DNA of 64,000 nucleotides from contig NZ_KB905024.1 of NCBI RefSeq assembly GCF_000377405.1, forward strand, positions 186,001 through 250,000, in the 5' to 3' direction. Source of the stretch: Thioalkalivibrio sp. ALE31. Its GTDB lineage: Bacteria; Pseudomonadota; Gammaproteobacteria; Ectothiorhodospirales; Ectothiorhodospiraceae. The translations under genes and the position numbers were made by a program. Under the pieces are notes generated by a model, which searched no databases, was not told the origin of the DNA, and was given only the letters and a program-made list of their open reading frames with translations. This document shows positions 1 to 64,000 of this stretch, piece after piece; the stretch's first letter is position 1, and every line of letters starts with the position of its first letter.

Positions 1-434
1 AGACCGTGCCACAGGGGGTGCTCGCGCGCCGGCAGCACGCGGTTCCACCCCATGTGGGGGATCTTCAAGCGGCGGCCATCCGCACCCTCCATCGCAGGGA
101 AGCGCGCCACCCGGCCCGGCAGGATACCGAGCAGGTCGACGCCGCCGCTCTCCTCGCTGGCGTCCATCAGGATCTGCTGGCCCAGGCACAGTCCGAGGAA
201 GGGCCGGTCCGCCGCCAGCTCGGGCAGCAGCCGGTCGAGCCCGCGCCGGGCCAGCGCCTGCATGGCATCCCCCGCCGCACCCTGGCCAGGGAACACCAGG
301 CGGTCCGCCTCGCGCAGGGTCTCGGGGTCGTCCGTGAGCAGCACGCGCTGGTCGGCCGCGGCCTCGTGCTCCAGCGCACGTACGACCGAGTGCAGATTGC
401 CCATGCCGTAATCGATGACGGCAACAGTTTCCAT
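1..434 (-). CDS. hisH: Imidazole glycerol phosphate synthase, glutaminase subunit HisH (partial)
   Basis: Glutamine amidotransferase half of the HisHF enzyme of histidine synthesis; it releases ammonia from glutamine for HisF in the cytoplasm. The start is an ATG at 434 giving METVAVIDYGMGN, a typical HisH beginning. The oxyanion-strand motif PGQGA lies at residues 49-53 and the nucleophile elbow GLCLGQ carries Cys83. The frame is open to the left edge after about 144 codons, at PHMGWNRVLP, so the C-terminal third with the catalytic His and Glu lies outside the window. hisB ends 23 bases upstream on the same strand, which fits a hisB-hisH operon. Confidence 0.95.
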   Translation of the reverse strand, partial: METVAVIDYGMGNLHSVVRALEHEAAADQRVLLTDDPETLREADRLVFPGQGAAGDAMQALARRGLDRLLPELAADRPFLGLCLGQQILMDASEESGGVDLLGILPGRVARFPAMEGADGRRLKIPHMGWNRVLPAREHPLWHG

Positions 435-457
435 GGCCGGGTCTCGTCCCTTGTCCG

Positions 458-1051
458 TTACAGGGTTCCCTTGGTGGACGGCATCATGCCCGCCGAGCGC
501 GGATCCATTTCCGCCGCCACGCGCAGGGCACGTCCGAAGGCCTTGAAGATGGTCTCGGCGACATGGTGGGCATTGTCGCCGCGCAGGCAGTCGATATGCA
601 GGGTCATCCAGCCGTGGTTGACCAGGCCCTGGAAGAATTCGTGGAACAGGTCGACGTCGAACTCGCCGATGTGCGAACGACGGAAATCGGCGTGCATCTC
701 CAGCCCCGGGCGCCCGGAGAAGTCGATCACCACGCGCGACAGGGCCTCGTCCAGCGGGACGTAGGCATGGCCGTAGCGGCGGATGCCCTTCTTGTCGCCC
801 AGCGCCTTTGCCAGCGCCTGCCCCAGGGTGATGCCGATGTCCTCCACCGTGTGGTGGGCATCGATATGCAGATCGCCCTCGGCGCGCACGTCGAGATCGA
901 CCAGGCCGTGGCGGGCAACCTGATCCAGCATGTGATCGAGGAACGGGATGCCTGTCTCGAGGTGGCTCTGCCCGGTGCCGTCGAGGTTGAGCTCGATGGC
1001 GATGCGGGTCTCCAGGGTGTCGCGGCGGACGGATGCGGTGCGTTCAGTCAT
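458..1051 (-). CDS. hisB: Imidazoleglycerol-phosphate dehydratase HisB (monofunctional)
   Basis: Dehydrates imidazole glycerol phosphate to imidazole acetol phosphate in histidine synthesis. The 197-residue protein has both metal-binding motifs of the family, HHTVED at 66-71 and HHVAE at 162-166, which hold the two Mn ions. Length and composition match the stand-alone dehydratase rather than the HisB fusion of enterobacteria that carries a phosphatase domain. The ATG at 1051 ([10 protein letters not shown]) is chosen because family similarity begins there; the frame stays open upstream without resemblance to HisB. It precedes hisH on the same strand. Confidence 0.95.
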
Positions 1052-1119
1052 GTTCCGGTTCAGGCACGATAAAACGCCAGTGTAGCAAGGCTGGCCCGCG
1101 CCCGGTATGACTGCGGGAC

Positions 1120-1500
1120 TTATCCGCGCGACCCCAGCTTCGGGCCGACCAGCAAGGCCTCGGGAACAGCCTCCTGGATGGCGCAGGGCAGTTCGCTGCA
1201 GATCCCCGGCCGCGCGCTCAGCGAGACCCACAGCGTGTTCAGCTTCAGGTTCAGCTCGACGAACGCGATATCGGCCCCGTAGCCATGGAGGACCCGCTCG
1301 ATGGCCAGCGCCCGGGCGTGGATCTCGGCGCGCGGGCGCTGGCGCAGACCGGGGATCAGCATCATGAAGTCCGCCAGCCGACGGCCTTCGGCGTCGCGCC
1401 GCGGCAGGCGCTGCCACAGGGGCTGGTGGGGTTCGAGGAGCAGGGCCGGGCGCAGCGCGGGTTCAGCATCCGGGTTTCGCGGCGGGGAATGGGGTGGCAT
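1120..1500 (-). CDS. Hypothetical protein between hisB and soxZ
   Basis: I do not recognise this 126-residue protein. The N-terminal third is rich in Pro and Arg. The C-terminal half (about 75-120) reads as a compact alpha/beta segment, ending in [20 protein letters not shown] and an [18 protein letters not shown] stretch with two cysteines. No signal peptide or membrane segment is seen. The start is placed at the ATG at 1500 (MPPHSPP); an upstream in-frame ATG near 1575 would add 25 residues and run into the terminator region. It lies 68 bases upstream of hisB on the same strand and downstream of the soxYZ terminator. It may be co-transcribed with hisB, but no function follows from that. Confidence 0.6.
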
Positions 1501-1579
1501 GGCTCGTCGCTCGGCATGGGCCTGTCTGGAGTGTAGGCCAGAAAGGCCAGGGTGCGACGGGCCCAACCCGGTCACAAAA

Positions 1580-1603
1580 AAAGCCGGGGCAAGCCCCGGC
1601 TTT
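1580..1603 (-). terminator. Rho-independent terminator of soxYZ
   Basis: Perfect 11-bp stem (AAAGCCGGGGC with its complement) around a 2-nt loop. On the minus strand it is followed by an unbroken run of T residues (1573-1582 region). It begins 26 bases after the soxZ stop, so it should end the soxYZ transcript and insulate the next gene. Confidence 0.9.
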
Positions 1604-1628
1604 GATTCAAGAGCATGAATGCTCCTGA

Positions 1629-1913
1629 TTACCGCACTTCGACCTCGGTCGAGTCGGATTCACCCTTGTTGTCCGTCCAGGAGATGGACACGGTGTCACC
1701 GGAAGAACCGTCCAGCTCAACCTGCAGGAACGGGTTGCGGGAAACGGTGTAGTTCCAGTTGGCGGTGATGGCGGTGGTGCCGTTACGCGCAATTTCCACA
1801 GTCTCGATGAAGTGCGGGCCACCGTCGTCGTCGGGGACCAGCATGTCGTGGCTCATCAGCGCACGGATATTGATAACGCCGTTGCTTTCCTGGGCGCGAA
1901 CTCGAATAGACAT
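1629..1913 (-). CDS. soxZ: Thiosulfate oxidation carrier protein subunit SoxZ
   Basis: Partner of SoxY in the periplasmic carrier complex that holds sulfur intermediates on a SoxY cysteine during thiosulfate oxidation. The 94-residue protein is an immunoglobulin-like all-beta domain with typical SoxZ features: MSIRVRAQ at the start, HDM followed by an acidic loop, HFIETVEI, and NPFLQVELDGSSGDTVSISWTD near the end. It has no signal sequence of its own, as expected, because SoxZ is exported folded with SoxY through the Tat pathway. It lies 46 bases after soxY on the same strand and is followed by a strong terminator, so the two form a short operon. Confidence 0.95.
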   Translation of the reverse strand: MSIRVRAQESNGVINIRALMSHDMLVPDDDGGPHFIETVEIARNGTTAITANWNYTVSRNPFLQVELDGSSGDTVSISWTDNKGESDSTEVEVR

Positions 1914-1959
1914 ATCTTAAACCTCCAGTAGTGTTCGGATCAGCGGTTCGGGGTCGGCG

Positions 1960-2430
1960 TTAGCCGCCGCAGCCACCAACCGTGACCTTCACTTCTTGAA
2001 CCGTCTTGTACCAGGTGTCGCCGGACTTCACGGCGGCGACCACGTTGGAGGACTCGCCCATGCGGATACGGCCGGAGACGTTCGCATGCGCGCCATCACC
2101 CAGGACGTAGTGGGCGGTCAGCGGCTGGTTGTTCAGCTCGACGAACACGGCCATTTCGGTCACGTTGTCCAGGCTGGACTCGATGGACACCGGGACCACG
2201 GCGCCGTTCTCGGCGATTTCCGGGGCGCTCAGGGTGACGTCACCGTCAGCGATGTCGCTGGAACCGGTCACCGCTTCAAAGGCGGCTTCCAGACCTTCGG
2301 CGGCAAAGGCCTCGGACGGCCAGGCGGCAAGCAGCTTGCTCGGGGCGAGCAGACCGGCCCCGACGGCGACACCGACAGTACCGGCGGCGAGAGTGCCTTT
2401 CAGGAAGACACGGCGCTTGGTGCTAATCAT
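1960..2430 (-). CDS. soxY: Thiosulfate oxidation carrier protein SoxY
   Basis: Periplasmic carrier whose C-terminal cysteine covalently binds the sulfur substrate in the Sox pathway. The 156 residues begin with a twin-arginine signal (Arg6-Arg7 in TKRRVFLKG, then a hydrophobic, Ala/Gly-rich stretch to about 35) and end in the diagnostic GGCGG motif, with carrier Cys154. The middle is the usual SoxY beta-sandwich domain. A good ribosome site (GAGGAG) precedes the ATG at 2430. Only soxY and soxZ are present here; soxA, soxX, soxB, soxC and soxD are absent from the window, so other Sox genes, if any, are elsewhere. Confidence 0.96.
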   Translation of the reverse strand: MISTKRRVFLKGTLAAGTVGVAVGAGLLAPSKLLAAWPSEAFAAEGLEAAFEAVTGSSDIADGDVTLSAPEIAENGAVVPVSIESSLDNVTEMAVFVELNNQPLTAHYVLGDGAHANVSGRIRMGESSNVVAAVKSGDTWYKTVQEVKVTVGGCGG

Positions 2431-2634
2431 GGATGATCTCCTCTCATCTTGTGGGTCAGTTCCGGATAATCCGGGACGTCTTCGCGGTGAACCGCTGTGA
2501 CGCCTGTTGCTTTGGACGGCGACCTGCAGGGGTCTATTCCCTGCGGACCGGAATCCGCCCCCTGACCAGCTTCAGTGGTCTTTTTGCTGGTCTCGCAGAT
2601 GCATCGTCCCAAACCTCGCTGAATCATTGATGAA

Positions 2635-2651
2635 CGAATCATCGCGATTCG
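2635..2651. promoter_or_regulatory. Dyad in the soxYZ / lptM divergent region
   Basis: The 339-base gap 2431-2769 separates divergent soxYZ and lptM and must hold both promoters, but I see no convincing -35/-10 pair. The clearest structure is a dyad with 6-bp arms CGAATC and GATTCG around 5 bases. A second GAATCAT lies 15 bases before the left arm (about 2621), as a direct repeat. This could be an operator for soxYZ; it is only a symmetry observation. Confidence 0.3.
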
Positions 2652-2769
2652 AAATCGGGTGAATTTCATCGGGATGCAACGGCCTGTCAGGGGCCCTGGC
2701 ACCTGAAGCCAGCGGCGTATCAATGGCACACTATCGCCTTTCCATGCAACGTAGACCCCGGACCCGACC

Positions 2770-2910
2770 ATGTTTTCCTGCAAGGCCCAATGGCTGTTGA
2801 TCGCCGTGATCGTCGTACTCGGCACGATGCAGATGCTCGCCTCCTGCGGCCAGAAGGGCGATCTCTACCTGCCCGATGACGAGGAAGCCGAGGAGCACAA
2901 CCCGCAATGA
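2770..2910 (+). CDS. lptM: LPS transport system lipoprotein LptM (YifL family)
   Basis: Very short lipoprotein of 46 residues. Residues 8-25 form the hydrophobic export signal, the lipobox LASC puts the lipidated cysteine at 26, and the family hallmark CGQKGDLYLPDD follows directly, with an acidic tail. LptM is known to assist maturation of the LptD-LptE outer-membrane complex. The gene lies 20 bases before lysA, the same lptM/lysA/dapF arrangement found in many gammaproteobacteria, which supports the call despite the small size. Confidence 0.9.
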   Translation: MFSCKAQWLLIAVIVVLGTMQMLASCGQKGDLYLPDDEEAEEHNPQ

Positions 2911-2930
2911 TCCCGCTGAAGGACCACTAG

Positions 2931-4235
2931 ATGGACTATTTCGACTACCACGGCGACACGCTGTTCTGTGAGGGTGTGGCCCTGGACGGCCTGGCCGAAC
3001 TGGTCGGCACCCCGGCCTACGTGTATTCCCGTGCCACGCTGGAGCGCCACTATCGCGCGTTCAGCGAGGCGCTGATCGGGACCCCGCACCAGGTCTGCTT
3101 CGCGGTGAAGGCGAACTCCGCGCTGGGGGTGCTGAACGTGCTCGCGCGCCTGGGCGCCGGCTTCGACATCGTCTCCGGCGGCGAACTGGAACGCGTGCTG
3201 CGCGCCGGCGGCGACCCGGCGAAGATCGTGTTCTCCGGCGTCGGCAAGACCGCCGCCGAGATGCGCCGCGCGCTGGAGGTCGGCATCCACTGTTTCAACG
3301 TCGAGTCCGCGCCGGAGCTGGAGCGGCTGGAGACGGTCGCGGCAGAGCTCGGCATTCAGGCCCCGGTGTCGATCCGGGTGAACCCGGACGTCGATGCCGA
3401 GACCCACCCCTACATCGCCACCGGGCTGCGCGAGAACAAGTTCGGTGTGGCGATCGAGGAGGCGCCGGCGCTGTATGCCCGGGTGCGTGACAGCCAGCAC
3501 CTGGCGGCCACCGGCGTCGACTTCCACATCGGCTCGCAGCTGACCCGCATTGATCCGTTCACCGATGCCCTCAAGCGTGTGCTGGCGCTGGTGGATCAGC
3601 TGGCCGAGGACGGCATCACACTCGAACACATCGATGTCGGCGGTGGCCTGGGCGTGCGCTACCGCGACGAGACGCCGCCGGAGCCCGATGTCTGGGCCAG
3701 CGCCCTGCGCGAGGTGCTGGGCGAACGAAGCCTGAAGGTGCTGCTGGAGCCGGGCCGCGCCATCGCGGCGAACGCCGGCGTGTTCCTGACCCGGGTGGAA
3801 TACCTGAAGCACACCGAGGCGCATGACTTCGCGATCGTCGACGGCGCGATGAACGACCTGCTGCGCCCGGCGCTGTACGGCGCCTGGCAGGAGATCGTGC
3901 CGGTGGTACAGCGCGACGACACGGCGACGCGGACCTACGACATCGTCGGCCCGGTCTGCGAGACCGGCGACTTCCTCGGCCGCGAGCGCGAACTGGCGCT
4001 GGCCGCCGGTGACCTGCTCGCGGTGCGCTCTGCCGGGGCCTACGGCTATGTGATGGCCGGCAATTACAACTCGCGGCCGCGCCCGCCGGAGGTGATGGTC
4101 GACGGCGACCACTTCCAGATCATCAACCGCCGCGAGCAGGTGGATCACCTGATGATGCGCGAGAGCATGCTGCCCCAGGATTCTGAAGACGTGGACCCGG
4201 ATGACACGGACCCGCCCGGGAGCGTGGCCCCGTGA
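2931..4235 (+). CDS. lysA: Diaminopimelate decarboxylase LysA
   Basis: PLP enzyme that decarboxylates meso-diaminopimelate to L-lysine. The 434-residue protein has the fold III alanine-racemase-like barrel with the PLP lysine Lys60 in FAVKANS, the HIGSQ motif at about 199-203, the glycine-rich phosphate loop GGGLG near 237-241, and EPGR at 273-276. The cysteine of VCETGDFLGRER and the late Tyr of AGAYGYVMAGNYNSRPRP complete the active site. The C-terminus is extended by an acidic tail (EDVDPDDTDPP). The TGA stop overlaps the GTG start of the methyltransferase gene by 4 bases, so the two are translationally linked. Confidence 0.97.
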   Translation: MDYFDYHGDTLFCEGVALDGLAELVGTPAYVYSRATLERHYRAFSEALIGTPHQVCFAVKANSALGVLNVLARLGAGFDIVSGGELERVLRAGGDPAKIVFSGVGKTAAEMRRALEVGIHCFNVESAPELERLETVAAELGIQAPVSIRVNPDVDAETHPYIATGLRENKFGVAIEEAPALYARVRDSQHLAATGVDFHIGSQLTRIDPFTDALKRVLALVDQLAEDGITLEHIDVGGGLGVRYRDETPPEPDVWASALREVLGERSLKVLLEPGRAIAANAGVFLTRVEYLKHTEAHDFAIVDGAMNDLLRPALYGAWQEIVPVVQRDDTATRTYDIVGPVCETGDFLGRERELALAAGDLLAVRSAGAYGYVMAGNYNSRPRPPEVMVDGDHFQIINRREQVDHLMMRESMLPQDSEDVDPDDTDPPGSVAP

Positions 4236-4906
4236 TCCCGCGCCAGCCCGAACCGGAGCTGATGCTGGAGCCTGCGCAGGCACGCGCCTACGCCGAGGCC
4301 GACTTCGCCGCCCCGCACGAGGGCTTCGTGGATGCCTTCGCCGAGGTCTTCCCGGGCCCGGTGACCGGGCCGGTGCTGGATCTCGGCTGTGGCCCGGGTG
4401 ACGTCTCGCTGCGCTTCGCCGCGCGCTACCCCGACTGCGAGGTGGACGGCCTCGACGGCGCGCCCGCGATGCTGGCCGCCGGCGACGCCCTGATGGCCGG
4501 TCACCCGGCCGCGCGGCGGGTTCATCTGGCCGAGGGCTGCCTGCCCGAGGCCCGCGGCCCGCGCGCCCCGTATGCCACGATCATCAGCAACTCCCTGCTG
4601 CATCACCTGCACGACCCCGCGGTGCTGTGGCAGGCGATCCGCCGCGACGGGGCACCGGGGGCAGCGGTATTCGTGATGGACCTGCGCCGCCCGGACTCGA
4701 CCGAGTCCGTCCAGGCCCTGGTCGCGCAGTACGCAGCCGATGACCCGGACGTCCTGCGGCGCGACTTCGAGCACTCCCTGCACGCCGCCTTCACGCCCGA
4801 GGAGGTGCGCGCGCAGCTGGCCGCCGCCGGCCTCGACGGTTTTACCGTCCACGTCACGTCGGACCGCCACATGATCATTTTCGGTCACCTGCCGGGGCAC
4901 CGCTGA
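4232..4906 (+). CDS. Class I SAM-dependent methyltransferase
   Basis: Rossmann-fold methyltransferase of 224 residues. Motif I is [10 protein letters not shown] (about 48-57) and the acidic motif II lies around [11 protein letters not shown], followed by a [11 protein letters not shown] motif like that of small-molecule methyltransferases of the UbiE/Methyltransf_25 type. The substrate cannot be told from sequence. It starts at a GTG whose last bases form the lysA stop, and its own TGA overlaps the dapF ATG, so it is embedded in the lysine/diaminopimelate operon. That position is not part of the standard lysA-dapF pair and is the odd feature of this locus. Confidence 0.85.
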
Positions 4907-5742
4907 TGCGTCTCGAATTCACCAAGATGCACGGGCTGGGCAACGATTTCGTGGTGATCGATGGCATCCGCCAGTCGGTCCGGCTGGACGCATCGACGCT
5001 GCGCCATCTCGCGGATCGCCACTTCGGCATCGGCTGCGACCAGGTGCTGCTGGTGGAGGCGCCGAGCGATCCGGCGCAGGCACTGTTCCGCTACCGCATC
5101 TTCAATGCCGACGGCTCCGAGGTGGAGCAGTGCGGCAACGGGGCGCGCTGCTTCGCCCGCTTCGTGCGCGAGCAGGGCCTGACCGAGGCCCGCGAGATCC
5201 CGGTCGAGACCCTGGGCGGGCGCATCGTGCTGCATGTCGAGGACGACGAGCGGGTGCGCGTGGACATGGGCCGACCCGAGTTCGCGCCGGCGCGCATCCC
5301 GCTGGTCGCCGAGGCCGAGGCCGACGCCTACACCCTGGACGTACAGGGCCACTCGATCACCCTCGGCGCGGTGTCCATGGGCAACCCCCATGCGGTGATC
5401 CTGGTCGACGACGTCGCGCGCGCCCCGGTGGCCGAGATCGGCCCGATCATCGAACGCCACGAGAGCTTCCCGCGGCGCGTGAACGTCGGCTTCGCCGCGC
5501 TGCGCGACCGCGGCCATGTCGACCTGCGGGTATTCGAGCGCGGGGTCGGCGAGACGCTGGCCTGTGGCAGTGGCGCGGCCGCCGCGATGGCCGTGCTGCG
5601 CCGCCGCGGACTGGTCGACGATGACGTCGAGGTGGCCCTGCCGGGCGGGACCCTTGTGCTAAGCTGGGACGGACAGGCCGAGGCACCGGTTTGGCTGACC
5701 GGGCCGGCCACCACGGTATTCAACGGCTGGATCGATCTATGA
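4906..5742 (+). CDS. dapF: Diaminopimelate epimerase DapF
   Basis: Cofactor-independent epimerase that converts LL- to meso-diaminopimelate, feeding both LysA and peptidoglycan synthesis. The 278-residue protein shows the two-lobed family pattern with the catalytic cysteine pair Cys76 (EQCGNGARC) and Cys220 (LACGSGA). The N-terminal signature is [13 protein letters not shown] and the C-terminal lobe ends [10 protein letters not shown]. The start ATG overlaps the preceding stop by one base and the stop overlaps the next gene by 4 bases, pointing to coupled translation along the operon. Confidence 0.97.
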
Positions 5743-6476
5743 CTGGGCAATCCTCCAACGCCTCTGCTGCAGAGACCGCGAAGACCCGCTCGCCGAAAAA
5801 GAACCCGCAAGCCCCGATCGGCGCCGCCGACGTCGAGGCCTACCTGCGCGAGCACCCGGATTTCTTCCAGGACCACCTGCCGCTGCTGGACATCCTGCGC
5901 ATCCCCCATCCATCCGGCGGGGCCGTCTCGCTGCTGGAGCGCCAGGTCGCGCTGCTGCGCGAGAAGCACCGCGCGATGGAGCAGCACATGGGCGAGCTGG
6001 TCGAGCGCGCCCGCGACAACGAACGCATGGGCCAGCACCTGCACGAACTGGCCAAGACCCTGATGCGCGCCGAAAACCTGGACGCCGTGCTGGCCCTGAC
6101 CCAGGACGCCCTGCGCAACGAGCTGGGCGCGGAGCGCGTCAGCATCCGCCTGGCGCATCGCAAGGTCGACGACCTGCATGCGCTGGACAAGGGTGAGCTG
6201 GGCACCTTCGACCCGCTGTTCAGCCGCGGCAAGGCCCAGTGTGGCCGGGTCCCCGCCGAGATGCTGGATGTACTGTTCGACGATGCCGAGGAGATCGGAT
6301 CCGCGATCCTGATGCCCCTGGGCGATGATGCCGACCGGATCGGCGTGCTCGGCCTGGCGAGCGAATCCGCGAACCGCTTCCAGCCCGACATGGGCACCTA
6401 TTTCGTGACCCACATCGGCGACCTGCTGGCCGAGTCGATCCGCTGCCATGTCGAGCGGACCCACGCCGCGGCCTGA
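5739..6476 (+). CDS. DUF484 family protein (GAF-like)
   Basis: Cytoplasmic 245-residue protein of the DUF484 family, found between dapF and xerC in many proteobacteria. After a basic, low-complexity N-terminus (to about 27) comes the family motif [20 protein letters not shown], then [16 protein letters not shown] and a helical region with coiled-coil character. A GAF-like sensor domain occupies the C-terminal half (about 100-240). No catalytic function is established for the family. The ATG overlaps the dapF stop (ATGA), and the end overlaps the xerC start by 29 bases. Confidence 0.9.
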
Positions 6477-7386
6477 CCCGGCGACCGGGGACGCGCCCGC
6501 GCAGGATGCGGATATCACGGCGTTTCTGGGCCACCTGAGCGACGTTCGCGGCCATTCGCCGCATACCGTCAAGGCCTATCGACGCGACCTGACGCGCCTG
6601 CGCAGCCTGCATCACGGCCCCTGGGAGGCGCTCAGGCCGGCCGACATGCGCCGCATCGCCGGGCAACTGGCGCGCCAGGGCCATCACCCGCGCTCCATTC
6701 AGCGCTTCCTGTCCGCTGCACGCGGCTTCTTTGCCTACCAGGTGGAACAGCGGCGCATGCCCGCCAACCCGGCGTCCGGCATGCGCGGCCCCCGGGCCGG
6801 GCGCGCCCTGCCGCGCGATCTCGATGTCGACCAGACACAGCAGGCCCTGGCTCCGGCCGAGGGCCCGGACCCGACGCTGGCCGCCCGCGACCAGGCGATG
6901 CTGGAGCTGCTGTATTCCTCCGGGCTGCGCCTGTCGGAGCTGACCGGGCTGGATCTGACCGATCTCGACCTGGACGCGGGACTGGTGCGGATGCTCGGCA
7001 AGGGCCGGCGCGAGCGCAGCGTGCCGGTGGGGCGCAAGGCGCGCGAGGCCCTGCGCACCTGGTTGCGGCACCGGGGGGACTGGGCAGCGCCGGACGAGCG
7101 GGCGGTCTTCGTCAGCCGTCGCGGCCCGCGCATCGGCAACCGCGCGGTGCAGCGCCGCGTCGCCGAGGCGGGACGCCGCGCCGGGCTGGACGTGCGCCTG
7201 CACCCGCACCGGCTGCGCCATGCGTTTGCCAGCCATCTGCTGGAATCCAGCGGCGACCTGCGGGCCATCCAGGAACTTCTGGGCCACGCCAACCTTGAAA
7301 CCACCCAGATCTATACCCATCTCGACTATCAGCATCTGGCACAGGTGTATGATGCCGCCCATCCGCGGGCCCGCCGGAGAGATTGA
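6448..7386 (+). CDS. xerC: Tyrosine recombinase XerC
   Basis: Site-specific recombinase that acts with XerD at dif to resolve chromosome dimers. The 312-residue protein has an N-terminal SAM-like DNA-binding domain (about 21-105) and a catalytic domain with all active-site residues: Arg161 (SSGLRLSEL), Lys185 (GKGRRERSVPVG), His254 and Arg257 (HPHRLRHAF), His280 (LLGHANL) and nucleophile Tyr289 (TTQIYTHLD). The start chosen is the ATG at 6448, inside the end of the DUF484 gene; its N-terminus to about 20 is Pro/Asp-rich. Synteny dapF-DUF484-xerC distinguishes it from XerD. Confidence 0.95.
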   Translation: MSSGPTPRPDPATGDAPAQDADITAFLGHLSDVRGHSPHTVKAYRRDLTRLRSLHHGPWEALRPADMRRIAGQLARQGHHPRSIQRFLSAARGFFAYQVEQRRMPANPASGMRGPRAGRALPRDLDVDQTQQALAPAEGPDPTLAARDQAMLELLYSSGLRLSELTGLDLTDLDLDAGLVRMLGKGRRERSVPVGRKAREALRTWLRHRGDWAAPDERAVFVSRRGPRIGNRAVQRRVAEAGRRAGLDVRLHPHRLRHAFASHLLESSGDLRAIQELLGHANLETTQIYTHLDYQHLAQVYDAAHPRARRRD

Positions 7387-7477
7387 TCCGGCCGCGATCG
7401 CACCCGCCGGGTGAACGATCCCGGGTCGCCGCGACCCAACACCGTGCCCCCGATACACAGCCGGACAGGAGAACCCC

Positions 7478-8020
7478 GTGGAACAGTTTCGCGGCACCAC
7501 CATCGTTTGCGTCCGCAAGGACGGCGCCGTCACCCTCGGGGGCGACGGCCAGGTATCCCTTGGCAACACCGTGATGAAGGGCAACGCGCGCAAGGTGCGC
7601 CGGGTCTATCACGACCGCATCCTGGCCGGCTTTGCCGGCGGCACCGCCGATGCCTTCACCCTGTTCGAGCGCTTCGAGGGCATGCTGGAGAAGCACTCCG
7701 GCAATATCACCCGGGCTGCGGTGGAGCTGGCCAAGGACTGGCGCACTGACCGCGCCCTGCGCAAGCTGGAGGCCCTGCTGGCCGTGTCCGACCGCGAGAA
7801 CTCGTTCGTGATCTCGGGGAACGGCGACGTGATCGAGCCGGAGAACGCACTGATCGCGATCGGCTCCGGCGGGCCCTACGCCCAGGCCTCCGCCCAGGCC
7901 CTGCTGCAGAACACCGACCTTTCGGCGCGCGAGATCGTGGAGAAGTCCCTGAACATCGCCGCCGACATCTGCGTGTATACCAATCACAACATCACCCTGG
8001 AGAGCCTGGACGCGGAGTAA
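7478..8020 (+). CDS. hslV: ATP-dependent protease peptidase subunit HslV
   Basis: Proteasome-like threonine peptidase that forms a double hexamer capped by HslU. The 180-residue precursor begins MEQFRGTT; removal of the six-residue propeptide exposes catalytic Thr7. Hallmarks include [40 protein letters not shown] and AIGSGGPYA. The GTG at 7478 is supported by an AGGAG ribosome site 6 bases upstream and by the propeptide, which is common in non-enteric HslV. The 91 bases between xerC and hslV could hold a heat-shock promoter, but I see no clear one. Confidence 0.96.
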
Positions 8021-8066
8021 CGCGCCCGGCCCCGGACGACCCGATCCGACCAAGGCCCCTTTTGCC

Positions 8067-9401
<1,335 letters not shown>

Positions 9402-9447
9402 CGCAGCCCCGCCGGGGACGACGCCCCGTGATCTGCGCCAGGGGGCG

Positions 9448-10359
9448 CTACTCGGGGGCCCCCTGGCGATAGGGGTCGGGCCAGCCCTCGGGCGGCGGGT
9501 AGAAGCGCTTGTAGGCCCAGTTGTATTGCTCGGGGCAGCGCCGCACCAGGGTCTCCACATGGGCGTTGATCGCCGCGGCCGCGCGGGCGAAATCGCGGTC
9601 GGCCACCTCCGGCCCGGCCTCGACCTCGTGATAGCGAAAGCCCCGGCCCCCGGGCAGGCGCTCGGCAAACAGGAACACCACGTGATCCTCGCGCCCGCGC
9701 AGCAGGCGGGGGAGCAGGGTCATGGTCAGGGCCGGGCGCCCGAAGAACGAAGCGTGCTGGCCCGAGGCGCCCTTGGGGCTCTGGTCCGGCAGGATGCCGA
9801 TGATCTCGCCGCGGTCGCGTGCCTGCTGCAGGATGCGCAGGCCGCTGCGATCGGCCGGCGCCAGCTCGGCCCCGGTCGAGGCCCGGGCCTCGCGCACCCA
9901 GCGATCAATCTCCGGGGTCTTGAACGGGCTGTACAGCGTAGCCATCGGGCCGTGGCGGGCGGCATGCAGGCCGGCGAACTCCCAGGAACCCAGATGCGGG
10001 GCGCACAGGAACAGCGCCCGGCTCGCGGGGCGCTCGCGCAGCCGCGCGTAGTGCGGCGGCTGGACGGCCAGCGTCTCCAGGCTTTCCGGGGGCGACTGCC
10101 ACAGCCAGGGCGACTCGGTCAGGGCCTGGCCCATGGCCATCAGCGAGCGTCGTCCGACCCGCCGCCGCCAGGCCGGATCCTTTTCCGGGAAGCACAGCGC
10201 CAGGTTGATGCGGGTGATACGGGCCGCGCGCGTGGGGAGATACCAGGCAAGCGCGCCCACCCCGCCGCCCAGGGCGTGGTTTACCCGCAGCGGGAGCCGC
10301 GCGAGCAGGCGCAGGCTGCCCCCGATCAGGCGGTCACGCAGATGCCGACGTCGGGCCAT
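9448..10359 (-). CDS. Lipid A biosynthesis acyltransferase (LpxL/HtrB-LpxM family)
   Basis: Inner-membrane acyltransferase that adds a secondary acyl chain to lipid A. The 303-residue protein has the catalytic HX4E motif as His122-Leu-Gly-Ser-Trp-Glu127, preceded by a hydrophobic N-terminal anchor (about 11-42) and by the family pattern RITRINLALCFPEK. It ends in PEQYNWAYKRFYPPPEGWPDPY, the usual C-terminal signature. Whether it adds the first (LpxL) or second (LpxM) chain cannot be told. Its start lies 26 bases inside the end of ttcA on the same strand, so it is translated from a transcript shared with ttcA. Confidence 0.9.
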   Translation of the reverse strand: MARRRHLRDRLIGGSLRLLARLPLRVNHALGGGVGALAWYLPTRAARITRINLALCFPEKDPAWRRRVGRRSLMAMGQALTESPWLWQSPPESLETLAVQPPHYARLRERPASRALFLCAPHLGSWEFAGLHAARHGPMATLYSPFKTPEIDRWVREARASTGAELAPADRSGLRILQQARDRGEIIGILPDQSPKGASGQHASFFGRPALTMTLLPRLLRGREDHVVFLFAERLPGGRGFRYHEVEAGPEVADRDFARAAAAINAHVETLVRRCPEQYNWAYKRFYPPPEGWPDPYRQGAPE

Positions 10360-11140
10360 GCTCGGACGCTTCGGGTTCGGCGGTCCTGTCCGGCGGCGGC
10401 TCGCGCGGAGGAATGCCGCCCTCGGTCATCAGGGGTTTGAGGGTGGTGCGCAGGTTGCGGAACAGCCGGGGGTGCTGCGCCTCTTCCTGCGCCAGCAGCT
10501 GTTTCATGTGCTCGCGCTGGGTAGGCATGGCGAAGCAGGCCGGGCAGTTGTCGAGGATGACCGGGAGCCCTGCCGCGTCGGCGAAGTCACGGGTCTGGCG
10601 CTCGCGCACGTAGACCAGCGGGCGGATCACCCGCAGGTCGCCGGCGTCGATCGCGTAGTGGGCCTTCATGGTGCGCAGCTGGCCGCCATGGAAGGCGCTC
10701 ATCATGAAGCTCTCGGCGAGATCGTCCAGGTGCTGGCCCAGGGCCAGCACGTTGTAGCCGTGTTCGCGCGCGGTGCGATACATCAGGCCACGCTTCATGC
10801 GCGAGCAGAAGGAACAGAACGAGTCGTTGTCCATGTGCGCGTCCGCCAGCTCGGCGATCGGCTCGGAAACGAAGTGATAGGGAATGCCGTAGGCGGCGAG
10901 ATAGTCCATCAGGCGCTGCGGCTCGAAGCCCTCGATCTCCGGATTGATGGTGACCGCGCCGACCTCGAAGTGCACCGGGGCCCGGCGTGCGAGGTTGTGC
11001 AGCAGCCACAGCAGGGTCAGGGAATCCTTGCCGCCGGACAGGCCGACGAGGATGCGATCGCCCTCGCGCACCATGTCGAAGTCGGCGATGGCGCGGCCGG
11101 CGAGGCGGCGAATCGAGGCGGGAACGGCGGGTGTCTCCAT
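10334..11140 (-). CDS. ttcA: tRNA 2-thiocytidine(32) synthetase TtcA
   Basis: ATP- and iron-sulfur-dependent enzyme that thiolates cytidine 32 of certain tRNAs. The 268-residue protein has the PP-loop SGGKDS at 35-40. Cys109 and Cys112 in FCSFC, plus a later cysteine of NCPAC (199 or 202), are the predicted cluster ligands. The start ATG at 11140 (METPAVPASI) is chosen because similarity begins there; the frame continues upstream through Ala/Arg-rich sequence unlike the family. The C-terminus is extended past the core by a Pro/Glu-rich tail. Confidence 0.94.
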   Translation of the reverse strand: METPAVPASIRRLAGRAIADFDMVREGDRILVGLSGGKDSLTLLWLLHNLARRAPVHFEVGAVTINPEIEGFEPQRLMDYLAAYGIPYHFVSEPIAELADAHMDNDSFCSFCSRMKRGLMYRTAREHGYNVLALGQHLDDLAESFMMSAFHGGQLRTMKAHYAIDAGDLRVIRPLVYVRERQTRDFADAAGLPVILDNCPACFAMPTQREHMKQLLAQEEAQHPRLFRNLRTTLKPLMTEGGIPPREPPPDRTAEPEASEHGPTSASA

Positions 11141-11271
11141 GGGGCCGCAACATAGGCCGCCGCCGCCCGGCACGCAAGCACCGGCATGCCAATCCGGGGA
11201 GAGGGCATGCCAGGCTTTGGGGCGCGGCGGGCCGCGCTTGCACCGTGGCCGGGCAAGCGTTGCGTCGCCAG

Positions 11272-11313
11272 GGTGCGGGATCGCGGCGACCGCGGTGCGG
11301 GATCGCGGCGACC
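11272..11313. repeat. Two-copy 22-bp direct repeat
   Basis: In the 261-base gap between divergent ttcA and the gene at 11402, the 20-bp unit GGTGCGGGATCGCGGCGACC occurs twice with a 22-base period (11272-11291 and 11294-11313). It could be a regulatory repeat or simple slippage in GC-rich DNA. No clear promoter hexamers are seen around it. Confidence 0.6.
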
Positions 11314-11401
11314 GGGGCGCACGTTGGGCCTGCGGGGCGGGTCCCGCCGTGGCATTGGGTTTGCATGAGCTCGGGAACACCCATGTCCACCGGGGACCCC
11401 C

Positions 11402-11716
11402 ATGCACGACCGCAAGAGCCTCAGCCTGGCCGCCGAACTGCGGCGGAACATGCGGGCCGAATTCCCTGCAGTGGCCCGGCTGTCGGTCAGTGACCCGGAC
11501 TTCATGGAGACCATTCTGGATTATGCGGCGCGCTCGCAGTCGAGCCTGGTGCAGGCCGCGGCGCTGACCCTGCGCAGCCAGCTCGAAGGGTCGGGGTATC
11601 TGCACGCGCCGCGGCGTGAGCCGCCCGCCGGGACCGACGCGGCGCCATCCGCAGGGGGCCGGCCCACCCACAAACGCCGGGTCTACCGCGGGCGGGTGAT
11701 CGACGACCCGGAGTAG
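11402..11716 (+). CDS. Hypothetical protein upstream of pip
   Basis: Unrecognised basic protein of 104 residues. The first two thirds look helical and soluble (AAELRRNMRAEFPAVARLSV, then DFMETILDYAARSQSSLVQAAALTLRSQL). The tail is Pro/Arg-rich and ends KRRVYRGRVIDDPE. No signal, membrane segment or catalytic motif is visible. The ATG at 11402 follows a purine-rich stretch (CGGGGAC) that is a weak ribosome site. It precedes pip by 55 bases on the same strand. Codon usage resembles neighbouring genes, which favours a real gene. Confidence 0.6.
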   Translation: MHDRKSLSLAAELRRNMRAEFPAVARLSVSDPDFMETILDYAARSQSSLVQAAALTLRSQLEGSGYLHAPRREPPAGTDAAPSAGGRPTHKRRVYRGRVIDDPE

Positions 11717-11771
11717 TCTTTCGCCCGCGGGACTTTTTGGCGACACTCGGGGTTTTGGCCGGAGACCCCTG

Positions 11772-12758
11772 ATGGACGCACTGTACCCCGAGATCGAACC
11801 CCACGGGATGGGCCGCCTGGCGGTCGGCGACGGCCACGAACTCTACTTCGAGGAGTGCGGCAATCCCGACGGGATCCCGGTGGTATTCCTGCATGGCGGA
11901 CCGGGCTCGGGCTGCGAGAGCTGGCACCGGCGCTTCTACGACCCGGAACGCTACCGGATCGTGCTGTTCGACCAGCGGGGCTGCGGGCGCTCGACCCCGC
12001 ATGCCGGTCTGGAGGCGAACACCACCTGGCACGTGGTCGCGGACATCGAGCGCCTGCGCGAGCACCTGGGGATCCAGCGCTGGGTGGTATTCGGGGGGTC
12101 CTGGGGCTCCACCCTCGGCCTGGCCTACGCCGAGACGCATCCGGAGCGGGTGCTGGGCCTGGTGCTGCGCGGGATCTTCCTGTGCCGGCCGCAGGATATC
12201 CAGTGGTTCTACCAGTCCGGGGCCGACCGTCTGTTCCCCGAGGCCTGGGCCGAGTACGAGGCGCAGATCCCCGAGACCGAGCGCGACGACATGGTGGGCG
12301 CCTACTACCGGCGGCTTACCTCCCCGGAACGCCCGGTGCGCGAGGCCGCGGCCCGGGCCTGGTCGGGCTGGGAGGGGCGTACATCCTGTCTGGTGCCGAA
12401 CCCCGATGTCATCGCCCACTTCGAGGACCCGGACGTCGCGGTCAGCCTCGCGCGGCTGGAGTGCCACTATTTCATGCACGACACCTTCCTCGAGCCGGAC
12501 CAGCTGCTGCGCGACGCCGGGCGGTTGACGGGGATCCCCGGGACGCTGGTGCACGGGCGCTATGACGTGGTCTGTCCGGTCAACCAGGCAGTGGCGCTGC
12601 ACCGGGCCTGGCCACAGGCGCAGCTGGAGATCGTGCCGGATGCGGGCCATTCGGCCGCCGAGCCCGGGATCCTGCGCCGCCTGGTGGCCGCGACCGACCG
12701 GCTGGCCGCCGACCTGGCGGGGCAGGTGGAGCCCGGGACCGGGGGAGCGCGCGCGTGA
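11772..12758 (+). CDS. pip: Proline iminopeptidase (peptidase S33)
   Basis: Alpha/beta-hydrolase that removes N-terminal proline from peptides in the cytoplasm. The 328-residue protein has the oxyanion motif HGGPG at 41-45, nucleophile Ser110 in GGSWGS, the late Asp in GRYDVVCP and His in DAGHSAAEP. The family segment [12 protein letters not shown] follows the first motif. The helical cap domain lies around 150-240 ([18 protein letters not shown]). Its TGA overlaps the GTG of dtd by 4 bases, so pip and dtd are translationally coupled. Confidence 0.95.
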
Positions 12759-13201
12759 TCGCGGTGATCCAGCGCGTCACCGAGGGCCGGGTCGCGATCG
12801 ACGGGGAGGCGGTCGGGACTATCGGGCCGGGGTTGCTCGCGCTGGTCGCGGTGGAGCCGAACGACACCGAGGCGGGCGCGGATCGCATGCTGGACCGGTT
12901 GCTGGGCTACCGGGTCTTCGCCGACGCCGAGGGGCGGATGAACCGGAGCCTGACCGAGACCGGGGGCGGGCTGCTGCTGGTGCCGCAGTTCACCCTCGCG
13001 GCCGACACCCGCAAGGGGATGCGCCCGAGCTTCTCGGGATCCGCCACCCCGGAACACGGGGCGGCACTGTTCGACTATCTGGTGCGGCGGGCCGGGGAAC
13101 GCCACGCGCCGGTCGCCAGTGGTCGCTTCGGCGCGGACATGCAGGTGAGCCTGACCAACGACGGGCCGGTCACCTTCTGGCTGGAGGCCCGTGGCCAGTA
13201 A
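12755..13201 (+). CDS. dtd: D-aminoacyl-tRNA deacylase Dtd
   Basis: Homodimeric proofreading enzyme that hydrolyses D-amino acids (and Gly on tRNA-Ala) mischarged on tRNA. The 148-residue protein spans the complete DTD1 fold, from [13 protein letters not shown] to the cross-subunit Gly-cisPro motif NDGPVTFWL. The other active-site motif reads VPQFTL where E. coli has SQFTL; the Gln, Thr and Leu are kept, and Pro at this position occurs in other family members. It starts at the GTG that overlaps the pip stop. A long repeat lies just downstream. Confidence 0.95.
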
Positions 13202-13246
13202 GCCGCGACGCGACGGGCGACGGAACCAGAGGGCAAGGGCGGGTTG

Positions 13247-13426
13247 CACCACGAAGTGCACGAAGGCACGAAGAAGGGCGATAGCACCACAGAGGGCCCA
13301 GAGGACACAGAGAAGGTCCCGGCTCGCGTGCTGCGGATGCCGTGGCCGCGCCGGCGGCCCGACGAAGAGATTCGCTCCAAGCCCCTCCGTACTTTCTCCG
13401 TGTCCTGTGTGTGCTCTGTGGTGACC
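13247..13426. repeat. Long imperfect inverted repeat with CACGAAG and ACAGAGG tracts
   Basis: The 310-base gap between dtd and the convergent gene ending at 13512 begins with short reiterated units: CACCACGAAG, TGCACGAAG, GCACGAAG (13247-13270). An arm then reads CACCACAGAGG...GGACACAGAGAA (13286-13315). A partly complementary arm, CTTTCTCCGTGTCC...CTCTGTGGTG, lies at 13392-13423, so the block can fold into a long hairpin with a loop of about 75 bases. A similar block occupies the convergent gap at 47282-47478. No protein-like reading is seen in it. Confidence 0.75.
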
Positions 13427-13453
13427 AAAATGGTTTGCGGGGCCGGAAACGAA

Positions 13454-13478
13454 GAGACCCGGCACAGGGCCGGGTCTC
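13454..13478 (-). terminator. Terminator hairpin after the 98-residue gene
   Basis: Perfect 10-bp stem GAGACCCGGC/GCCGGGTCTC with a 5-nt loop, 34 bases past the stop of the minus-strand gene ending at 13512. On the minus strand it is followed by TTCGTTT, a short and imperfect T tract. The same hairpin could also stop readthrough from dtd. Confidence 0.65.
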
Positions 13479-13511
13479 CAGGGACAGCGCAGGGTTCGCT
13501 GCGGGCGCGGC

Positions 13512-13808
13512 TCAGGCCGCGCGGCGCAGGAACGGACGCTGGCCGGACTGGACCGCGCGGCGGATGAAGTCGGCACGGCCGGCCTCGCGCTGGTTCAGGT
13601 TGTCGGCGCACTGCGACGGCTCGTAGGCGGCAGCGGAGAGCATCACTTCCAGCTCGCACAGGTCGACCTTCGGCTGGGTCAGTTCGTCCGGGGTGGTGTT
13701 CAGCTTGCGGCCCACTTCCCAGAACATGCGCGGGTTCCAGAGCTTGGTCTGGATGCGCGGGGACTGGAACAGGGTGACGCAGCGGTTGTTGAGCTCTTGC
13801 TGATCCAT
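13512..13808 (-). CDS. Hypothetical protein (98 residues)
   Basis: I do not recognise the family. The protein begins MDQQELNNRCVTLFQSPRIQTKLWNP and carries an acidic middle (PDELTQPKVDLCELEVMLSAAAYEPSQCADN). It ends with a basic segment, QREAGRADFIRRAVQSGQRPFLRR. It has two or three cysteines, no signal peptide and no membrane segment. The ATG at 13808 has an AGGAG ribosome site 7 bases upstream, so this start is preferred over an in-frame ATG 27 bases earlier. It has its own terminator and stands alone downstream of glmS, suggesting a monocistronic gene. Confidence 0.7.
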   Translation of the reverse strand: MDQQELNNRCVTLFQSPRIQTKLWNPRMFWEVGRKLNTTPDELTQPKVDLCELEVMLSAAAYEPSQCADNLNQREAGRADFIRRAVQSGQRPFLRRAA

Positions 13809-13883
13809 GAGGGACTCCTGTGACAGATTGTTCAAGCGCGCCCGAATCTAGCCGACCCGGGGCGCGAATACAAGCGTTTCCTG

Positions 13884-13899
13884 ATGGATCAGTGTTTCC
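13884..13899. repeat. Solo terminal-repeat remnant of the MITE-like element
   Basis: The 16 bases ATGGATCAGTGTTTCC between glmS and the 98-residue gene match the outer end of the terminal inverted repeats at 26604-26888 and 63083-63379. No second end or internal sequence is seen nearby, so this is either a decayed copy or a chance match; 14 or more identical bases in an intergenic spot favour the former. Confidence 0.55.
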
Positions 13900-13920
13900 C
13901 CAAGACTTCGGAGAGGCGCG

Positions 13921-15771
13921 CTATTCGACCGTGACCGACTTGGCGAGGTTGCGCGGCTGGTCCACGTCGGTGCCCTTCAGCACGGCCGTGTGATAGGCGA
14001 GCAACTGCAGCGGGATGGTGAACAGGACCGGCGCCAGCCAGGGGCTGAGGGCCTCGTTCTGCGGGAGGCCGATCCAGGTGTCTTCCGGGGCCAGCGCCCG
14101 TGCGGCGCTGGATTCGCCGATCACGATCAGCTGCCCGCCCCGCGCCCGAACCTCCTGCAGGTTGCTGGAGAGCTTTTCCAGCTGGGCGTCGTCCGGGGCG
14201 ACCGCGATCACCGGCATCTCCGTATCGACCAGGGCCAGCGGGCCGTGTTTCAGCTCGCCCGAGGGATAGGCCTCGGCGTGGATGTAGGAGATCTCCTTCA
14301 GCTTGAGGGCACCCTCCAGGGCGATCGGGAAATACGCGCCACGGCCCAGGAACAGGGCGTGCTGGCGTTCCAGCAGGTCCTCGGCAATCCGCGCGATGGG
14401 GGTGTCCAGGGCGAGGATCCGCGCAACCTGATCCGGCAGGCCCCGCAGGGCCGCGACAGCGGCGGCACGGTCGCTGGCCGGCATCCGGGCGGCCTTCGCG
14501 ACCTGACCCAGCAGCAGGACCAGGATCCCCAGGGCGGCGAGCTGGGTGGTGAAGGCCTTGGTGGAGGCGACACCGATCTCCGGGCCGGCGTGCGTCATCA
14601 GGATCAGGTCGGCCGCGCGCGCCATGGTGCTCTCGGGGACATTGCAGATGGCCAGGCGGGCGAGGAACGGCTCCTCCTGGGACTGGCGCAGCACCGCGAG
14701 GGTGTCGGCCGTCTCACCGGACTGGGAGATCACCACAAGCAGCGTGCCGGGAGCGAGGACATGGTGGCGGTAGCGGTACTCGCTGGCGACCTCCACCCGC
14801 GCCGGCAGGCCCAGGTGCTCCTCGATCCAGTGGGCCGCGACCATGCCGGCGTGATAGCTGGTGCCGCAGGCCACGATCTGGACGGCGGCGACGTCGGCGA
14901 GCCGTTCGTCACTGCCCGGGCCGAGGATGTTTTCGAGGATGGCCGCTTCGCCGAGGCGACCGGACAACGTCTCCTCGAGGGCGTGGGGCTGCTCGTAGAT
15001 CTCCTTGAGCATGAAATGCCGGTATTCGCCACGATCCGCGACGTTCACCTGGCAACGACTCTCGCGGATGCCGCGCTCGACCGGGGCCCCGCGCGCATCC
15101 TCGACCTCGACGCCGGCGCGGGTCAGACGGGCGATGTCGCCGTCCTCCAGGTCGACAAAGCGCTGGGTCACCGGGAGCAGGGCCTGCACGTCGGAGGCGG
15201 CAAAGGTCTCGCCAATCCCCAGGCCGAGCAGCACCGGGCTCCCGGAGCGGGCGACGATCAGCTCGTCGGGGAAGTCCGCGAACACCGCGGCGATGGCGTA
15301 GGCCCCCTGGAGCTCGGCGCAGGTGCTGCGCATCGCCTCTCGCGGGGTGGCACCGGCCTCCAGCGCCTGTTCCAGCCGGTGGGCGATGACCTCGCTGTCG
15401 GTCGCCGACACGCAGGGCCAGCCCGCTGCGTCCAGTCGCGAGCGCAGGTCCGCATGGTTCTCGATGATGCCGTTGTGCACGATCGCCACGCGGCCATCCC
15501 GCGAGCGATGGGGGTGGGCATTCTCCTCGCTCGGGGCACCGTGTGTGGCCCAGCGGGTGTGGGCGATGCCCACGCGCCCCTGCAGGCCGGCGGCGTCGAT
15601 GCGCTGCTCCAGCGCCGCCACCTTGCCGATGGCGCGGATGTCCGCAACCGCCCCGTCGTTCACCACCGCTACGCCGGCGGAGTCGTAGCCCCGGTACTCC
15701 AGGCGGTGAAGCCCTTCCACCAGGACGGGGACCAGGTTGCGCTCGCCGATGCCTGCCACCAGACCGCACAT
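13921..15771 (-). CDS. glmS: Glutamine-fructose-6-phosphate aminotransferase GlmS
   Basis: Makes glucosamine-6-phosphate from fructose-6-phosphate and glutamine, the first step towards UDP-GlcNAc. The 616-residue protein has nucleophile Cys2 (MCGLVAGIG) of the Ntn glutaminase domain, the motif HTRWATHG near 86-93, two SIS sugar-isomerase domains (CGTSYHAG, SQSGETADT, ASTKAFTTQ), and the C-terminal PRNLAKSVTVE that closes the active site. It lies 3 bases downstream of glmU on the same strand. No GlmZ-like or glmS-ribozyme sequence is recognisable, and there is no room for one between the genes. Confidence 0.97.
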   Translation of the reverse strand: MCGLVAGIGERNLVPVLVEGLHRLEYRGYDSAGVAVVNDGAVADIRAIGKVAALEQRIDAAGLQGRVGIAHTRWATHGAPSEENAHPHRSRDGRVAIVHNGIIENHADLRSRLDAAGWPCVSATDSEVIAHRLEQALEAGATPREAMRSTCAELQGAYAIAAVFADFPDELIVARSGSPVLLGLGIGETFAASDVQALLPVTQRFVDLEDGDIARLTRAGVEVEDARGAPVERGIRESRCQVNVADRGEYRHFMLKEIYEQPHALEETLSGRLGEAAILENILGPGSDERLADVAAVQIVACGTSYHAGMVAAHWIEEHLGLPARVEVASEYRYRHHVLAPGTLLVVISQSGETADTLAVLRQSQEEPFLARLAICNVPESTMARAADLILMTHAGPEIGVASTKAFTTQLAALGILVLLLGQVAKAARMPASDRAAAVAALRGLPDQVARILALDTPIARIAEDLLERQHALFLGRGAYFPIALEGALKLKEISYIHAEAYPSGELKHGPLALVDTEMPVIAVAPDDAQLEKLSSNLQEVRARGGQLIVIGESSAARALAPEDTWIGLPQNEALSPWLAPVLFTIPLQLLAYHTAVLKGTDVDQPRNLAKSVTVE

Positions 15772-15774
15772 GGG

Positions 15775-17166
15775 TTAGCTCTCCTTGTTCTTGCTGGTCT
15801 TCTTCGGACGCGGCCAGTCGCGGATGGTGCGGGGCCGGGCGCGCGTGAGCGCCAGGGCACCCGGCTCGACGTCGTCGGACAGGGTGGACCCGGCACCCAC
15901 AGTGGCATCATCGCCGATGCGGATGGGCGCCACGAGCGCGGTGTTCGAGCCGATAAAGGCCCGTTCGCCGATCTCGGTGTGGTGCTTGTTGGCCCCGTCA
16001 TAATTGCACGTGATGGTGCCGGCGCCCAGGTTCGCGCCCGCGCCCACCCGGGCATCACCGACATACGTCAGGTGATTCGCCTTCGCTCCCGGACCGAGGG
16101 TGGCGTTCTTCATCTCCACAAAGTTGCCGACCCGCGCGCCCGTGCCGAGAACCGTGCCCGGCCGGATGCGCGCAAACGGCCCGATCCGGGCATCCGCGTC
16201 CACCCGCACCCCCTCGAGGATGCTGTGCGCCGCGATCTGCGTGCCCGACCCGATCTGGCAGTCGCGCAGCACGCAGCCGGGGCCAATGTAGACATCATCC
16301 GCCAGCGTGACCGTGCCCTCGATCACGACGTTCACGTCCAGGGTGCAGTCCTGCCCGAAGGTGAGAACGCCTCGGACATCGACACGGTCGGGATCGGCCA
16401 GTGCCAGGCCGTCGCGCATCATGTCGGCGGCCTGCGCCTTCTGGTAGAGCCGTTCCTGGACGGCCAGCTGGGCGCGATCGTTCACGCCGAGCACCGCGGC
16501 CGGATCCCGACTCTCGGCAACCGTGACCGCGGATCCGTCGGCGCGGGCCGCGGCGACCACGTCGGTCAGGTACCACTCGCGCGCGCCACCCGGTGCCGGC
16601 TCGCAGGCAGCCAGCCAACGGCGCAGATCGCCCGCCGGCGCGGCCAGGACCCCGGTATTGATCAGATCCACGGCCCGTTCGTCGATCGACGCCTCCTTGT
16701 CCTCGACGATTCGCTCGAGGGCGCCGTCCGGGGCCAGGATCAGGCGCCCGTAGCCCCCGGGATCGGCAACACGCGCGGCGAGCACGGTCACCCCATCGCC
16801 CGCCGCGCAGGCCTCGAGGTCGGCGACCGGGATCCGCGGCACATCGCCGTAGGTCACCAGCACGCGCGCTTCCTCGGGGACATGTTCCAGCGCGCGAAAC
16901 ACCGCGTGTCCCGTGCCGCGGGGCTCACCCTGATCGATCCAGTCGAGGGGCAGCGTCGATTCCGCGAACGCGGCGCGCACGCGTTCCTGCTGGTGGCTCA
17001 CCACGAGGTGGCAGGCGGCGGCGTCCAGCGCGGCCGCGCGGTCGAGTACATGGGCAAGGAGGGGCCGGCCGGCGAGGGGCTGCAGGACCTTCGGCTTGCG
17101 CGAACGCATGCGCGTGCCCTTGCCGGCGGCCAGTACCACGAGATGGAGGGGTGTCATTTCAGGCAT
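15775..17166 (-). CDS. glmU: Bifunctional GlcN-1-P acetyltransferase / GlcNAc-1-P uridyltransferase GlmU
   Basis: Completes UDP-GlcNAc synthesis in two steps. The 463-residue protein has the nucleotidyltransferase motif LAAGKGTRM at 12-20 with KPKVLQPLAGRPLL following. A C-terminal left-handed beta-helix of hexapeptide repeats runs from about 255 (VDVRGVLTFGQDC, GPGCVLRDCQIGSG, and so on to GDDATVGAGSTLSDDV). The lysine-rich tail ends KKTSKNKES. The ATG at 17166 gives MPEMTPLHLVV; the second Met at position 4 is an equally good start. It is separated from the atp operon by a terminator hairpin. Confidence 0.97.
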   Translation of the reverse strand: MPEMTPLHLVVLAAGKGTRMRSRKPKVLQPLAGRPLLAHVLDRAAALDAAACHLVVSHQQERVRAAFAESTLPLDWIDQGEPRGTGHAVFRALEHVPEEARVLVTYGDVPRIPVADLEACAAGDGVTVLAARVADPGGYGRLILAPDGALERIVEDKEASIDERAVDLINTGVLAAPAGDLRRWLAACEPAPGGAREWYLTDVVAAARADGSAVTVAESRDPAAVLGVNDRAQLAVQERLYQKAQAADMMRDGLALADPDRVDVRGVLTFGQDCTLDVNVVIEGTVTLADDVYIGPGCVLRDCQIGSGTQIAAHSILEGVRVDADARIGPFARIRPGTVLGTGARVGNFVEMKNATLGPGAKANHLTYVGDARVGAGANLGAGTITCNYDGANKHHTEIGERAFIGSNTALVAPIRIGDDATVGAGSTLSDDVEPGALALTRARPRTIRDWPRPKKTSKNKES

Positions 17167-17179
17167 GGCTGCAATGATA

Positions 17180-17206
17180 AAGGGCCAACCGAGATGGTTG
17201 GCCCTT
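17180..17206 (-). terminator. Terminator of the atp operon
   Basis: 11-bp perfect stem AAGGGCCAACC / GGTTGGCCCTT with a GAGAT loop, 31 bases past the atpC stop, followed on the minus strand by TATCATT. The T tract is short, so some readthrough into glmU-glmS is possible. Confidence 0.75.
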
Positions 17207-17236
17207 GGGGTAGGTCATCCGTCGCAATTCGCCGGA

Positions 17237-17656
17237 TTATTTCCGGCGCAGCTTCTGGATCATCTGCAGGCGGGCGGCCGCCTCGACCAACTCCGCCTGG
17301 GCCTTGGCGTAGTCGAAGTCGGCCTTGGAGTTCTCCAGGGCCTCCTCCGCGCGCTTCTTGGCCTCCAGCGCCTCGGCCTCGTCGAGGTCCTTGGCCCGCA
17401 CTGCGGTGTCCGCGAGGACGGTTACGTGGTAGGGCTGGACCTCGAGGATGCCGCCGGATACGAACACCGGCTGCGGCTCGGCGCCTTCCTTTTCCTGGAT
17501 GCGCAGTTCGCCCGGGTTGAGCCGGGCGAGCATCTGGGTATGCCCGGCATATACGCCGACCTCGCCACCTTCGGCGGGCGCGGCGATCATCAGGGCCGTA
17601 CCGGAGTAGATGGACTCCTCCGCACTGACCACATCCACATGCATATTCATGGGCAT
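17237..17656 (-). CDS. atpC: ATP synthase F1 epsilon subunit AtpC
   Basis: Central-stalk subunit that couples rotation to catalysis and inhibits ATP hydrolysis. The 139-residue protein has the N-terminal beta-sandwich ([38 protein letters not shown]) and the C-terminal two-helix region rich in Ala, Glu and Lys. The ATG at 17656 is preferred because GGAG lies 9 bases upstream; an ATG two codons later is also possible. It is the last gene of the atp operon, 13 bases after atpD. Confidence 0.95.
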
Positions 17657-17669
17657 AACGCCTTGCTCC

Positions 17670-19965
<2,296 letters not shown>

Positions 19966-19977
19966 TGCGTGCTCCCG

Positions 19978-21519
<1,542 letters not shown>

Positions 21520-21532
21520 GTTAAATATCCTC

Positions 21533-22069
21533 TTAGCGACTCAAATTGGCAGCCAGGCGGTTCAGCTGGCCTCGCACGGAGCCGTCGATTACCAGGTCGC
21601 CGGCGCGGATGATGGCGCCCCCCAGCAGGGAGCTGTCGACTGAGCATTCGAGATCGACTTCGCAGCCCAGGCCCTTGACCAGGGCGTCGTGGATCTCTTT
21701 CTCCTGCGCCTGCGTGAGCTTGCGGAAGGCGGTGACATCGGCATGCACACGCTGTTCTGCGGCGGCCTTGAGTTCCTCGAAGGCGTCGCGGACGGCGGGC
21801 AGGGCCGGCAGGCGGCCGTTCTCCGCCAGCAGGCGCACCAGATTGCCGGCCTCGGCACCGACCTTGTCACCGGCCACGTCCAGCACCAGCTGGGCGCGAT
21901 CGGCACGCGGGAGCCGCGGGTTGGAGAGGAGACTGTGCATCTGCGAGTCGCTGGCGATCGCCGCCAGCAACTCGAGCTGCTCGGCCCAGCCGGCGAGATC
22001 ACTGGCCTCGCGGGCCCGCTCGAATGCCGCGCGGGCGTAGGGTCGGGCGACCGAAATCAGGTCTGACAT
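21533..22069 (-). CDS. atpH: ATP synthase F1 delta subunit AtpH
   Basis: Links the peripheral stalk to F1. The 178-residue protein starts [15 protein letters not shown], which matches the conserved RPYA helix of delta, and ends with the family pattern [28 protein letters not shown]. It lies 9 bases downstream of atpF on the same strand. Confidence 0.96.
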
Positions 22070-22078
22070 AACGTCTCC

Positions 22079-22549
22079 TTAGAGCTTGGCCGCGAGCTTC
22101 TTGAGCAGATCGCCGTGGGCCTTGGCGTCAATCTCCTTGGCCAGGATCTGCTCGGCGCCGGCAACCGCCAGTTCGGAGACCTGCTTGCGCAGCTCTTCCT
22201 TCGCGCGGTTGAGCTCCTGCTCGATTTCGGATTGCGCCGCTTCCTTGATGCGGTCGCCTTCCTCGCGGGCCGTGGTCTTGCTCTCCTCGACCAGATCGTT
22301 GGCACGCTTCTGGGCGGAGGCGACGATCTCGTTGGCCTGCTGTTTGGCTTCCTTGATCACCTCGGTCGCACGCTCCTGGGCGAGCTCCTGCTCTTTCTCG
22401 CCGCGCTCCGCTGCGGCGAGACCGTCGGCAATCTTCTTGCGACGCTCTTCCAGGGCGTTGGACATGGGCGGCCAGACGTAGCGCATCGTGAACCACACGA
22501 AGACGCTGAACGCGAGCAGCTGGCCGATGATGGTCAGATTGATATTCAT
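22079..22549 (-). CDS. atpF: ATP synthase F0 b subunit AtpF
   Basis: Peripheral-stalk subunit. The 156-residue protein has a single N-terminal membrane helix ([28 protein letters not shown]). A long, highly charged helical region follows (about 30-150, rich in Glu, Lys, Ala) and dimerises as a right-handed coiled coil. Length equals that of E. coli AtpF (156). It lies 53 bases downstream of atpE. Confidence 0.97.
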
Positions 22550-22602
22550 CCTGCTACCTCGGGTTGACGAGTGTGAGGGATCCTCGGGACTCGGTCAGCC
22601 TC

Positions 22603-22869
<267 letters not shown>

Positions 22870-22892
22870 TCAGTTGAGTAGGAAGATCGGAA

Positions 22893-24153
<1,261 letters not shown>

Positions 24154-24196
24154 TCAGCGGATGGGCACACCCACCCCTCTCCCAAAAAGTGCGCGT

Positions 24197-24225
24197 AGTA
24201 TAAGAGCGCCCTTCTATTAGGTCAA
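24197..24225 (-). promoter_or_regulatory. Sigma-70 promoter of the atp operon
   Basis: On the minus strand a -35 box TTGACC (24220-24225) and a -10 box TATACT (24197-24202) are separated by exactly 17 bases: five of six matches each at the best spacing. It stands in an AT-richer patch of the parB-atpI gap and points to atpI. Confidence 0.8.
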
Positions 24226-24320
24226 ACCGTTATGGGGCTGTAAGCAGGGGTTTGGGCCCGGTGCGGGCGGGGCGCGCGGACGGCGTTGCCGGGAGGATTG
24301 GCGCGGGGAGTCCGCGGCCT

Positions 24321-25163
24321 CTACTGGATGTGTTCGAGGATCCCGTCGAGCTCGTCGAGGCTGTTGTACTCGATGACCAGGCGACCCTTGCCCTGGCGGT
24401 TGTAGCGCACCTGCACCGGGGCGCCGAGCTGGTCGGACAGGCGGCTTTCCAGTTGCCGGACTTCGGGCGAGGGTCCGGTGTCCTTCTTCGGCTCCGGGGT
24501 GGCGGCCAGGACCTTCTTCACCAGTTGTTCGGTTGCGCGCACGGAGAGCCCGCGCTTGACGACGGTGGCGGCAACCCCCGGCTGATCGTCGAGGGGAACA
24601 GCGAGCAGGCAGCGCGCATGGCCCATTTCCAGGCGGCCCTCGTTGACGTGTTCCTTCACGCTGTCGTGGAGTTCCAGCAGGCGCAGCAGGTTGGTCACCG
24701 AGGTGCGCGAACGGCCCACGGCATCGGCCGCGGCCTGGTGGGTCATCTCGAACTCCCCGATCAGGCGCCGGATCGCCTGGGCCTCCTCCAGCGGGTTCAG
24801 GTCCTCGCGCTGGATGTTCTCGATCAGGGCCATCGCGGCGGCGGCCTGGTCGGGGATGTCGCGCACCACCGCCGGCACGGTCTCCAGCCCCGCGATCTGG
24901 GCCGCGCGCCAGCGGCGTTCGCCGGCGATCAGTTCGTAGCCATCCTCCAGCCGCCGGACGACGACTGGCTGCACGATCCCCTGGGCACGAATGGAGTCCG
25001 CGAGTTCCGCCAGGGCGGCCTCGGCCATATGCACGCGCGGCTGGTATTTGCCACGCCGGATCTGCTCGATCGGGAGTTGATCCAGGCTGTCGGCTTCGTC
25101 GCCGCCGGCCTGGGCGCCGGAAAGGAGGGCATCGAGGCCGCGGCCCAGTCCACGTTTCGCCAT
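24321..25163 (-). CDS. parB: Chromosome partitioning protein ParB (Spo0J)
   Basis: CTP-dependent clamp that loads at parS and spreads to organise the origin for segregation. The 280-residue protein begins MAKRGLGRGLDALL, then the ParA-stimulating N-terminus. The CTPase motifs follow: QPRVHM, GIVQPVVVRRLEDGYELIAGERRWRAAQ and LIENIQREDLNPLEEA, with an HTH (about 140-190, GRSRTSVTNLLRLLEL). The C-terminal dimer domain ends the protein. The ATG at 25163 is chosen by similarity; the frame is open upstream without it. A matching parS lies in recF at 36882. Confidence 0.96.
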   Translation of the reverse strand: MAKRGLGRGLDALLSGAQAGGDEADSLDQLPIEQIRRGKYQPRVHMAEAALAELADSIRAQGIVQPVVVRRLEDGYELIAGERRWRAAQIAGLETVPAVVRDIPDQAAAAMALIENIQREDLNPLEEAQAIRRLIGEFEMTHQAAADAVGRSRTSVTNLLRLLELHDSVKEHVNEGRLEMGHARCLLAVPLDDQPGVAATVVKRGLSVRATEQLVKKVLAATPEPKKDTGPSPEVRQLESRLSDQLGAPVQVRYNRQGKGRLVIEYNSLDELDGILEHIQ

Positions 25164-25206
25164 GGTCGATCGTTCCTGCAGACAGTCGGTTGGGGGACGG
25201 GCGGCG

Positions 25207-25962
25207 TCAGCGCCGCAACATCTCGCCGGCCAGGGCCAGGTAGGCCACCGCGCCACGCGAGGAGGCATCATACAACAAGGCCGGCTGGCCAAAACTGGGG
25301 GCCTCGGCCAGGCGGATGTTGCGCGGGATCACGGTGCGGAACACGCGGTCGCCGAAATGGCCGGTCAGCTGTTCGGAGACGTCCCCGGACAGACGGTTTC
25401 GCGGGTCGAACATGGTACGCAGCAGCCCGGAGATGCGCAGCTTCGGGTTGGGCCCGCGCTGGATGCTCTCGATGGTGCGCATCAGGGCGGTCAGGCCCTC
25501 GAGGGCGTAATACTCGCACTGCATCGGGATCACGACGCCGTCGGCGGCGACCAGGCCATTGACGGTAAGCAGGTTCAGCGACGGCGGGCAGTCGACCAGG
25601 ATGTGATCGTAGTTCGCGGCGGCCGCGCCCAGCGCATCCTGCAGGCGGTATTCGCGGCGATCGGCCTCCATCAGCCGGACCTCGGCCACGGTCAGGTCGC
25701 CGTTCGACGGGACCAGGTCGTAGCCGGCCTCGACCCGGTGGGCAGCCTCGGCGACCGTGGCCTGGCCCAGCAGCACCTCGCAGGAGGTGGGGTCGTCGGC
25801 ATGCTTGTCCACGCCGGAGCCGGTGGTGGCATTGCCCTGGGGATCCATGTCCACCACGAGTACGCGCTTGCCCAGGCGCGCCAGCGATGCGGCCAGGTTA
25901 ACGCAGGTGGTGGTCTTGCCGACCCCGCCCTTCTGATTGGTGATCGCCAGTGTATCGGTCAC
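25207..25962 (-). CDS. parA: Chromosome partitioning ATPase ParA (Soj)
   Basis: Walker-type ATPase that moves ParB-bound origins. The 251-residue protein has the deviant Walker A KGGVGKTT at 11-18, the strand VLVVDMDPQGNATTG, and the A-prime region IDCPPSL-like VDCPPSLNLLTVN. It lacks the N-terminal HTH of plasmid P1-type ParA, so it is the chromosomal Soj type. It lies 43 bases upstream of parB and 3 bases downstream of rsmG; these form one operon with rsmG. Confidence 0.96.
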   Translation of the reverse strand: MTDTLAITNQKGGVGKTTTCVNLAASLARLGKRVLVVDMDPQGNATTGSGVDKHADDPTSCEVLLGQATVAEAAHRVEAGYDLVPSNGDLTVAEVRLMEADRREYRLQDALGAAAANYDHILVDCPPSLNLLTVNGLVAADGVVIPMQCEYYALEGLTALMRTIESIQRGPNPKLRISGLLRTMFDPRNRLSGDVSEQLTGHFGDRVFRTVIPRNIRLAEAPSFGQPALLYDASSRGAVAYLALAGEMLRR

Positions 25963-25965
25963 GGC

Positions 25966-26589
25966 TCAGGCTCTCTCGATAATGGCAACGTGGCGCTCGG
26001 CCACCTCGCCGGGAATGGTAACCGGATCCACCCGGCGGTACGCCCAGGGCGCCGGCAGGGGGTCATCGACCACCCGCCGCTGTCCGAGCATGGCCAGCAC
26101 CCGGCCCCCGGGCGCCACGGTGTGTGCGACCCGCGCGAGCATCTCGGCCGGGGCCTTGAACGCCCGCGACAGCACGGTGGTATACGGCGCCTCGGGGTGG
26201 AAGTCCTCGATGCGCGCGTGGATCGCCTCGGCGTTCGCCAGACCGGTCAGGCCGATCACGTTACGCAGGAAGCGGATGCGTTTGGCCGCGCTGTCCAGCA
26301 GACAGAAGTCGCGCTCACGTTCGGTCGCGGCCAGGATAAACCCCGGGAGCCCGGCCCCGGTGCCCACGTCGAGTACGCGCTCGCCCTGAAGATACGGGCG
26401 CAGGGTCAGGCTGTCGAGTACGTGACGTGGAATCAGCAAGGCGGGATCGCGCACCGCGGTGAGGTTGTGCACCCGGTTCCAGCGCTGGAGCTCGGCGAGG
26501 TAGGTCGCCAGCACCTCGCGGGCGCGGGCATCCAGGTCCCAGGCATCGGCACAGGACGCGAGCCGCGCCCCCCAGTCCTCACTCGCCAC
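25966..26589 (-). CDS. rsmG: 16S rRNA 7-methylguanosine(527) methyltransferase RsmG (GidB)
   Basis: Methylates N7 of G527 in 16S rRNA. The 207-residue protein has the SAM-binding motif VLDVGTGAGLPGFILA and the family pattern NRVHNLTAVRDP. LLDSAAKRIRFLRNV and VLSRAFKAP follow. The start is the GTG at 26589 (GTG GCG AGT GAG GAC), which gives the same length as E. coli RsmG and has GGAG 10 bases upstream. Further upstream the frame runs into the inverted-repeat element that begins at 26604; an alternative GTG at 26613 would lie inside that repeat. Confidence 0.93.
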   Translation of the reverse strand: MASEDWGARLASCADAWDLDARAREVLATYLAELQRWNRVHNLTAVRDPALLIPRHVLDSLTLRPYLQGERVLDVGTGAGLPGFILAATERERDFCLLDSAAKRIRFLRNVIGLTGLANAEAIHARIEDFHPEAPYTTVLSRAFKAPAEMLARVAHTVAPGGRVLAMLGQRRVVDDPLPAPWAYRRVDPVTIPGEVAERHVAIIERA

Positions 26590-26603
26590 TGGCGCGCTGC
26601 TCC

Positions 26604-26888
26604 AAGGACACACTGATCCATGTACACCCTCGCGCTCGAGTCGCTTTTGCGTGCCAACAAGGTGCGGTGACCGCCGTGCAGTCATTCTGCACAAGGGAGC
26701 CGCAACGCCGTGCGCGCGCCCGTTTCTGATACCAACGGGCGGCCGAGCCCCTTCGGGGTTGGCACCCCAGGTTCCCCGATCCTGCGTTGCACCGCTTGCG
26801 GGTAGAACCACTACCCGCTGCGCGCCGCGCCTGGTCTCGGAAAACCTGGGGTACGAACGCGAGGGTGTACATGGATCAGTGTGTCCTT
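26604..26888. mobile_element. MITE-like element, copy 1 (rsmG/mnmG gap)
   Basis: A 285-base non-coding block bounded by a perfect 31-bp inverted repeat (26604-26634 and 26858-26888, outer end AAGGACACACTGATCC). The right end is followed by A, so TA occurs at 26888-26889; on the left the flank is CA. The interior shares sequence with the copies at 35521 and 63083, including a segment near TTTTGCGTGC and the inner repeat CCCAGGTT / AACCTGGGG, and lies in the opposite orientation to them. No transposase frame is present. The element overlaps the last codons of mnmG. Confidence 0.85.
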
Positions 26889-28738
26889 AGGTGTACGGCC
26901 AGGGCCGACAGTGCGGCCGGGGTCACGCCGGGAATGCGCTGGGCCTGGGCCAGGGTATGCGGACGGAATTCGGCCAGCTTCTGGCGGATCTCGTTGGACA
27001 GACCATGGACCCGGTCGTAGTCGAGTCCGTCCGGCAGCGCGGTCTGTTCCGCCCTGGCCTGGCGATCGATCTCGGCCTGCTGGCGCTCGATGTACCCGGC
27101 GTATTTGGCCTGGATCTCGGCCTGTTCGCGCACGTCCGGTGCGCAGCCCGCATCCAGTTCCGGGAGGGCCTGCATCAGGGCGTCATAGTCGGCCTCCGGC
27201 CGGCGCAGCAGGTCGAGCAGCGTGGCATCCGGGTCCGGGGCCTTGCCGAGGAGCTCGACCAGGGCCGGGCGGCTGCGCTGATCGCGGTCCGGTCGCGTCT
27301 GTGCCAACCGGCTCATCTCCGACTCGATCGCGGCGGCGCGGCGCTCGAACCGGGCCCAGCGGGCATCGTCGACCAGGCCGTATTCACGGCCGACCGGGGT
27401 CAGACGCAGATCCGCATTGTCCTCGCGCAGCAGCAGCCGGTATTCGGCGCGCGAGGTGAACATCCGATAGGGCTCCTGCGTGCCGCGGGTGACCAGGTCG
27501 TCGATCAGCACGCCGATATAGGCCTCGGAACGCTGCGGGATCCAGGGTTCGGCGTCCCGGGTCAGGCGGGCGGCATTGAGCCCGGCGACCAGGCCCTGGG
27601 CGGCGGCCTCTTCGTATCCGGTGGTGCCGTTGATCTGCCCGGCGAAGAACAGATTGGCTACCTCGCGCGTGGCCAGCGACGGGCGCAGGCCGCGCGGGTC
27701 GAAGTAGTCGTACTCGATCGCGTAGCCCGGACGAGTAATGCGCGCGTGCTCGAATCCCTCGATGCTCTGCACCAGCGGCACCTGGATCGCATACGGCAGG
27801 GAGGTGGAGATCCCGTTCGGGTAGAGCTCGTGCGTGGTCAGCCCTTCCGGCTCGACGAAGACCTGGTGGCTGGTCTTGTCGGCAAAGCGCACCACCTTGT
27901 CCTCGATCGAGGGGCAGTAGCGCGGTCCGGTGCTGTCGATCTGGCCGGAATACATCGGGGCCTGATCGAGGTTGGCGCGGATCAGGTCGTGGGTCTTCTC
28001 GCTGGTGCGCGCGATATGACAGGGGCGCTGGGCCGGGTGGTCGTCGGCCGAGCCGGTGAACGAGAACACCGGGCGCGGGTCATCGCCCGGCTGCACCTCG
28101 AGGCGCGCGAAGTCGACGCTGCGCCCGTCGATGCGCGGCGGGGTGCCGGTCTTCAGGCGCCCGACCGCAAAGGCCATCTCGCGCAGGCGCGCGGCCAGGC
28201 GCACGCTCGGCGGATCGCCCGCGCGACCGCCCGGCTGCCGGGTCAGCCCGGTGTGCATCTGGCCGTTGAGGAAGGTCCCCACCGTCAGCACGACGGCACG
28301 GGCCTGGAACGCAGTCCCCGCCTCGGTGACCACGCCGGTCGCACGATCGCCCTCCATGGTGATGTCGGCCACCGGCTGCTGGAAGATCTCCAGATTCGGC
28401 TCGGCCTCCACGAACTGGCGAATGGCCTGGCGGTAGAGCTGCCGGTCGGACTGGGCGCGGGTCGCGCGCACCGCCGGGCCCTTGCGCCGATTGAGGATGC
28501 GGAAATGGATGCCGGCGGCATCCGCCGCACGCGCCATCACGCCCCCCAGGGCATCGATCTCCTTGACCAGGTGGCCCTTGCCGATGCCGCCGATCGCCGG
28601 ATTGCAGCTCATCTGACCGATGGTCTCGATGTTGTGGGTCAACAGCAGCGTGCGCGCACCCGCGCGCGCCGCGGCCAGTGCGGCCTCGGTGCCGGCGTGC
28701 CCGCCGCCAATCACGATGACATCGAATGTTTCTGCCAT
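26876..28738 (-). CDS. mnmG: tRNA uridine 5-carboxymethylaminomethyl modification enzyme MnmG (GidA)
   Basis: FAD enzyme that works with MnmE to modify wobble uridine 34. The 620-residue protein has the dinucleotide-binding motif [14 protein letters not shown] near 8-20. The conserved signatures [15 protein letters not shown] and [16 protein letters not shown] are present, along with the C-terminal helical MnmE-binding domain. E. coli MnmG ends with a KKQG...RRSA-type tail after VHL. Here the protein ends VHLRTH: the last three codons and the TGA stop lie inside the terminal repeat of the element at 26604-26888, so the natural tail appears replaced. Confidence 0.97.
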
Positions 28739-28849
28739 GACCTCTTGAAACCCGGCCGGTGGTCGGCCCGAAAACGTAAAATCAGCAGTTTAGCAGGACT
28801 GGCGGCGGCGTCGAAGCGGCCGCATGGGGATCCATGTTTCCCTGCGCCA

Positions 28850-30166
28850 TCACTTGCCGATGCAGAACCCGGCGAAGATCTCGCCGAGCAGGGCCTCGTG
28901 GTCCTGGCGACCCAGCAGGGCATCCAGCGCGGCCTCGGCCAGGCGCAGCTCTTCGGCAATCACATCCGGCGGGGCCTGCGCGTCGATCGCGGCCAGGTGG
29001 TGGTCGGCCGAACGCAGACCATCGAGGTGGCGCGCCCGCACGCTGAATCGCTGCTGACCGCCCTCGCCGGCACCCAGGCGCTCGACGATCGCCTGCTTCA
29101 GTGCCTCGATGCCCGCACCCGTGCGCGCGGAGATAGCGATCCCCTCGCCTGGAAGGGAATCCTTTGCAACGCAGTCCTGCTTGTTCCAGACCGTAAGACG
29201 CGGGATCTCGGGCGCGGCCTCCAGATCGGGGACGGCCTCCGGCCGGGTCAGGTCCCGCAGCTCCACGATCAGATCGGCCCCGGTCGCGGCCTCGCGGGCG
29301 CGCTCCATGCCGATCCGCTCCACCGGGTCGTCGCTGGCATGCAGTCCGGCGGTGTCGATCAGCTCGACCGGGATGCCGTGGATCGCGATGGGCGAGCGCA
29401 GCACGTCGCGGGTGGTCCCGGGGCGATCGGTGACGATTGCGACCTCGCTTTCTGCCAGGCGGTTCATCAGGCTGGACTTGCCGACATTCGGGGCTCCGAC
29501 CAGGGCCAGGCGCAGACCCTGGGCGAAGTAGCGGGCCGGACGCAGACGCTCCAGAAGGGCGAGGATGGTGGTGTGCAGGTCCTCGGCCCGCCGGGCGATG
29601 TCCGGGGCGGCCTCGGATTCCAGGTCGGTCTCGCCGAAGTCGATCTCGGCCTCGATGACCACGCGCATGTCGCGGATCGCGCGGGAGACCGGCTCCAGCT
29701 CCGCGGCCAGCGCACCATCGAGGCTGGAGCGGGCCAGGCGCGCGGCCTCGGCCGTCTGGGCATGAATCAGGTCGGCGACGGCCTCCGCCTGCGCGAGGTC
29801 GAGGCGGCCGTTCAGAAAGGCCTGTTCGGTGAATTCGCCCGGCCGCGCGCGGCGGGCCCCGAGATCGACCGACGCCGCGACCAGCGCCTCCAGCAGCACC
29901 GGGCTGCCGTGCCCCTGCAGCTCGACCACGTCCTCGCCGGTGAAGGAATGGGGGGCGGGGAAATAGAGGATCAGGCCATCGTCGATGGCCTCGCCACTGG
30001 CCGGATTGATGAGGCGGCCGTAGTGGGCATGGCGCGGTCGCAGGCTGTCGCGCCCGGTCAGGCGCCGTGCGATCTCCAGCGCCTCGGCGCCCGACAGGCG
30101 CACAACGCCTATTCCGCCGACCCCCGGCGGGGTGGCGACCGCGACGATAGTGTCCGTCACGGTCAC
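28850..30166 (-). CDS. mnmE: tRNA modification GTPase MnmE (TrmE)
   Basis: GTPase partner of MnmG. The 438-residue protein has the N-terminal formyl-THF-binding domain (IVAVATPPGVGGIGVVRLSG, HSFTGEDVVELQGHG) and an all-helical middle domain. The inserted G domain carries GAPNVGKSS at 224-232, DTAG and NKQD. The essential C-terminal CIGK has catalytic Cys435. It starts at the GTG at 30166 (a GTG two codons later is equally possible) and lies 7 bases downstream of yidC. Confidence 0.96.
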   Translation of the reverse strand: MTVTDTIVAVATPPGVGGIGVVRLSGAEALEIARRLTGRDSLRPRHAHYGRLINPASGEAIDDGLILYFPAPHSFTGEDVVELQGHGSPVLLEALVAASVDLGARRARPGEFTEQAFLNGRLDLAQAEAVADLIHAQTAEAARLARSSLDGALAAELEPVSRAIRDMRVVIEAEIDFGETDLESEAAPDIARRAEDLHTTILALLERLRPARYFAQGLRLALVGAPNVGKSSLMNRLAESEVAIVTDRPGTTRDVLRSPIAIHGIPVELIDTAGLHASDDPVERIGMERAREAATGADLIVELRDLTRPEAVPDLEAAPEIPRLTVWNKQDCVAKDSLPGEGIAISARTGAGIEALKQAIVERLGAGEGGQQRFSVRARHLDGLRSADHHLAAIDAQAPPDVIAEELRLAEAALDALLGRQDHEALLGEIFAGFCIGK

Positions 30167-30173
30167 GCGGCGC

Positions 30174-31874
30174 CTACTCCTTCTTCTTTTCCGGGTCCTG
30201 TCCAGCCTCGATCTTGCGCGTGATGTACCACTGCTGGGCGATGGAGAACAGGTTGTTGGTGAACCAGTACAGGACCAGACCTGCCGGGAAGAAGGCGAAG
30301 AACACGGTGAACACGAACGGCAGCGCCATGAAGATCTTCTGCTGCACCGGATCCATCGGCGGCGGGTTCAGCTTGTACTGCACGAACATGGACACGCCCA
30401 TCAGGATCGGCAGGATGAAGTACGGATCGCGTGAGGACAGATCCTGGATCCACAGCCACCACGGGGCCTGACGCAGTTCCACACTCTCCAGCAGCACCCA
30501 GTACAGGGCGATGAATACCGGGATCTGCACCAGGATCGGGAGACAGCCACCCAGCGGGTTGATCTTCTCCTTTTTGTACAGGTCCATCAGCGCCTGGTTC
30601 ATGCGCTGCTTGTCGTCCTTGTAGCGCTCCTTCAGGGCCTGCAGCTTGGGCGCGACCTTGCGCATGCGCGCCATCGAGCGGTAGCTGGTCGCGGACAGCT
30701 TGAAGAACGCCAGCTTGATCAGGATCGTCAGGATGACGATCGCCCAGCCCCAGTTGCCGACCACCGCATGGATCTTGTCCAGCAGCCAGAAAAGGGGCTT
30801 GGACAGGAAGGTGAAGATGCCGTAGTCGACGGTCAGCTCCAGACCCTGTGCGATCTGGGAAAGCTCGTCCTGCAGCTTCGGGCCCACCCACAGGCGCGTG
30901 GAAAATGCGCCGCTGGAGCCGGCCGGGATCTGGATCGATTCGGAGTGGAGGCCGATCAGGTACTCGTCACCCACCTCGCCCGGCACCGCGCGGGCATAGA
31001 GCGCATTGACCTCGTCCTCGCCCGGGACCCAGGCGGACACAAAGTAGTGCTGGATCATCGCGACCCAGCCACCCTGGATGCGCGCCTGGATGGGGTCGTC
31101 GCGCAGCGACTCGAAGCGTTCGCGCTCGTAGCTCCCATCGAAATAGGCGGCACCGGTGAAGGTGTAAAGCCACCAGGACTCGCGGTCGGGCGTGGGGCCG
31201 TGACGCAGCTGACGGTACTGGCGACCGCTCCAGGTGGAATCCGAGCGGTTGTGGACCTCGTAGTCCACCTCGATCAGATGCGAGCCGCGGGTGAAGGTAT
31301 AGGTCTTGATGACCTCGATCTCACCATCCTCGGAAATCCAGCGCAGCGGGACCTCGAGGGTGTCCTGGCCCTCGGCCAGTTCGAAGCGGTCCTGGTCGAC
31401 CTGGAAATTGGCGTGATGCGACGGGGCGCGACCCTCCATGGAACGGTCGTTGACCCGATCATGGGTCAGGCCGCTCTGGGCAACATAGCCCCGGACCCGA
31501 TGGTCGAACAGGCGCACAGGGACCAGCGGATCGTCCTGCAGGTCCCGCGGGTACTGCAGCAGGTCCGCCCGCAGGAGCGTACCGCCACGGGTATCGATCA
31601 GGATCTCGTGGGTGTCGGTGCGCACCGTGATCTGGCGGCGGTCCGGCTCCTGCAGCGTACTGACCTGTGGCGCATCGTCCGCGCGCGGCTGGTCCTCCGA
31701 CTCGAACTGCGGCGCATCCGGCACATCCTCCGGCCGCGCGTCCGGATCCTCCTCGGCCTGCTCGGCGGTACGATCCGGCTGGGAGGGAGTGCCGTAATCC
31801 TGATTCCAGGCCTGCCACATCAGGAACAGGACAAAGGCCAGGGTTAGCCACAGGAGGGGACGAAGGTTATCCAT
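30174..31874 (-). CDS. yidC: Membrane protein insertase YidC
   Basis: Inserts and folds inner-membrane proteins, with or without SecYEG, including subunits of ATP synthase. The 566-residue protein has the first membrane helix at 3-22 (PLLWLTLAFVLFLMWQAW). A large periplasmic beta domain follows (about 60-345), then the conserved five-helix core from FLSKPLFWLLDKIHAVVGNWGWAIVILT to the end (GGCLPILVQIPVFIALYWVL and MPFVFTVFFAFFPAGLVLYW-like segments). The acidic linker 25-60 is Asp/Glu/Pro-rich. It ends with the basic tail PEKKKE. Confidence 0.97.
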   Translation of the reverse strand: MDNLRPLLWLTLAFVLFLMWQAWNQDYGTPSQPDRTAEQAEEDPDARPEDVPDAPQFESEDQPRADDAPQVSTLQEPDRRQITVRTDTHEILIDTRGGTLLRADLLQYPRDLQDDPLVPVRLFDHRVRGYVAQSGLTHDRVNDRSMEGRAPSHHANFQVDQDRFELAEGQDTLEVPLRWISEDGEIEVIKTYTFTRGSHLIEVDYEVHNRSDSTWSGRQYRQLRHGPTPDRESWWLYTFTGAAYFDGSYERERFESLRDDPIQARIQGGWVAMIQHYFVSAWVPGEDEVNALYARAVPGEVGDEYLIGLHSESIQIPAGSSGAFSTRLWVGPKLQDELSQIAQGLELTVDYGIFTFLSKPLFWLLDKIHAVVGNWGWAIVILTILIKLAFFKLSATSYRSMARMRKVAPKLQALKERYKDDKQRMNQALMDLYKKEKINPLGGCLPILVQIPVFIALYWVLLESVELRQAPWWLWIQDLSSRDPYFILPILMGVSMFVQYKLNPPPMDPVQQKIFMALPFVFTVFFAFFPAGLVLYWFTNNLFSIAQQWYITRKIEAGQDPEKKKE

Positions 31875-31882
31875 GAGCGCGA

Positions 31883-32140
31883 CTACTTTGAGGGTCGGGT
31901 GCTAGGAGAATCGGAACGCGGTGCCGGAACCGGATCATAACCGCCCGGGGACCAGGGGTGGCAGCGCAGGATGCGCCGCAGACCCAGCCAGAAGCCCCGC
32001 AGGACCCCGTGGGTCTCGACCGCCTCGACGGTATACGCCGAGCAGGTCGGATAGTGACGGCAATGCGGGGCCATGAACGGCGAGATCCCGTACTGGTAGG
32101 CCCGCACGGGCAGCAGGGCAATCTTGCGGGGCAGGCTCAT
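31883..32140 (-). CDS. yidD: Membrane protein insertion efficiency factor YidD
   Basis: Small protein of 85 residues that assists YidC-dependent insertion. The family pattern is complete: [64 protein letters not shown]. The N-terminal amphipathic helix and the conserved Cys residues are visible. Its start overlaps the rnpA stop by 4 bases and it precedes yidC by 8 bases. The 3' tail beyond PVP is variable, as is usual. Confidence 0.95.
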
Positions 32141-32490
32141 TGCAGACGTTCCAGCAGGCTGTCGATTTCGGCGCGCAATGCGCGTCGCTCGGCGCTCGCC
32201 GCGCCACCCCGCGCCAGCACGATCATGTCGAGCGGCGGCAGCTGGGCGCGGCGCACGCGGAACGCCTCGCGCACGATGCGCTTGATCCGGTTGCGGTCCG
32301 TGGCATGGCGCACATGCCGCTTGCCGATAGCCAGGCCCAGACGCGCCTCGCCGGTCTCCGAACGCCGATAGAGCAAGGTCAGGTCGCGACCGCGCTGACG
32401 CCGGGCATCCTCGAATACACGCTGGTAATCCGCGCCCGTCAGCAAACGGACGCGGCGCGGAAAGGTCTGGATGGCTGGCGCCGCGGTCAC
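32137..32490 (-). CDS. rnpA: Ribonuclease P protein component RnpA
   Basis: Basic protein cofactor of the RNase P ribozyme that matures tRNA 5' ends. The 117-residue protein contains the family signature [29 protein letters not shown], with the RNR RNA-binding motif, and an N-terminal [15 protein letters not shown]. It is preceded by rpmH (22-base gap), the universal order. The catalytic RNA gene rnpB is not in this window. Confidence 0.95.
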
Positions 32491-32512
32491 GGGAGCCGGC
32501 GCGCCGCCCGGT

Positions 32513-32647
32513 TTACGGGCAGAGGCGCTTGCGGCCCTTGGCGCGACGGGCGTTCAGGACCTTGCGGCCACCACGGGTGGCCATACGGGCCCGGAAGCCG
32601 TGCGTGCGGGCGCGGACGAGCCGGCTGGGTTGGAAAGTGCGCTTCAT
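32513..32647 (-). CDS. rpmH: 50S ribosomal protein L34
   Basis: 44-residue, very basic ribosomal protein that starts [18 protein letters not shown] and ends GRKRLCP. The central segment [21 protein letters not shown] is typical. Its gene is first in the rpmH-rnpA-yidD-yidC-mnmE series and lies opposite to dnaA across a 153-base gap holding the promoter. Confidence 0.97.
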
Positions 32648-32683
32648 GTCGGTTCCCGGTGACGCTTGGTTAAAGGGCGGTGA

Positions 32684-32712
32684 AAACTATCGCCATCCGG
32701 GGACAAAGTCAA
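32684..32712 (-). promoter_or_regulatory. Promoter of rpmH-rnpA-yidD-yidC operon
   Basis: On the minus strand TTGACT (32707-32712) and TAGTTT (32684-32689) are 17 bases apart, 37 bases upstream of the rpmH ATG. The -35 box has five of six matches and the -10 is weaker. A ribosomal-protein gene with this spacing is expected to have such a promoter. Confidence 0.65.
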
Positions 32713-32800
32713 TCTCGGGGTCGGCAAGCCGCTGGCACCGCAGGGGCCCATCGGCGTAGACTCGGGGACTTCCATTCCCCGCCGCCCCGGAGACAAACGC

Positions 32801-34171
32801 GTGTCAGCCAATGCCCTGTGGACAGCCTGTCTGGACCGCCTGCAGGGGAAGGTCAGCGAGCAGCAACTCAACACCTGGCTGCGGCCGCTGCATGCCGAGG
32901 AGTCGGGGGGCACGCTGCGCCTGCTGGCGCCGAATCAGTTTGTGTTCGAGCATGTGCGCGACCATCTGCTGGCCTCGATCGAGGAAACGGTCGGCGAGCT
33001 GCAGCCTGCCAACGATCCGGGCGGTCGGCGCGTGCGCCTTGGCATCGGCGGTGCGGAGCTGCCGGCGGCTCCGGCCCCCGATCCCCACGAGTCCCAGCGC
33101 GAGCGGGCCGCAGCGGAAAAGGCAAGCCCGGCGCCGCGGCCCCAGGGTCCGGTCAGCAACCTGAACCCCGCGTTTACCTTCGACACCTTTGTCGAGGGGA
33201 AATCCAACCAGCTTGCGCGGGCGGCGAGTCTGCAGGTCGCGGAGAATCCCGGGGTCGCCTACAACCCGCTGTTCATCTACGGCGGGGTGGGTCTGGGCAA
33301 GACCCATCTGATGCATGCGATCGGGCACAGCATCCTGGCGCGGCATCCGGAGGGGCGGATCATCTACCTGCACTCCGAGCGTTTCGTGGCCGACATGATC
33401 AAGGCGCTGCAGCACAACGCGATCGACGAGTTCAAGCAGCACTACCGCTCCGCGGACGCGCTGCTGATCGACGACATCCAGTTCTTCGCCGGCAAGGAGC
33501 GTTCGCAGGAAGAGTTCTTCCACACCTTCAACGCCCTCCTGGAAGGCCAGCAGCAGATCATCCTCACTTCGGATCGCTATCCGAAGGAGGTCGAGGGCCT
33601 CGAGGAGCGACTGAAGTCGCGCTTTGGCTGGGGCCTGACGATTGCGATCGAGCCGCCCGAACTGGAGACGCGGGTCGCGATCCTCCAGCGCAAGGCCGAG
33701 CAAGCCGGGATCGAGCTTCCCACCGAGGTCGCCTTCTTCATGGGCAAGCGCATCCGGTCCAACATCCGCGAACTGGAAGGCTCGTTGCGTCGGGTGATCG
33801 CCAATGCCCACTTTACCGGCAAGCCGATCACGCTCGACTTCGCGAAGGATGCGCTGCGGGACCTGCTTGCCGTTCAGAACAAGCTGATTACGCTGGAGAA
33901 TATCCAGAAGACCGTGGCGGATTACTATCGCGTGAAGGTCGCGGATCTGCTCTCCACCCGGCGCAGCCGTTCCATCGCCCGGCCGCGTCAGATCGCGATG
34001 GCACTGGCCAAGGAACTGACCCAGCACAGCCTCCCGGAGATCGGCCAGGCCTTCGGCGGGCGCGACCACACCACCGTCATCCATGCCTGCCGGAAGGTGG
34101 TCGAGTTGCGCGAGGCAGATGCAAGCCTGGACGAGGACTACTCCAATCTGTTGCGGACACTGAGCAGTTGA
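32801..34171 (+). CDS. dnaA: Chromosomal replication initiator protein DnaA
   Basis: Binds DnaA boxes and melts oriC. The 456-residue protein has domain I (about 1-80, [22 protein letters not shown]) and a Pro/Ala-rich linker to about 118. The AAA+ domain has Walker A GGVGLGKT at 161-168 and Walker B LLIDDIQF. The domain IV signature [15 protein letters not shown] lies near the end. It starts at a GTG. A weak possible promoter (CTGGCA at 32732, TAGACT at 32757, 19-base spacer) lies upstream. The genes on both sides diverge from this point, marking the replichore boundary. Confidence 0.97.
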
Positions 34172-34417
34172 ACGCGGTCCATTCCGGTCGGCCGAAACCT
34201 GTGGATAACCTGGGTGCAACGCCGGTATGGATTCGTGGAAAAATTCGACGGCCAAACTGTCCACAGGTTGGCAACAGGCTTCACAGAGGTATCGGCAGCC
34301 CCTGGAATCTTATCAAGTTGCTGATTAAAAAGAATGTATAGGGTTTTCTTCACAGGGAAGTCGGCCTCTTATTATCACTAGATGAATATCTAAACAGACT
34401 AGATACAGGACATCGCC
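34172..34417. other. oriC: Candidate replication origin oriC (dnaA-dnaN intergenic region)
   Basis: The 246-base gap between dnaA and dnaN has one perfect DnaA box on the minus strand (TGTGGATAA, 34200-34208). Two near matches are CGTGGAAAA at 34234-34242 (7 of 9) and CTGTCCACA at 34258-34266 (7 of 9). AT-rich stretches at 34307-34354 and 34366-34410 could be the unwinding region, unusual in this GC-rich sequence. The dnaA-dnaN gap is a common origin position in gammaproteobacteria. No ter or other origin candidate is seen in the window, but activity is not shown by sequence alone. Confidence 0.65.
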
Positions 34418-35521
34418 ATGGAACTGTCTTTCAATCGCGAGACGATGACCGAAGCGCTGCAACGGATTGTGGGCGCGGCCGAGAAACGATTGACGATGCC
34501 CATTCTCGGGAACGTGCGCCTGCGCCCGGATGACCATGGCGCGATCCGGATGGACACCACCGATCTCGAACTCGCTTGGCAGGCCGGCGCCGAGGGCGCA
34601 ATTCCCGGGGAGTGCGATGTCACGGTCTCGGTTCGCAAGCTGCTCGACGTGGTCAAGGCCGCACCGGCCGACAGCGAGATTCGCGCGAAGGTCGAGGGCG
34701 AACGCATGACGGTCGGTTTCGGAGGCTCGCGCTTCAGTCTGGCCACGCTCCCGGGGGCAGATTTTCCCGACTGGGAGGCGCGTGGGTCCGAGGCCGTGCT
34801 GGATGTGCCGCAGAATCGGCTACGCCGATTGCTCGAGGCCACGATGTTCTCCATGGCTCAGCAGGACGTGCGCTACTACCTGCAAGGGCTCCTGCTGGTG
34901 GCCAGTGGCAACAGCCTGCGTGCGGTAGCCACGGATGGCCATCGGCTGGCGCTGGCCGAGGTGGAGCTGGAGCAGCCGGTGGAGGAGCGAATCGAACGTA
35001 TCGTGCCGCGCAAGGCCGTCGCCGAGCTGCGGCGCAACCTGGCCGATGACGACACGTCGGTGCGCATCGGCTTCGGGGAAGACCAGGTGGTGTTCGAACT
35101 CGGCAGCGCGGTGTTGCGCAGCAAGGTGATCGAAGGACGGTTCCCGGACTACGAACGGGTGATCCCGGCGGATCTGCCGGCGACCCTGCGGGTGGACCGC
35201 GAGATCCTGAAGCAGGCACTTGGGCGCGTCGCGATTGTGGCAAGCGACAAGTATCGGGGCGTGCGGATGGTGCTGGGCGAGAGCGGGTGTCAGGTCATGA
35301 CCCATAACGCCGATCGTGAAGAGGCCCAGGAGTCGGTGGAGGCGGAATACGACGGGGGCCCGATGGAGATCGGGTTCAACCTGGGCTACCTCGCGGATGT
35401 GCTGAATGTGCTGGAGACCGACCAGGTGCGGATCGGGCTGCGCGACGGCAACTCGTCCATCCTGATCCAGGCGGAACCGCCGGGCGGGGCACGCTACGTC
35501 GTCATGCCGATGCGGCTCTAG
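34418..35521 (+). CDS. dnaN: DNA polymerase III beta subunit (sliding clamp) DnaN
   Basis: Ring-shaped dimer that tethers polymerases to DNA. The 367-residue protein has the three repeated clamp folds, starting MELSFNRETMTEALQRIVGAAEKR and ending GGARYVVMPMRL, the standard C-terminus. The stop TAG lies at the left edge of the MITE-like element (35521). The ribosome site AGGA lies close upstream of the ATG. The normal dnaN-recF adjacency is broken by the element. Confidence 0.97.
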   Translation: MELSFNRETMTEALQRIVGAAEKRLTMPILGNVRLRPDDHGAIRMDTTDLELAWQAGAEGAIPGECDVTVSVRKLLDVVKAAPADSEIRAKVEGERMTVGFGGSRFSLATLPGADFPDWEARGSEAVLDVPQNRLRRLLEATMFSMAQQDVRYYLQGLLLVASGNSLRAVATDGHRLALAEVELEQPVEERIERIVPRKAVAELRRNLADDDTSVRIGFGEDQVVFELGSAVLRSKVIEGRFPDYERVIPADLPATLRVDREILKQALGRVAIVASDKYRGVRMVLGESGCQVMTHNADREEAQESVEAEYDGGPMEIGFNLGYLADVLNVLETDQVRIGLRDGNSSILIQAEPPGGARYVVMPMRL

Positions 35522-35830
35522 GGAAACACCGATCCATGTATACGCTCGCGTTGGTATCCCGGGTTTTCCGAGACCGGACGCGTCGTGCATCGGCTAGTTC
35601 TACCCGCCCGTTTCTGATGGATTCGGGGCGCAACGCAGGATCGGGGAACAGGGGGCGCCAACCTCGCAACCGAATCAACGAAGGGGCTCGGCCGCTCGTT
35701 TTTAATGACAACGGGCGCGCGCACGGCGTTGCGGCTCACCTGTAGCAGAATGACTGCACGGCCGTCGCAGCGCATTAAACGCACGCAAAAGCGACTCGAG
35801 CGCGAGCGTGTCGATGAATTCGTGTTTCCG
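35521..35830. mobile_element. MITE-like element, copy 2 (between dnaN and recF)
   Basis: 310-base non-coding block with outer ends GGGAAACACCGATCC and its imperfect reverse complement (right end CGTGTTTCCG). The terminal repeats of about 30 bp match at roughly three quarters of positions. TA flanks it on both sides (35519-35520 and 35831-35832). It shares with copies 1 and 3 the segment AAACGCACGCAAAAGCGACTC near the right end and the AACGCAGGATCGG region. No coding frame is credible. It separates dnaN from recF. Confidence 0.85.
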
Positions 35831-35845
35831 TAGGCTGGAGGTTGT

Positions 35846-39482
<3,637 letters not shown>

Positions 39483-39517
39483 CGGGCCCCGCCTCGCCCC
39501 GAATGTAGCCCCTGCGC

Positions 39518-40033
39518 ATGGAGGTCCTGGCTGTCATCCTCACGCTGGTGGTCCTGAGCCTCGTCGGCTTCCGGCTGCACACCCACCTGGCAATCCACGA
39601 ACGCCGGGTCGTCTCCGCCTGGAATCGCCTGGACACACTGCTTACGCAACGCAACGGCCTCCTGCACATGATGGGATTGGCCGACCCCGATCCGCTCGTC
39701 GACGTCCAGACCGCCCTGCGTGCGCAGGAGGCTGCCCGACGCCGCGGCGATCTCCCCGCGCTGGCCCGAACCGAGCGCAGCATTCGAGCCACGTGGGACA
39801 CCTATCTGTATGAATTATCGGAAGAAAAAGAATCTGCACCGGTCTTTTCCGGGCGTACCCCGGAACGGGTCGCAGCCCTGGATCAGGCCATTACCGACGC
39901 ACTCGCGCGATACAACGCCGCTGTAGCCGACTTTTCCGCCCTGCGCAGGCACTGGGCCCTGGGTCCCCTGGCGCGTCTCGCGGGCTATCAAACCTTCGAT
40001 CCCATCGGACCCCCACCGGACACCTCGGCCTGA
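39518..40033 (+). CDS. LemA-like membrane-anchored protein
   Basis: 171-residue protein with one N-terminal membrane helix (about 3-20, VLAVILTLVVLSLVGFRL) followed by helical sequence. The pattern RVVSAWNRLDTLLTQRNGL with a later ALARYNAAVADFSALR and GYQTF resembles LemA family proteins, in which a W-x-L-D motif and an R-Y-N element recur. The similarity is partial and the function of LemA proteins is not settled. It starts 35 bases after gyrB on the same strand and may be co-transcribed. Confidence 0.55.
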   Translation: MEVLAVILTLVVLSLVGFRLHTHLAIHERRVVSAWNRLDTLLTQRNGLLHMMGLADPDPLVDVQTALRAQEAARRRGDLPALARTERSIRATWDTYLYELSEEKESAPVFSGRTPERVAALDQAITDALARYNAAVADFSALRRHWALGPLARLAGYQTFDPIGPPPDTSA

Positions 40034-40162
40034 ACCGGCTTGCATCCCCAGGGGGAACACCCTCCCGGGGATGCGGTCCGAATGGCATAATCCGCAGGCA
40101 GTCGCGCCCGTATGTTCTGACCGGTTCGCGCGACCCTGGCTCACCCGACCCCTGGAGAGACC

Positions 40163-42211
40163 GTGTCCAATCCCCTGCTGCAGACCGACCGGCTGCCCGC
40201 CTTCCGCTCCATTGAACCCGAACACGTGCTGCCGGCGGTGGAAACCGTGCTGGTCGAGAATCGAACCGAGATCGACCGTCTCGTGGAAGCGGCCGGAGAC
40301 CAGCCGAGCTGGGATTCGCTGATCCGACCACTGCAGGAACTGGATGCCCGTCTGGATGCCGTCTGGTCCCCGGTCGGCCACCTGAACGCCGTGATGAACG
40401 GCCCCGCGATCCGCGAGGCCTACAACGCCAGCCTGCCCCTGCTTTCCGACTATGGCAGCTGGGTTTCGCAGCATCAGGGACTGTACCGCGCCGTCCGTAC
40501 CCTGGCCGACAGCGAAGAATATGGAGATCTCCCGGCCCCCCGGCGCAAGGTCCTGGACGACATGCTGCGCGATTTTCATCTCAGCGGCGTGGACCTTCCC
40601 GAGCCCCAGCGCGACCGGCTGCGCGCGATCAACGCCCGGTTGTCCGAGCTCACTGCTCGTTTCGAGGAGAATGTGCTCGATGCCACCCAGGCATGGGCCT
40701 GGCAGACCGATGATCCCGCGGCCCTGGCGGGCATCCCCGAGTCGGATCGCGCCATGCTGGCCCAGAACGCCCGTGACCATGATCAGTCGGGCTTCGTCGT
40801 CACCCTCGACATCCCGAGTTATCTCGCGGTGATGACCCATGCCGAGGATCGCGGGCTGCGTTACCGGGTTTATGAGGCCTTCACCACGCGAGCCTCCGAT
40901 CGCGGGCCGGGGGCCGGCAACCATGACAACTCCGAGATCATGGTCGAGATCCTGCAGCTGCGCGCGGAAAAGGCAGCCCTGACGGGCTTCGCCCACTATG
41001 CCGAGCGTTCGCTGGCGACCAAGATGGCCACCAGCGCCGAACAGGTCGAAGGGTTCCTGCTGGATCTTGCCCACCGCGCACGCCCCCGGGCGGAACGCGA
41101 CCTCGAGGAATTGCAGAGCTTTGCGCGGGACGAGCTCGATCTGGAGACCCTGGAGGCCTGGGACATGGCCTTCGCCGCGGAGAAGATGCGCGAACGGCGC
41201 CTGGGCCTGAGCCAGGAGATGCTGAAGCCCTATTTCCCCGCCGACCAGGCCGTGAACGGCCTGTTCGGCCTGGTCCAGCGCCTGTTCCAGGTCCGCTTCG
41301 AGCCCGACGACAGCGTCGAGACCTGGCATGACGATGTCCGCTTTTACCGTATTTTTGACGCGAAGGGCGCGGAACGCGCCGGCTTCTACTTCGATCTATA
41401 CGCACGCAAGAACAAGCGCGGCGGCGCCTGGATGGATGTCTGCCGCAACCGCTTTGTCTCGGGTGATCGCGCCCAACTGCCGGTCGCGTACATGACCTGC
41501 AACTCCACCCCTCCGGTGGACGGCAAGGCCGCCCTGTTCACCCATGACGAGGTGATCACCCTGTTCCACGAATTCGGGCATGGACTCCACCACATGCTGA
41601 CCCGCGTCGACGAACCGGACATCGCCGGCATCAACGGGGTCGAGTGGGATGCGGTGGAACTCCCCAGCCAGTTCATGGAGAACTGGTGCTGGGAGCGCGA
41701 GGCCCTGGACCTGTTTGCCCGTCACCACGAGACCGGGGAGGCGATGCCCGAGGACCTCTACCAGCGTCTTCTGGGCACGCGTCACTTCCATGCCGCCCTG
41801 CAGCTGCTGCGCCAGGTCGAGTTTTCCCTGTTCGATATGCGCCTGCACGCCGGTCCGCCCCCGGGCGACGCGGCCGCCATCCAGCACCTGCTGGAGGCGG
41901 TTCGGGAAGAGATCGCGGTGGTGCATCCGCCGGAATTCAACCGCTTCGCCCACGGCTTTGGCCACATCTTCGCCGGCGGCTATGCCGCTGGCTATTACAG
42001 CTACAAGTGGGCCGAGGTCCTGTCCGCGGACGCCTTTGGCCGCTTCGAGGAAGAGGGCCTGTTCTCCCCGGAAGTCGGCGCCGCCTACCTGCACGAGATC
42101 CTCGAGGCGGGAGCCTCACGGCCCGCCGCTGATTCCTTCCGGGCGTTCCGGGGTCGTGATCCCGAGATCGATGCCCTGTTGCGCCACAGCGGCCTGGAGG
42201 ACGCCGCGTGA
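40163..42211 (+). CDS. prlC: Oligopeptidase A PrlC (M3 metallopeptidase)
   Basis: Zinc peptidase that degrades signal peptides and other oligopeptides in the cytoplasm. The 682-residue protein has the zinc motif HEFGH at 469-473 (LFHEFGHGLHHML) with the downstream Glu in VEWDAVELPSQFMENW, and YYSYKWAEVLSADAF near the end. Length matches E. coli PrlC (680). Its stop overlaps the start of xthA by 4 bases (GTGA), so the two are translationally coupled. Confidence 0.96.
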   Translation: MSNPLLQTDRLPAFRSIEPEHVLPAVETVLVENRTEIDRLVEAAGDQPSWDSLIRPLQELDARLDAVWSPVGHLNAVMNGPAIREAYNASLPLLSDYGSWVSQHQGLYRAVRTLADSEEYGDLPAPRRKVLDDMLRDFHLSGVDLPEPQRDRLRAINARLSELTARFEENVLDATQAWAWQTDDPAALAGIPESDRAMLAQNARDHDQSGFVVTLDIPSYLAVMTHAEDRGLRYRVYEAFTTRASDRGPGAGNHDNSEIMVEILQLRAEKAALTGFAHYAERSLATKMATSAEQVEGFLLDLAHRARPRAERDLEELQSFARDELDLETLEAWDMAFAAEKMRERRLGLSQEMLKPYFPADQAVNGLFGLVQRLFQVRFEPDDSVETWHDDVRFYRIFDAKGAERAGFYFDLYARKNKRGGAWMDVCRNRFVSGDRAQLPVAYMTCNSTPPVDGKAALFTHDEVITLFHEFGHGLHHMLTRVDEPDIAGINGVEWDAVELPSQFMENWCWEREALDLFARHHETGEAMPEDLYQRLLGTRHFHAALQLLRQVEFSLFDMRLHAGPPPGDAAAIQHLLEAVREEIAVVHPPEFNRFAHGFGHIFAGGYAAGYYSYKWAEVLSADAFGRFEEEGLFSPEVGAAYLHEILEAGASRPAADSFRAFRGRDPEIDALLRHSGLEDAA

Positions 42212-42975
42212 AGATCGCCAGCTGGAACGTCAATTCGCTGAAGGTGCGCCTGCCGCAGGTGCTCGAGTGGCTCTCGAGCTCGCGCACCGACATCCTGGCG
42301 CTGCAGGAAACCAAGCTGACCGATGAGAACTTCCCCGTGGCCGCCATTCAGGATGCCGGCTACCAGGTGGTGTACTCGGGCCAGAAGACCTACAACGGCG
42401 TGGCGATCCTGTCGCGCACCGAGGCGACCGAGGTCGTCACCGATCCGCCCGGGCTCGAGGATGCCCAGCGCCGTATCCTGGCCGCCACCATCGGCGACAT
42501 CCGCGTGGTCAACCTGTACGTGGTCAATGGCGAGAACGTGGGCACCGAGAAATACGCCTACAAGCTCGACTGGCTGGCACGCATGCGCGACTGGCTGGCC
42601 GACGAGATCGCCCGGCATCCGAATCTGGTGGTTCTGGGCGACTTCAACATTGCCCCCGACGATCGTGATGTCCACGACCCCGAGGCCTGGCACGAACGCA
42701 TCCTCTGCTCCACGCCCGAACGTGAGGCCCTGGCAGCCCTCACCGGTCTGGGCCTGGTCGATACCTTCCGCGCCTTCGACCAGCCGGAGGCGGAGTTCTC
42801 CTGGTTCGACTATCGCGCCGCGTCGTTCCGCCGCAACCGCGGTCTGCGGATCGACCTGGTCCTGGCCAGCGCGCCACTGCAGGCGCGCCTGCAGGCCGCC
42901 GGCATCGATCGCGAACCGCGCTCCTGGGAGCGTCCTTCCGACCATGCCCCGGTCTGGGCGGAATTCTCCGACTAG
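42208..42975 (+). CDS. xthA: Exodeoxyribonuclease III XthA
   Basis: AP endonuclease and 3'-5' exonuclease of base excision repair. The 255-residue protein carries the family motifs: KIASWNVNSLKVRL, LQETKLTDENFP, VNLYVVNG, LGDFNIAPDDRDVHDP, GLVDTFR and LRIDLVLAS. The final DHAPVW has the catalytic Asp-His pair. It starts with a GTG overlapping the prlC stop. Similar to the Mg-dependent XthA of Gram-negative bacteria rather than ExoA of Gram-positives. Confidence 0.96.
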   Translation: MKIASWNVNSLKVRLPQVLEWLSSSRTDILALQETKLTDENFPVAAIQDAGYQVVYSGQKTYNGVAILSRTEATEVVTDPPGLEDAQRRILAATIGDIRVVNLYVVNGENVGTEKYAYKLDWLARMRDWLADEIARHPNLVVLGDFNIAPDDRDVHDPEAWHERILCSTPEREALAALTGLGLVDTFRAFDQPEAEFSWFDYRAASFRRNRGLRIDLVLASAPLQARLQAAGIDREPRSWERPSDHAPVWAEFSD

Positions 42976-43017
42976 CCGAGACCCCTCACCGGCCCGCCTG
43001 ACCACTGGGAGCGACCC

Positions 43018-44481
43018 GTGAAGTACAAGGATCTGCGTGATTTCATCGACGGCCTCGAACAGCGCGGCGAGCTGCGTCGCATCACCCGCGAGGTGGACCC
43101 GAACCTCGAGATGACCGAGATCGCCGACCGCGTCTTGCGCGCTGGCGGCCCGGCCCTGTTGTTCGAGAACCCCACCGGATCCGACATCCCGGTTCTGGCC
43201 AATCTCTTCGGTACTCCCGAGCGGGTAGCCATGGGTATGGGCGAGGACTCGGTCGAGGCCCTGCGTGAGGTGGGACGTCTGCTCGCCTTCCTCAAACAGC
43301 CGGATCCGCCCAAGGGATTAAAGGCCGCCTGGGAGCAGTTGCCGGTCTTCCGCAAGGTCCTGGACATGGCCCCGAAGAAGACCCGCGGGGCCGCCTGCCA
43401 GCGCCATGTGATCGAAGGCGACGCGGTCGACCTGTCGACCCTCCCGGTGCAGACCTGCTGGCCCGGGGACGCCGGGCCACTGATCACCTGGGGCCTGGTG
43501 GTCACGCGCGGCCCCGAGAAGTCACGCCAGAACCTGGGCATCTATCGCCAGCAGGTGATCGGTCGCAACCGGTTGATCATGCGCTGGTTGTCGCATCGTG
43601 GCGGCGCGCTGGATTTCCAGGAGTGGACCCGCGCCCATCCCGGAGAACCGTTTCCGATTGCCGTAGCCCTGGGCGCCGACCCCGCTACCATCCTCGGCGC
43701 CGTGACCCCGGTGCCCGACACCCTGTCGGAATATGCCTTTGCCGGCCTGCTGCGTGGCAGCCGTACGGAGGTTACCCGTTGCATGGGTTCGGACCTCGAG
43801 GTGCCGGCGTCGGCCGAGTTCGTGCTGGAGGGCCATATCCACCCGGGCGACACCGCGCCCGAAGGCCCGTTCGGCGACCATACCGGCTACTACAACGAGG
43901 TCGACGAGTTCCCGGTGTTCACCATTGACCGGATTACCCACCGCGACGACCCGATCTATCACTCCACCTACACCGGCCGCCCCCCAGATGAACCCGCCGT
44001 CCTCGGCGTGGCCCTGAACGAGGTCTTTATCCCGATCCTGCAGAAGCAGTTCCCGGAGATCGTGGACTTCTACCTGCCCCCCGAGGGTTGCTCCTACCGC
44101 CTTGCCGTAGTCTCCATGCGCAAGCAGTACCCGGGCCATGCCAAGCGCGTGATGATGGGCGTGTGGTCGTTCCTGCGTCAGTTCATGTACACCAAATTCG
44201 TGATCGTGGTCGATGACGATGTGAACACCCGCGAATGGAATGACGTGATCTGGGCCATCACCACGCGCATGGACCCGGCGCGGGATACCACGCTGGTCGA
44301 AAACACCCCGATCGACTACCTGGACTTCGCCTCCCCGGTGTCCGGGCTCGGATCGAAGATGGGCATGGACGCCACCTCCAAGTGGCCGGGCGAGACGGAT
44401 CGCGAATGGGGGCGGCCAATCGCCATGGACGAGGCGGTGAAACGCCGGGTTGACGAGATCTGGGATGACCTGGGGTTATGA
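43018..44481 (+). CDS. ubiD: 4-hydroxy-3-polyprenylbenzoate decarboxylase UbiD
   Basis: Decarboxylates the polyprenyl benzoate intermediate of ubiquinone synthesis using prenylated FMN made by UbiX. The 487-residue protein has the family patterns [40 protein letters not shown], and the E-x-P-F-G-D-H region ([15 protein letters not shown]). [28 protein letters not shown] follows. The ATG at 43018 follows a GTG-rich spacer with GGGAG. ubiX is not seen in the window. Confidence 0.96.
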
Positions 44482-44484
44482 CGC

Positions 44485-45465
44485 GTGAGCCGCCGCGCTG
44501 TCCGGGCCGGTGGCTGGCTGCTGCCGGGCGTGCTGCTGGCTCTGGCCGGCTGTGCCGCCGTCCCGGAGCGTGACTCGATGCGGGCGGACTCAACCCCTGC
44601 AGAGCAAACCCCCACCGCGACCGCGATTGCGCCCGACCGCATCCGCCACTGGCCGGCCGATGCCCCGGCCGCGGTCGTGATCGCCCTGCACAGCTTCCGC
44701 GACCATGCCGGGGCGTATGCCTCCCTCGGTCCGTGGCTGGCCGAACGCGGGTACAGCGTTCACGCCCTGGATCAGCGCGGGCATGGCGCCAGCGAGCCGC
44801 ATGGGCGCTGGCCCGGGATGCAGCCCGTGATCGAGGATGTGGTTGCGATGGTCCATGCCGCCCGCGCGGAGGATCCGGACCGGCCCGTCTTCCTGATGGG
44901 GGAGAGCATGGGGGGCTCGGCCGCACTGGCGAGCCTCGCGACGTATCCGGAACTCGATGTCGCCGGCGTGATCGCGGTGGCCCCGGGCCTGCGTGGCGGC
45001 ATACCCGCGCGCGGGTTCTGGGACGCCGCGGTGCGCACCGGCGAGACCCTGGCCGGGGGCCTGACGCTCACCATCGACCCCGACTACGCCGACAGCCTGG
45101 ACCCCGCCGCGGTGGAGCGATTCGCCAACGACCCGCAGGTCATCCGCCGAGTGCGGTTGGATACCTATGCCGGCGTGGTCTGGCTCGCGCAGTACGCCAC
45201 CGATTACATCCACCACGTGACGGTCCCGGTGGTCTATTTGTGGGGCGAGCAGGACGGGACAATCCTGAAACCCTCGGTATGCGCCGCCGCCCGCGCGCAC
45301 CCCGGGCATCGGGCGGAGGTCTGGACCGAACCGCACTGGCCGCACCTGCTCCTGCACGCCCCGGACTGGCCGACCACCGCCACCCGTCTGGTCGACTGGA
45401 TGCAGCGGGTGACGGACGACGCACCGGGCCCGCGGGTTGCGCGGGCTCCCGCCGCCTGCGACTAG
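44485..45465 (+). CDS. Lipoprotein alpha/beta hydrolase (lysophospholipase/monoacylglycerol-lipase-like)
   Basis: 326-residue alpha/beta hydrolase with a lipoprotein signal: lipobox LAGC puts the acylated Cys at 23 after a hydrophobic stretch (11-22). Catalytic Ser141 lies in GESMGG, the oxyanion strand is ALHSF, and the charge relay is completed by an Asp in GEQDGT and His in EPHWPHLLLH. The motif LDQRGHGASEPHGRW is typical of lysophospholipase/monoacylglycerol lipase-like enzymes. It probably acts on lipids at the inner or outer membrane; the substrate is unknown. It starts at a GTG and lies 3 bases after ubiD. Its TAG overlaps the stop of the convergent gene (CTAG). Confidence 0.8.
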   Translation: MSRRAVRAGGWLLPGVLLALAGCAAVPERDSMRADSTPAEQTPTATAIAPDRIRHWPADAPAAVVIALHSFRDHAGAYASLGPWLAERGYSVHALDQRGHGASEPHGRWPGMQPVIEDVVAMVHAARAEDPDRPVFLMGESMGGSAALASLATYPELDVAGVIAVAPGLRGGIPARGFWDAAVRTGETLAGGLTLTIDPDYADSLDPAAVERFANDPQVIRRVRLDTYAGVVWLAQYATDYIHHVTVPVVYLWGEQDGTILKPSVCAAARAHPGHRAEVWTEPHWPHLLLHAPDWPTTATRLVDWMQRVTDDAPGPRVARAPAACD

Positions 45466-46049
45466 TCGCCCAGGTGGGCGCCATCCTCCGGCGCCGCCGA
45501 CCAGGTCGCGATATCGCGGCCCATCGCCTGTACCGTGCGGCCGAGCACCGAGCACGACCCCTTGAAGCCTCCAAACGCACCGCCACCGGAGAAGCGCCGC
45601 GAGGTAAAGCTGGCCTCTTCCTCACCATCGCTGTAGAGCGTGCCGGCGGCCTCGGTGACCTTGCGATGGCCGATCCAGGCATTGCCGCCACTGACCGCGT
45701 CGGTCAGTTCCACCACCAGTACCTGACCCCCGGCGGAGGGGTCGACGCTCGCCTCGCGTTCGAAGCGCAGGCCCTGGTCGGCGCCATAGTGGGCGATGAA
45801 CTCGGAGAACTGTTCCTCCAGGTTGCACTCCTGACGGATATTGCTGGCGATGGTGGCATCGGCACTGTAGGGCACCGAATGGGCAACCCGGATCACCGGT
45901 GCGTCCGCCGGGACATCCGCGGTCGCGGCCGGGGCGTCGGCCTCGGCCTCCGCCGCGCGGTCGCTGGAATCGGTGGAACGGGTCTCGTTGGAGGCACAGC
46001 CTGTCGCGAGCAGCAGGCCGGCCCCGGCCGCAATCAGCAAATGACGCAT
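45462..46049 (-). CDS. Hypothetical lipoprotein
   Basis: 195-residue protein of unknown family. The lipobox ATGC puts the lipidated Cys at 18 after MRHLLIAAGAGLLLATG. A low-complexity Ala/Asp/Glu linker (25-50) follows, then a globular domain of about 140 residues with three Cys (NIRQECNLEEQF, GSCSVLG). The C-terminal half has the pattern WIGHRKVTEAAGTLYSDGEEEASFTSRRFSGGG. AGGGAA precedes the ATG at 46049. It is convergent with the hydrolase at 44485 and shares a CTAG at the stop codons. Function unknown. Confidence 0.8.
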   Translation of the reverse strand: MRHLLIAAGAGLLLATGCASNETRSTDSSDRAAEAEADAPAATADVPADAPVIRVAHSVPYSADATIASNIRQECNLEEQFSEFIAHYGADQGLRFEREASVDPSAGGQVLVVELTDAVSGGNAWIGHRKVTEAAGTLYSDGEEEASFTSRRFSGGGAFGGFKGSCSVLGRTVQAMGRDIATWSAAPEDGAHLGD

Positions 46050-46227
46050 GGCATTCCCTTGTCGTTTTTGTGGAACGCACCTGATTCTGCCCAACCCGCT
46101 CGCGGGGCGAAACCCCCAGGGCTGGTTCCCGCGAGATCTCCATCCGGGCCACCCGGCGGGATTGCGGTTGCTTGCGTTCCGTTTGCTACTGGCGAGAATG
46201 ATCGGCTTTCCGCGACCGGGGGTTTCC

Positions 46228-47256
46228 ATGGCGTTCGATGTCACCATTCAGCCCAGTGGCCACGTGTTCGAGGTCGAGGACGACGAGACCGTCCTCGAGG
46301 CCGCCCTGCGCCAGGGCTATGCGTTTCCCTACGGCTGCCGCAATGGCGCCTGCGGCTCCTGCAAGGGGCGGGTCCTGCAGGGCGAAGTCGATCACGGACC
46401 GACCCGGCCGCAGGGCATCACCGACGCCGAACTGGCCGACGGCATGGCCCTGTTCTGCCAGGCCGTCCCGGTGGACGATCTGGAGATCGAGGTGCGCGAG
46501 ATCGGCGCCGCCCGGGATATCGTCGTCAAGACCCTGCCGTGCCGTGTGGCGGAGCTGAACCGCCTCGCGGACGATGTGATGGAGCTGCGCCTGCAGCTAC
46601 CGGCCACCGAACGCCTGCAGTTCCTGGCCGGGCAGTATCTGGACGTGCTGCTGAAGGGCGGCGACCGCCGCAGCTACTCGCTCGCCAACGCCCCGCATGA
46701 CGATGCCCAGCTGGTTCTACACGTGCGGCAGATGCCGGGCGGGCGTTTCTCCACCATGGTGTTCGAGGAGCTCAAGCCCAAGGCCCTGCTGCGCATCGAG
46801 GGCCCGCTCGGCAGTTTCTTCGTCGACGAGGAATCGCCGCGGCCGCGCCTGTTCGTCGGCGGCGGCACCGGTTTCGGACCGCTGAAGGGTATGTTGGATC
46901 ACCTGGCCGCGGAGGGGCTGGATCGGCCGCACCACCTGTTCTGGGGCGCGCGCGCGGCGGAAGGCATCTATGCCCCGGACTGGCTCACCCGAATGACGGA
47001 CGAGCACGCCGAGTATTTCCGCTTCACGCCGGTCCTGTCCGATACCCCGGCCGAGACGGCCGCCGGTTTTGCCGCGGTCAGCGGCTGGCCGCACGACGCG
47101 GTGCTCGCTGAATATCCGGACCTGTCCGGCTTCGACGTCTACATGGCCGGGCCTCCGGCCATGATCCACGCCGCCCGCGAGGCCTTCCGCGCCGCCGGCC
47201 TGCCGCAGGAGCAGCTCTACTACGACAGCTTCGAGCCCGCCACCCCGGCCGAGTAA
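46228..47256 (+). CDS. NAD(P)H-dependent 2Fe-2S flavoreductase (CDP-6-deoxy-glucoseen reductase-like)
   Basis: 342-residue electron-transfer protein. The N-terminal plant-type ferredoxin domain has the cluster ligands Cys37, Cys42, Cys45 and Cys77 (YGCRNGACGSCKG...LFCQAV). An FAD domain follows (RRSYSLANAP at about 151-160, GRFSTMVFEELK), then an NAD(P) domain (GGGTGFGPLKGML, WGARAAEGIY, MAGPPAMIHAAREAF). The ATG at 46228 has GGGGG just upstream. Genes of this family often lie near ubiD, and it may deliver electrons to an oxygenase or to UbiX/UbiD-linked steps, but that is inference. Confidence 0.85.
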   Translation: MAFDVTIQPSGHVFEVEDDETVLEAALRQGYAFPYGCRNGACGSCKGRVLQGEVDHGPTRPQGITDAELADGMALFCQAVPVDDLEIEVREIGAARDIVVKTLPCRVAELNRLADDVMELRLQLPATERLQFLAGQYLDVLLKGGDRRSYSLANAPHDDAQLVLHVRQMPGGRFSTMVFEELKPKALLRIEGPLGSFFVDEESPRPRLFVGGGTGFGPLKGMLDHLAAEGLDRPHHLFWGARAAEGIYAPDWLTRMTDEHAEYFRFTPVLSDTPAETAAGFAAVSGWPHDAVLAEYPDLSGFDVYMAGPPAMIHAAREAFRAAGLPQEQLYYDSFEPATPAE

Positions 47257-47281
47257 ATTCGCCGGCGTTCGCAGGGCTTGT

Positions 47282-47478
47282 TCACCACGAAGCGCACGAA
47301 GGCACGAAGAAATTCAAGGGCGAAAAGCCTGAACAGGAAGACGCGAAGACAGGAAGATTTCTTGGGGGCATCAGAGAGTTCCCTGACGCTTGCAAGGCGT
47401 TGATCGTTTGGTCAACGCCCAAGCTGTAGAACCTTCCGATCTTCCAGTCTTCCTGTGAAAGGCTCTTGTCGTGGTGGA
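47282..47478. repeat. Long imperfect inverted repeat with CACGAAG tract, second locus
   Basis: The gap between the oxidoreductase and the convergent hemD starts with CACCACGAAG, CGCACGAAG, GCACGAAG and a purine-rich arm with CAGGAAGACGCGAAGACAGG. The right arm, ending in TCGTGGTG near 47475, is its imperfect complement. At the centre is a perfect hairpin GGCGTTGA / TCAACGCC with an 8-nt loop (47396-47419), extended by GCTTG/CAAGC. The whole can fold into one stem of about 195 nt. It resembles the block at 13247-13426. It may end transcription from both sides. Confidence 0.75.
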
Positions 47479-47481
47479 TGA

Positions 47482-48312
47482 TCAGGTGCGGTCCGTGCGT
47501 AGTTGGTCTGCCAGGCGGTGGACGGCGGCCAGCATGGCGGTGTCGGTGGGGTCCTCGGCGGTTTCCACCGCGGCCTTGAAGCCGAGTTCCCGCGCGATCT
47601 CGGCGATGCGCTCGCTGCCGACCACCAGCGGGGTCTTGCGCAGCCACATGCGGCCCAGCTTGCCGACCATCTCGTAGAGGTTGCGCAGGCCCTCGCCACT
47701 GGTGATGGTGATGATGTCGATCTGCCCGCGCGAGAAGGAATACATCAGTTCGCCGGTATCGCCCTCGGGACGTCCGCGGCGGTAGGCCTCGGCAAAGGTC
47801 ACCTCGGCGCCGCGTTCCTTCAGCGTGTCGCCCAGCAGCTCGCGCCCGCCGTCCCCGCGGAAGATCACCACGCGCTTGCCGGCCACGTCCTGCATGGCCT
47901 CCTGCGCCAACAGCGCCTCGCTGTCGAAACGCCGCGGGGGCAGGATATCCGCCGGGCGACCGAAGCCCTTCAGCTCCTGCGCGGTGCGGTTGCCGATGGC
48001 GGCGATCTGCGTGGTCGCGGGCCAGTCGCGTTCCGCCAGTGCCAGGTTGAGTACGCGCTGCACCGCGTTCGGGCTGATAAACACCGCGATGTCGAAGCGG
48101 TCCAGCCGCTCCAGGATCTCGCGCAGGTTGGTGGGGTCGCTGGGGGCCAGGATCTCCAGCACGGGGAAACGGATCACCGTTGCGGCCTCCGCCGCCAGCG
48201 CCTCGCAAAAGGGCTCGGCCTGGGCGGCCGGGCGGGTCACCAGGATGCCGAGGCCGGCCAGCGGACCCTGACCCTCGGTGGCCACGGCGTTCTCGTCTGC
48301 GGATGCGGTCAT
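47482..48312 (-). CDS. hemD: Uroporphyrinogen-III synthase HemD
   Basis: Cyclises hydroxymethylbilane to uroporphyrinogen III with ring-D inversion. The 276-residue protein has the weakly conserved two-domain family pattern: LAGLGILVTRPAAQAEPF, VFISPNAVQRVLNLA, AAIGNRTAQELKGFG, VVIFRGDGGRELLGDTL, ITITSGEGLRNL and PLVVGSERIAEIARELG. The ATG at 48312 is chosen because the homology starts shortly after it; the frame is open upstream through hemC sequence. It follows hemC by 4 bases. Confidence 0.92.
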   Translation of the reverse strand: MTASADENAVATEGQGPLAGLGILVTRPAAQAEPFCEALAAEAATVIRFPVLEILAPSDPTNLREILERLDRFDIAVFISPNAVQRVLNLALAERDWPATTQIAAIGNRTAQELKGFGRPADILPPRRFDSEALLAQEAMQDVAGKRVVIFRGDGGRELLGDTLKERGAEVTFAEAYRRGRPEGDTGELMYSFSRGQIDIITITSGEGLRNLYEMVGKLGRMWLRKTPLVVGSERIAEIARELGFKAAVETAEDPTDTAMLAAVHRLADQLRTDRT

Positions 48313-48316
48313 GCGT

Positions 48317-49261
48317 CTACCCCTTCGTGTCCTGGCCGTGTTCGCGGTGGGCGGCCGCGAGCAGTTCACCCGCCCCCAGTTCCAGCAGCATGTCCGCGAG
48401 GCGAATCCCCAGGGCCTCGGCCTCGCCGCGCGGCCCGTCCACTTGGCGGCGCAGCAGGCGGCTGCCATCCACCGCGCCCACCAGTCCGTCCAGGTGCAGC
48501 TGGTCACCGTCCAGCGTGGCATGGGCCGCCAGCGGCACCTGGCAGCCGCCCTCCAGACGGCGGTTGAAGGCGCGTTCGGCACGCACGCGGTCGGCGGTGT
48601 CGGGGTCGTTGAGCGGCGCAATCAGGTCGCCGATCGCGCGGTCGCCCGCGCGGCATTCGATGGCGATGGCCCCCTGGCCGACCGCCGGGAGGCTGACGTC
48701 CGGCTCCAGGCAGGAGCGGATGCGTTCGTCGAACCCGAGGCGCTTGAGCCCGGCCGCGGCCAGCAGGATCGCGTCGTACTCGCCGGCATCCAGCTTGCCC
48801 AGGCGCGTGTTCACGTTGCCGCGCAGGTCGCGCACCTCCAGGTCCGGCCGCCGGGCCCGCAGCTGGCACTGGCGGCGCAGGCTGGAGGAGCCCACCCGCG
48901 CGCCCTGCGGCAGCTCGTCGACATGGGCGTAGCGGTTGGACACGAACGCATCATGCGGGTCTTCGCGGTCCAGGATCACGGGGAGTTCCAGCTGCTCCGG
49001 GAGCTCCATCGGTACGTCCTTCACCGAGTGCACCGCGATGTCGGCGCGGTCCTCCAGCAGCGCGATCTCCAGCTCCTTCACGAACAGCCCCTTGCCGCCG
49101 ATCCGGGCCAACGGCGAGTCCAGCACGCGGTCGCCCTGGGTGGTCATGCCGACCAGTTCGACCGGGCGCTCGGGTTCGCGGGCGCGCAGGCGGGCGGCGA
49201 CATGTTCCGCCTGCCACATGGCAAGCGGGCTCTTTCGGGTGGCGATGCGTACAGGCTTCAT
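48317..49261 (-). CDS. hemC: Hydroxymethylbilane synthase (porphobilinogen deaminase) HemC
   Basis: Polymerises four porphobilinogens using a covalent dipyrromethane cofactor. The 314-residue protein begins [18 protein letters not shown]. It has the substrate-binding KDVP near 81-84 and [23 protein letters not shown], and the cofactor cysteine Cys240 in [22 protein letters not shown] -10-like box lies upstream at 49313-49318 on the minus strand with a poor -35. hemC-hemD follow algZ-algR, the same order as around algR in Pseudomonas. Confidence 0.96.
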
Positions 49262-49312
49262 GGGTTGTCCGGGCGAGCCACGGCGCGGGCGGCCGGGCGT
49301 TCAAAACGCACT

Positions 49313-49318
49313 AGTATA
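49313..49318 (-). promoter_or_regulatory. Possible -10 box for hemCD
   Basis: TATACT on the minus strand, 52 bases upstream of the hemC ATG in the 135-base algR-hemC gap. The base pairs 17-18 upstream (TTCGGG/TCGGGG) are a poor -35, so an activator or extended region may be needed, or the box may be chance. Confidence 0.35.
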
Positions 49319-49396
49319 ACGATCATGGCGGTCGGCCCCGAATCCCGCGCGTTTCCCCGGCCTTGATCCGCCGGATGTCCGGGGCGGGCCAGGTAG

Positions 49397-50119
49397 TCAG
49401 GTGCCGTTGCGCAGGTACTCGCGCACCCGCGGGAGCTGGCGGCGGCTGATCGGCATCGGGTCCAGGTCGTCGTGGAACAACAGGCGGTTGTCGGTAGGTC
49501 CGAGGGTTTCGATCCCCTTGATCGACGCCTTCACCGCCAGGCAGCCGCGGTGCACCCGCAACAGCGCCGGGCCGTAGAGACTCTCCAGATCCCGCAGGCG
49601 GCCATCCACAAAACCCGCCAGGCGCGCGGAACGCGCCATCACGTAGCCGCCCTCGGCGATGAAGATATCGACCCGCTCCAGCGGGACGCGCTCCTCGCGC
49701 CGACCCACCGTGATATGCACCTCGTTGGGAAAGGTTTCGACCCGCCCCTGCTTCTGTTGCACCGCGCGCTGCAGCGCCTGTTCCAGCCGTTCGCGGCGTA
49801 CCGGCTTCAGCACATAGTCGCGCACCCCCGCCTCGAAGGCCTCCAGCGGGAAGCGATCATGGGCGGTGACCAGGATCACGGTCAGCCCCGGGTCGGCGGC
49901 ATGCAGGCGCCGCGCGAGCTCCAGCCCGGTTTCGCCGGGCATATCGATATCGAGCAGCAGGGCATCCGGCATGTGCTCTCGCAGGCGCGTCTCGACCTCA
50001 CCGGCGTGCGCGGCCTCTGCCACCACCCGATGCCCCAGCTCCCGGGCCAGGGCGCTCAGGCGCTGGCGGGCGATGGGTTCATCGTCGGCGACCAGCAAGT
50101 CCAGTGGGCGGTCGTTCAT
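49397..50119 (-). CDS. algR: LytTR-type response regulator (AlgR family)
   Basis: Two-component regulator of 240 residues: receiver domain (1-120) with Asp12-Asp13, phospho-acceptor Asp57 (LLLDIDMPG), Thr in VTAHD and Lys in YVLKPV. The LytTR DNA-binding domain follows (about 140-238, with VERVD-like VPLERVDIFIAEGGYV, LLRVHRGCLAVK and ISRRQLPRVREYL). It is coupled to algZ by a 4-base overlap (ATGA) and lies upstream of hemC-hemD. Symbol assigned by family and synteny; the regulated genes here are unknown. Confidence 0.88.
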   Translation of the reverse strand: MNDRPLDLLVADDEPIARQRLSALARELGHRVVAEAAHAGEVETRLREHMPDALLLDIDMPGETGLELARRLHAADPGLTVILVTAHDRFPLEAFEAGVRDYVLKPVRRERLEQALQRAVQQKQGRVETFPNEVHITVGRREERVPLERVDIFIAEGGYVMARSARLAGFVDGRLRDLESLYGPALLRVHRGCLAVKASIKGIETLGPTDNRLLFHDDLDPMPISRRQLPRVREYLRNGT

Positions 50120-51147
50120 GGGGTTCCCTCCCGGGTCGCGAGGGGCAGCCGGATGCGGACCTCGAACGCCCCGTCGCCCCCGTCGGTTTCGAAGTGTACC
50201 CGTTCACCGAAGGCATGCTGCAGTCGCAGCCGCACGGCCTCGGTGCCGGTCCCGGTACCCTCGCCGCGGGCCTGCGCGTCCACGCTGTTGCCGAGGATCA
50301 GCGTCACCCGGCCCGAGTCCATGCGGCAGCGTACCCAGATGCGGCCCGCGCCGCGCGCCGGGGCGATCCCGTGCTGGATGGCGTTCTCCGCGAGCGGCTG
50401 CAGGAACAGCGTGGGCACCGGCACGTCCAGCCCGGCATGGTCGGGACAGTCCCAGTCCAGTTCCAGGCGCTCGCCGAAGCGGGTCTGCTCGATCCCGAGG
50501 AAGGCGCGGACCAGCTCCAGCTCCTCGCGCAGCGAGTGGCGGTCCCCGGTGGCGAAGGTGGCGCGGAACAGGTCCGCCAGATCCAGGGTGATCTGCTCCG
50601 CCCGTTCCGGGTCACTGCGGCACAGGCCGGCGATGGTGTTCATGCTGTTGTAGAGAAAGTGCGGGCGCAGGCGGGCGCGCATCGCCTGTTCGCGGGCCGC
50701 GGCTACGGCCCGGGTCTCGCGCTGCCAGGCCGCCTGCAGGTAGAGGTAGTGCATCGCCACCAGGCTGAGGATGGTCGCCACACCGATTACCGGCCAGCGC
50801 AGGGCCGGGTCGGCCAGCACCAGCTCCTCCGCCAGACGATAGACAATGGCCGTGTTGGCGATGGGCACCAGCGGCGGCAGCACGATCTGGGCGATCAGGG
50901 GGAGCCGGTGCAGCGGGCGCTTCAGGGCGCACAGGATCAGAAGGCTGGTCAGCGCCACCCAGAAGATGAACAGGGCGTGCAGCGCCAGGGCCGACAGCCA
51001 GTCCTGGCCGCCACCGCGCAGCAGGGCGATCGCCAGCGCCAGCAGCACGGCGACCATCAGCACCCGCAGCAGGGTCTCCGCGCTGCAGAAGTCCGGCAGC
51101 GGCGACAGCTCCCCGTTGGTCTGCCTGGCGGAGTCCCCCTGGGCCAT
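50116..51147 (-). CDS. algZ: LytS/AlgZ-type sensor histidine kinase
   Basis: 343-residue membrane kinase with four predicted N-terminal helices (about 24-43, 51-73, 84-104, 117-138). The phosphoacceptor is His163 in the family motif [15 protein letters not shown], and a C-terminal ATPase domain has [15 protein letters not shown]. It lacks the usual HisKA dimer domain, as is normal for His_kinase family members. Its start lies back-to-back with argH (115-base gap). It acts with the neighbouring AlgR-like regulator. P. aeruginosa has the same argH-algZ-algR-hemCD order. Confidence 0.88.
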
Positions 51148-51262
51148 GCGTCAGTTGCTCCCCTGGTACCGGGCCTCGTTCCGGGGACGTGGTCGTGCCA
51201 TGTTCACCCCCCCTTTGTGCCCGTATACTTCCGTGTCTTTCCAAGTCCCTTCAGGAAGCACC

Positions 51263-52711
51263 ATGACGCAGGATTCCCCGCACGACAAGCCAGCCGCCAC
51301 ACCCGCCGCCTCCGGCGAGGCCAAGCTGTGGGGCGGACGCTTCTCCGAGCCGACCGATGCCTTCGTCGAGCGCTTCACCGCCTCGGTGGCGTTCGACCGC
51401 CGTCTGTATCGCGAGGACATCCAGGGCTCCCAGGCTCATGCACGCATGCTGGCGAAGGTCGGGGTGCTGACCGACGACGAGGCCGCGCAGATCCTCGAGG
51501 GGCTGGACGCGATCCGCGACGAGATCGCCGCCGGTGCGTTCGACTGGCAGGTCGGGCGCGAGGACGTGCACATGAACATCGAGGCACGGCTGATCGAGCG
51601 CATCGGTGACGTCGGCAAGAAGCTGCACACCGGGCGCTCGCGCAATGACCAGATCGCCACCGACATCCGGCTGTGGCTGCGTGCGAGCATCGACGACATC
51701 CTGCGCCTGATCCGCGGCTACCAGGACGGTCTGGTCGCCCTGGCCGAACGCGAGGCGGAGACGGTGATGCCGGGCTTCACCCACCTGCAGACCGCGCAGC
51801 CGGTCACCTTCGGCCACCACATGCTGGCCTGGTACGAGATGCTGGAGCGCGATGCCGAGCGCCTGCGTGACGCGCGTCGTCGGGTGAACATCCTGCCGCT
51901 GGGCGCGGCCGCGCTGGCCGGTACGCCGTATCCGCTGGATCGCGAATACACGGCCGACTTGCTGGGCTTTGATGGCGTGACCCGCAACTCCCTGGACGCC
52001 GTCTCCGATCGTGATTTCGCCATCGAATTCACCGCGGCCGCGGCGACCCTGATGATGCACCTGTCGCGCCAGGCCGAGGAGCTGGTGCTGTGGACCAGCG
52101 CCCAGTTCGCCTTCATCGAGCTACCGGACCGCTACTGCACCGGTTCCTCGATCATGCCGCAGAAGAAGAACCCGGACGTGCCCGAGCTGGTGCGCGGAAA
52201 GACCGGCCGCGTCTATGGCCACCTGATGTCCCTGCTGACCCTGATGAAGAGCCAGCCGCTGGCCTACAACAAGGACAACCAGGAGGACAAGGAGCCTTTG
52301 TTCGACACCGTCGATACCCTGCTCGGGTCGCTGCGCGCCTTCGGCGACATGGTGCCGAACCTCGAGGTGCGGCGGGAGAATACCCTGGCCGCGACCCGCA
52401 AGGGCTTTGCCACCGCGACCGACCTGGCGGACTACCTGGTCGGACGGGGCGTGGCCTTCCGCGACGCCCACGAGGTGGTCGGCCGGGCGGTGCGCATCGC
52501 CCAGGAACGCGGGGTGGATCTGGCGGAGCTGCCGCTGGCAGAGCTGCAGGCGATCAGCCCGGCGGTGGGCGAGGATGTCTTCGCGGTGCTGACGCCGGAG
52601 GGCTCGGCGGCGGCGCGCAACCTCACCGGGGGGACCGCCCCGGACCAGGTCCGCCGCCAGGCCGCAGCGGCGCGCGAACACCTGGCCGCGCTGGCCCGCG
52701 CGGATACCTGA
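51263..52711 (+). CDS. argH: Argininosuccinate lyase ArgH
   Basis: Releases arginine and fumarate from argininosuccinate in the last step of arginine synthesis. The 482-residue protein has the superfamily signature [11 protein letters not shown] at 294-304, the [13 protein letters not shown] segment, and [17 protein letters not shown]. The ATG at 51263 ([10 protein letters not shown]) follows CAGGAAG; the N-terminal 18 residues before KLWGGRF are extra. A TATACT lies at 51224-51229 upstream, a possible -10. Confidence 0.97.
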
Positions 52712-52768
52712 CGCAGAGGGCCTTGCCGGACGGACACGGGGAGAGCGCGACCCCGTTCGCCGCGAGCC

Positions 52769-53272
52769 TTACCTGCGATCCAGCGTGGACTCCAGCACTT
52801 CCCAGTGCACGTTGCCGTGGACGACCTCGTAGGCCAGCAGCAACTGGCCATGCGCGGAGTCACCCTCGAAGTTCGCCAGCACCCATTGGTGGTTGAGTAC
52901 GTGGATGCCGTCGCGGCGGAAGGCGTATTCCTCGCCCGCCGGGGCCTCGTGAGGGATCAGGTCGGTCTGCGGCATCAGGTCGTCGGCCAGGCGCTCATTC
53001 GGGCGCACCATGCCGCGGCGTTGCAGGTCCTGGATGTGGGCGTTGGTCAGACCCAGTTCCACCGGGCGCGGCACTTCGTGGCGGGTGTACTGCTGCAGTT
53101 GCATCTGCGCCTGCAGCAGGTCGCGGTTGGCCTCCGACAGATCCTGTTCCAGACCGTTGCCGCGGGCGATGTAGATCGCCAGCACGACCACGAAGAACAG
53201 CATGAAGCCGAGCCACACCAGGCGTTCGCTGGTCTTCAGGTTCTGCGGCTTGGGGTTGTCTTGTTCGGACAC
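52769..53272 (-). CDS. Hypothetical single-pass membrane protein
   Basis: 167-residue protein of unknown family. The N-terminus (VSEQDNPKPQNLKTSERLVW) is short and polar. One membrane helix follows at about 21-39 (WLGFMLFFVVVLAIYIA), then a helical LEQDLSEANRDLLQAQMQLQQY stretch and a globular tail (VLNHQWVLANFEGDSAHGQLLLAYEVVHGNVHWEVLE). It is probably anchored in the inner membrane with the large part outside. The GTG at 53272 is inferred because upstream codons do not fit; the exact start is uncertain. It is convergent with argH and divergent from selO. Confidence 0.65.
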   Translation of the reverse strand: MSEQDNPKPQNLKTSERLVWLGFMLFFVVVLAIYIARGNGLEQDLSEANRDLLQAQMQLQQYTRHEVPRPVELGLTNAHIQDLQRRGMVRPNERLADDLMPQTDLIPHEAPAGEEYAFRRDGIHVLNHQWVLANFEGDSAHGQLLLAYEVVHGNVHWEVLESTLDRR

Positions 53273-53417
53273 GGGGCTTGCCTCCGGGATGCATGCGGAC
53301 GGCCGGTGGCCACGGGCCCCGGCCGGGGAATGAACGTGCGACCGCCGTGGGTTCCTGAACCGGGGTCGTTGCGACGCGCATGATAACCCCTGACACCGCA
53401 ACCTGCCGAGCTGCCCC

Positions 53418-54926
53418 ATGTCGGTCCACGACCCTGCACAATCTGACCTCCCCGAAACGGAACTGGAGTGGATCAACCGCTTCGCCCGGTTGCCGGAGGC
53501 CTTTTATGACCGGCCCGCCCCGGCCCCGTTTCCCGGCGCCAACTGCCTGGCCGCAAGCCCCGACATGTGCGATCGCCTGGACCTGGACCCGGCCGCGTTG
53601 GAGCGCGATCCGTGGTTGGGGGTCTGTACCCGGGGGAGCGAGCTGCCGGGCGCCGAACCCCTGGCATCGGTGTATGCCGGTCATCAGTTCGGAGTATTCG
53701 TGCCACAGTTGGGGGATGGTCGCGCCAAGCTGCTCGGCGAGGTCCGAACCGCCCGGGGCGAGACCTGGGAACTGCAGGTCAAGGGGGCTGGGCCAACCCG
53801 GTACTCGCGAGGGGCGGACGGTCGTGCGGTTGTCAGGTCCTCGGTGCGCGAGTACCTGGTCTCCGAGGCGATGGCGGCGCTGGGTGTGCCTACCACGCGG
53901 GCCGTGGCGCTGTTTGGTTCCAGTCTGCGGGTCTATCGCGAGCGCATCGAACCGGGGGCCATCGTGCTGCGGGCGGCGCCGTCCTTCCTCCGCTTCGGCC
54001 ATTTCGAGTACTTCCACTACAACGGCTACAGCGCGCGCCTGCAGGAGCTGATCGACTATGCCCTGGCGCACGACTATCCGGAGCTGGTGGATGCCGAAGA
54101 TCCGGTGGCTGCGATGCTGGAGGCGGTGATTGGACGCACCGCGGAGATGATCGCGGACTGGCAGGCCATCGGGTTTTGTCACGGGGTGATGAACACCGAC
54201 AACATGAGTCTGGCCGGGCTGACCATCGACTATGGTCCGTTCGCCTTCATGGATGCCTTCGACCCCGGCTACATCTGCAACCACACCGACCAGGGCGGGC
54301 GCTACGCCTTCGATCAGCAGCCGCAGATCGCGCAGTGGAACCTGGTCCGCCTGGCCGAGACCCTGGTGATTTACTTCGCCGACCCTACCCGGGAGGCGGC
54401 GATCGAGCGCGCCAAGGCCTTGCTGGAGGATTTCCAGCCGCAGTACCGCCGTGCCTGGCTCGCGCGCATGCGGGCGAAACTCGGCCTGCAGGCGGCGCAG
54501 GAAGGCGACGAGGCCCTGATCCAGGACCTGCTGGCCCGCATGGCGGCCGAGGGCGTGGACTACACCCGATTTTTCCGCCAGTTGCCGGATCTGGAGCAGG
54601 CGGAGACGCGCGCGCAGCTGGAATCGGAACTGGAGGATCGGGCCGCCTGGCAGGCATGGTGGTCGCGCTACCAGGCACGCCTGGCGCAGGAAGCCCGGGC
54701 GGCGGATGCGCGCCGGGCGGCGATGAACGCGGTCAACCCGAAGTACATCCTGCGCAACCACCTGGCGCAGGCCGCGATCGAGCGGGCCGAGGCCGGTGAT
54801 CCCTCCGAGGTGCAGCGCCTGCAGCGGATTCTCGCCCGGCCGTTCGACGAGCAGCCCGAGTTCGAGGCCTATGCCGATCTGCCCCCGGCGTGGGCCAGCG
54901 GCATCCAGCTGAGTTGTTCGTCCTGA
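53418..54926 (+). CDS. selO: Protein adenylyltransferase SelO (YdiU/UPF0061)
   Basis: Pseudokinase-fold enzyme that transfers AMP from ATP to protein Ser, Thr or Tyr. The 502-residue protein has LLGEVRTARGETWELQVKGAGPTRYSRGADGR with nucleotide-binding Lys122. The metal-binding Asp261-Asn262 (MNTDNMS) and Asp271 (DYGPFAFMD) are present. The C-terminus ends SCSS, with a Cys where eukaryotic SelO has selenocysteine. It starts at the ATG 53418. The convergent neighbour is a phosphate transporter gene. Confidence 0.93.
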   Translation: MSVHDPAQSDLPETELEWINRFARLPEAFYDRPAPAPFPGANCLAASPDMCDRLDLDPAALERDPWLGVCTRGSELPGAEPLASVYAGHQFGVFVPQLGDGRAKLLGEVRTARGETWELQVKGAGPTRYSRGADGRAVVRSSVREYLVSEAMAALGVPTTRAVALFGSSLRVYRERIEPGAIVLRAAPSFLRFGHFEYFHYNGYSARLQELIDYALAHDYPELVDAEDPVAAMLEAVIGRTAEMIADWQAIGFCHGVMNTDNMSLAGLTIDYGPFAFMDAFDPGYICNHTDQGGRYAFDQQPQIAQWNLVRLAETLVIYFADPTREAAIERAKALLEDFQPQYRRAWLARMRAKLGLQAAQEGDEALIQDLLARMAAEGVDYTRFFRQLPDLEQAETRAQLESELEDRAAWQAWWSRYQARLAQEARAADARRAAMNAVNPKYILRNHLAQAAIERAEAGDPSEVQRLQRILARPFDEQPEFEAYADLPPAWASGIQLSCSS

Positions 54927-54968
54927 CCGGACGGAATGCGTGCGGGGTGTGGAATGAATGCCCCGAGC

Positions 54969-56228
54969 TTACCCGAGGATGCCGCGCAGGATGTAGAAGT
55001 AGACCACCGCGAGGATGGCCCCGGCCGGCAGGGTCACGATCCAGGACAGGAAGATCATCCGCACCAGCCCCAGGTTGATCGCGGCGATCCCGCGCGCCAG
55101 GCCCACCCCGAGGATCGCGCCGACCAGGGTGTGCGTGGTGGAGATCGGCAAGCCGGTGCCCGAGGCCAGCACCACGGTCGCCGCCGCCGCGGCCGTGGCC
55201 GCATAGCCACGACTGGGCGTGAGCTGGGTGATGCCGGTGCCGACGGTCGCGATGACCTTGTGGCCGTAGGTGAACAGGCCGAAGACGATCCCGAACCCGC
55301 CCAGCAGCAGCACCCACATCGGCACGACCGTCTCGGTGCTCACATCGCCGGTCTGGATCACGTCCACGACCGCGGCTAGCGGCCCCACCGCATTGGCGAC
55401 GTCGTTGGAGCCCAGGGCGAAGGCCATCGCGCAGCCGGTCACCACCATCTGGACGCCGAACACCTTCTCGACATTGGCAAAATGGGAGCCCTCTTCGCCC
55501 ACGCCCGTGGGGTCGTCGAAGCGCAGGCGGCGGATCGCCATCATCCCGAGCACGACCACCACCGCGCTTACCAGGGTGGCGAAGCCATAGGCCTGCAGCG
55601 TCGTCAGGTCCAGCCCGACATGGGTCAGTCCCTTGAACATCGTGACCAGGGCGGTGACGAAGGCCGTCAGGAAGATGTACAGCGGGGCCCAGCGCTTGGC
55701 GTTCTTCAGCGGATCGACGGTGTCCAGGATCAGGATCTGCACACTGCGGAACAGGGCAAACGCAATCATGCCGCCGACCATGGGCGACACCACCCAGGAC
55801 ATCGCGATGGTCCCGACGCGCTCCCAGCGCACGACCTCGAAGCCCAGCCCGACCACGGCAAAACCGATGATGGCCCCGATGATCGAGTGGGTCGTGGAGA
55901 CTGGCCAGCCGAAATAGGACGCGGCCAGGAGCCAGCTCCCGGCGGCCGCCAGGGCCGCCAGCATCCCGTACACGAGCAGTTCGGGGTTGTCCGCCATCAG
56001 GCTGGAGTCGACCATCCCGCTGCGGATGGTCTGGGTGACCTCGCCGCCGGCGAGCCAGGCCCCGGAGAATACGAAGATCGCGGCGACAAAGACCGCCTGG
56101 CGGATGGTCAGCGCGCGCGAGCCGACCGAGGTACCCATCGCATTGGCGACGTCATTGGCGCCGATGCCCCAGGCCATGAACAGGCCGAAGATCACTGCAA
56201 GGCCGAGCAACAGGGTGCTGTATTCCAT
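54969..56228 (-). CDS. PiT-family inorganic phosphate transporter
   Basis: 419-residue integral membrane protein with about 10-12 helices. The two repeated PiT signatures are GANDVANAMG (23-32) and, in the second half, GSNDVANAVG, with GWPVSTTHSIIGAIIG and GLPISTTHTLVGAILG. It imports phosphate with H+ or Na+; related permeases may carry sulfate. It lies 32 bases downstream of a DUF47 gene that is a usual partner in pit operons. Confidence 0.93.
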   Translation of the reverse strand: MEYSTLLLGLAVIFGLFMAWGIGANDVANAMGTSVGSRALTIRQAVFVAAIFVFSGAWLAGGEVTQTIRSGMVDSSLMADNPELLVYGMLAALAAAGSWLLAASYFGWPVSTTHSIIGAIIGFAVVGLGFEVVRWERVGTIAMSWVVSPMVGGMIAFALFRSVQILILDTVDPLKNAKRWAPLYIFLTAFVTALVTMFKGLTHVGLDLTTLQAYGFATLVSAVVVVLGMMAIRRLRFDDPTGVGEEGSHFANVEKVFGVQMVVTGCAMAFALGSNDVANAVGPLAAVVDVIQTGDVSTETVVPMWVLLLGGFGIVFGLFTYGHKVIATVGTGITQLTPSRGYAATAAAAATVVLASGTGLPISTTHTLVGAILGVGLARGIAAINLGLVRMIFLSWIVTLPAGAILAVVYFYILRGILG

Positions 56229-56260
56229 GCGGTCCTCGGTTCCTTACTTGGTATGGCCTG

Positions 56261-56941
56261 TTACTTCGCCAGCATCAGTTGCAGGCGGCTGCCTACACGC
56301 TGGGCCAGGTCGGCCAGCTCGCCGATCGAGTCGATCACGCGGTACATGAAGATCACGTTAACCGGGGGCAGCTCCGCCTCCTGGGCGAACAGGATCTCGC
56401 GCACCTCGCGCTGGGCCTCGTCGGATTCGTGCTCGATCTGGTCCAGCTCGGTAAGGATGCCGTTGACGACCTCGACCTCGTGTCCGCGGAAACCCGCCTC
56501 CACCAGTTCGTCCAGTTCGTTGATCGCCCGACCGGCCTGATCGACCGCATCCACGCTGCGGTCGAGGAAACGCTTGATCGGTTCCCGCATGTTGTCGGGG
56601 AACTGCATCTGGCGGCCCAGCATCAGCCCGGCGATGTCCTTCGCCATGTTGGCGATGCGATCCTGGATCAGCAGGGTATCCAGCACGTCGCGGCGCGACA
56701 TCGCCAGCATCATGCCCTTGGGCAGGTGCAGCCGCAGGTCCTTCTTCAGGCGGTCGGCCTCGCGCTCCAGCTTCGCGATCTTGCGCTGCTGCTCGCGCGC
56801 GGTCTCCCAGTCATCGCGCGCCATGGCCTCCATGAACGGGGGGAGCTCGGCGATGCAGGCGCGGATCTTCTCCATGTGCGCCTGCAGCGGGCGCACCGGG
56901 GAACGGCCAAACAGCTCGAAGACGAAGTTCTTGGGGGACAT
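56261..56941 (-). CDS. DUF47/PhoU-like phosphate transport regulator (TIGR00153)
   Basis: 226-residue all-helical protein. Residues 1-12 (MSPKNFVFELFG) and the pattern VRPLQAHMEKIRACIAELPPFMEAM, IAKLEREADRLKKDLRLHLP and SRRDVLDTLLIQDRIANMAKDIAGLML match the DUF47 family related to PhoU. These proteins regulate or assist the Pit transporter, here encoded just downstream. The ATG at 56941 is chosen because similarity starts there; upstream the frame does not resemble the family. Confidence 0.9.
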   Translation of the reverse strand: MSPKNFVFELFGRSPVRPLQAHMEKIRACIAELPPFMEAMARDDWETAREQQRKIAKLEREADRLKKDLRLHLPKGMMLAMSRRDVLDTLLIQDRIANMAKDIAGLMLGRQMQFPDNMREPIKRFLDRSVDAVDQAGRAINELDELVEAGFRGHEVEVVNGILTELDQIEHESDEAQREVREILFAQEAELPPVNVIFMYRVIDSIGELADLAQRVGSRLQLMLAK

Positions 56942-57046
56942 GGCGGCGCGAAGGTTGTCACAAAGCCATAATCTAACGCAAAACACCGTGGCCCGCGCGG
57001 ACTTGTTCGTGTCGAGGCCGCCGTTCTGCGCTAGACTCTTGGATCA

Positions 57047-59106
<2,060 letters not shown>

Positions 59107-59136
59107 GCCAGCGGGGCTGGCCCGGGTCAGGACGCC

Positions 59137-60234
59137 CTACCGCACCTCGATGCGGTCACGGCCGTTCTTTTTCGCCGCATACAGGGCCTGGTCGGCACGA
59201 TCAAAGGTGTCGACCCGGCTTTCACCCGGCCGGTATTCGGTCACGCCGAAGCTCGCGGTGCGCCGCCCGACCGTCTCGAAGTCGAAGGCATTGATACGGG
59301 CCTGCAGGTCATAGGCGACCCCCTGTGCCTGCGCGACGGACGTCTGCGGTAGCAGCACGAAGAACTCCTCGCCCCCGATCCGGCCGATCGCATCCACCTC
59401 GCGCAGATTCTGGCGCAGCAGGTCCGCGAACTGTCGCAGCACGCGGTCACCGGCACTGTGCCCCCAGGTATCGTTCACCGCCTTGAAGTGGTCGATGTCC
59501 ATCAGGATCACCGAGAACGGTTCGCCGTAGCGCTCGGTGCGGGCCCGCTCCGCCTCGAACAGGCGCTCGATATGGGCGCGGTTCCATAGCGAGGTCAGCT
59601 CGTCGACCTGCGCCGAGCGTTCCAGCTGGCGTTGCTGCAGGAAGCTGTGCTTGCGCGCATGCTCCAGCATGAAGGCACTCAGCGCGCCGAAGCTGAAGGC
59701 GGCCAGCACCCACAGGAGATGCAGCTGGATCAGCTCGCCCTGCATGGGATCGCGGAAGGCGGCGACAATCACCAGGGCCACGATGGCGGTGGCGGCCATC
59801 GTGGCCGGGCGCAGCGGCAGGCCCGATATCGCGAAGGTCCACATGATGCTGAGGTAGATCTCGGGGGCGAACACCAGGAACTGCGGCGACCCGGTGTTCA
59901 GATAGAGATTGGCGCCATTCGCGATCACCGGCGCTACCATCAGCAGGGCCCACATCGGCCGTTGCAGGGGGGCCCGCAGGCTCATCGCGGCCACCGCCAG
60001 CAGCAGGCCGGGCACCAGCATCGCATGCGCGACCAGCCGTTCGCTGTGCAGGTCCGCCGCCACAGACTGTTCGACGGCGCTGAACAGGAGGTACATCAGG
60101 GCCGTCAGCAGCGCGACATAGCGGACCTGCGGGATACGCGCCTGGCGATGCCAGGCGTCGAACGCCTGTTGAACCGCGGTGTCTTCCCGGTGCAGCGGGT
60201 CCCAGAGGGCCCGTGGGCGCCTGGTGTTATCCAA
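59137..60234 (-). CDS. Membrane-bound diguanylate cyclase (GGDEF domain)
   Basis: 365-residue protein with an N-terminal membrane region of about six helices (25-190, MYLLFSAVEQS, LLLAVAAMSL and so on) and a C-terminal GGDEF domain. The active-site motif is GGEEF at 287-291, and an intact RxxD inhibitory site (Arg278, Asp281) lies five residues before it, so c-di-GMP synthesis with feedback is expected. The start is a TTG at 60234 (LDNTRR): an AAAGGAGT ribosome site lies 6-7 bases upstream and an open frame further upstream is unlike the family. Convergent with thiC. Confidence 0.85.
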   Translation of the reverse strand: MDNTRRPRALWDPLHREDTAVQQAFDAWHRQARIPQVRYVALLTALMYLLFSAVEQSVAADLHSERLVAHAMLVPGLLLAVAAMSLRAPLQRPMWALLMVAPVIANGANLYLNTGSPQFLVFAPEIYLSIMWTFAISGLPLRPATMAATAIVALVIVAAFRDPMQGELIQLHLLWVLAAFSFGALSAFMLEHARKHSFLQQRQLERSAQVDELTSLWNRAHIERLFEAERARTERYGEPFSVILMDIDHFKAVNDTWGHSAGDRVLRQFADLLRQNLREVDAIGRIGGEEFFVLLPQTSVAQAQGVAYDLQARINAFDFETVGRRTASFGVTEYRPGESRVDTFDRADQALYAAKKNGRDRIEVR

Positions 60235-60275
60235 GCCTTGACTCCTTTTCTGGCCCGAGCCCCGGGCGAGGGTAC

Positions 60276-60653
60276 CTACATGGCGCCGCTCATGCCCCCC
60301 ATACCCATCAGTCCGGCGCCGATCCCGAAGATCATGCCCAGCACCATCAGGATCAGGTAGATCAGCAGCAGCACACCGAAGATCGTGAAGTAGATCCGCA
60401 GGCGCCCGAGCGCGTACTTGATCGCCTCGGGGTCGCCGCTTTCGTAGGCGCGCTGGGAGGCACCGGCGGCCTGCATCAGAACCACGCCGGCCCAGATCGG
60501 GATCCACGCGATGATGATGCCGATGATCGACAGCGCGGTGAGTACGCCGGAGATGATCAGCATGATGCCGATCAGCTGCATCCAGAACTTCCCGCGAACG
60601 AGTGGTTCGATCAGTGCGCGAAGGTCGGCCGTGCTGGTTGCGTCCTGTTCCAT
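60276..60653 (-). CDS. Small membrane protein (DUF5362-like)
   Basis: 125-residue protein. Two or three membrane helices are predicted: 28-45 (IGIMLIISGVLTALSII), 46-62 (GIIIAWIPIWAGVVLM) and 87-113 (FTIFGVLLLIYLILMVLGMIF), separated by a short charged segment (YESGDPEAIKYALGRLRI). The tail is Gly/Met-rich. It resembles DUF5362 proteins, whose function is not known. The ATG at 60653 has AAGGAGT 7 bases upstream. It lies 41 bases upstream of the diguanylate cyclase on the same strand, possibly in one operon. Confidence 0.7.
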   Translation of the reverse strand: MEQDATSTADLRALIEPLVRGKFWMQLIGIMLIISGVLTALSIIGIIIAWIPIWAGVVLMQAAGASQRAYESGDPEAIKYALGRLRIYFTIFGVLLLIYLILMVLGMIFGIGAGLMGMGGMSGAM

Positions 60654-60825
60654 GTTCAGACTCCTTGTCGTGTTGGCTGGTCGTGACGGGTGGGTCTCCG
60701 GAGCATAGCAGGCCGCCTCATGCTGTGACGCATTCGTTGTTTTGGCGCGTGCAGCCCGTGCATACTCGACCGGGTGCAAGCCCGAAGAGCAGGGCCGGGT
60801 CACGGCTCGAGAAGCAGGGGGATGT

Positions 60826-61362
60826 ATGAGCGATCAGGGACGACGCAGGGATGCCGGCCGCAGCGGGCCGCAGGGCACGATGCTGTTTCAGGGGCAGGCC
60901 GTGCCCGAGCCGGAGGCGGTAGCCGATCCCGCCGGCGAGGAGACCCCGCCCGGTGGCCATCCGGTGCTGGTGGGGCTCTCCGAGCCCTTCGGCCAGCAGC
61001 GCCTGACGCTCAAGCCGGGCAAGCGCTCGGTCGGTCGCCAGGCGGACAACGACATCGTCCTGCAGGAGGGCAGCGTGTCCTCGCAGCATGCCTGGCTGGT
61101 CAACGACGGGGGCGAGTGCCGGGTGGTCAACCTGCTCTCCACCAACGGGACCTGGGTGAACGACGAGAAGGTGCACGAGGCCGTGCTGAAGGACGGCGAC
61201 CATGTCCGTTTCGGGCGTGCCGAGTTCGTCTTCCGCCGCCGCGATGACGGCTCCGATGCCCGACCCGGTGGTGGCCGCCGGTCGCGCTGGCGCTGGCTCG
61301 GTATCGCGGTCGTGGTCCTGGTGCTGGCGGTGATCGCGCGCATCCTGCTCGAGACAGCCTGA
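60826..61362 (+). CDS. FHA-domain protein with C-terminal membrane anchor
   Basis: 178-residue signalling protein. Residues 45-138 form an FHA domain that binds phosphothreonine: SVGRQADNDI (68-77), SSQH (85-88) and NGTWVN (107-112) are the ligand-binding loops. A single C-terminal helix (156-173, RWLGIAVVVLVLAVIARILL) anchors it, with the FHA domain in the cytoplasm. The N-terminal segment contains GTMLFQG and EETPP, possible targets for the kinase next door. The ATG at 60826 has AGGGGG just upstream. It lies 20 bases before the kinase gene. Confidence 0.88.
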   Translation: MSDQGRRRDAGRSGPQGTMLFQGQAVPEPEAVADPAGEETPPGGHPVLVGLSEPFGQQRLTLKPGKRSVGRQADNDIVLQEGSVSSQHAWLVNDGGECRVVNLLSTNGTWVNDEKVHEAVLKDGDHVRFGRAEFVFRRRDDGSDARPGGGRRSRWRWLGIAVVVLVLAVIARILLETA

Positions 61363-61382
61363 GGGCCGGGCCCGGCTCCCCC

Positions 61383-63083
61383 ATGCAGCGGATCGGGCGC
61401 TACGGGGTCGGCGAGGAGATCGGTCGCGGTGCGATGGCCGTGATCCATCGTGGTTACGACCCGGACATCCGCCGGCCGCTGGCCATCAAATCCCTGCAGC
61501 CCGACTACGCCTGCCGCCCCGAGTATCGCCGGCGCTTCCTGGCCGAGGCCCGCGCGGCCGGCACGCTGACTCATCCCGGCATCGTCACCATCTTCGATGT
61601 CGGCGAGTCGGATCACCAGCCGTTCATCGCGATGGAGCTGCTGGACGGAATCACGCTCGCGGAATTCGCCGACCAGTTCCGTCCGTTGCTGTTGCGCAAT
61701 GTCCTGAAGATCGCCATCCAGCTGGTGGAAGCGCTCGATTACGCGCACCGGCATGGTGTGGTGCACCGGGATATCAAGCCGGAAAACATCATCGTCACCA
61801 GCGCCACGGCCAATATCAAGGTGATGGACTTCGGCATCGCCCGCACCCTCAGCGACCCCGACTGGCGGGCCGACGATGATGGCTATGTCGCCGGTTCCCC
61901 ACACTACATGGCCCCGGAGCAGGTGCGCGGCCAGCCCACGGATGCGCGGGCCGACCTGTATTCGGTCGGCGTGGTGCTGTACGAACTCCTGACCGGCGCC
62001 ACGCCGTTTCGTGGCCACGATGTCGAGACGCTGCTGACCCGGGTGGTCCGGGACCCCGTACCGTCACCCCGAGTCATCGTGCGCGACTGCCCGCAGGAAC
62101 TGGTCGAGCTGGTAGTGCGCCTGCTGGCGAAAGACCCGGACCAGCGCTATCAGTCGGCGGGCGAACTGCTGGTGGACCTCGAACGCATCGAAGAGCAACG
62201 CAGCGAACGTGAGCGGGCCGGGGCGGGCCGCCGCATCGTCCCGTTGCGGCTGCGCTGGGCGGCGGTGATGGGGGTCCTGGTCGCGGTCACGCTGGTCGTC
62301 GGCGGGGCCCTGGTCCACCAGAAGCAGAATGCGGTGATGACCGACCTGGCCTTCGACTATGGCTCCACGCTCGCCCAGATCATCTCGGTGGAGAGCGCCG
62401 AGGACCTGCTGCTGGAGGACACCATCGCGGTCCAGGGCCGCCTGCGCGACATGCAGGCCAACCGCGAGATCGCCCTGCTGAGCGTGGCGGACCATCGCGG
62501 ACGGGTGGTGGCCAGCAGCGATCCCGAGGCCATGGGCCAGCCGTATCAGCCGCCGCCCGAGGAGCATCTCCTCCAGCGCCGCGACGGCCAGGCCGTGTGG
62601 TCCGTGGCCGGGCCGGATGGCGGGGAGCTGTTCCTGTTCGAGGCCCCGGTGCGCTACCAGGATCACCACATCGGCCAGCTCCAGGTCGGGTTGTCCACCG
62701 GGTCGCTGCGTGCGGCCAACGAGGCCACGTTCATGGCCCTGCTGATGCTCACCCTGGTCACGTTGCTCGCGGTGCTGCTGGGGGCCTACGTCCTGGCCCG
62801 GCGCCTGCAGGAACCCCTGGACCGCCTGCGCGGGGCCCTGGACCAGATCGGTCAGGGACGGCTGGACACGCGCATCCGGGCCCGGCGTCGGGATGACTTC
62901 GAACGTGTCTTCAGTGCCTACAACGCGATGGCGGATTCGCTGGAGGCGCGCATGAAGCGGCGCACGGACGGGGTGAGCGAACCCGGCACCGGCCACGCAG
63001 CATCTGCCGGGGACCGGACCCAGGAACTGGCCCCCGAGGATCTGCCGTCCGAGGCGGCCCCGAGACGGACCGGAACCGACTAA
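61383..63083 (+). CDS. Transmembrane Ser/Thr protein kinase with periplasmic sensor and HAMP domain
   Basis: 566-residue Hanks-type kinase. The N-terminal catalytic domain (6-268) has the Gly loop GRGAMAV (14-20), Lys36, HRDIKPEN with Asp130, DFG (149-151) and APE (177-179), so it should be active. Then come a membrane helix (292-311), a periplasmic region of about 138 residues (312-449, LLSVADHRGRVVASSDP is sCache-like), a second helix (450-473), and a HAMP domain (474-524) with a short Pro/Ala-rich tail. HAMP after the sensor with no effector behind it is unusual for a kinase. The TAA stop lies at the edge of the MITE-like element. Confidence 0.9.
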   Translation: MQRIGRYGVGEEIGRGAMAVIHRGYDPDIRRPLAIKSLQPDYACRPEYRRRFLAEARAAGTLTHPGIVTIFDVGESDHQPFIAMELLDGITLAEFADQFRPLLLRNVLKIAIQLVEALDYAHRHGVVHRDIKPENIIVTSATANIKVMDFGIARTLSDPDWRADDDGYVAGSPHYMAPEQVRGQPTDARADLYSVGVVLYELLTGATPFRGHDVETLLTRVVRDPVPSPRVIVRDCPQELVELVVRLLAKDPDQRYQSAGELLVDLERIEEQRSERERAGAGRRIVPLRLRWAAVMGVLVAVTLVVGGALVHQKQNAVMTDLAFDYGSTLAQIISVESAEDLLLEDTIAVQGRLRDMQANREIALLSVADHRGRVVASSDPEAMGQPYQPPPEEHLLQRRDGQAVWSVAGPDGGELFLFEAPVRYQDHHIGQLQVGLSTGSLRAANEATFMALLMLTLVTLLAVLLGAYVLARRLQEPLDRLRGALDQIGQGRLDTRIRARRRDDFERVFSAYNAMADSLEARMKRRTDGVSEPGTGHAASAGDRTQELAPEDLPSEAAPRRTGTD

Positions 63084-63379
63084 GGAAACACTGATCCCTG
63101 TACGCGCTCGCGTTGGCACCCCAGGTTTTCCGAGACCAGGCGCGTCGCGCAGTGGCTAGTGGTTCTACCGGCCCGTTTTGGATGGATTTGGGGCGCAACG
63201 CAGAATCGGAAAACCTGGGGTACCAACCCCGAAGGGGCTCGGCCCCCCGTTGCTATCAAAAACGGGTCGCGAACGGAGTTGCGGTTCCCTTGTGCAGAAT
63301 GACTGCATGGCGGTCACCGCGCATTAAACGCACGCAAAAGCGACTCGAGCGCGAGCGTGTACAGGGATCAGTGTTTCCT
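63083..63379. mobile_element. MITE-like element, copy 3 (kinase / LysM-TPR gap)
   Basis: 297-base non-coding block with a terminal inverted repeat of 30 bp differing at a single position (63083-63112 and 63350-63379; outer end AGGAAACACTGATCC). TA lies directly on both sides (63081-63082 and 63380-63381), as expected for a TA target duplication. An inner inverted repeat CCCAGGTTTTCCGA / TCGGAAAACCTGGGG and the AAACGCACGCAAAAGCGACTC segment match copies 1 and 2. It provides the third base of the TAA stop of the kinase on one strand and of the LysM/TPR gene on the other. Confidence 0.88.
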
Positions 63380-64000
63380 TAACCGTCGAGGGCGTCCAGC
63401 CGGCGCTGCAGTTCCAGCGCGCGCAGCCGGTACCCGCGGGCCGCCTCGAACTCGGGGTCGATGGCCAGCGCCTCGTCCCACAGCGCGATCGCGGTATCCA
63501 GGTCCTGGTTGCGGTAGCGCACGATGGCCTCTGCATGGAGGGCCTCCTTGCGCTGTTGCTCCAGTTCGGCGTGGTGCTGGCGTGCGCCGGAATGCTGCGG
63601 GTTCCGCGCGAGCACCTCGCCGAAGGCCTCGAGCGCCTCCGCGGTGTCCCCGGCTGACCGGGCCTCCAGACCGCGCTGGTACCAGTAGCCCGTTTTGGCC
63701 TCGCGCGCCAGGGGCTCCAGCCAGTCGGCCCACTGCGTCTCCGCCTCGGGGCGCTGCCGGGCCCGCTCCACGACCTCCAGGGCCGCGCCGTAACGCTCCG
63801 CAGCCAGATCGGCCTCAAGGGCCCGGCGCAGGCCGTCCTCGCCCACCCCGGGGGCGGCATCCGGATCCAGCGCGGTCAGCTGATCGTCCAGGTCGCTGGT
63901 GCCGCGTGGCAGATCCGATGCGTCTCGGGGGATGCGCAGCCGCTGCCCGACCAGCAATCGGTCCGGGCGCTCGAGGTCGTTGTACCGCGCGAGGATCACG
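63379..64000 (-). CDS. LysM / TPR-repeat protein (partial, N-terminus outside window)
   Basis: About 207 visible codons of a larger gene that starts beyond 64000. The visible N-terminal part (ILARYNDLERPDRLLVGQRLRIP) is the end of a LysM peptidoglycan-binding domain. The rest is helical with two or three TPR-like units (YWYQRGLEARSAGDTAEALEAFGEVLARNPQ, AIVRYRNQDLDTAIALWDEALAIDPEFEAARGYRLRALE). Such proteins are envelope-associated scaffolds. Its TAA stop is formed at the end of the MITE-like element. It is convergent with the kinase gene and may belong to the same signalling locus. Confidence 0.75.
   Translation of the reverse strand, partial: VILARYNDLERPDRLLVGQRLRIPRDASDLPRGTSDLDDQLTALDPDAAPGVGEDGLRRALEADLAAERYGAALEVVERARQRPEAETQWADWLEPLAREAKTGYWYQRGLEARSAGDTAEALEAFGEVLARNPQHSGARQHHAELEQQRKEALHAEAIVRYRNQDLDTAIALWDEALAIDPEFEAARGYRLRALELQRRLDALDG

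Follow-up and report, generated by a model that had tools for sequence, protein, structure and literature searches.

MITEs named in bacteria include RUP, NEMIS, Bcr1, ERIC, YPAL, Nezha and EFAR (PMC3733652), and the repeat family described here resembles bacterial MITEs, as characterised in that account, in its size, terminal repeats, non-coding sequence and strong fold, and in often lying beside genes and being mobilisable in trans. By the same descriptions it may contrast with RUP and the others in folding back over its whole length, with arms that are matched within a copy and vary between copies. Thioalkalivibrio REP elements are likewise many dispersed palindromes in the genus (PMC3733652, PMC2817692); however, REPs are described there as 20–40 bp long and tied to IS200/IS605-type RAYT enzymes, whereas our family is mostly 260–310 bp long, well outside that palindrome size, and has IS5-type ends. 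With the IS5 family (NF033581; E. coli IS5 as reference), which according to PMC11677980 makes a direct repeat of its 4-bp target, the family has in common the end motif and 4-bp CTAG-like target of an IS of the genus, but it is a MITE without a transposase frame, one copy compared shares the ends only, and its footprints are often unequal. Structure and covariation also mark the smtA motif (“Soda Lake RNA”) and the MRSC motifs (PMC11109978); further likenesses are that the smtA motif is restricted to Thioalkalivibrio and that the MRSC motifs are repeat candidates. As that source describes them, the smtA motif exceeds 350 nt and lies upstream of smtA, and MRSC-65-2 consists of one stem, with UYCCGG, and occurs in diverse phyla; our family differs from these two.

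The window, by which we mean the whole 64,000-nt stretch of the soda-lake bacterium Thioalkalivibrio sp. ALE31 that was analysed, holds three blocks that the initial annotation took for copies of one non-coding inverted-repeat family, and all three proved to be such copies at the places given. Its grading of their terminal repeats as perfect, degraded and singly mismatched agrees with our counts over the first 22 nt (0, 6 and 1 mismatches in copies 1, 2 and 3). Copies are counted from their GG to their CC, with the 4-bp footprints outside, and copy 1 is oriented opposite to copies 2 and 3:

26606..26886, + strand: copy 1 (281 bp) with perfect arms, in the gap from mnmG to rsmG (sequence, empty orthologs)
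26602..26605, no strand: copy 1 left 4-bp footprint, CCAA
26887..26890, no strand: copy 1 right 4-bp footprint, TTAG
26606..26635, + strand: copy 1 terminal stem, left arm, inner limit approximate (alignment and folds, including that of a sister copy)
26857..26886, + strand: copy 1 terminal stem, right arm, inner limit approximate (alignment and folds, including that of a sister copy)
26636..26747, + strand: copy 1 arm A, approximate (alignment with sister-copy fold)
26748..26758, + strand: copy 1 small central hairpin CCCC-TTC-GGGG, approximate (sequence, alignment, sister-copy fold)
26759..26856, + strand: copy 1 arm B, approximate (alignment with sister-copy fold)
35522..35829, - strand: copy 2, 308 bp, arms mismatched at 6 of 22 positions, lying between recF and the stop codon of dnaN
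35518..35521, no strand: copy 2 4-bp footprint CTAG, includes the dnaN stop TAG
35830..35833, no strand: copy 2 4-bp footprint GTAG
63084..63378, - strand: copy 3, 295 bp, arms mismatched at 1 of 22 positions, lying between a pair of convergent ORFs
63080..63083, no strand: copy 3 4-bp footprint CTAA, includes the left ORF's stop TAA
63379..63382, no strand: copy 3 4-bp footprint TTAA, includes the stop codon of the convergent ORF on the right

Searching the 2.77-Mb ALE31 genome with an inner 21-mer gave 51 matches (control 0), and with the end pattern at up to 3 mismatches 61 matches (reversed control 0), both well beyond what chance would give, so that the high copy number predicted from three neighbouring copies is realised at 51 places. 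Fourteen end hits in 13 stretches, each read over 420 bp, include at least four short derivatives that have both ends; the others are lone ends, one partial copy or matches that may be due to chance. Across genomes, the family is present in 16 of 30 Thioalkalivibrio genomes and in 0 of 28 genomes outside the genus, and blastn against plasmids and phages gave no match. A Pfam search of the five frames overlapping copies yielded no transposase (one frame being rsmG with an extended start), and we found no description of the family in the article texts searched.

Insertion of the family is shown by empty orthologous sites, with 23 of 25 orthologous loci empty for copy 1 and 14 of 26 for copy 2, which is the opposite of the uniformly filled loci that the initial annotation had set against its own view. 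The general reading as MITEs is upheld by these empty sites together with dispersed copies, terminal inverted repeats and the missing transposase frame. The mover proposed at the outset, an IS630/Tc1-type transposase duplicating TA, appears in turn highly implausible. TA does occur at the edges of copies 2 and 3, and the favoured CTAG/TTAA footprint contains it, but in these two copies it sits inside 4-bp footprints (CTAG/GTAG and CTAA/TTAA). Among the 187 placed copies, 43 have an apparent empty site in the sequences compared, some of them weak, and in 25 of these 43 the filled site exceeds the empty one by the element plus 4 bp, where a single TA had been expected; some targets lack TA altogether, as does that of copy 1, whose empty orthologs mostly read CTGA in the mnmG sense. 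The matching ends, moreover, are those of an IS5-family element.

This autonomous element, 1.2 kb long and carried by relatives, has MITE-like ends and 4-bp, CTAG-like target repeats, and encodes a transposase assigned to NF033581 transpos_IS5_4 at 319 bits (cut-off 140; DDE_Tnp_1/DUF772). Evaluating PF05598 across the genus, we found it in 10 of 30 genomes, and 9 of the 19 PF05598 loci fetched, from 5 genomes, had the MITE end motif, the other 10 not showing the two ends together. Of eight IS copies with both ends, five have identical 4-bp flanks, two of these being non-palindromic (GTAG and TAAG). A comparison of one MITE with one IS of this kind (L278) gave identity over 17 bases at either end of the MITE, the longest stretch shared. 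A plasmid relative from Burkholderia vietnamiensis (transposase 62.6% identical) carries the same end motif within CTAG, while a scan of the other three of the four named plasmid relatives examined did not find it. Near transposase relatives occur in 6 of 30 genomes, every one a MITE carrier (in G006 as a fragment only). From these sequence comparisons we consider it very probable that the family consists of MITEs whose mover is an IS5-family DDE transposase acting in trans. This enzyme would recognise GGAAACRCTGATNNAT-like ends on gene-less copies and insert them at 4-bp CTAG-like sites. We infer that such an enzyme moves, or once moved, the MITE. Neither PF05598 nor a near relative of the IS transposase was found in the ALE31 genome, and therefore the copies there may be stranded. 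Only 6 of the 16 MITE-carrying genomes have a transposase relative, and both findings count against the reading, as do the 10 PF05598 loci without the two ends and the three plasmid relatives.

Further points against this reading come from the footprints, which are often unlike the empty target and each other, a pattern that plain IS5 transposition does not predict. Identical 4-mers flank just 66 of 187 MITE copies, 55 of them palindromic CTAG/TTAA, and at 22 sites the footprint bases differ from the empty target at 63 of 176 positions versus 114 of 880 in nearby DNA. A model without duplication, in which two bases are carried in per end, accounts for the inner bases of the footprint, but those further out depart from the target at a like rate (32 of 88 versus 31 of 88), and therefore neither simple footprint model is complete. 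Extension of the palindrome by copying from the other flank likewise fails, for targets CTAT and GTAT. In one young-looking insertion with flanks 99.8% identical, the target reads CTAT and the copies have CTGG and CCAG, and across 187 copies the two bases adjoining each end pair across the element in 93% and 88%.

The element itself is palindromic, with ends that fold onto each other in 176 of 180 full-length copies and arms that agree within a copy and differ between copies. Arm mismatches in 22 nt average 1.42 within type 1 copies (n = 123) versus 3.48 when shuffled (2000 shuffles, lowest 3.20). Our best guess for the matching of arms within copies is template switching, by which the arms would be kept matched mainly at the replication fork (quasipalindrome correction) and not through transposase recognition. 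In the likely operons mnmG-rsmG and dnaN-recF, the transcript would contain the copy in the form of a strong hairpin, possibly altering mRNA processing. It is conceivable, though on balance doubtful, that both ends are rewritten together, such that each copy has its own self-complementary ends and the adjoining target bases are rewritten to pair, by mutual templating at copying or by hairpin-driven template switching, with the recognised ends drifting per copy and the symmetry kept.

Less likely still is that this concerted change takes place during transposition, with one end copied from the other or with flank bases brought along from the donor and replacing those of the target, so that copies are born with new self-complementary ends. 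Young-looking insertions with footprints unlike their targets speak for it, and in 15 orthologous filled pairs with inner divergence of at most 6% the arms had changed singly 6 times and never in concert (0:16, p 0.0002, when one copy with an arm indel and 10 single changes is included), a count that also speaks against template switching in place. By comparison, 50 disjoint pairs of nearest non-orthologous copies, of similar inner divergence, gave 72 concerted and 78 single changes (61 and 78 once a pair with unlike end types is set aside; Fisher p 0.04 for the contrast with the orthologous pairs). Concerted changes in place were confined to three site groups of greater divergence. However, a sample of six in-place changes is small, and conversion among copies, to which orthologous pairs with identical arms and diverged inner parts point, would make the inner sequence an unreliable clock. 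Also against change at transposition are the 62 of 187 copies that share identical arms with a non-orthologous copy and the five IS copies with ordinary 4-bp repeats.

Selection on a structured RNA could also hold the arms paired, an explanation that we rate as improbable. The sister-copy fold is very stable (z -14.6 for one strand, -16.4 for the other), at least two Watson-Crick types occur in 33 of the 112 pairs examined, and the strongly conserved inner core is perfect in 35 of 51 places; on the modelled strand, G-U exceeds A-C by 161:68 in the terminal stem and by 199:41 in arm A. Yet arm B reverses this ratio (83:133) and the terminal-stem excess stems largely from two columns (82:54 without them); G-U versus A-C counts favour no single strand. 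Covariation lies mostly within the terminal stem. Nor did the window's copies match any Rfam family at gathering score, which speaks against the known structured RNA that the initial annotation had allowed for; the sole match in the window was a TPP riboswitch elsewhere.

These observations indicate a likely mover for a large repeat family of a much-sequenced genus. How long stem pairing lasts is a debated question. For RNA genes, PMC8794818 favours template switching. The more than 100 palindromes, together with their orthologous sites and their empty sites, offer a natural system for counting concerted change in hairpin arms, and the family would make IS5-type insertion footprints testable.

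Evaluating the window, we recovered all three blocks that the initial annotation had assigned to a MITE-like family:

26606..26886: copy 1, between mnmG and rsmG
35522..35829: copy 2, between dnaN and recF
63084..63378: copy 3, between convergent ORFs
57042..57139, + strand: TPP riboswitch (72.6 bits), a separate feature

We take mnmG-rsmG and dnaN-recF to be likely operons. The high genomic copy number proposed from the sequence was borne out, since an inner 21-mer allowing up to 3 mismatches occurs at 51 places in the ALE31 genome (control 0), 2 of them short deletion derivatives. A blastn search of that genome with copy 1 identified the element at 40 places, along with 7 short hits in which an end aligned to its own inverse (40 of 106 first-look candidates were scored). 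Among 58 genomes searched (E up to 0.001), 16 of 30 Thioalkalivibrio genomes, ALE31 included, carry the element and none of the 28 outside the genus does; all of the at least 80 loci listed by a pattern scan lie in records titled Thioalkalivibrio. All sequence compared yielded 264 element hits, of which 187 are unique copies whose two ends could both be located clear of sequence edges. Earlier catalogues cover bacterial MITEs and Thioalkalivibrio REPs (PMC3733652; REPs also PMC2817692) as well as structured motifs and repeat motifs, of which some come from Thioalkalivibrio (PMC11109978).

The copies share one common interior, which includes optional hairpin modules, and bear one of two end types (consensus GGAAACACTGATCAATGTACAC and GGAGACGCTGATTGAATCGCAC; 143 and 44 of the 187 copies). 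At one genomic site (L008 versus L169), one species has type-1 ends and the other type-2-like ends. Four miniature derivatives (L094, L103, L096, L102) retain little beyond both arms, the expected outcome of deletions within hairpins. Single-sequence folding predicts that, in 176 of 180 full-length copies, 20 or more of the initial 25 bases pair with the opposite end (25, 19 and 24 in window copies 1, 2 and 3). For a sister copy, L011, a three-way junction is predicted whichever strand is folded (z -14.6 and -16.4). No Rfam family matched the window's copies at gathering score. The terminal stem and arm A contain more G-U than A-C pairs and arm B the opposite, counts that are not independent because the copies are related.

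Orthologous empty sites, the check proposed for mobility, were found for copies 1 and 2. The copy 1 site is filled in ALE31 and at one other locus (L258) and empty in 23 of 25 orthologs. Comparing the copy 2 locus via dnaN orthologs from 26 genomes, we found the full element in ALE31, only 1-13 bases between dnaN and recF in 14 genomes, and long unrelated or unaligned spacers in 10. In G010, while those 14 relatives are empty, the copy 2 site holds a 163-bp related element (L219), either an ancient, truncated copy or the product of another insertion. Copy 1 alters the MnmG C-terminus, which reads HLRTH and then stops within the element (26870-26900); empty relatives read HLKQRASGE then stop (by eye). 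Copy 2 begins within the dnaN stop codon, and a GGAGG motif is retained directly ahead of the recF GTG start (35518-35850). For 43 of the 187 copies a seemingly empty site could be identified (gap between -3 and 12 bases); some of these are weak, one pairs a copy with its own surroundings, and in 25 of the 43 the gap is exactly 4.

For the candidate mover, DUF772 (PF05598) matches of the IS5 family occur in 10 of 30 Thioalkalivibrio genomes and not in ALE31. The MITE end motif flanks 9 of 19 such loci (from G022, G012, G021, G029 and G010); the remaining 10 showed at most one end. Reading flanks by eye with boundaries taken as GG..CC, we found identical 4-mers in 5 of the 8 IS copies with both ends readable (CTAG, CTAG, TTAA, GTAG, TAAG) and unequal ones in 3. 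The IS transposase, with DDE_Tnp_1 and DUF772 domains, scores 319 bits against NF033581 (cut-off 140). A protein search matched 7 of 30 Thioalkalivibrio genomes, 6 of them with near relatives of the transposase and all 6 MITE carriers; the G006 match is a 91-residue piece, that in G008 is merely 32% identical, and G029 has three IS copies with identical protein. One type-1 MITE has 17 bases, and nothing longer, in common with IS copy L278 at each end; for the type-2 MITE examined there was no hit (E up to 1). Along a 22-nt span, arms of type 1 agree with IS left ends (17-18) and those of type 2 with right ends (15-18), the right end of IS copy L282 fitting both equally (15). E. coli IS5 is described with 4-bp targets in PMC11677980. 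Our inference is that the MITE is, or once was, mobilised by the IS5 enzyme.

Plain footprint duplications (4 bp at each edge, outside GG..CC) occur at some sites (CTTG, CCAG). Counting outward from GG..CC, bases 1 and 2 are complementary between the two sides of the element in 93% and 88% of the 187 copies, bases 3 and 4 in 50% and 69%, and bases 5-8 in 27-33%. Across all 22 sites whose empty target is 4 bases long, 63 of the 176 bases in the two 4-mers depart from that target, compared with 114 of 880 in the adjacent 20 bases per side; at the 10 sites with at most 4/40 local mismatches, 24 of 80 footprint bases differ versus 19 of 400 nearby.

Keeping one copy per orthologous site and shuffling right arms among copies as control, we found that the 22-nt arms match best within a copy, with 1.42 mismatches versus 3.48 shuffled for type 1 (n=123; 2000 shuffles, minimum 3.20) and 1.45 versus 2.07 for type 2 (n=38; minimum 1.74). 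At position 13, type-1 arms disagree in 13% of within-copy and 58% of between-copy comparisons. Of 37 ALE31 copies examined, the 29 of type 1 (one, L049, with an end misplaced) have 29 distinct arm pairs, 13 perfect, and the 8 of type 2 have 7; among all 187 copies, 62 share identical arms with some non-orthologous copy. The terminal stem shows the most covariation, 19 of its 31 pairs having at least 2 Watson-Crick types, versus 6/37 in arm A, 6/38 in arm B and 2/6 in the small hairpin. Quasipalindrome correction is an E. coli process. Template switching has been proposed as a keeper of stems (PMC8794818).

As to timing, 32 orthologous filled pairs (21 site groups, footprint bases counted) show 20 concerted differences, pairing kept, versus 84 single or other. 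One copy with an arm indel supplies 34 of the 84, and one site whose two species have different end types supplies 10 concerted and 4 single; the other 28 pairs give 10 concerted, all from three site groups, versus 46 single or other. At inner divergence up to 6%, 15 pairs show 0 concerted versus 6 single changes (18 pairs, 0 versus 21, with the indel copy kept). Nearest non-orthologous pairs show 72 versus 78, or 61 versus 78 once a pair with unlike end types is dropped; the contrast in concerted share, 0/6 of orthologous against 61/139 of non-orthologous changes, has p 0.04. Several orthologous pairs have identical arms but diverged interiors, which may mean that the interior is homogenised among copies.
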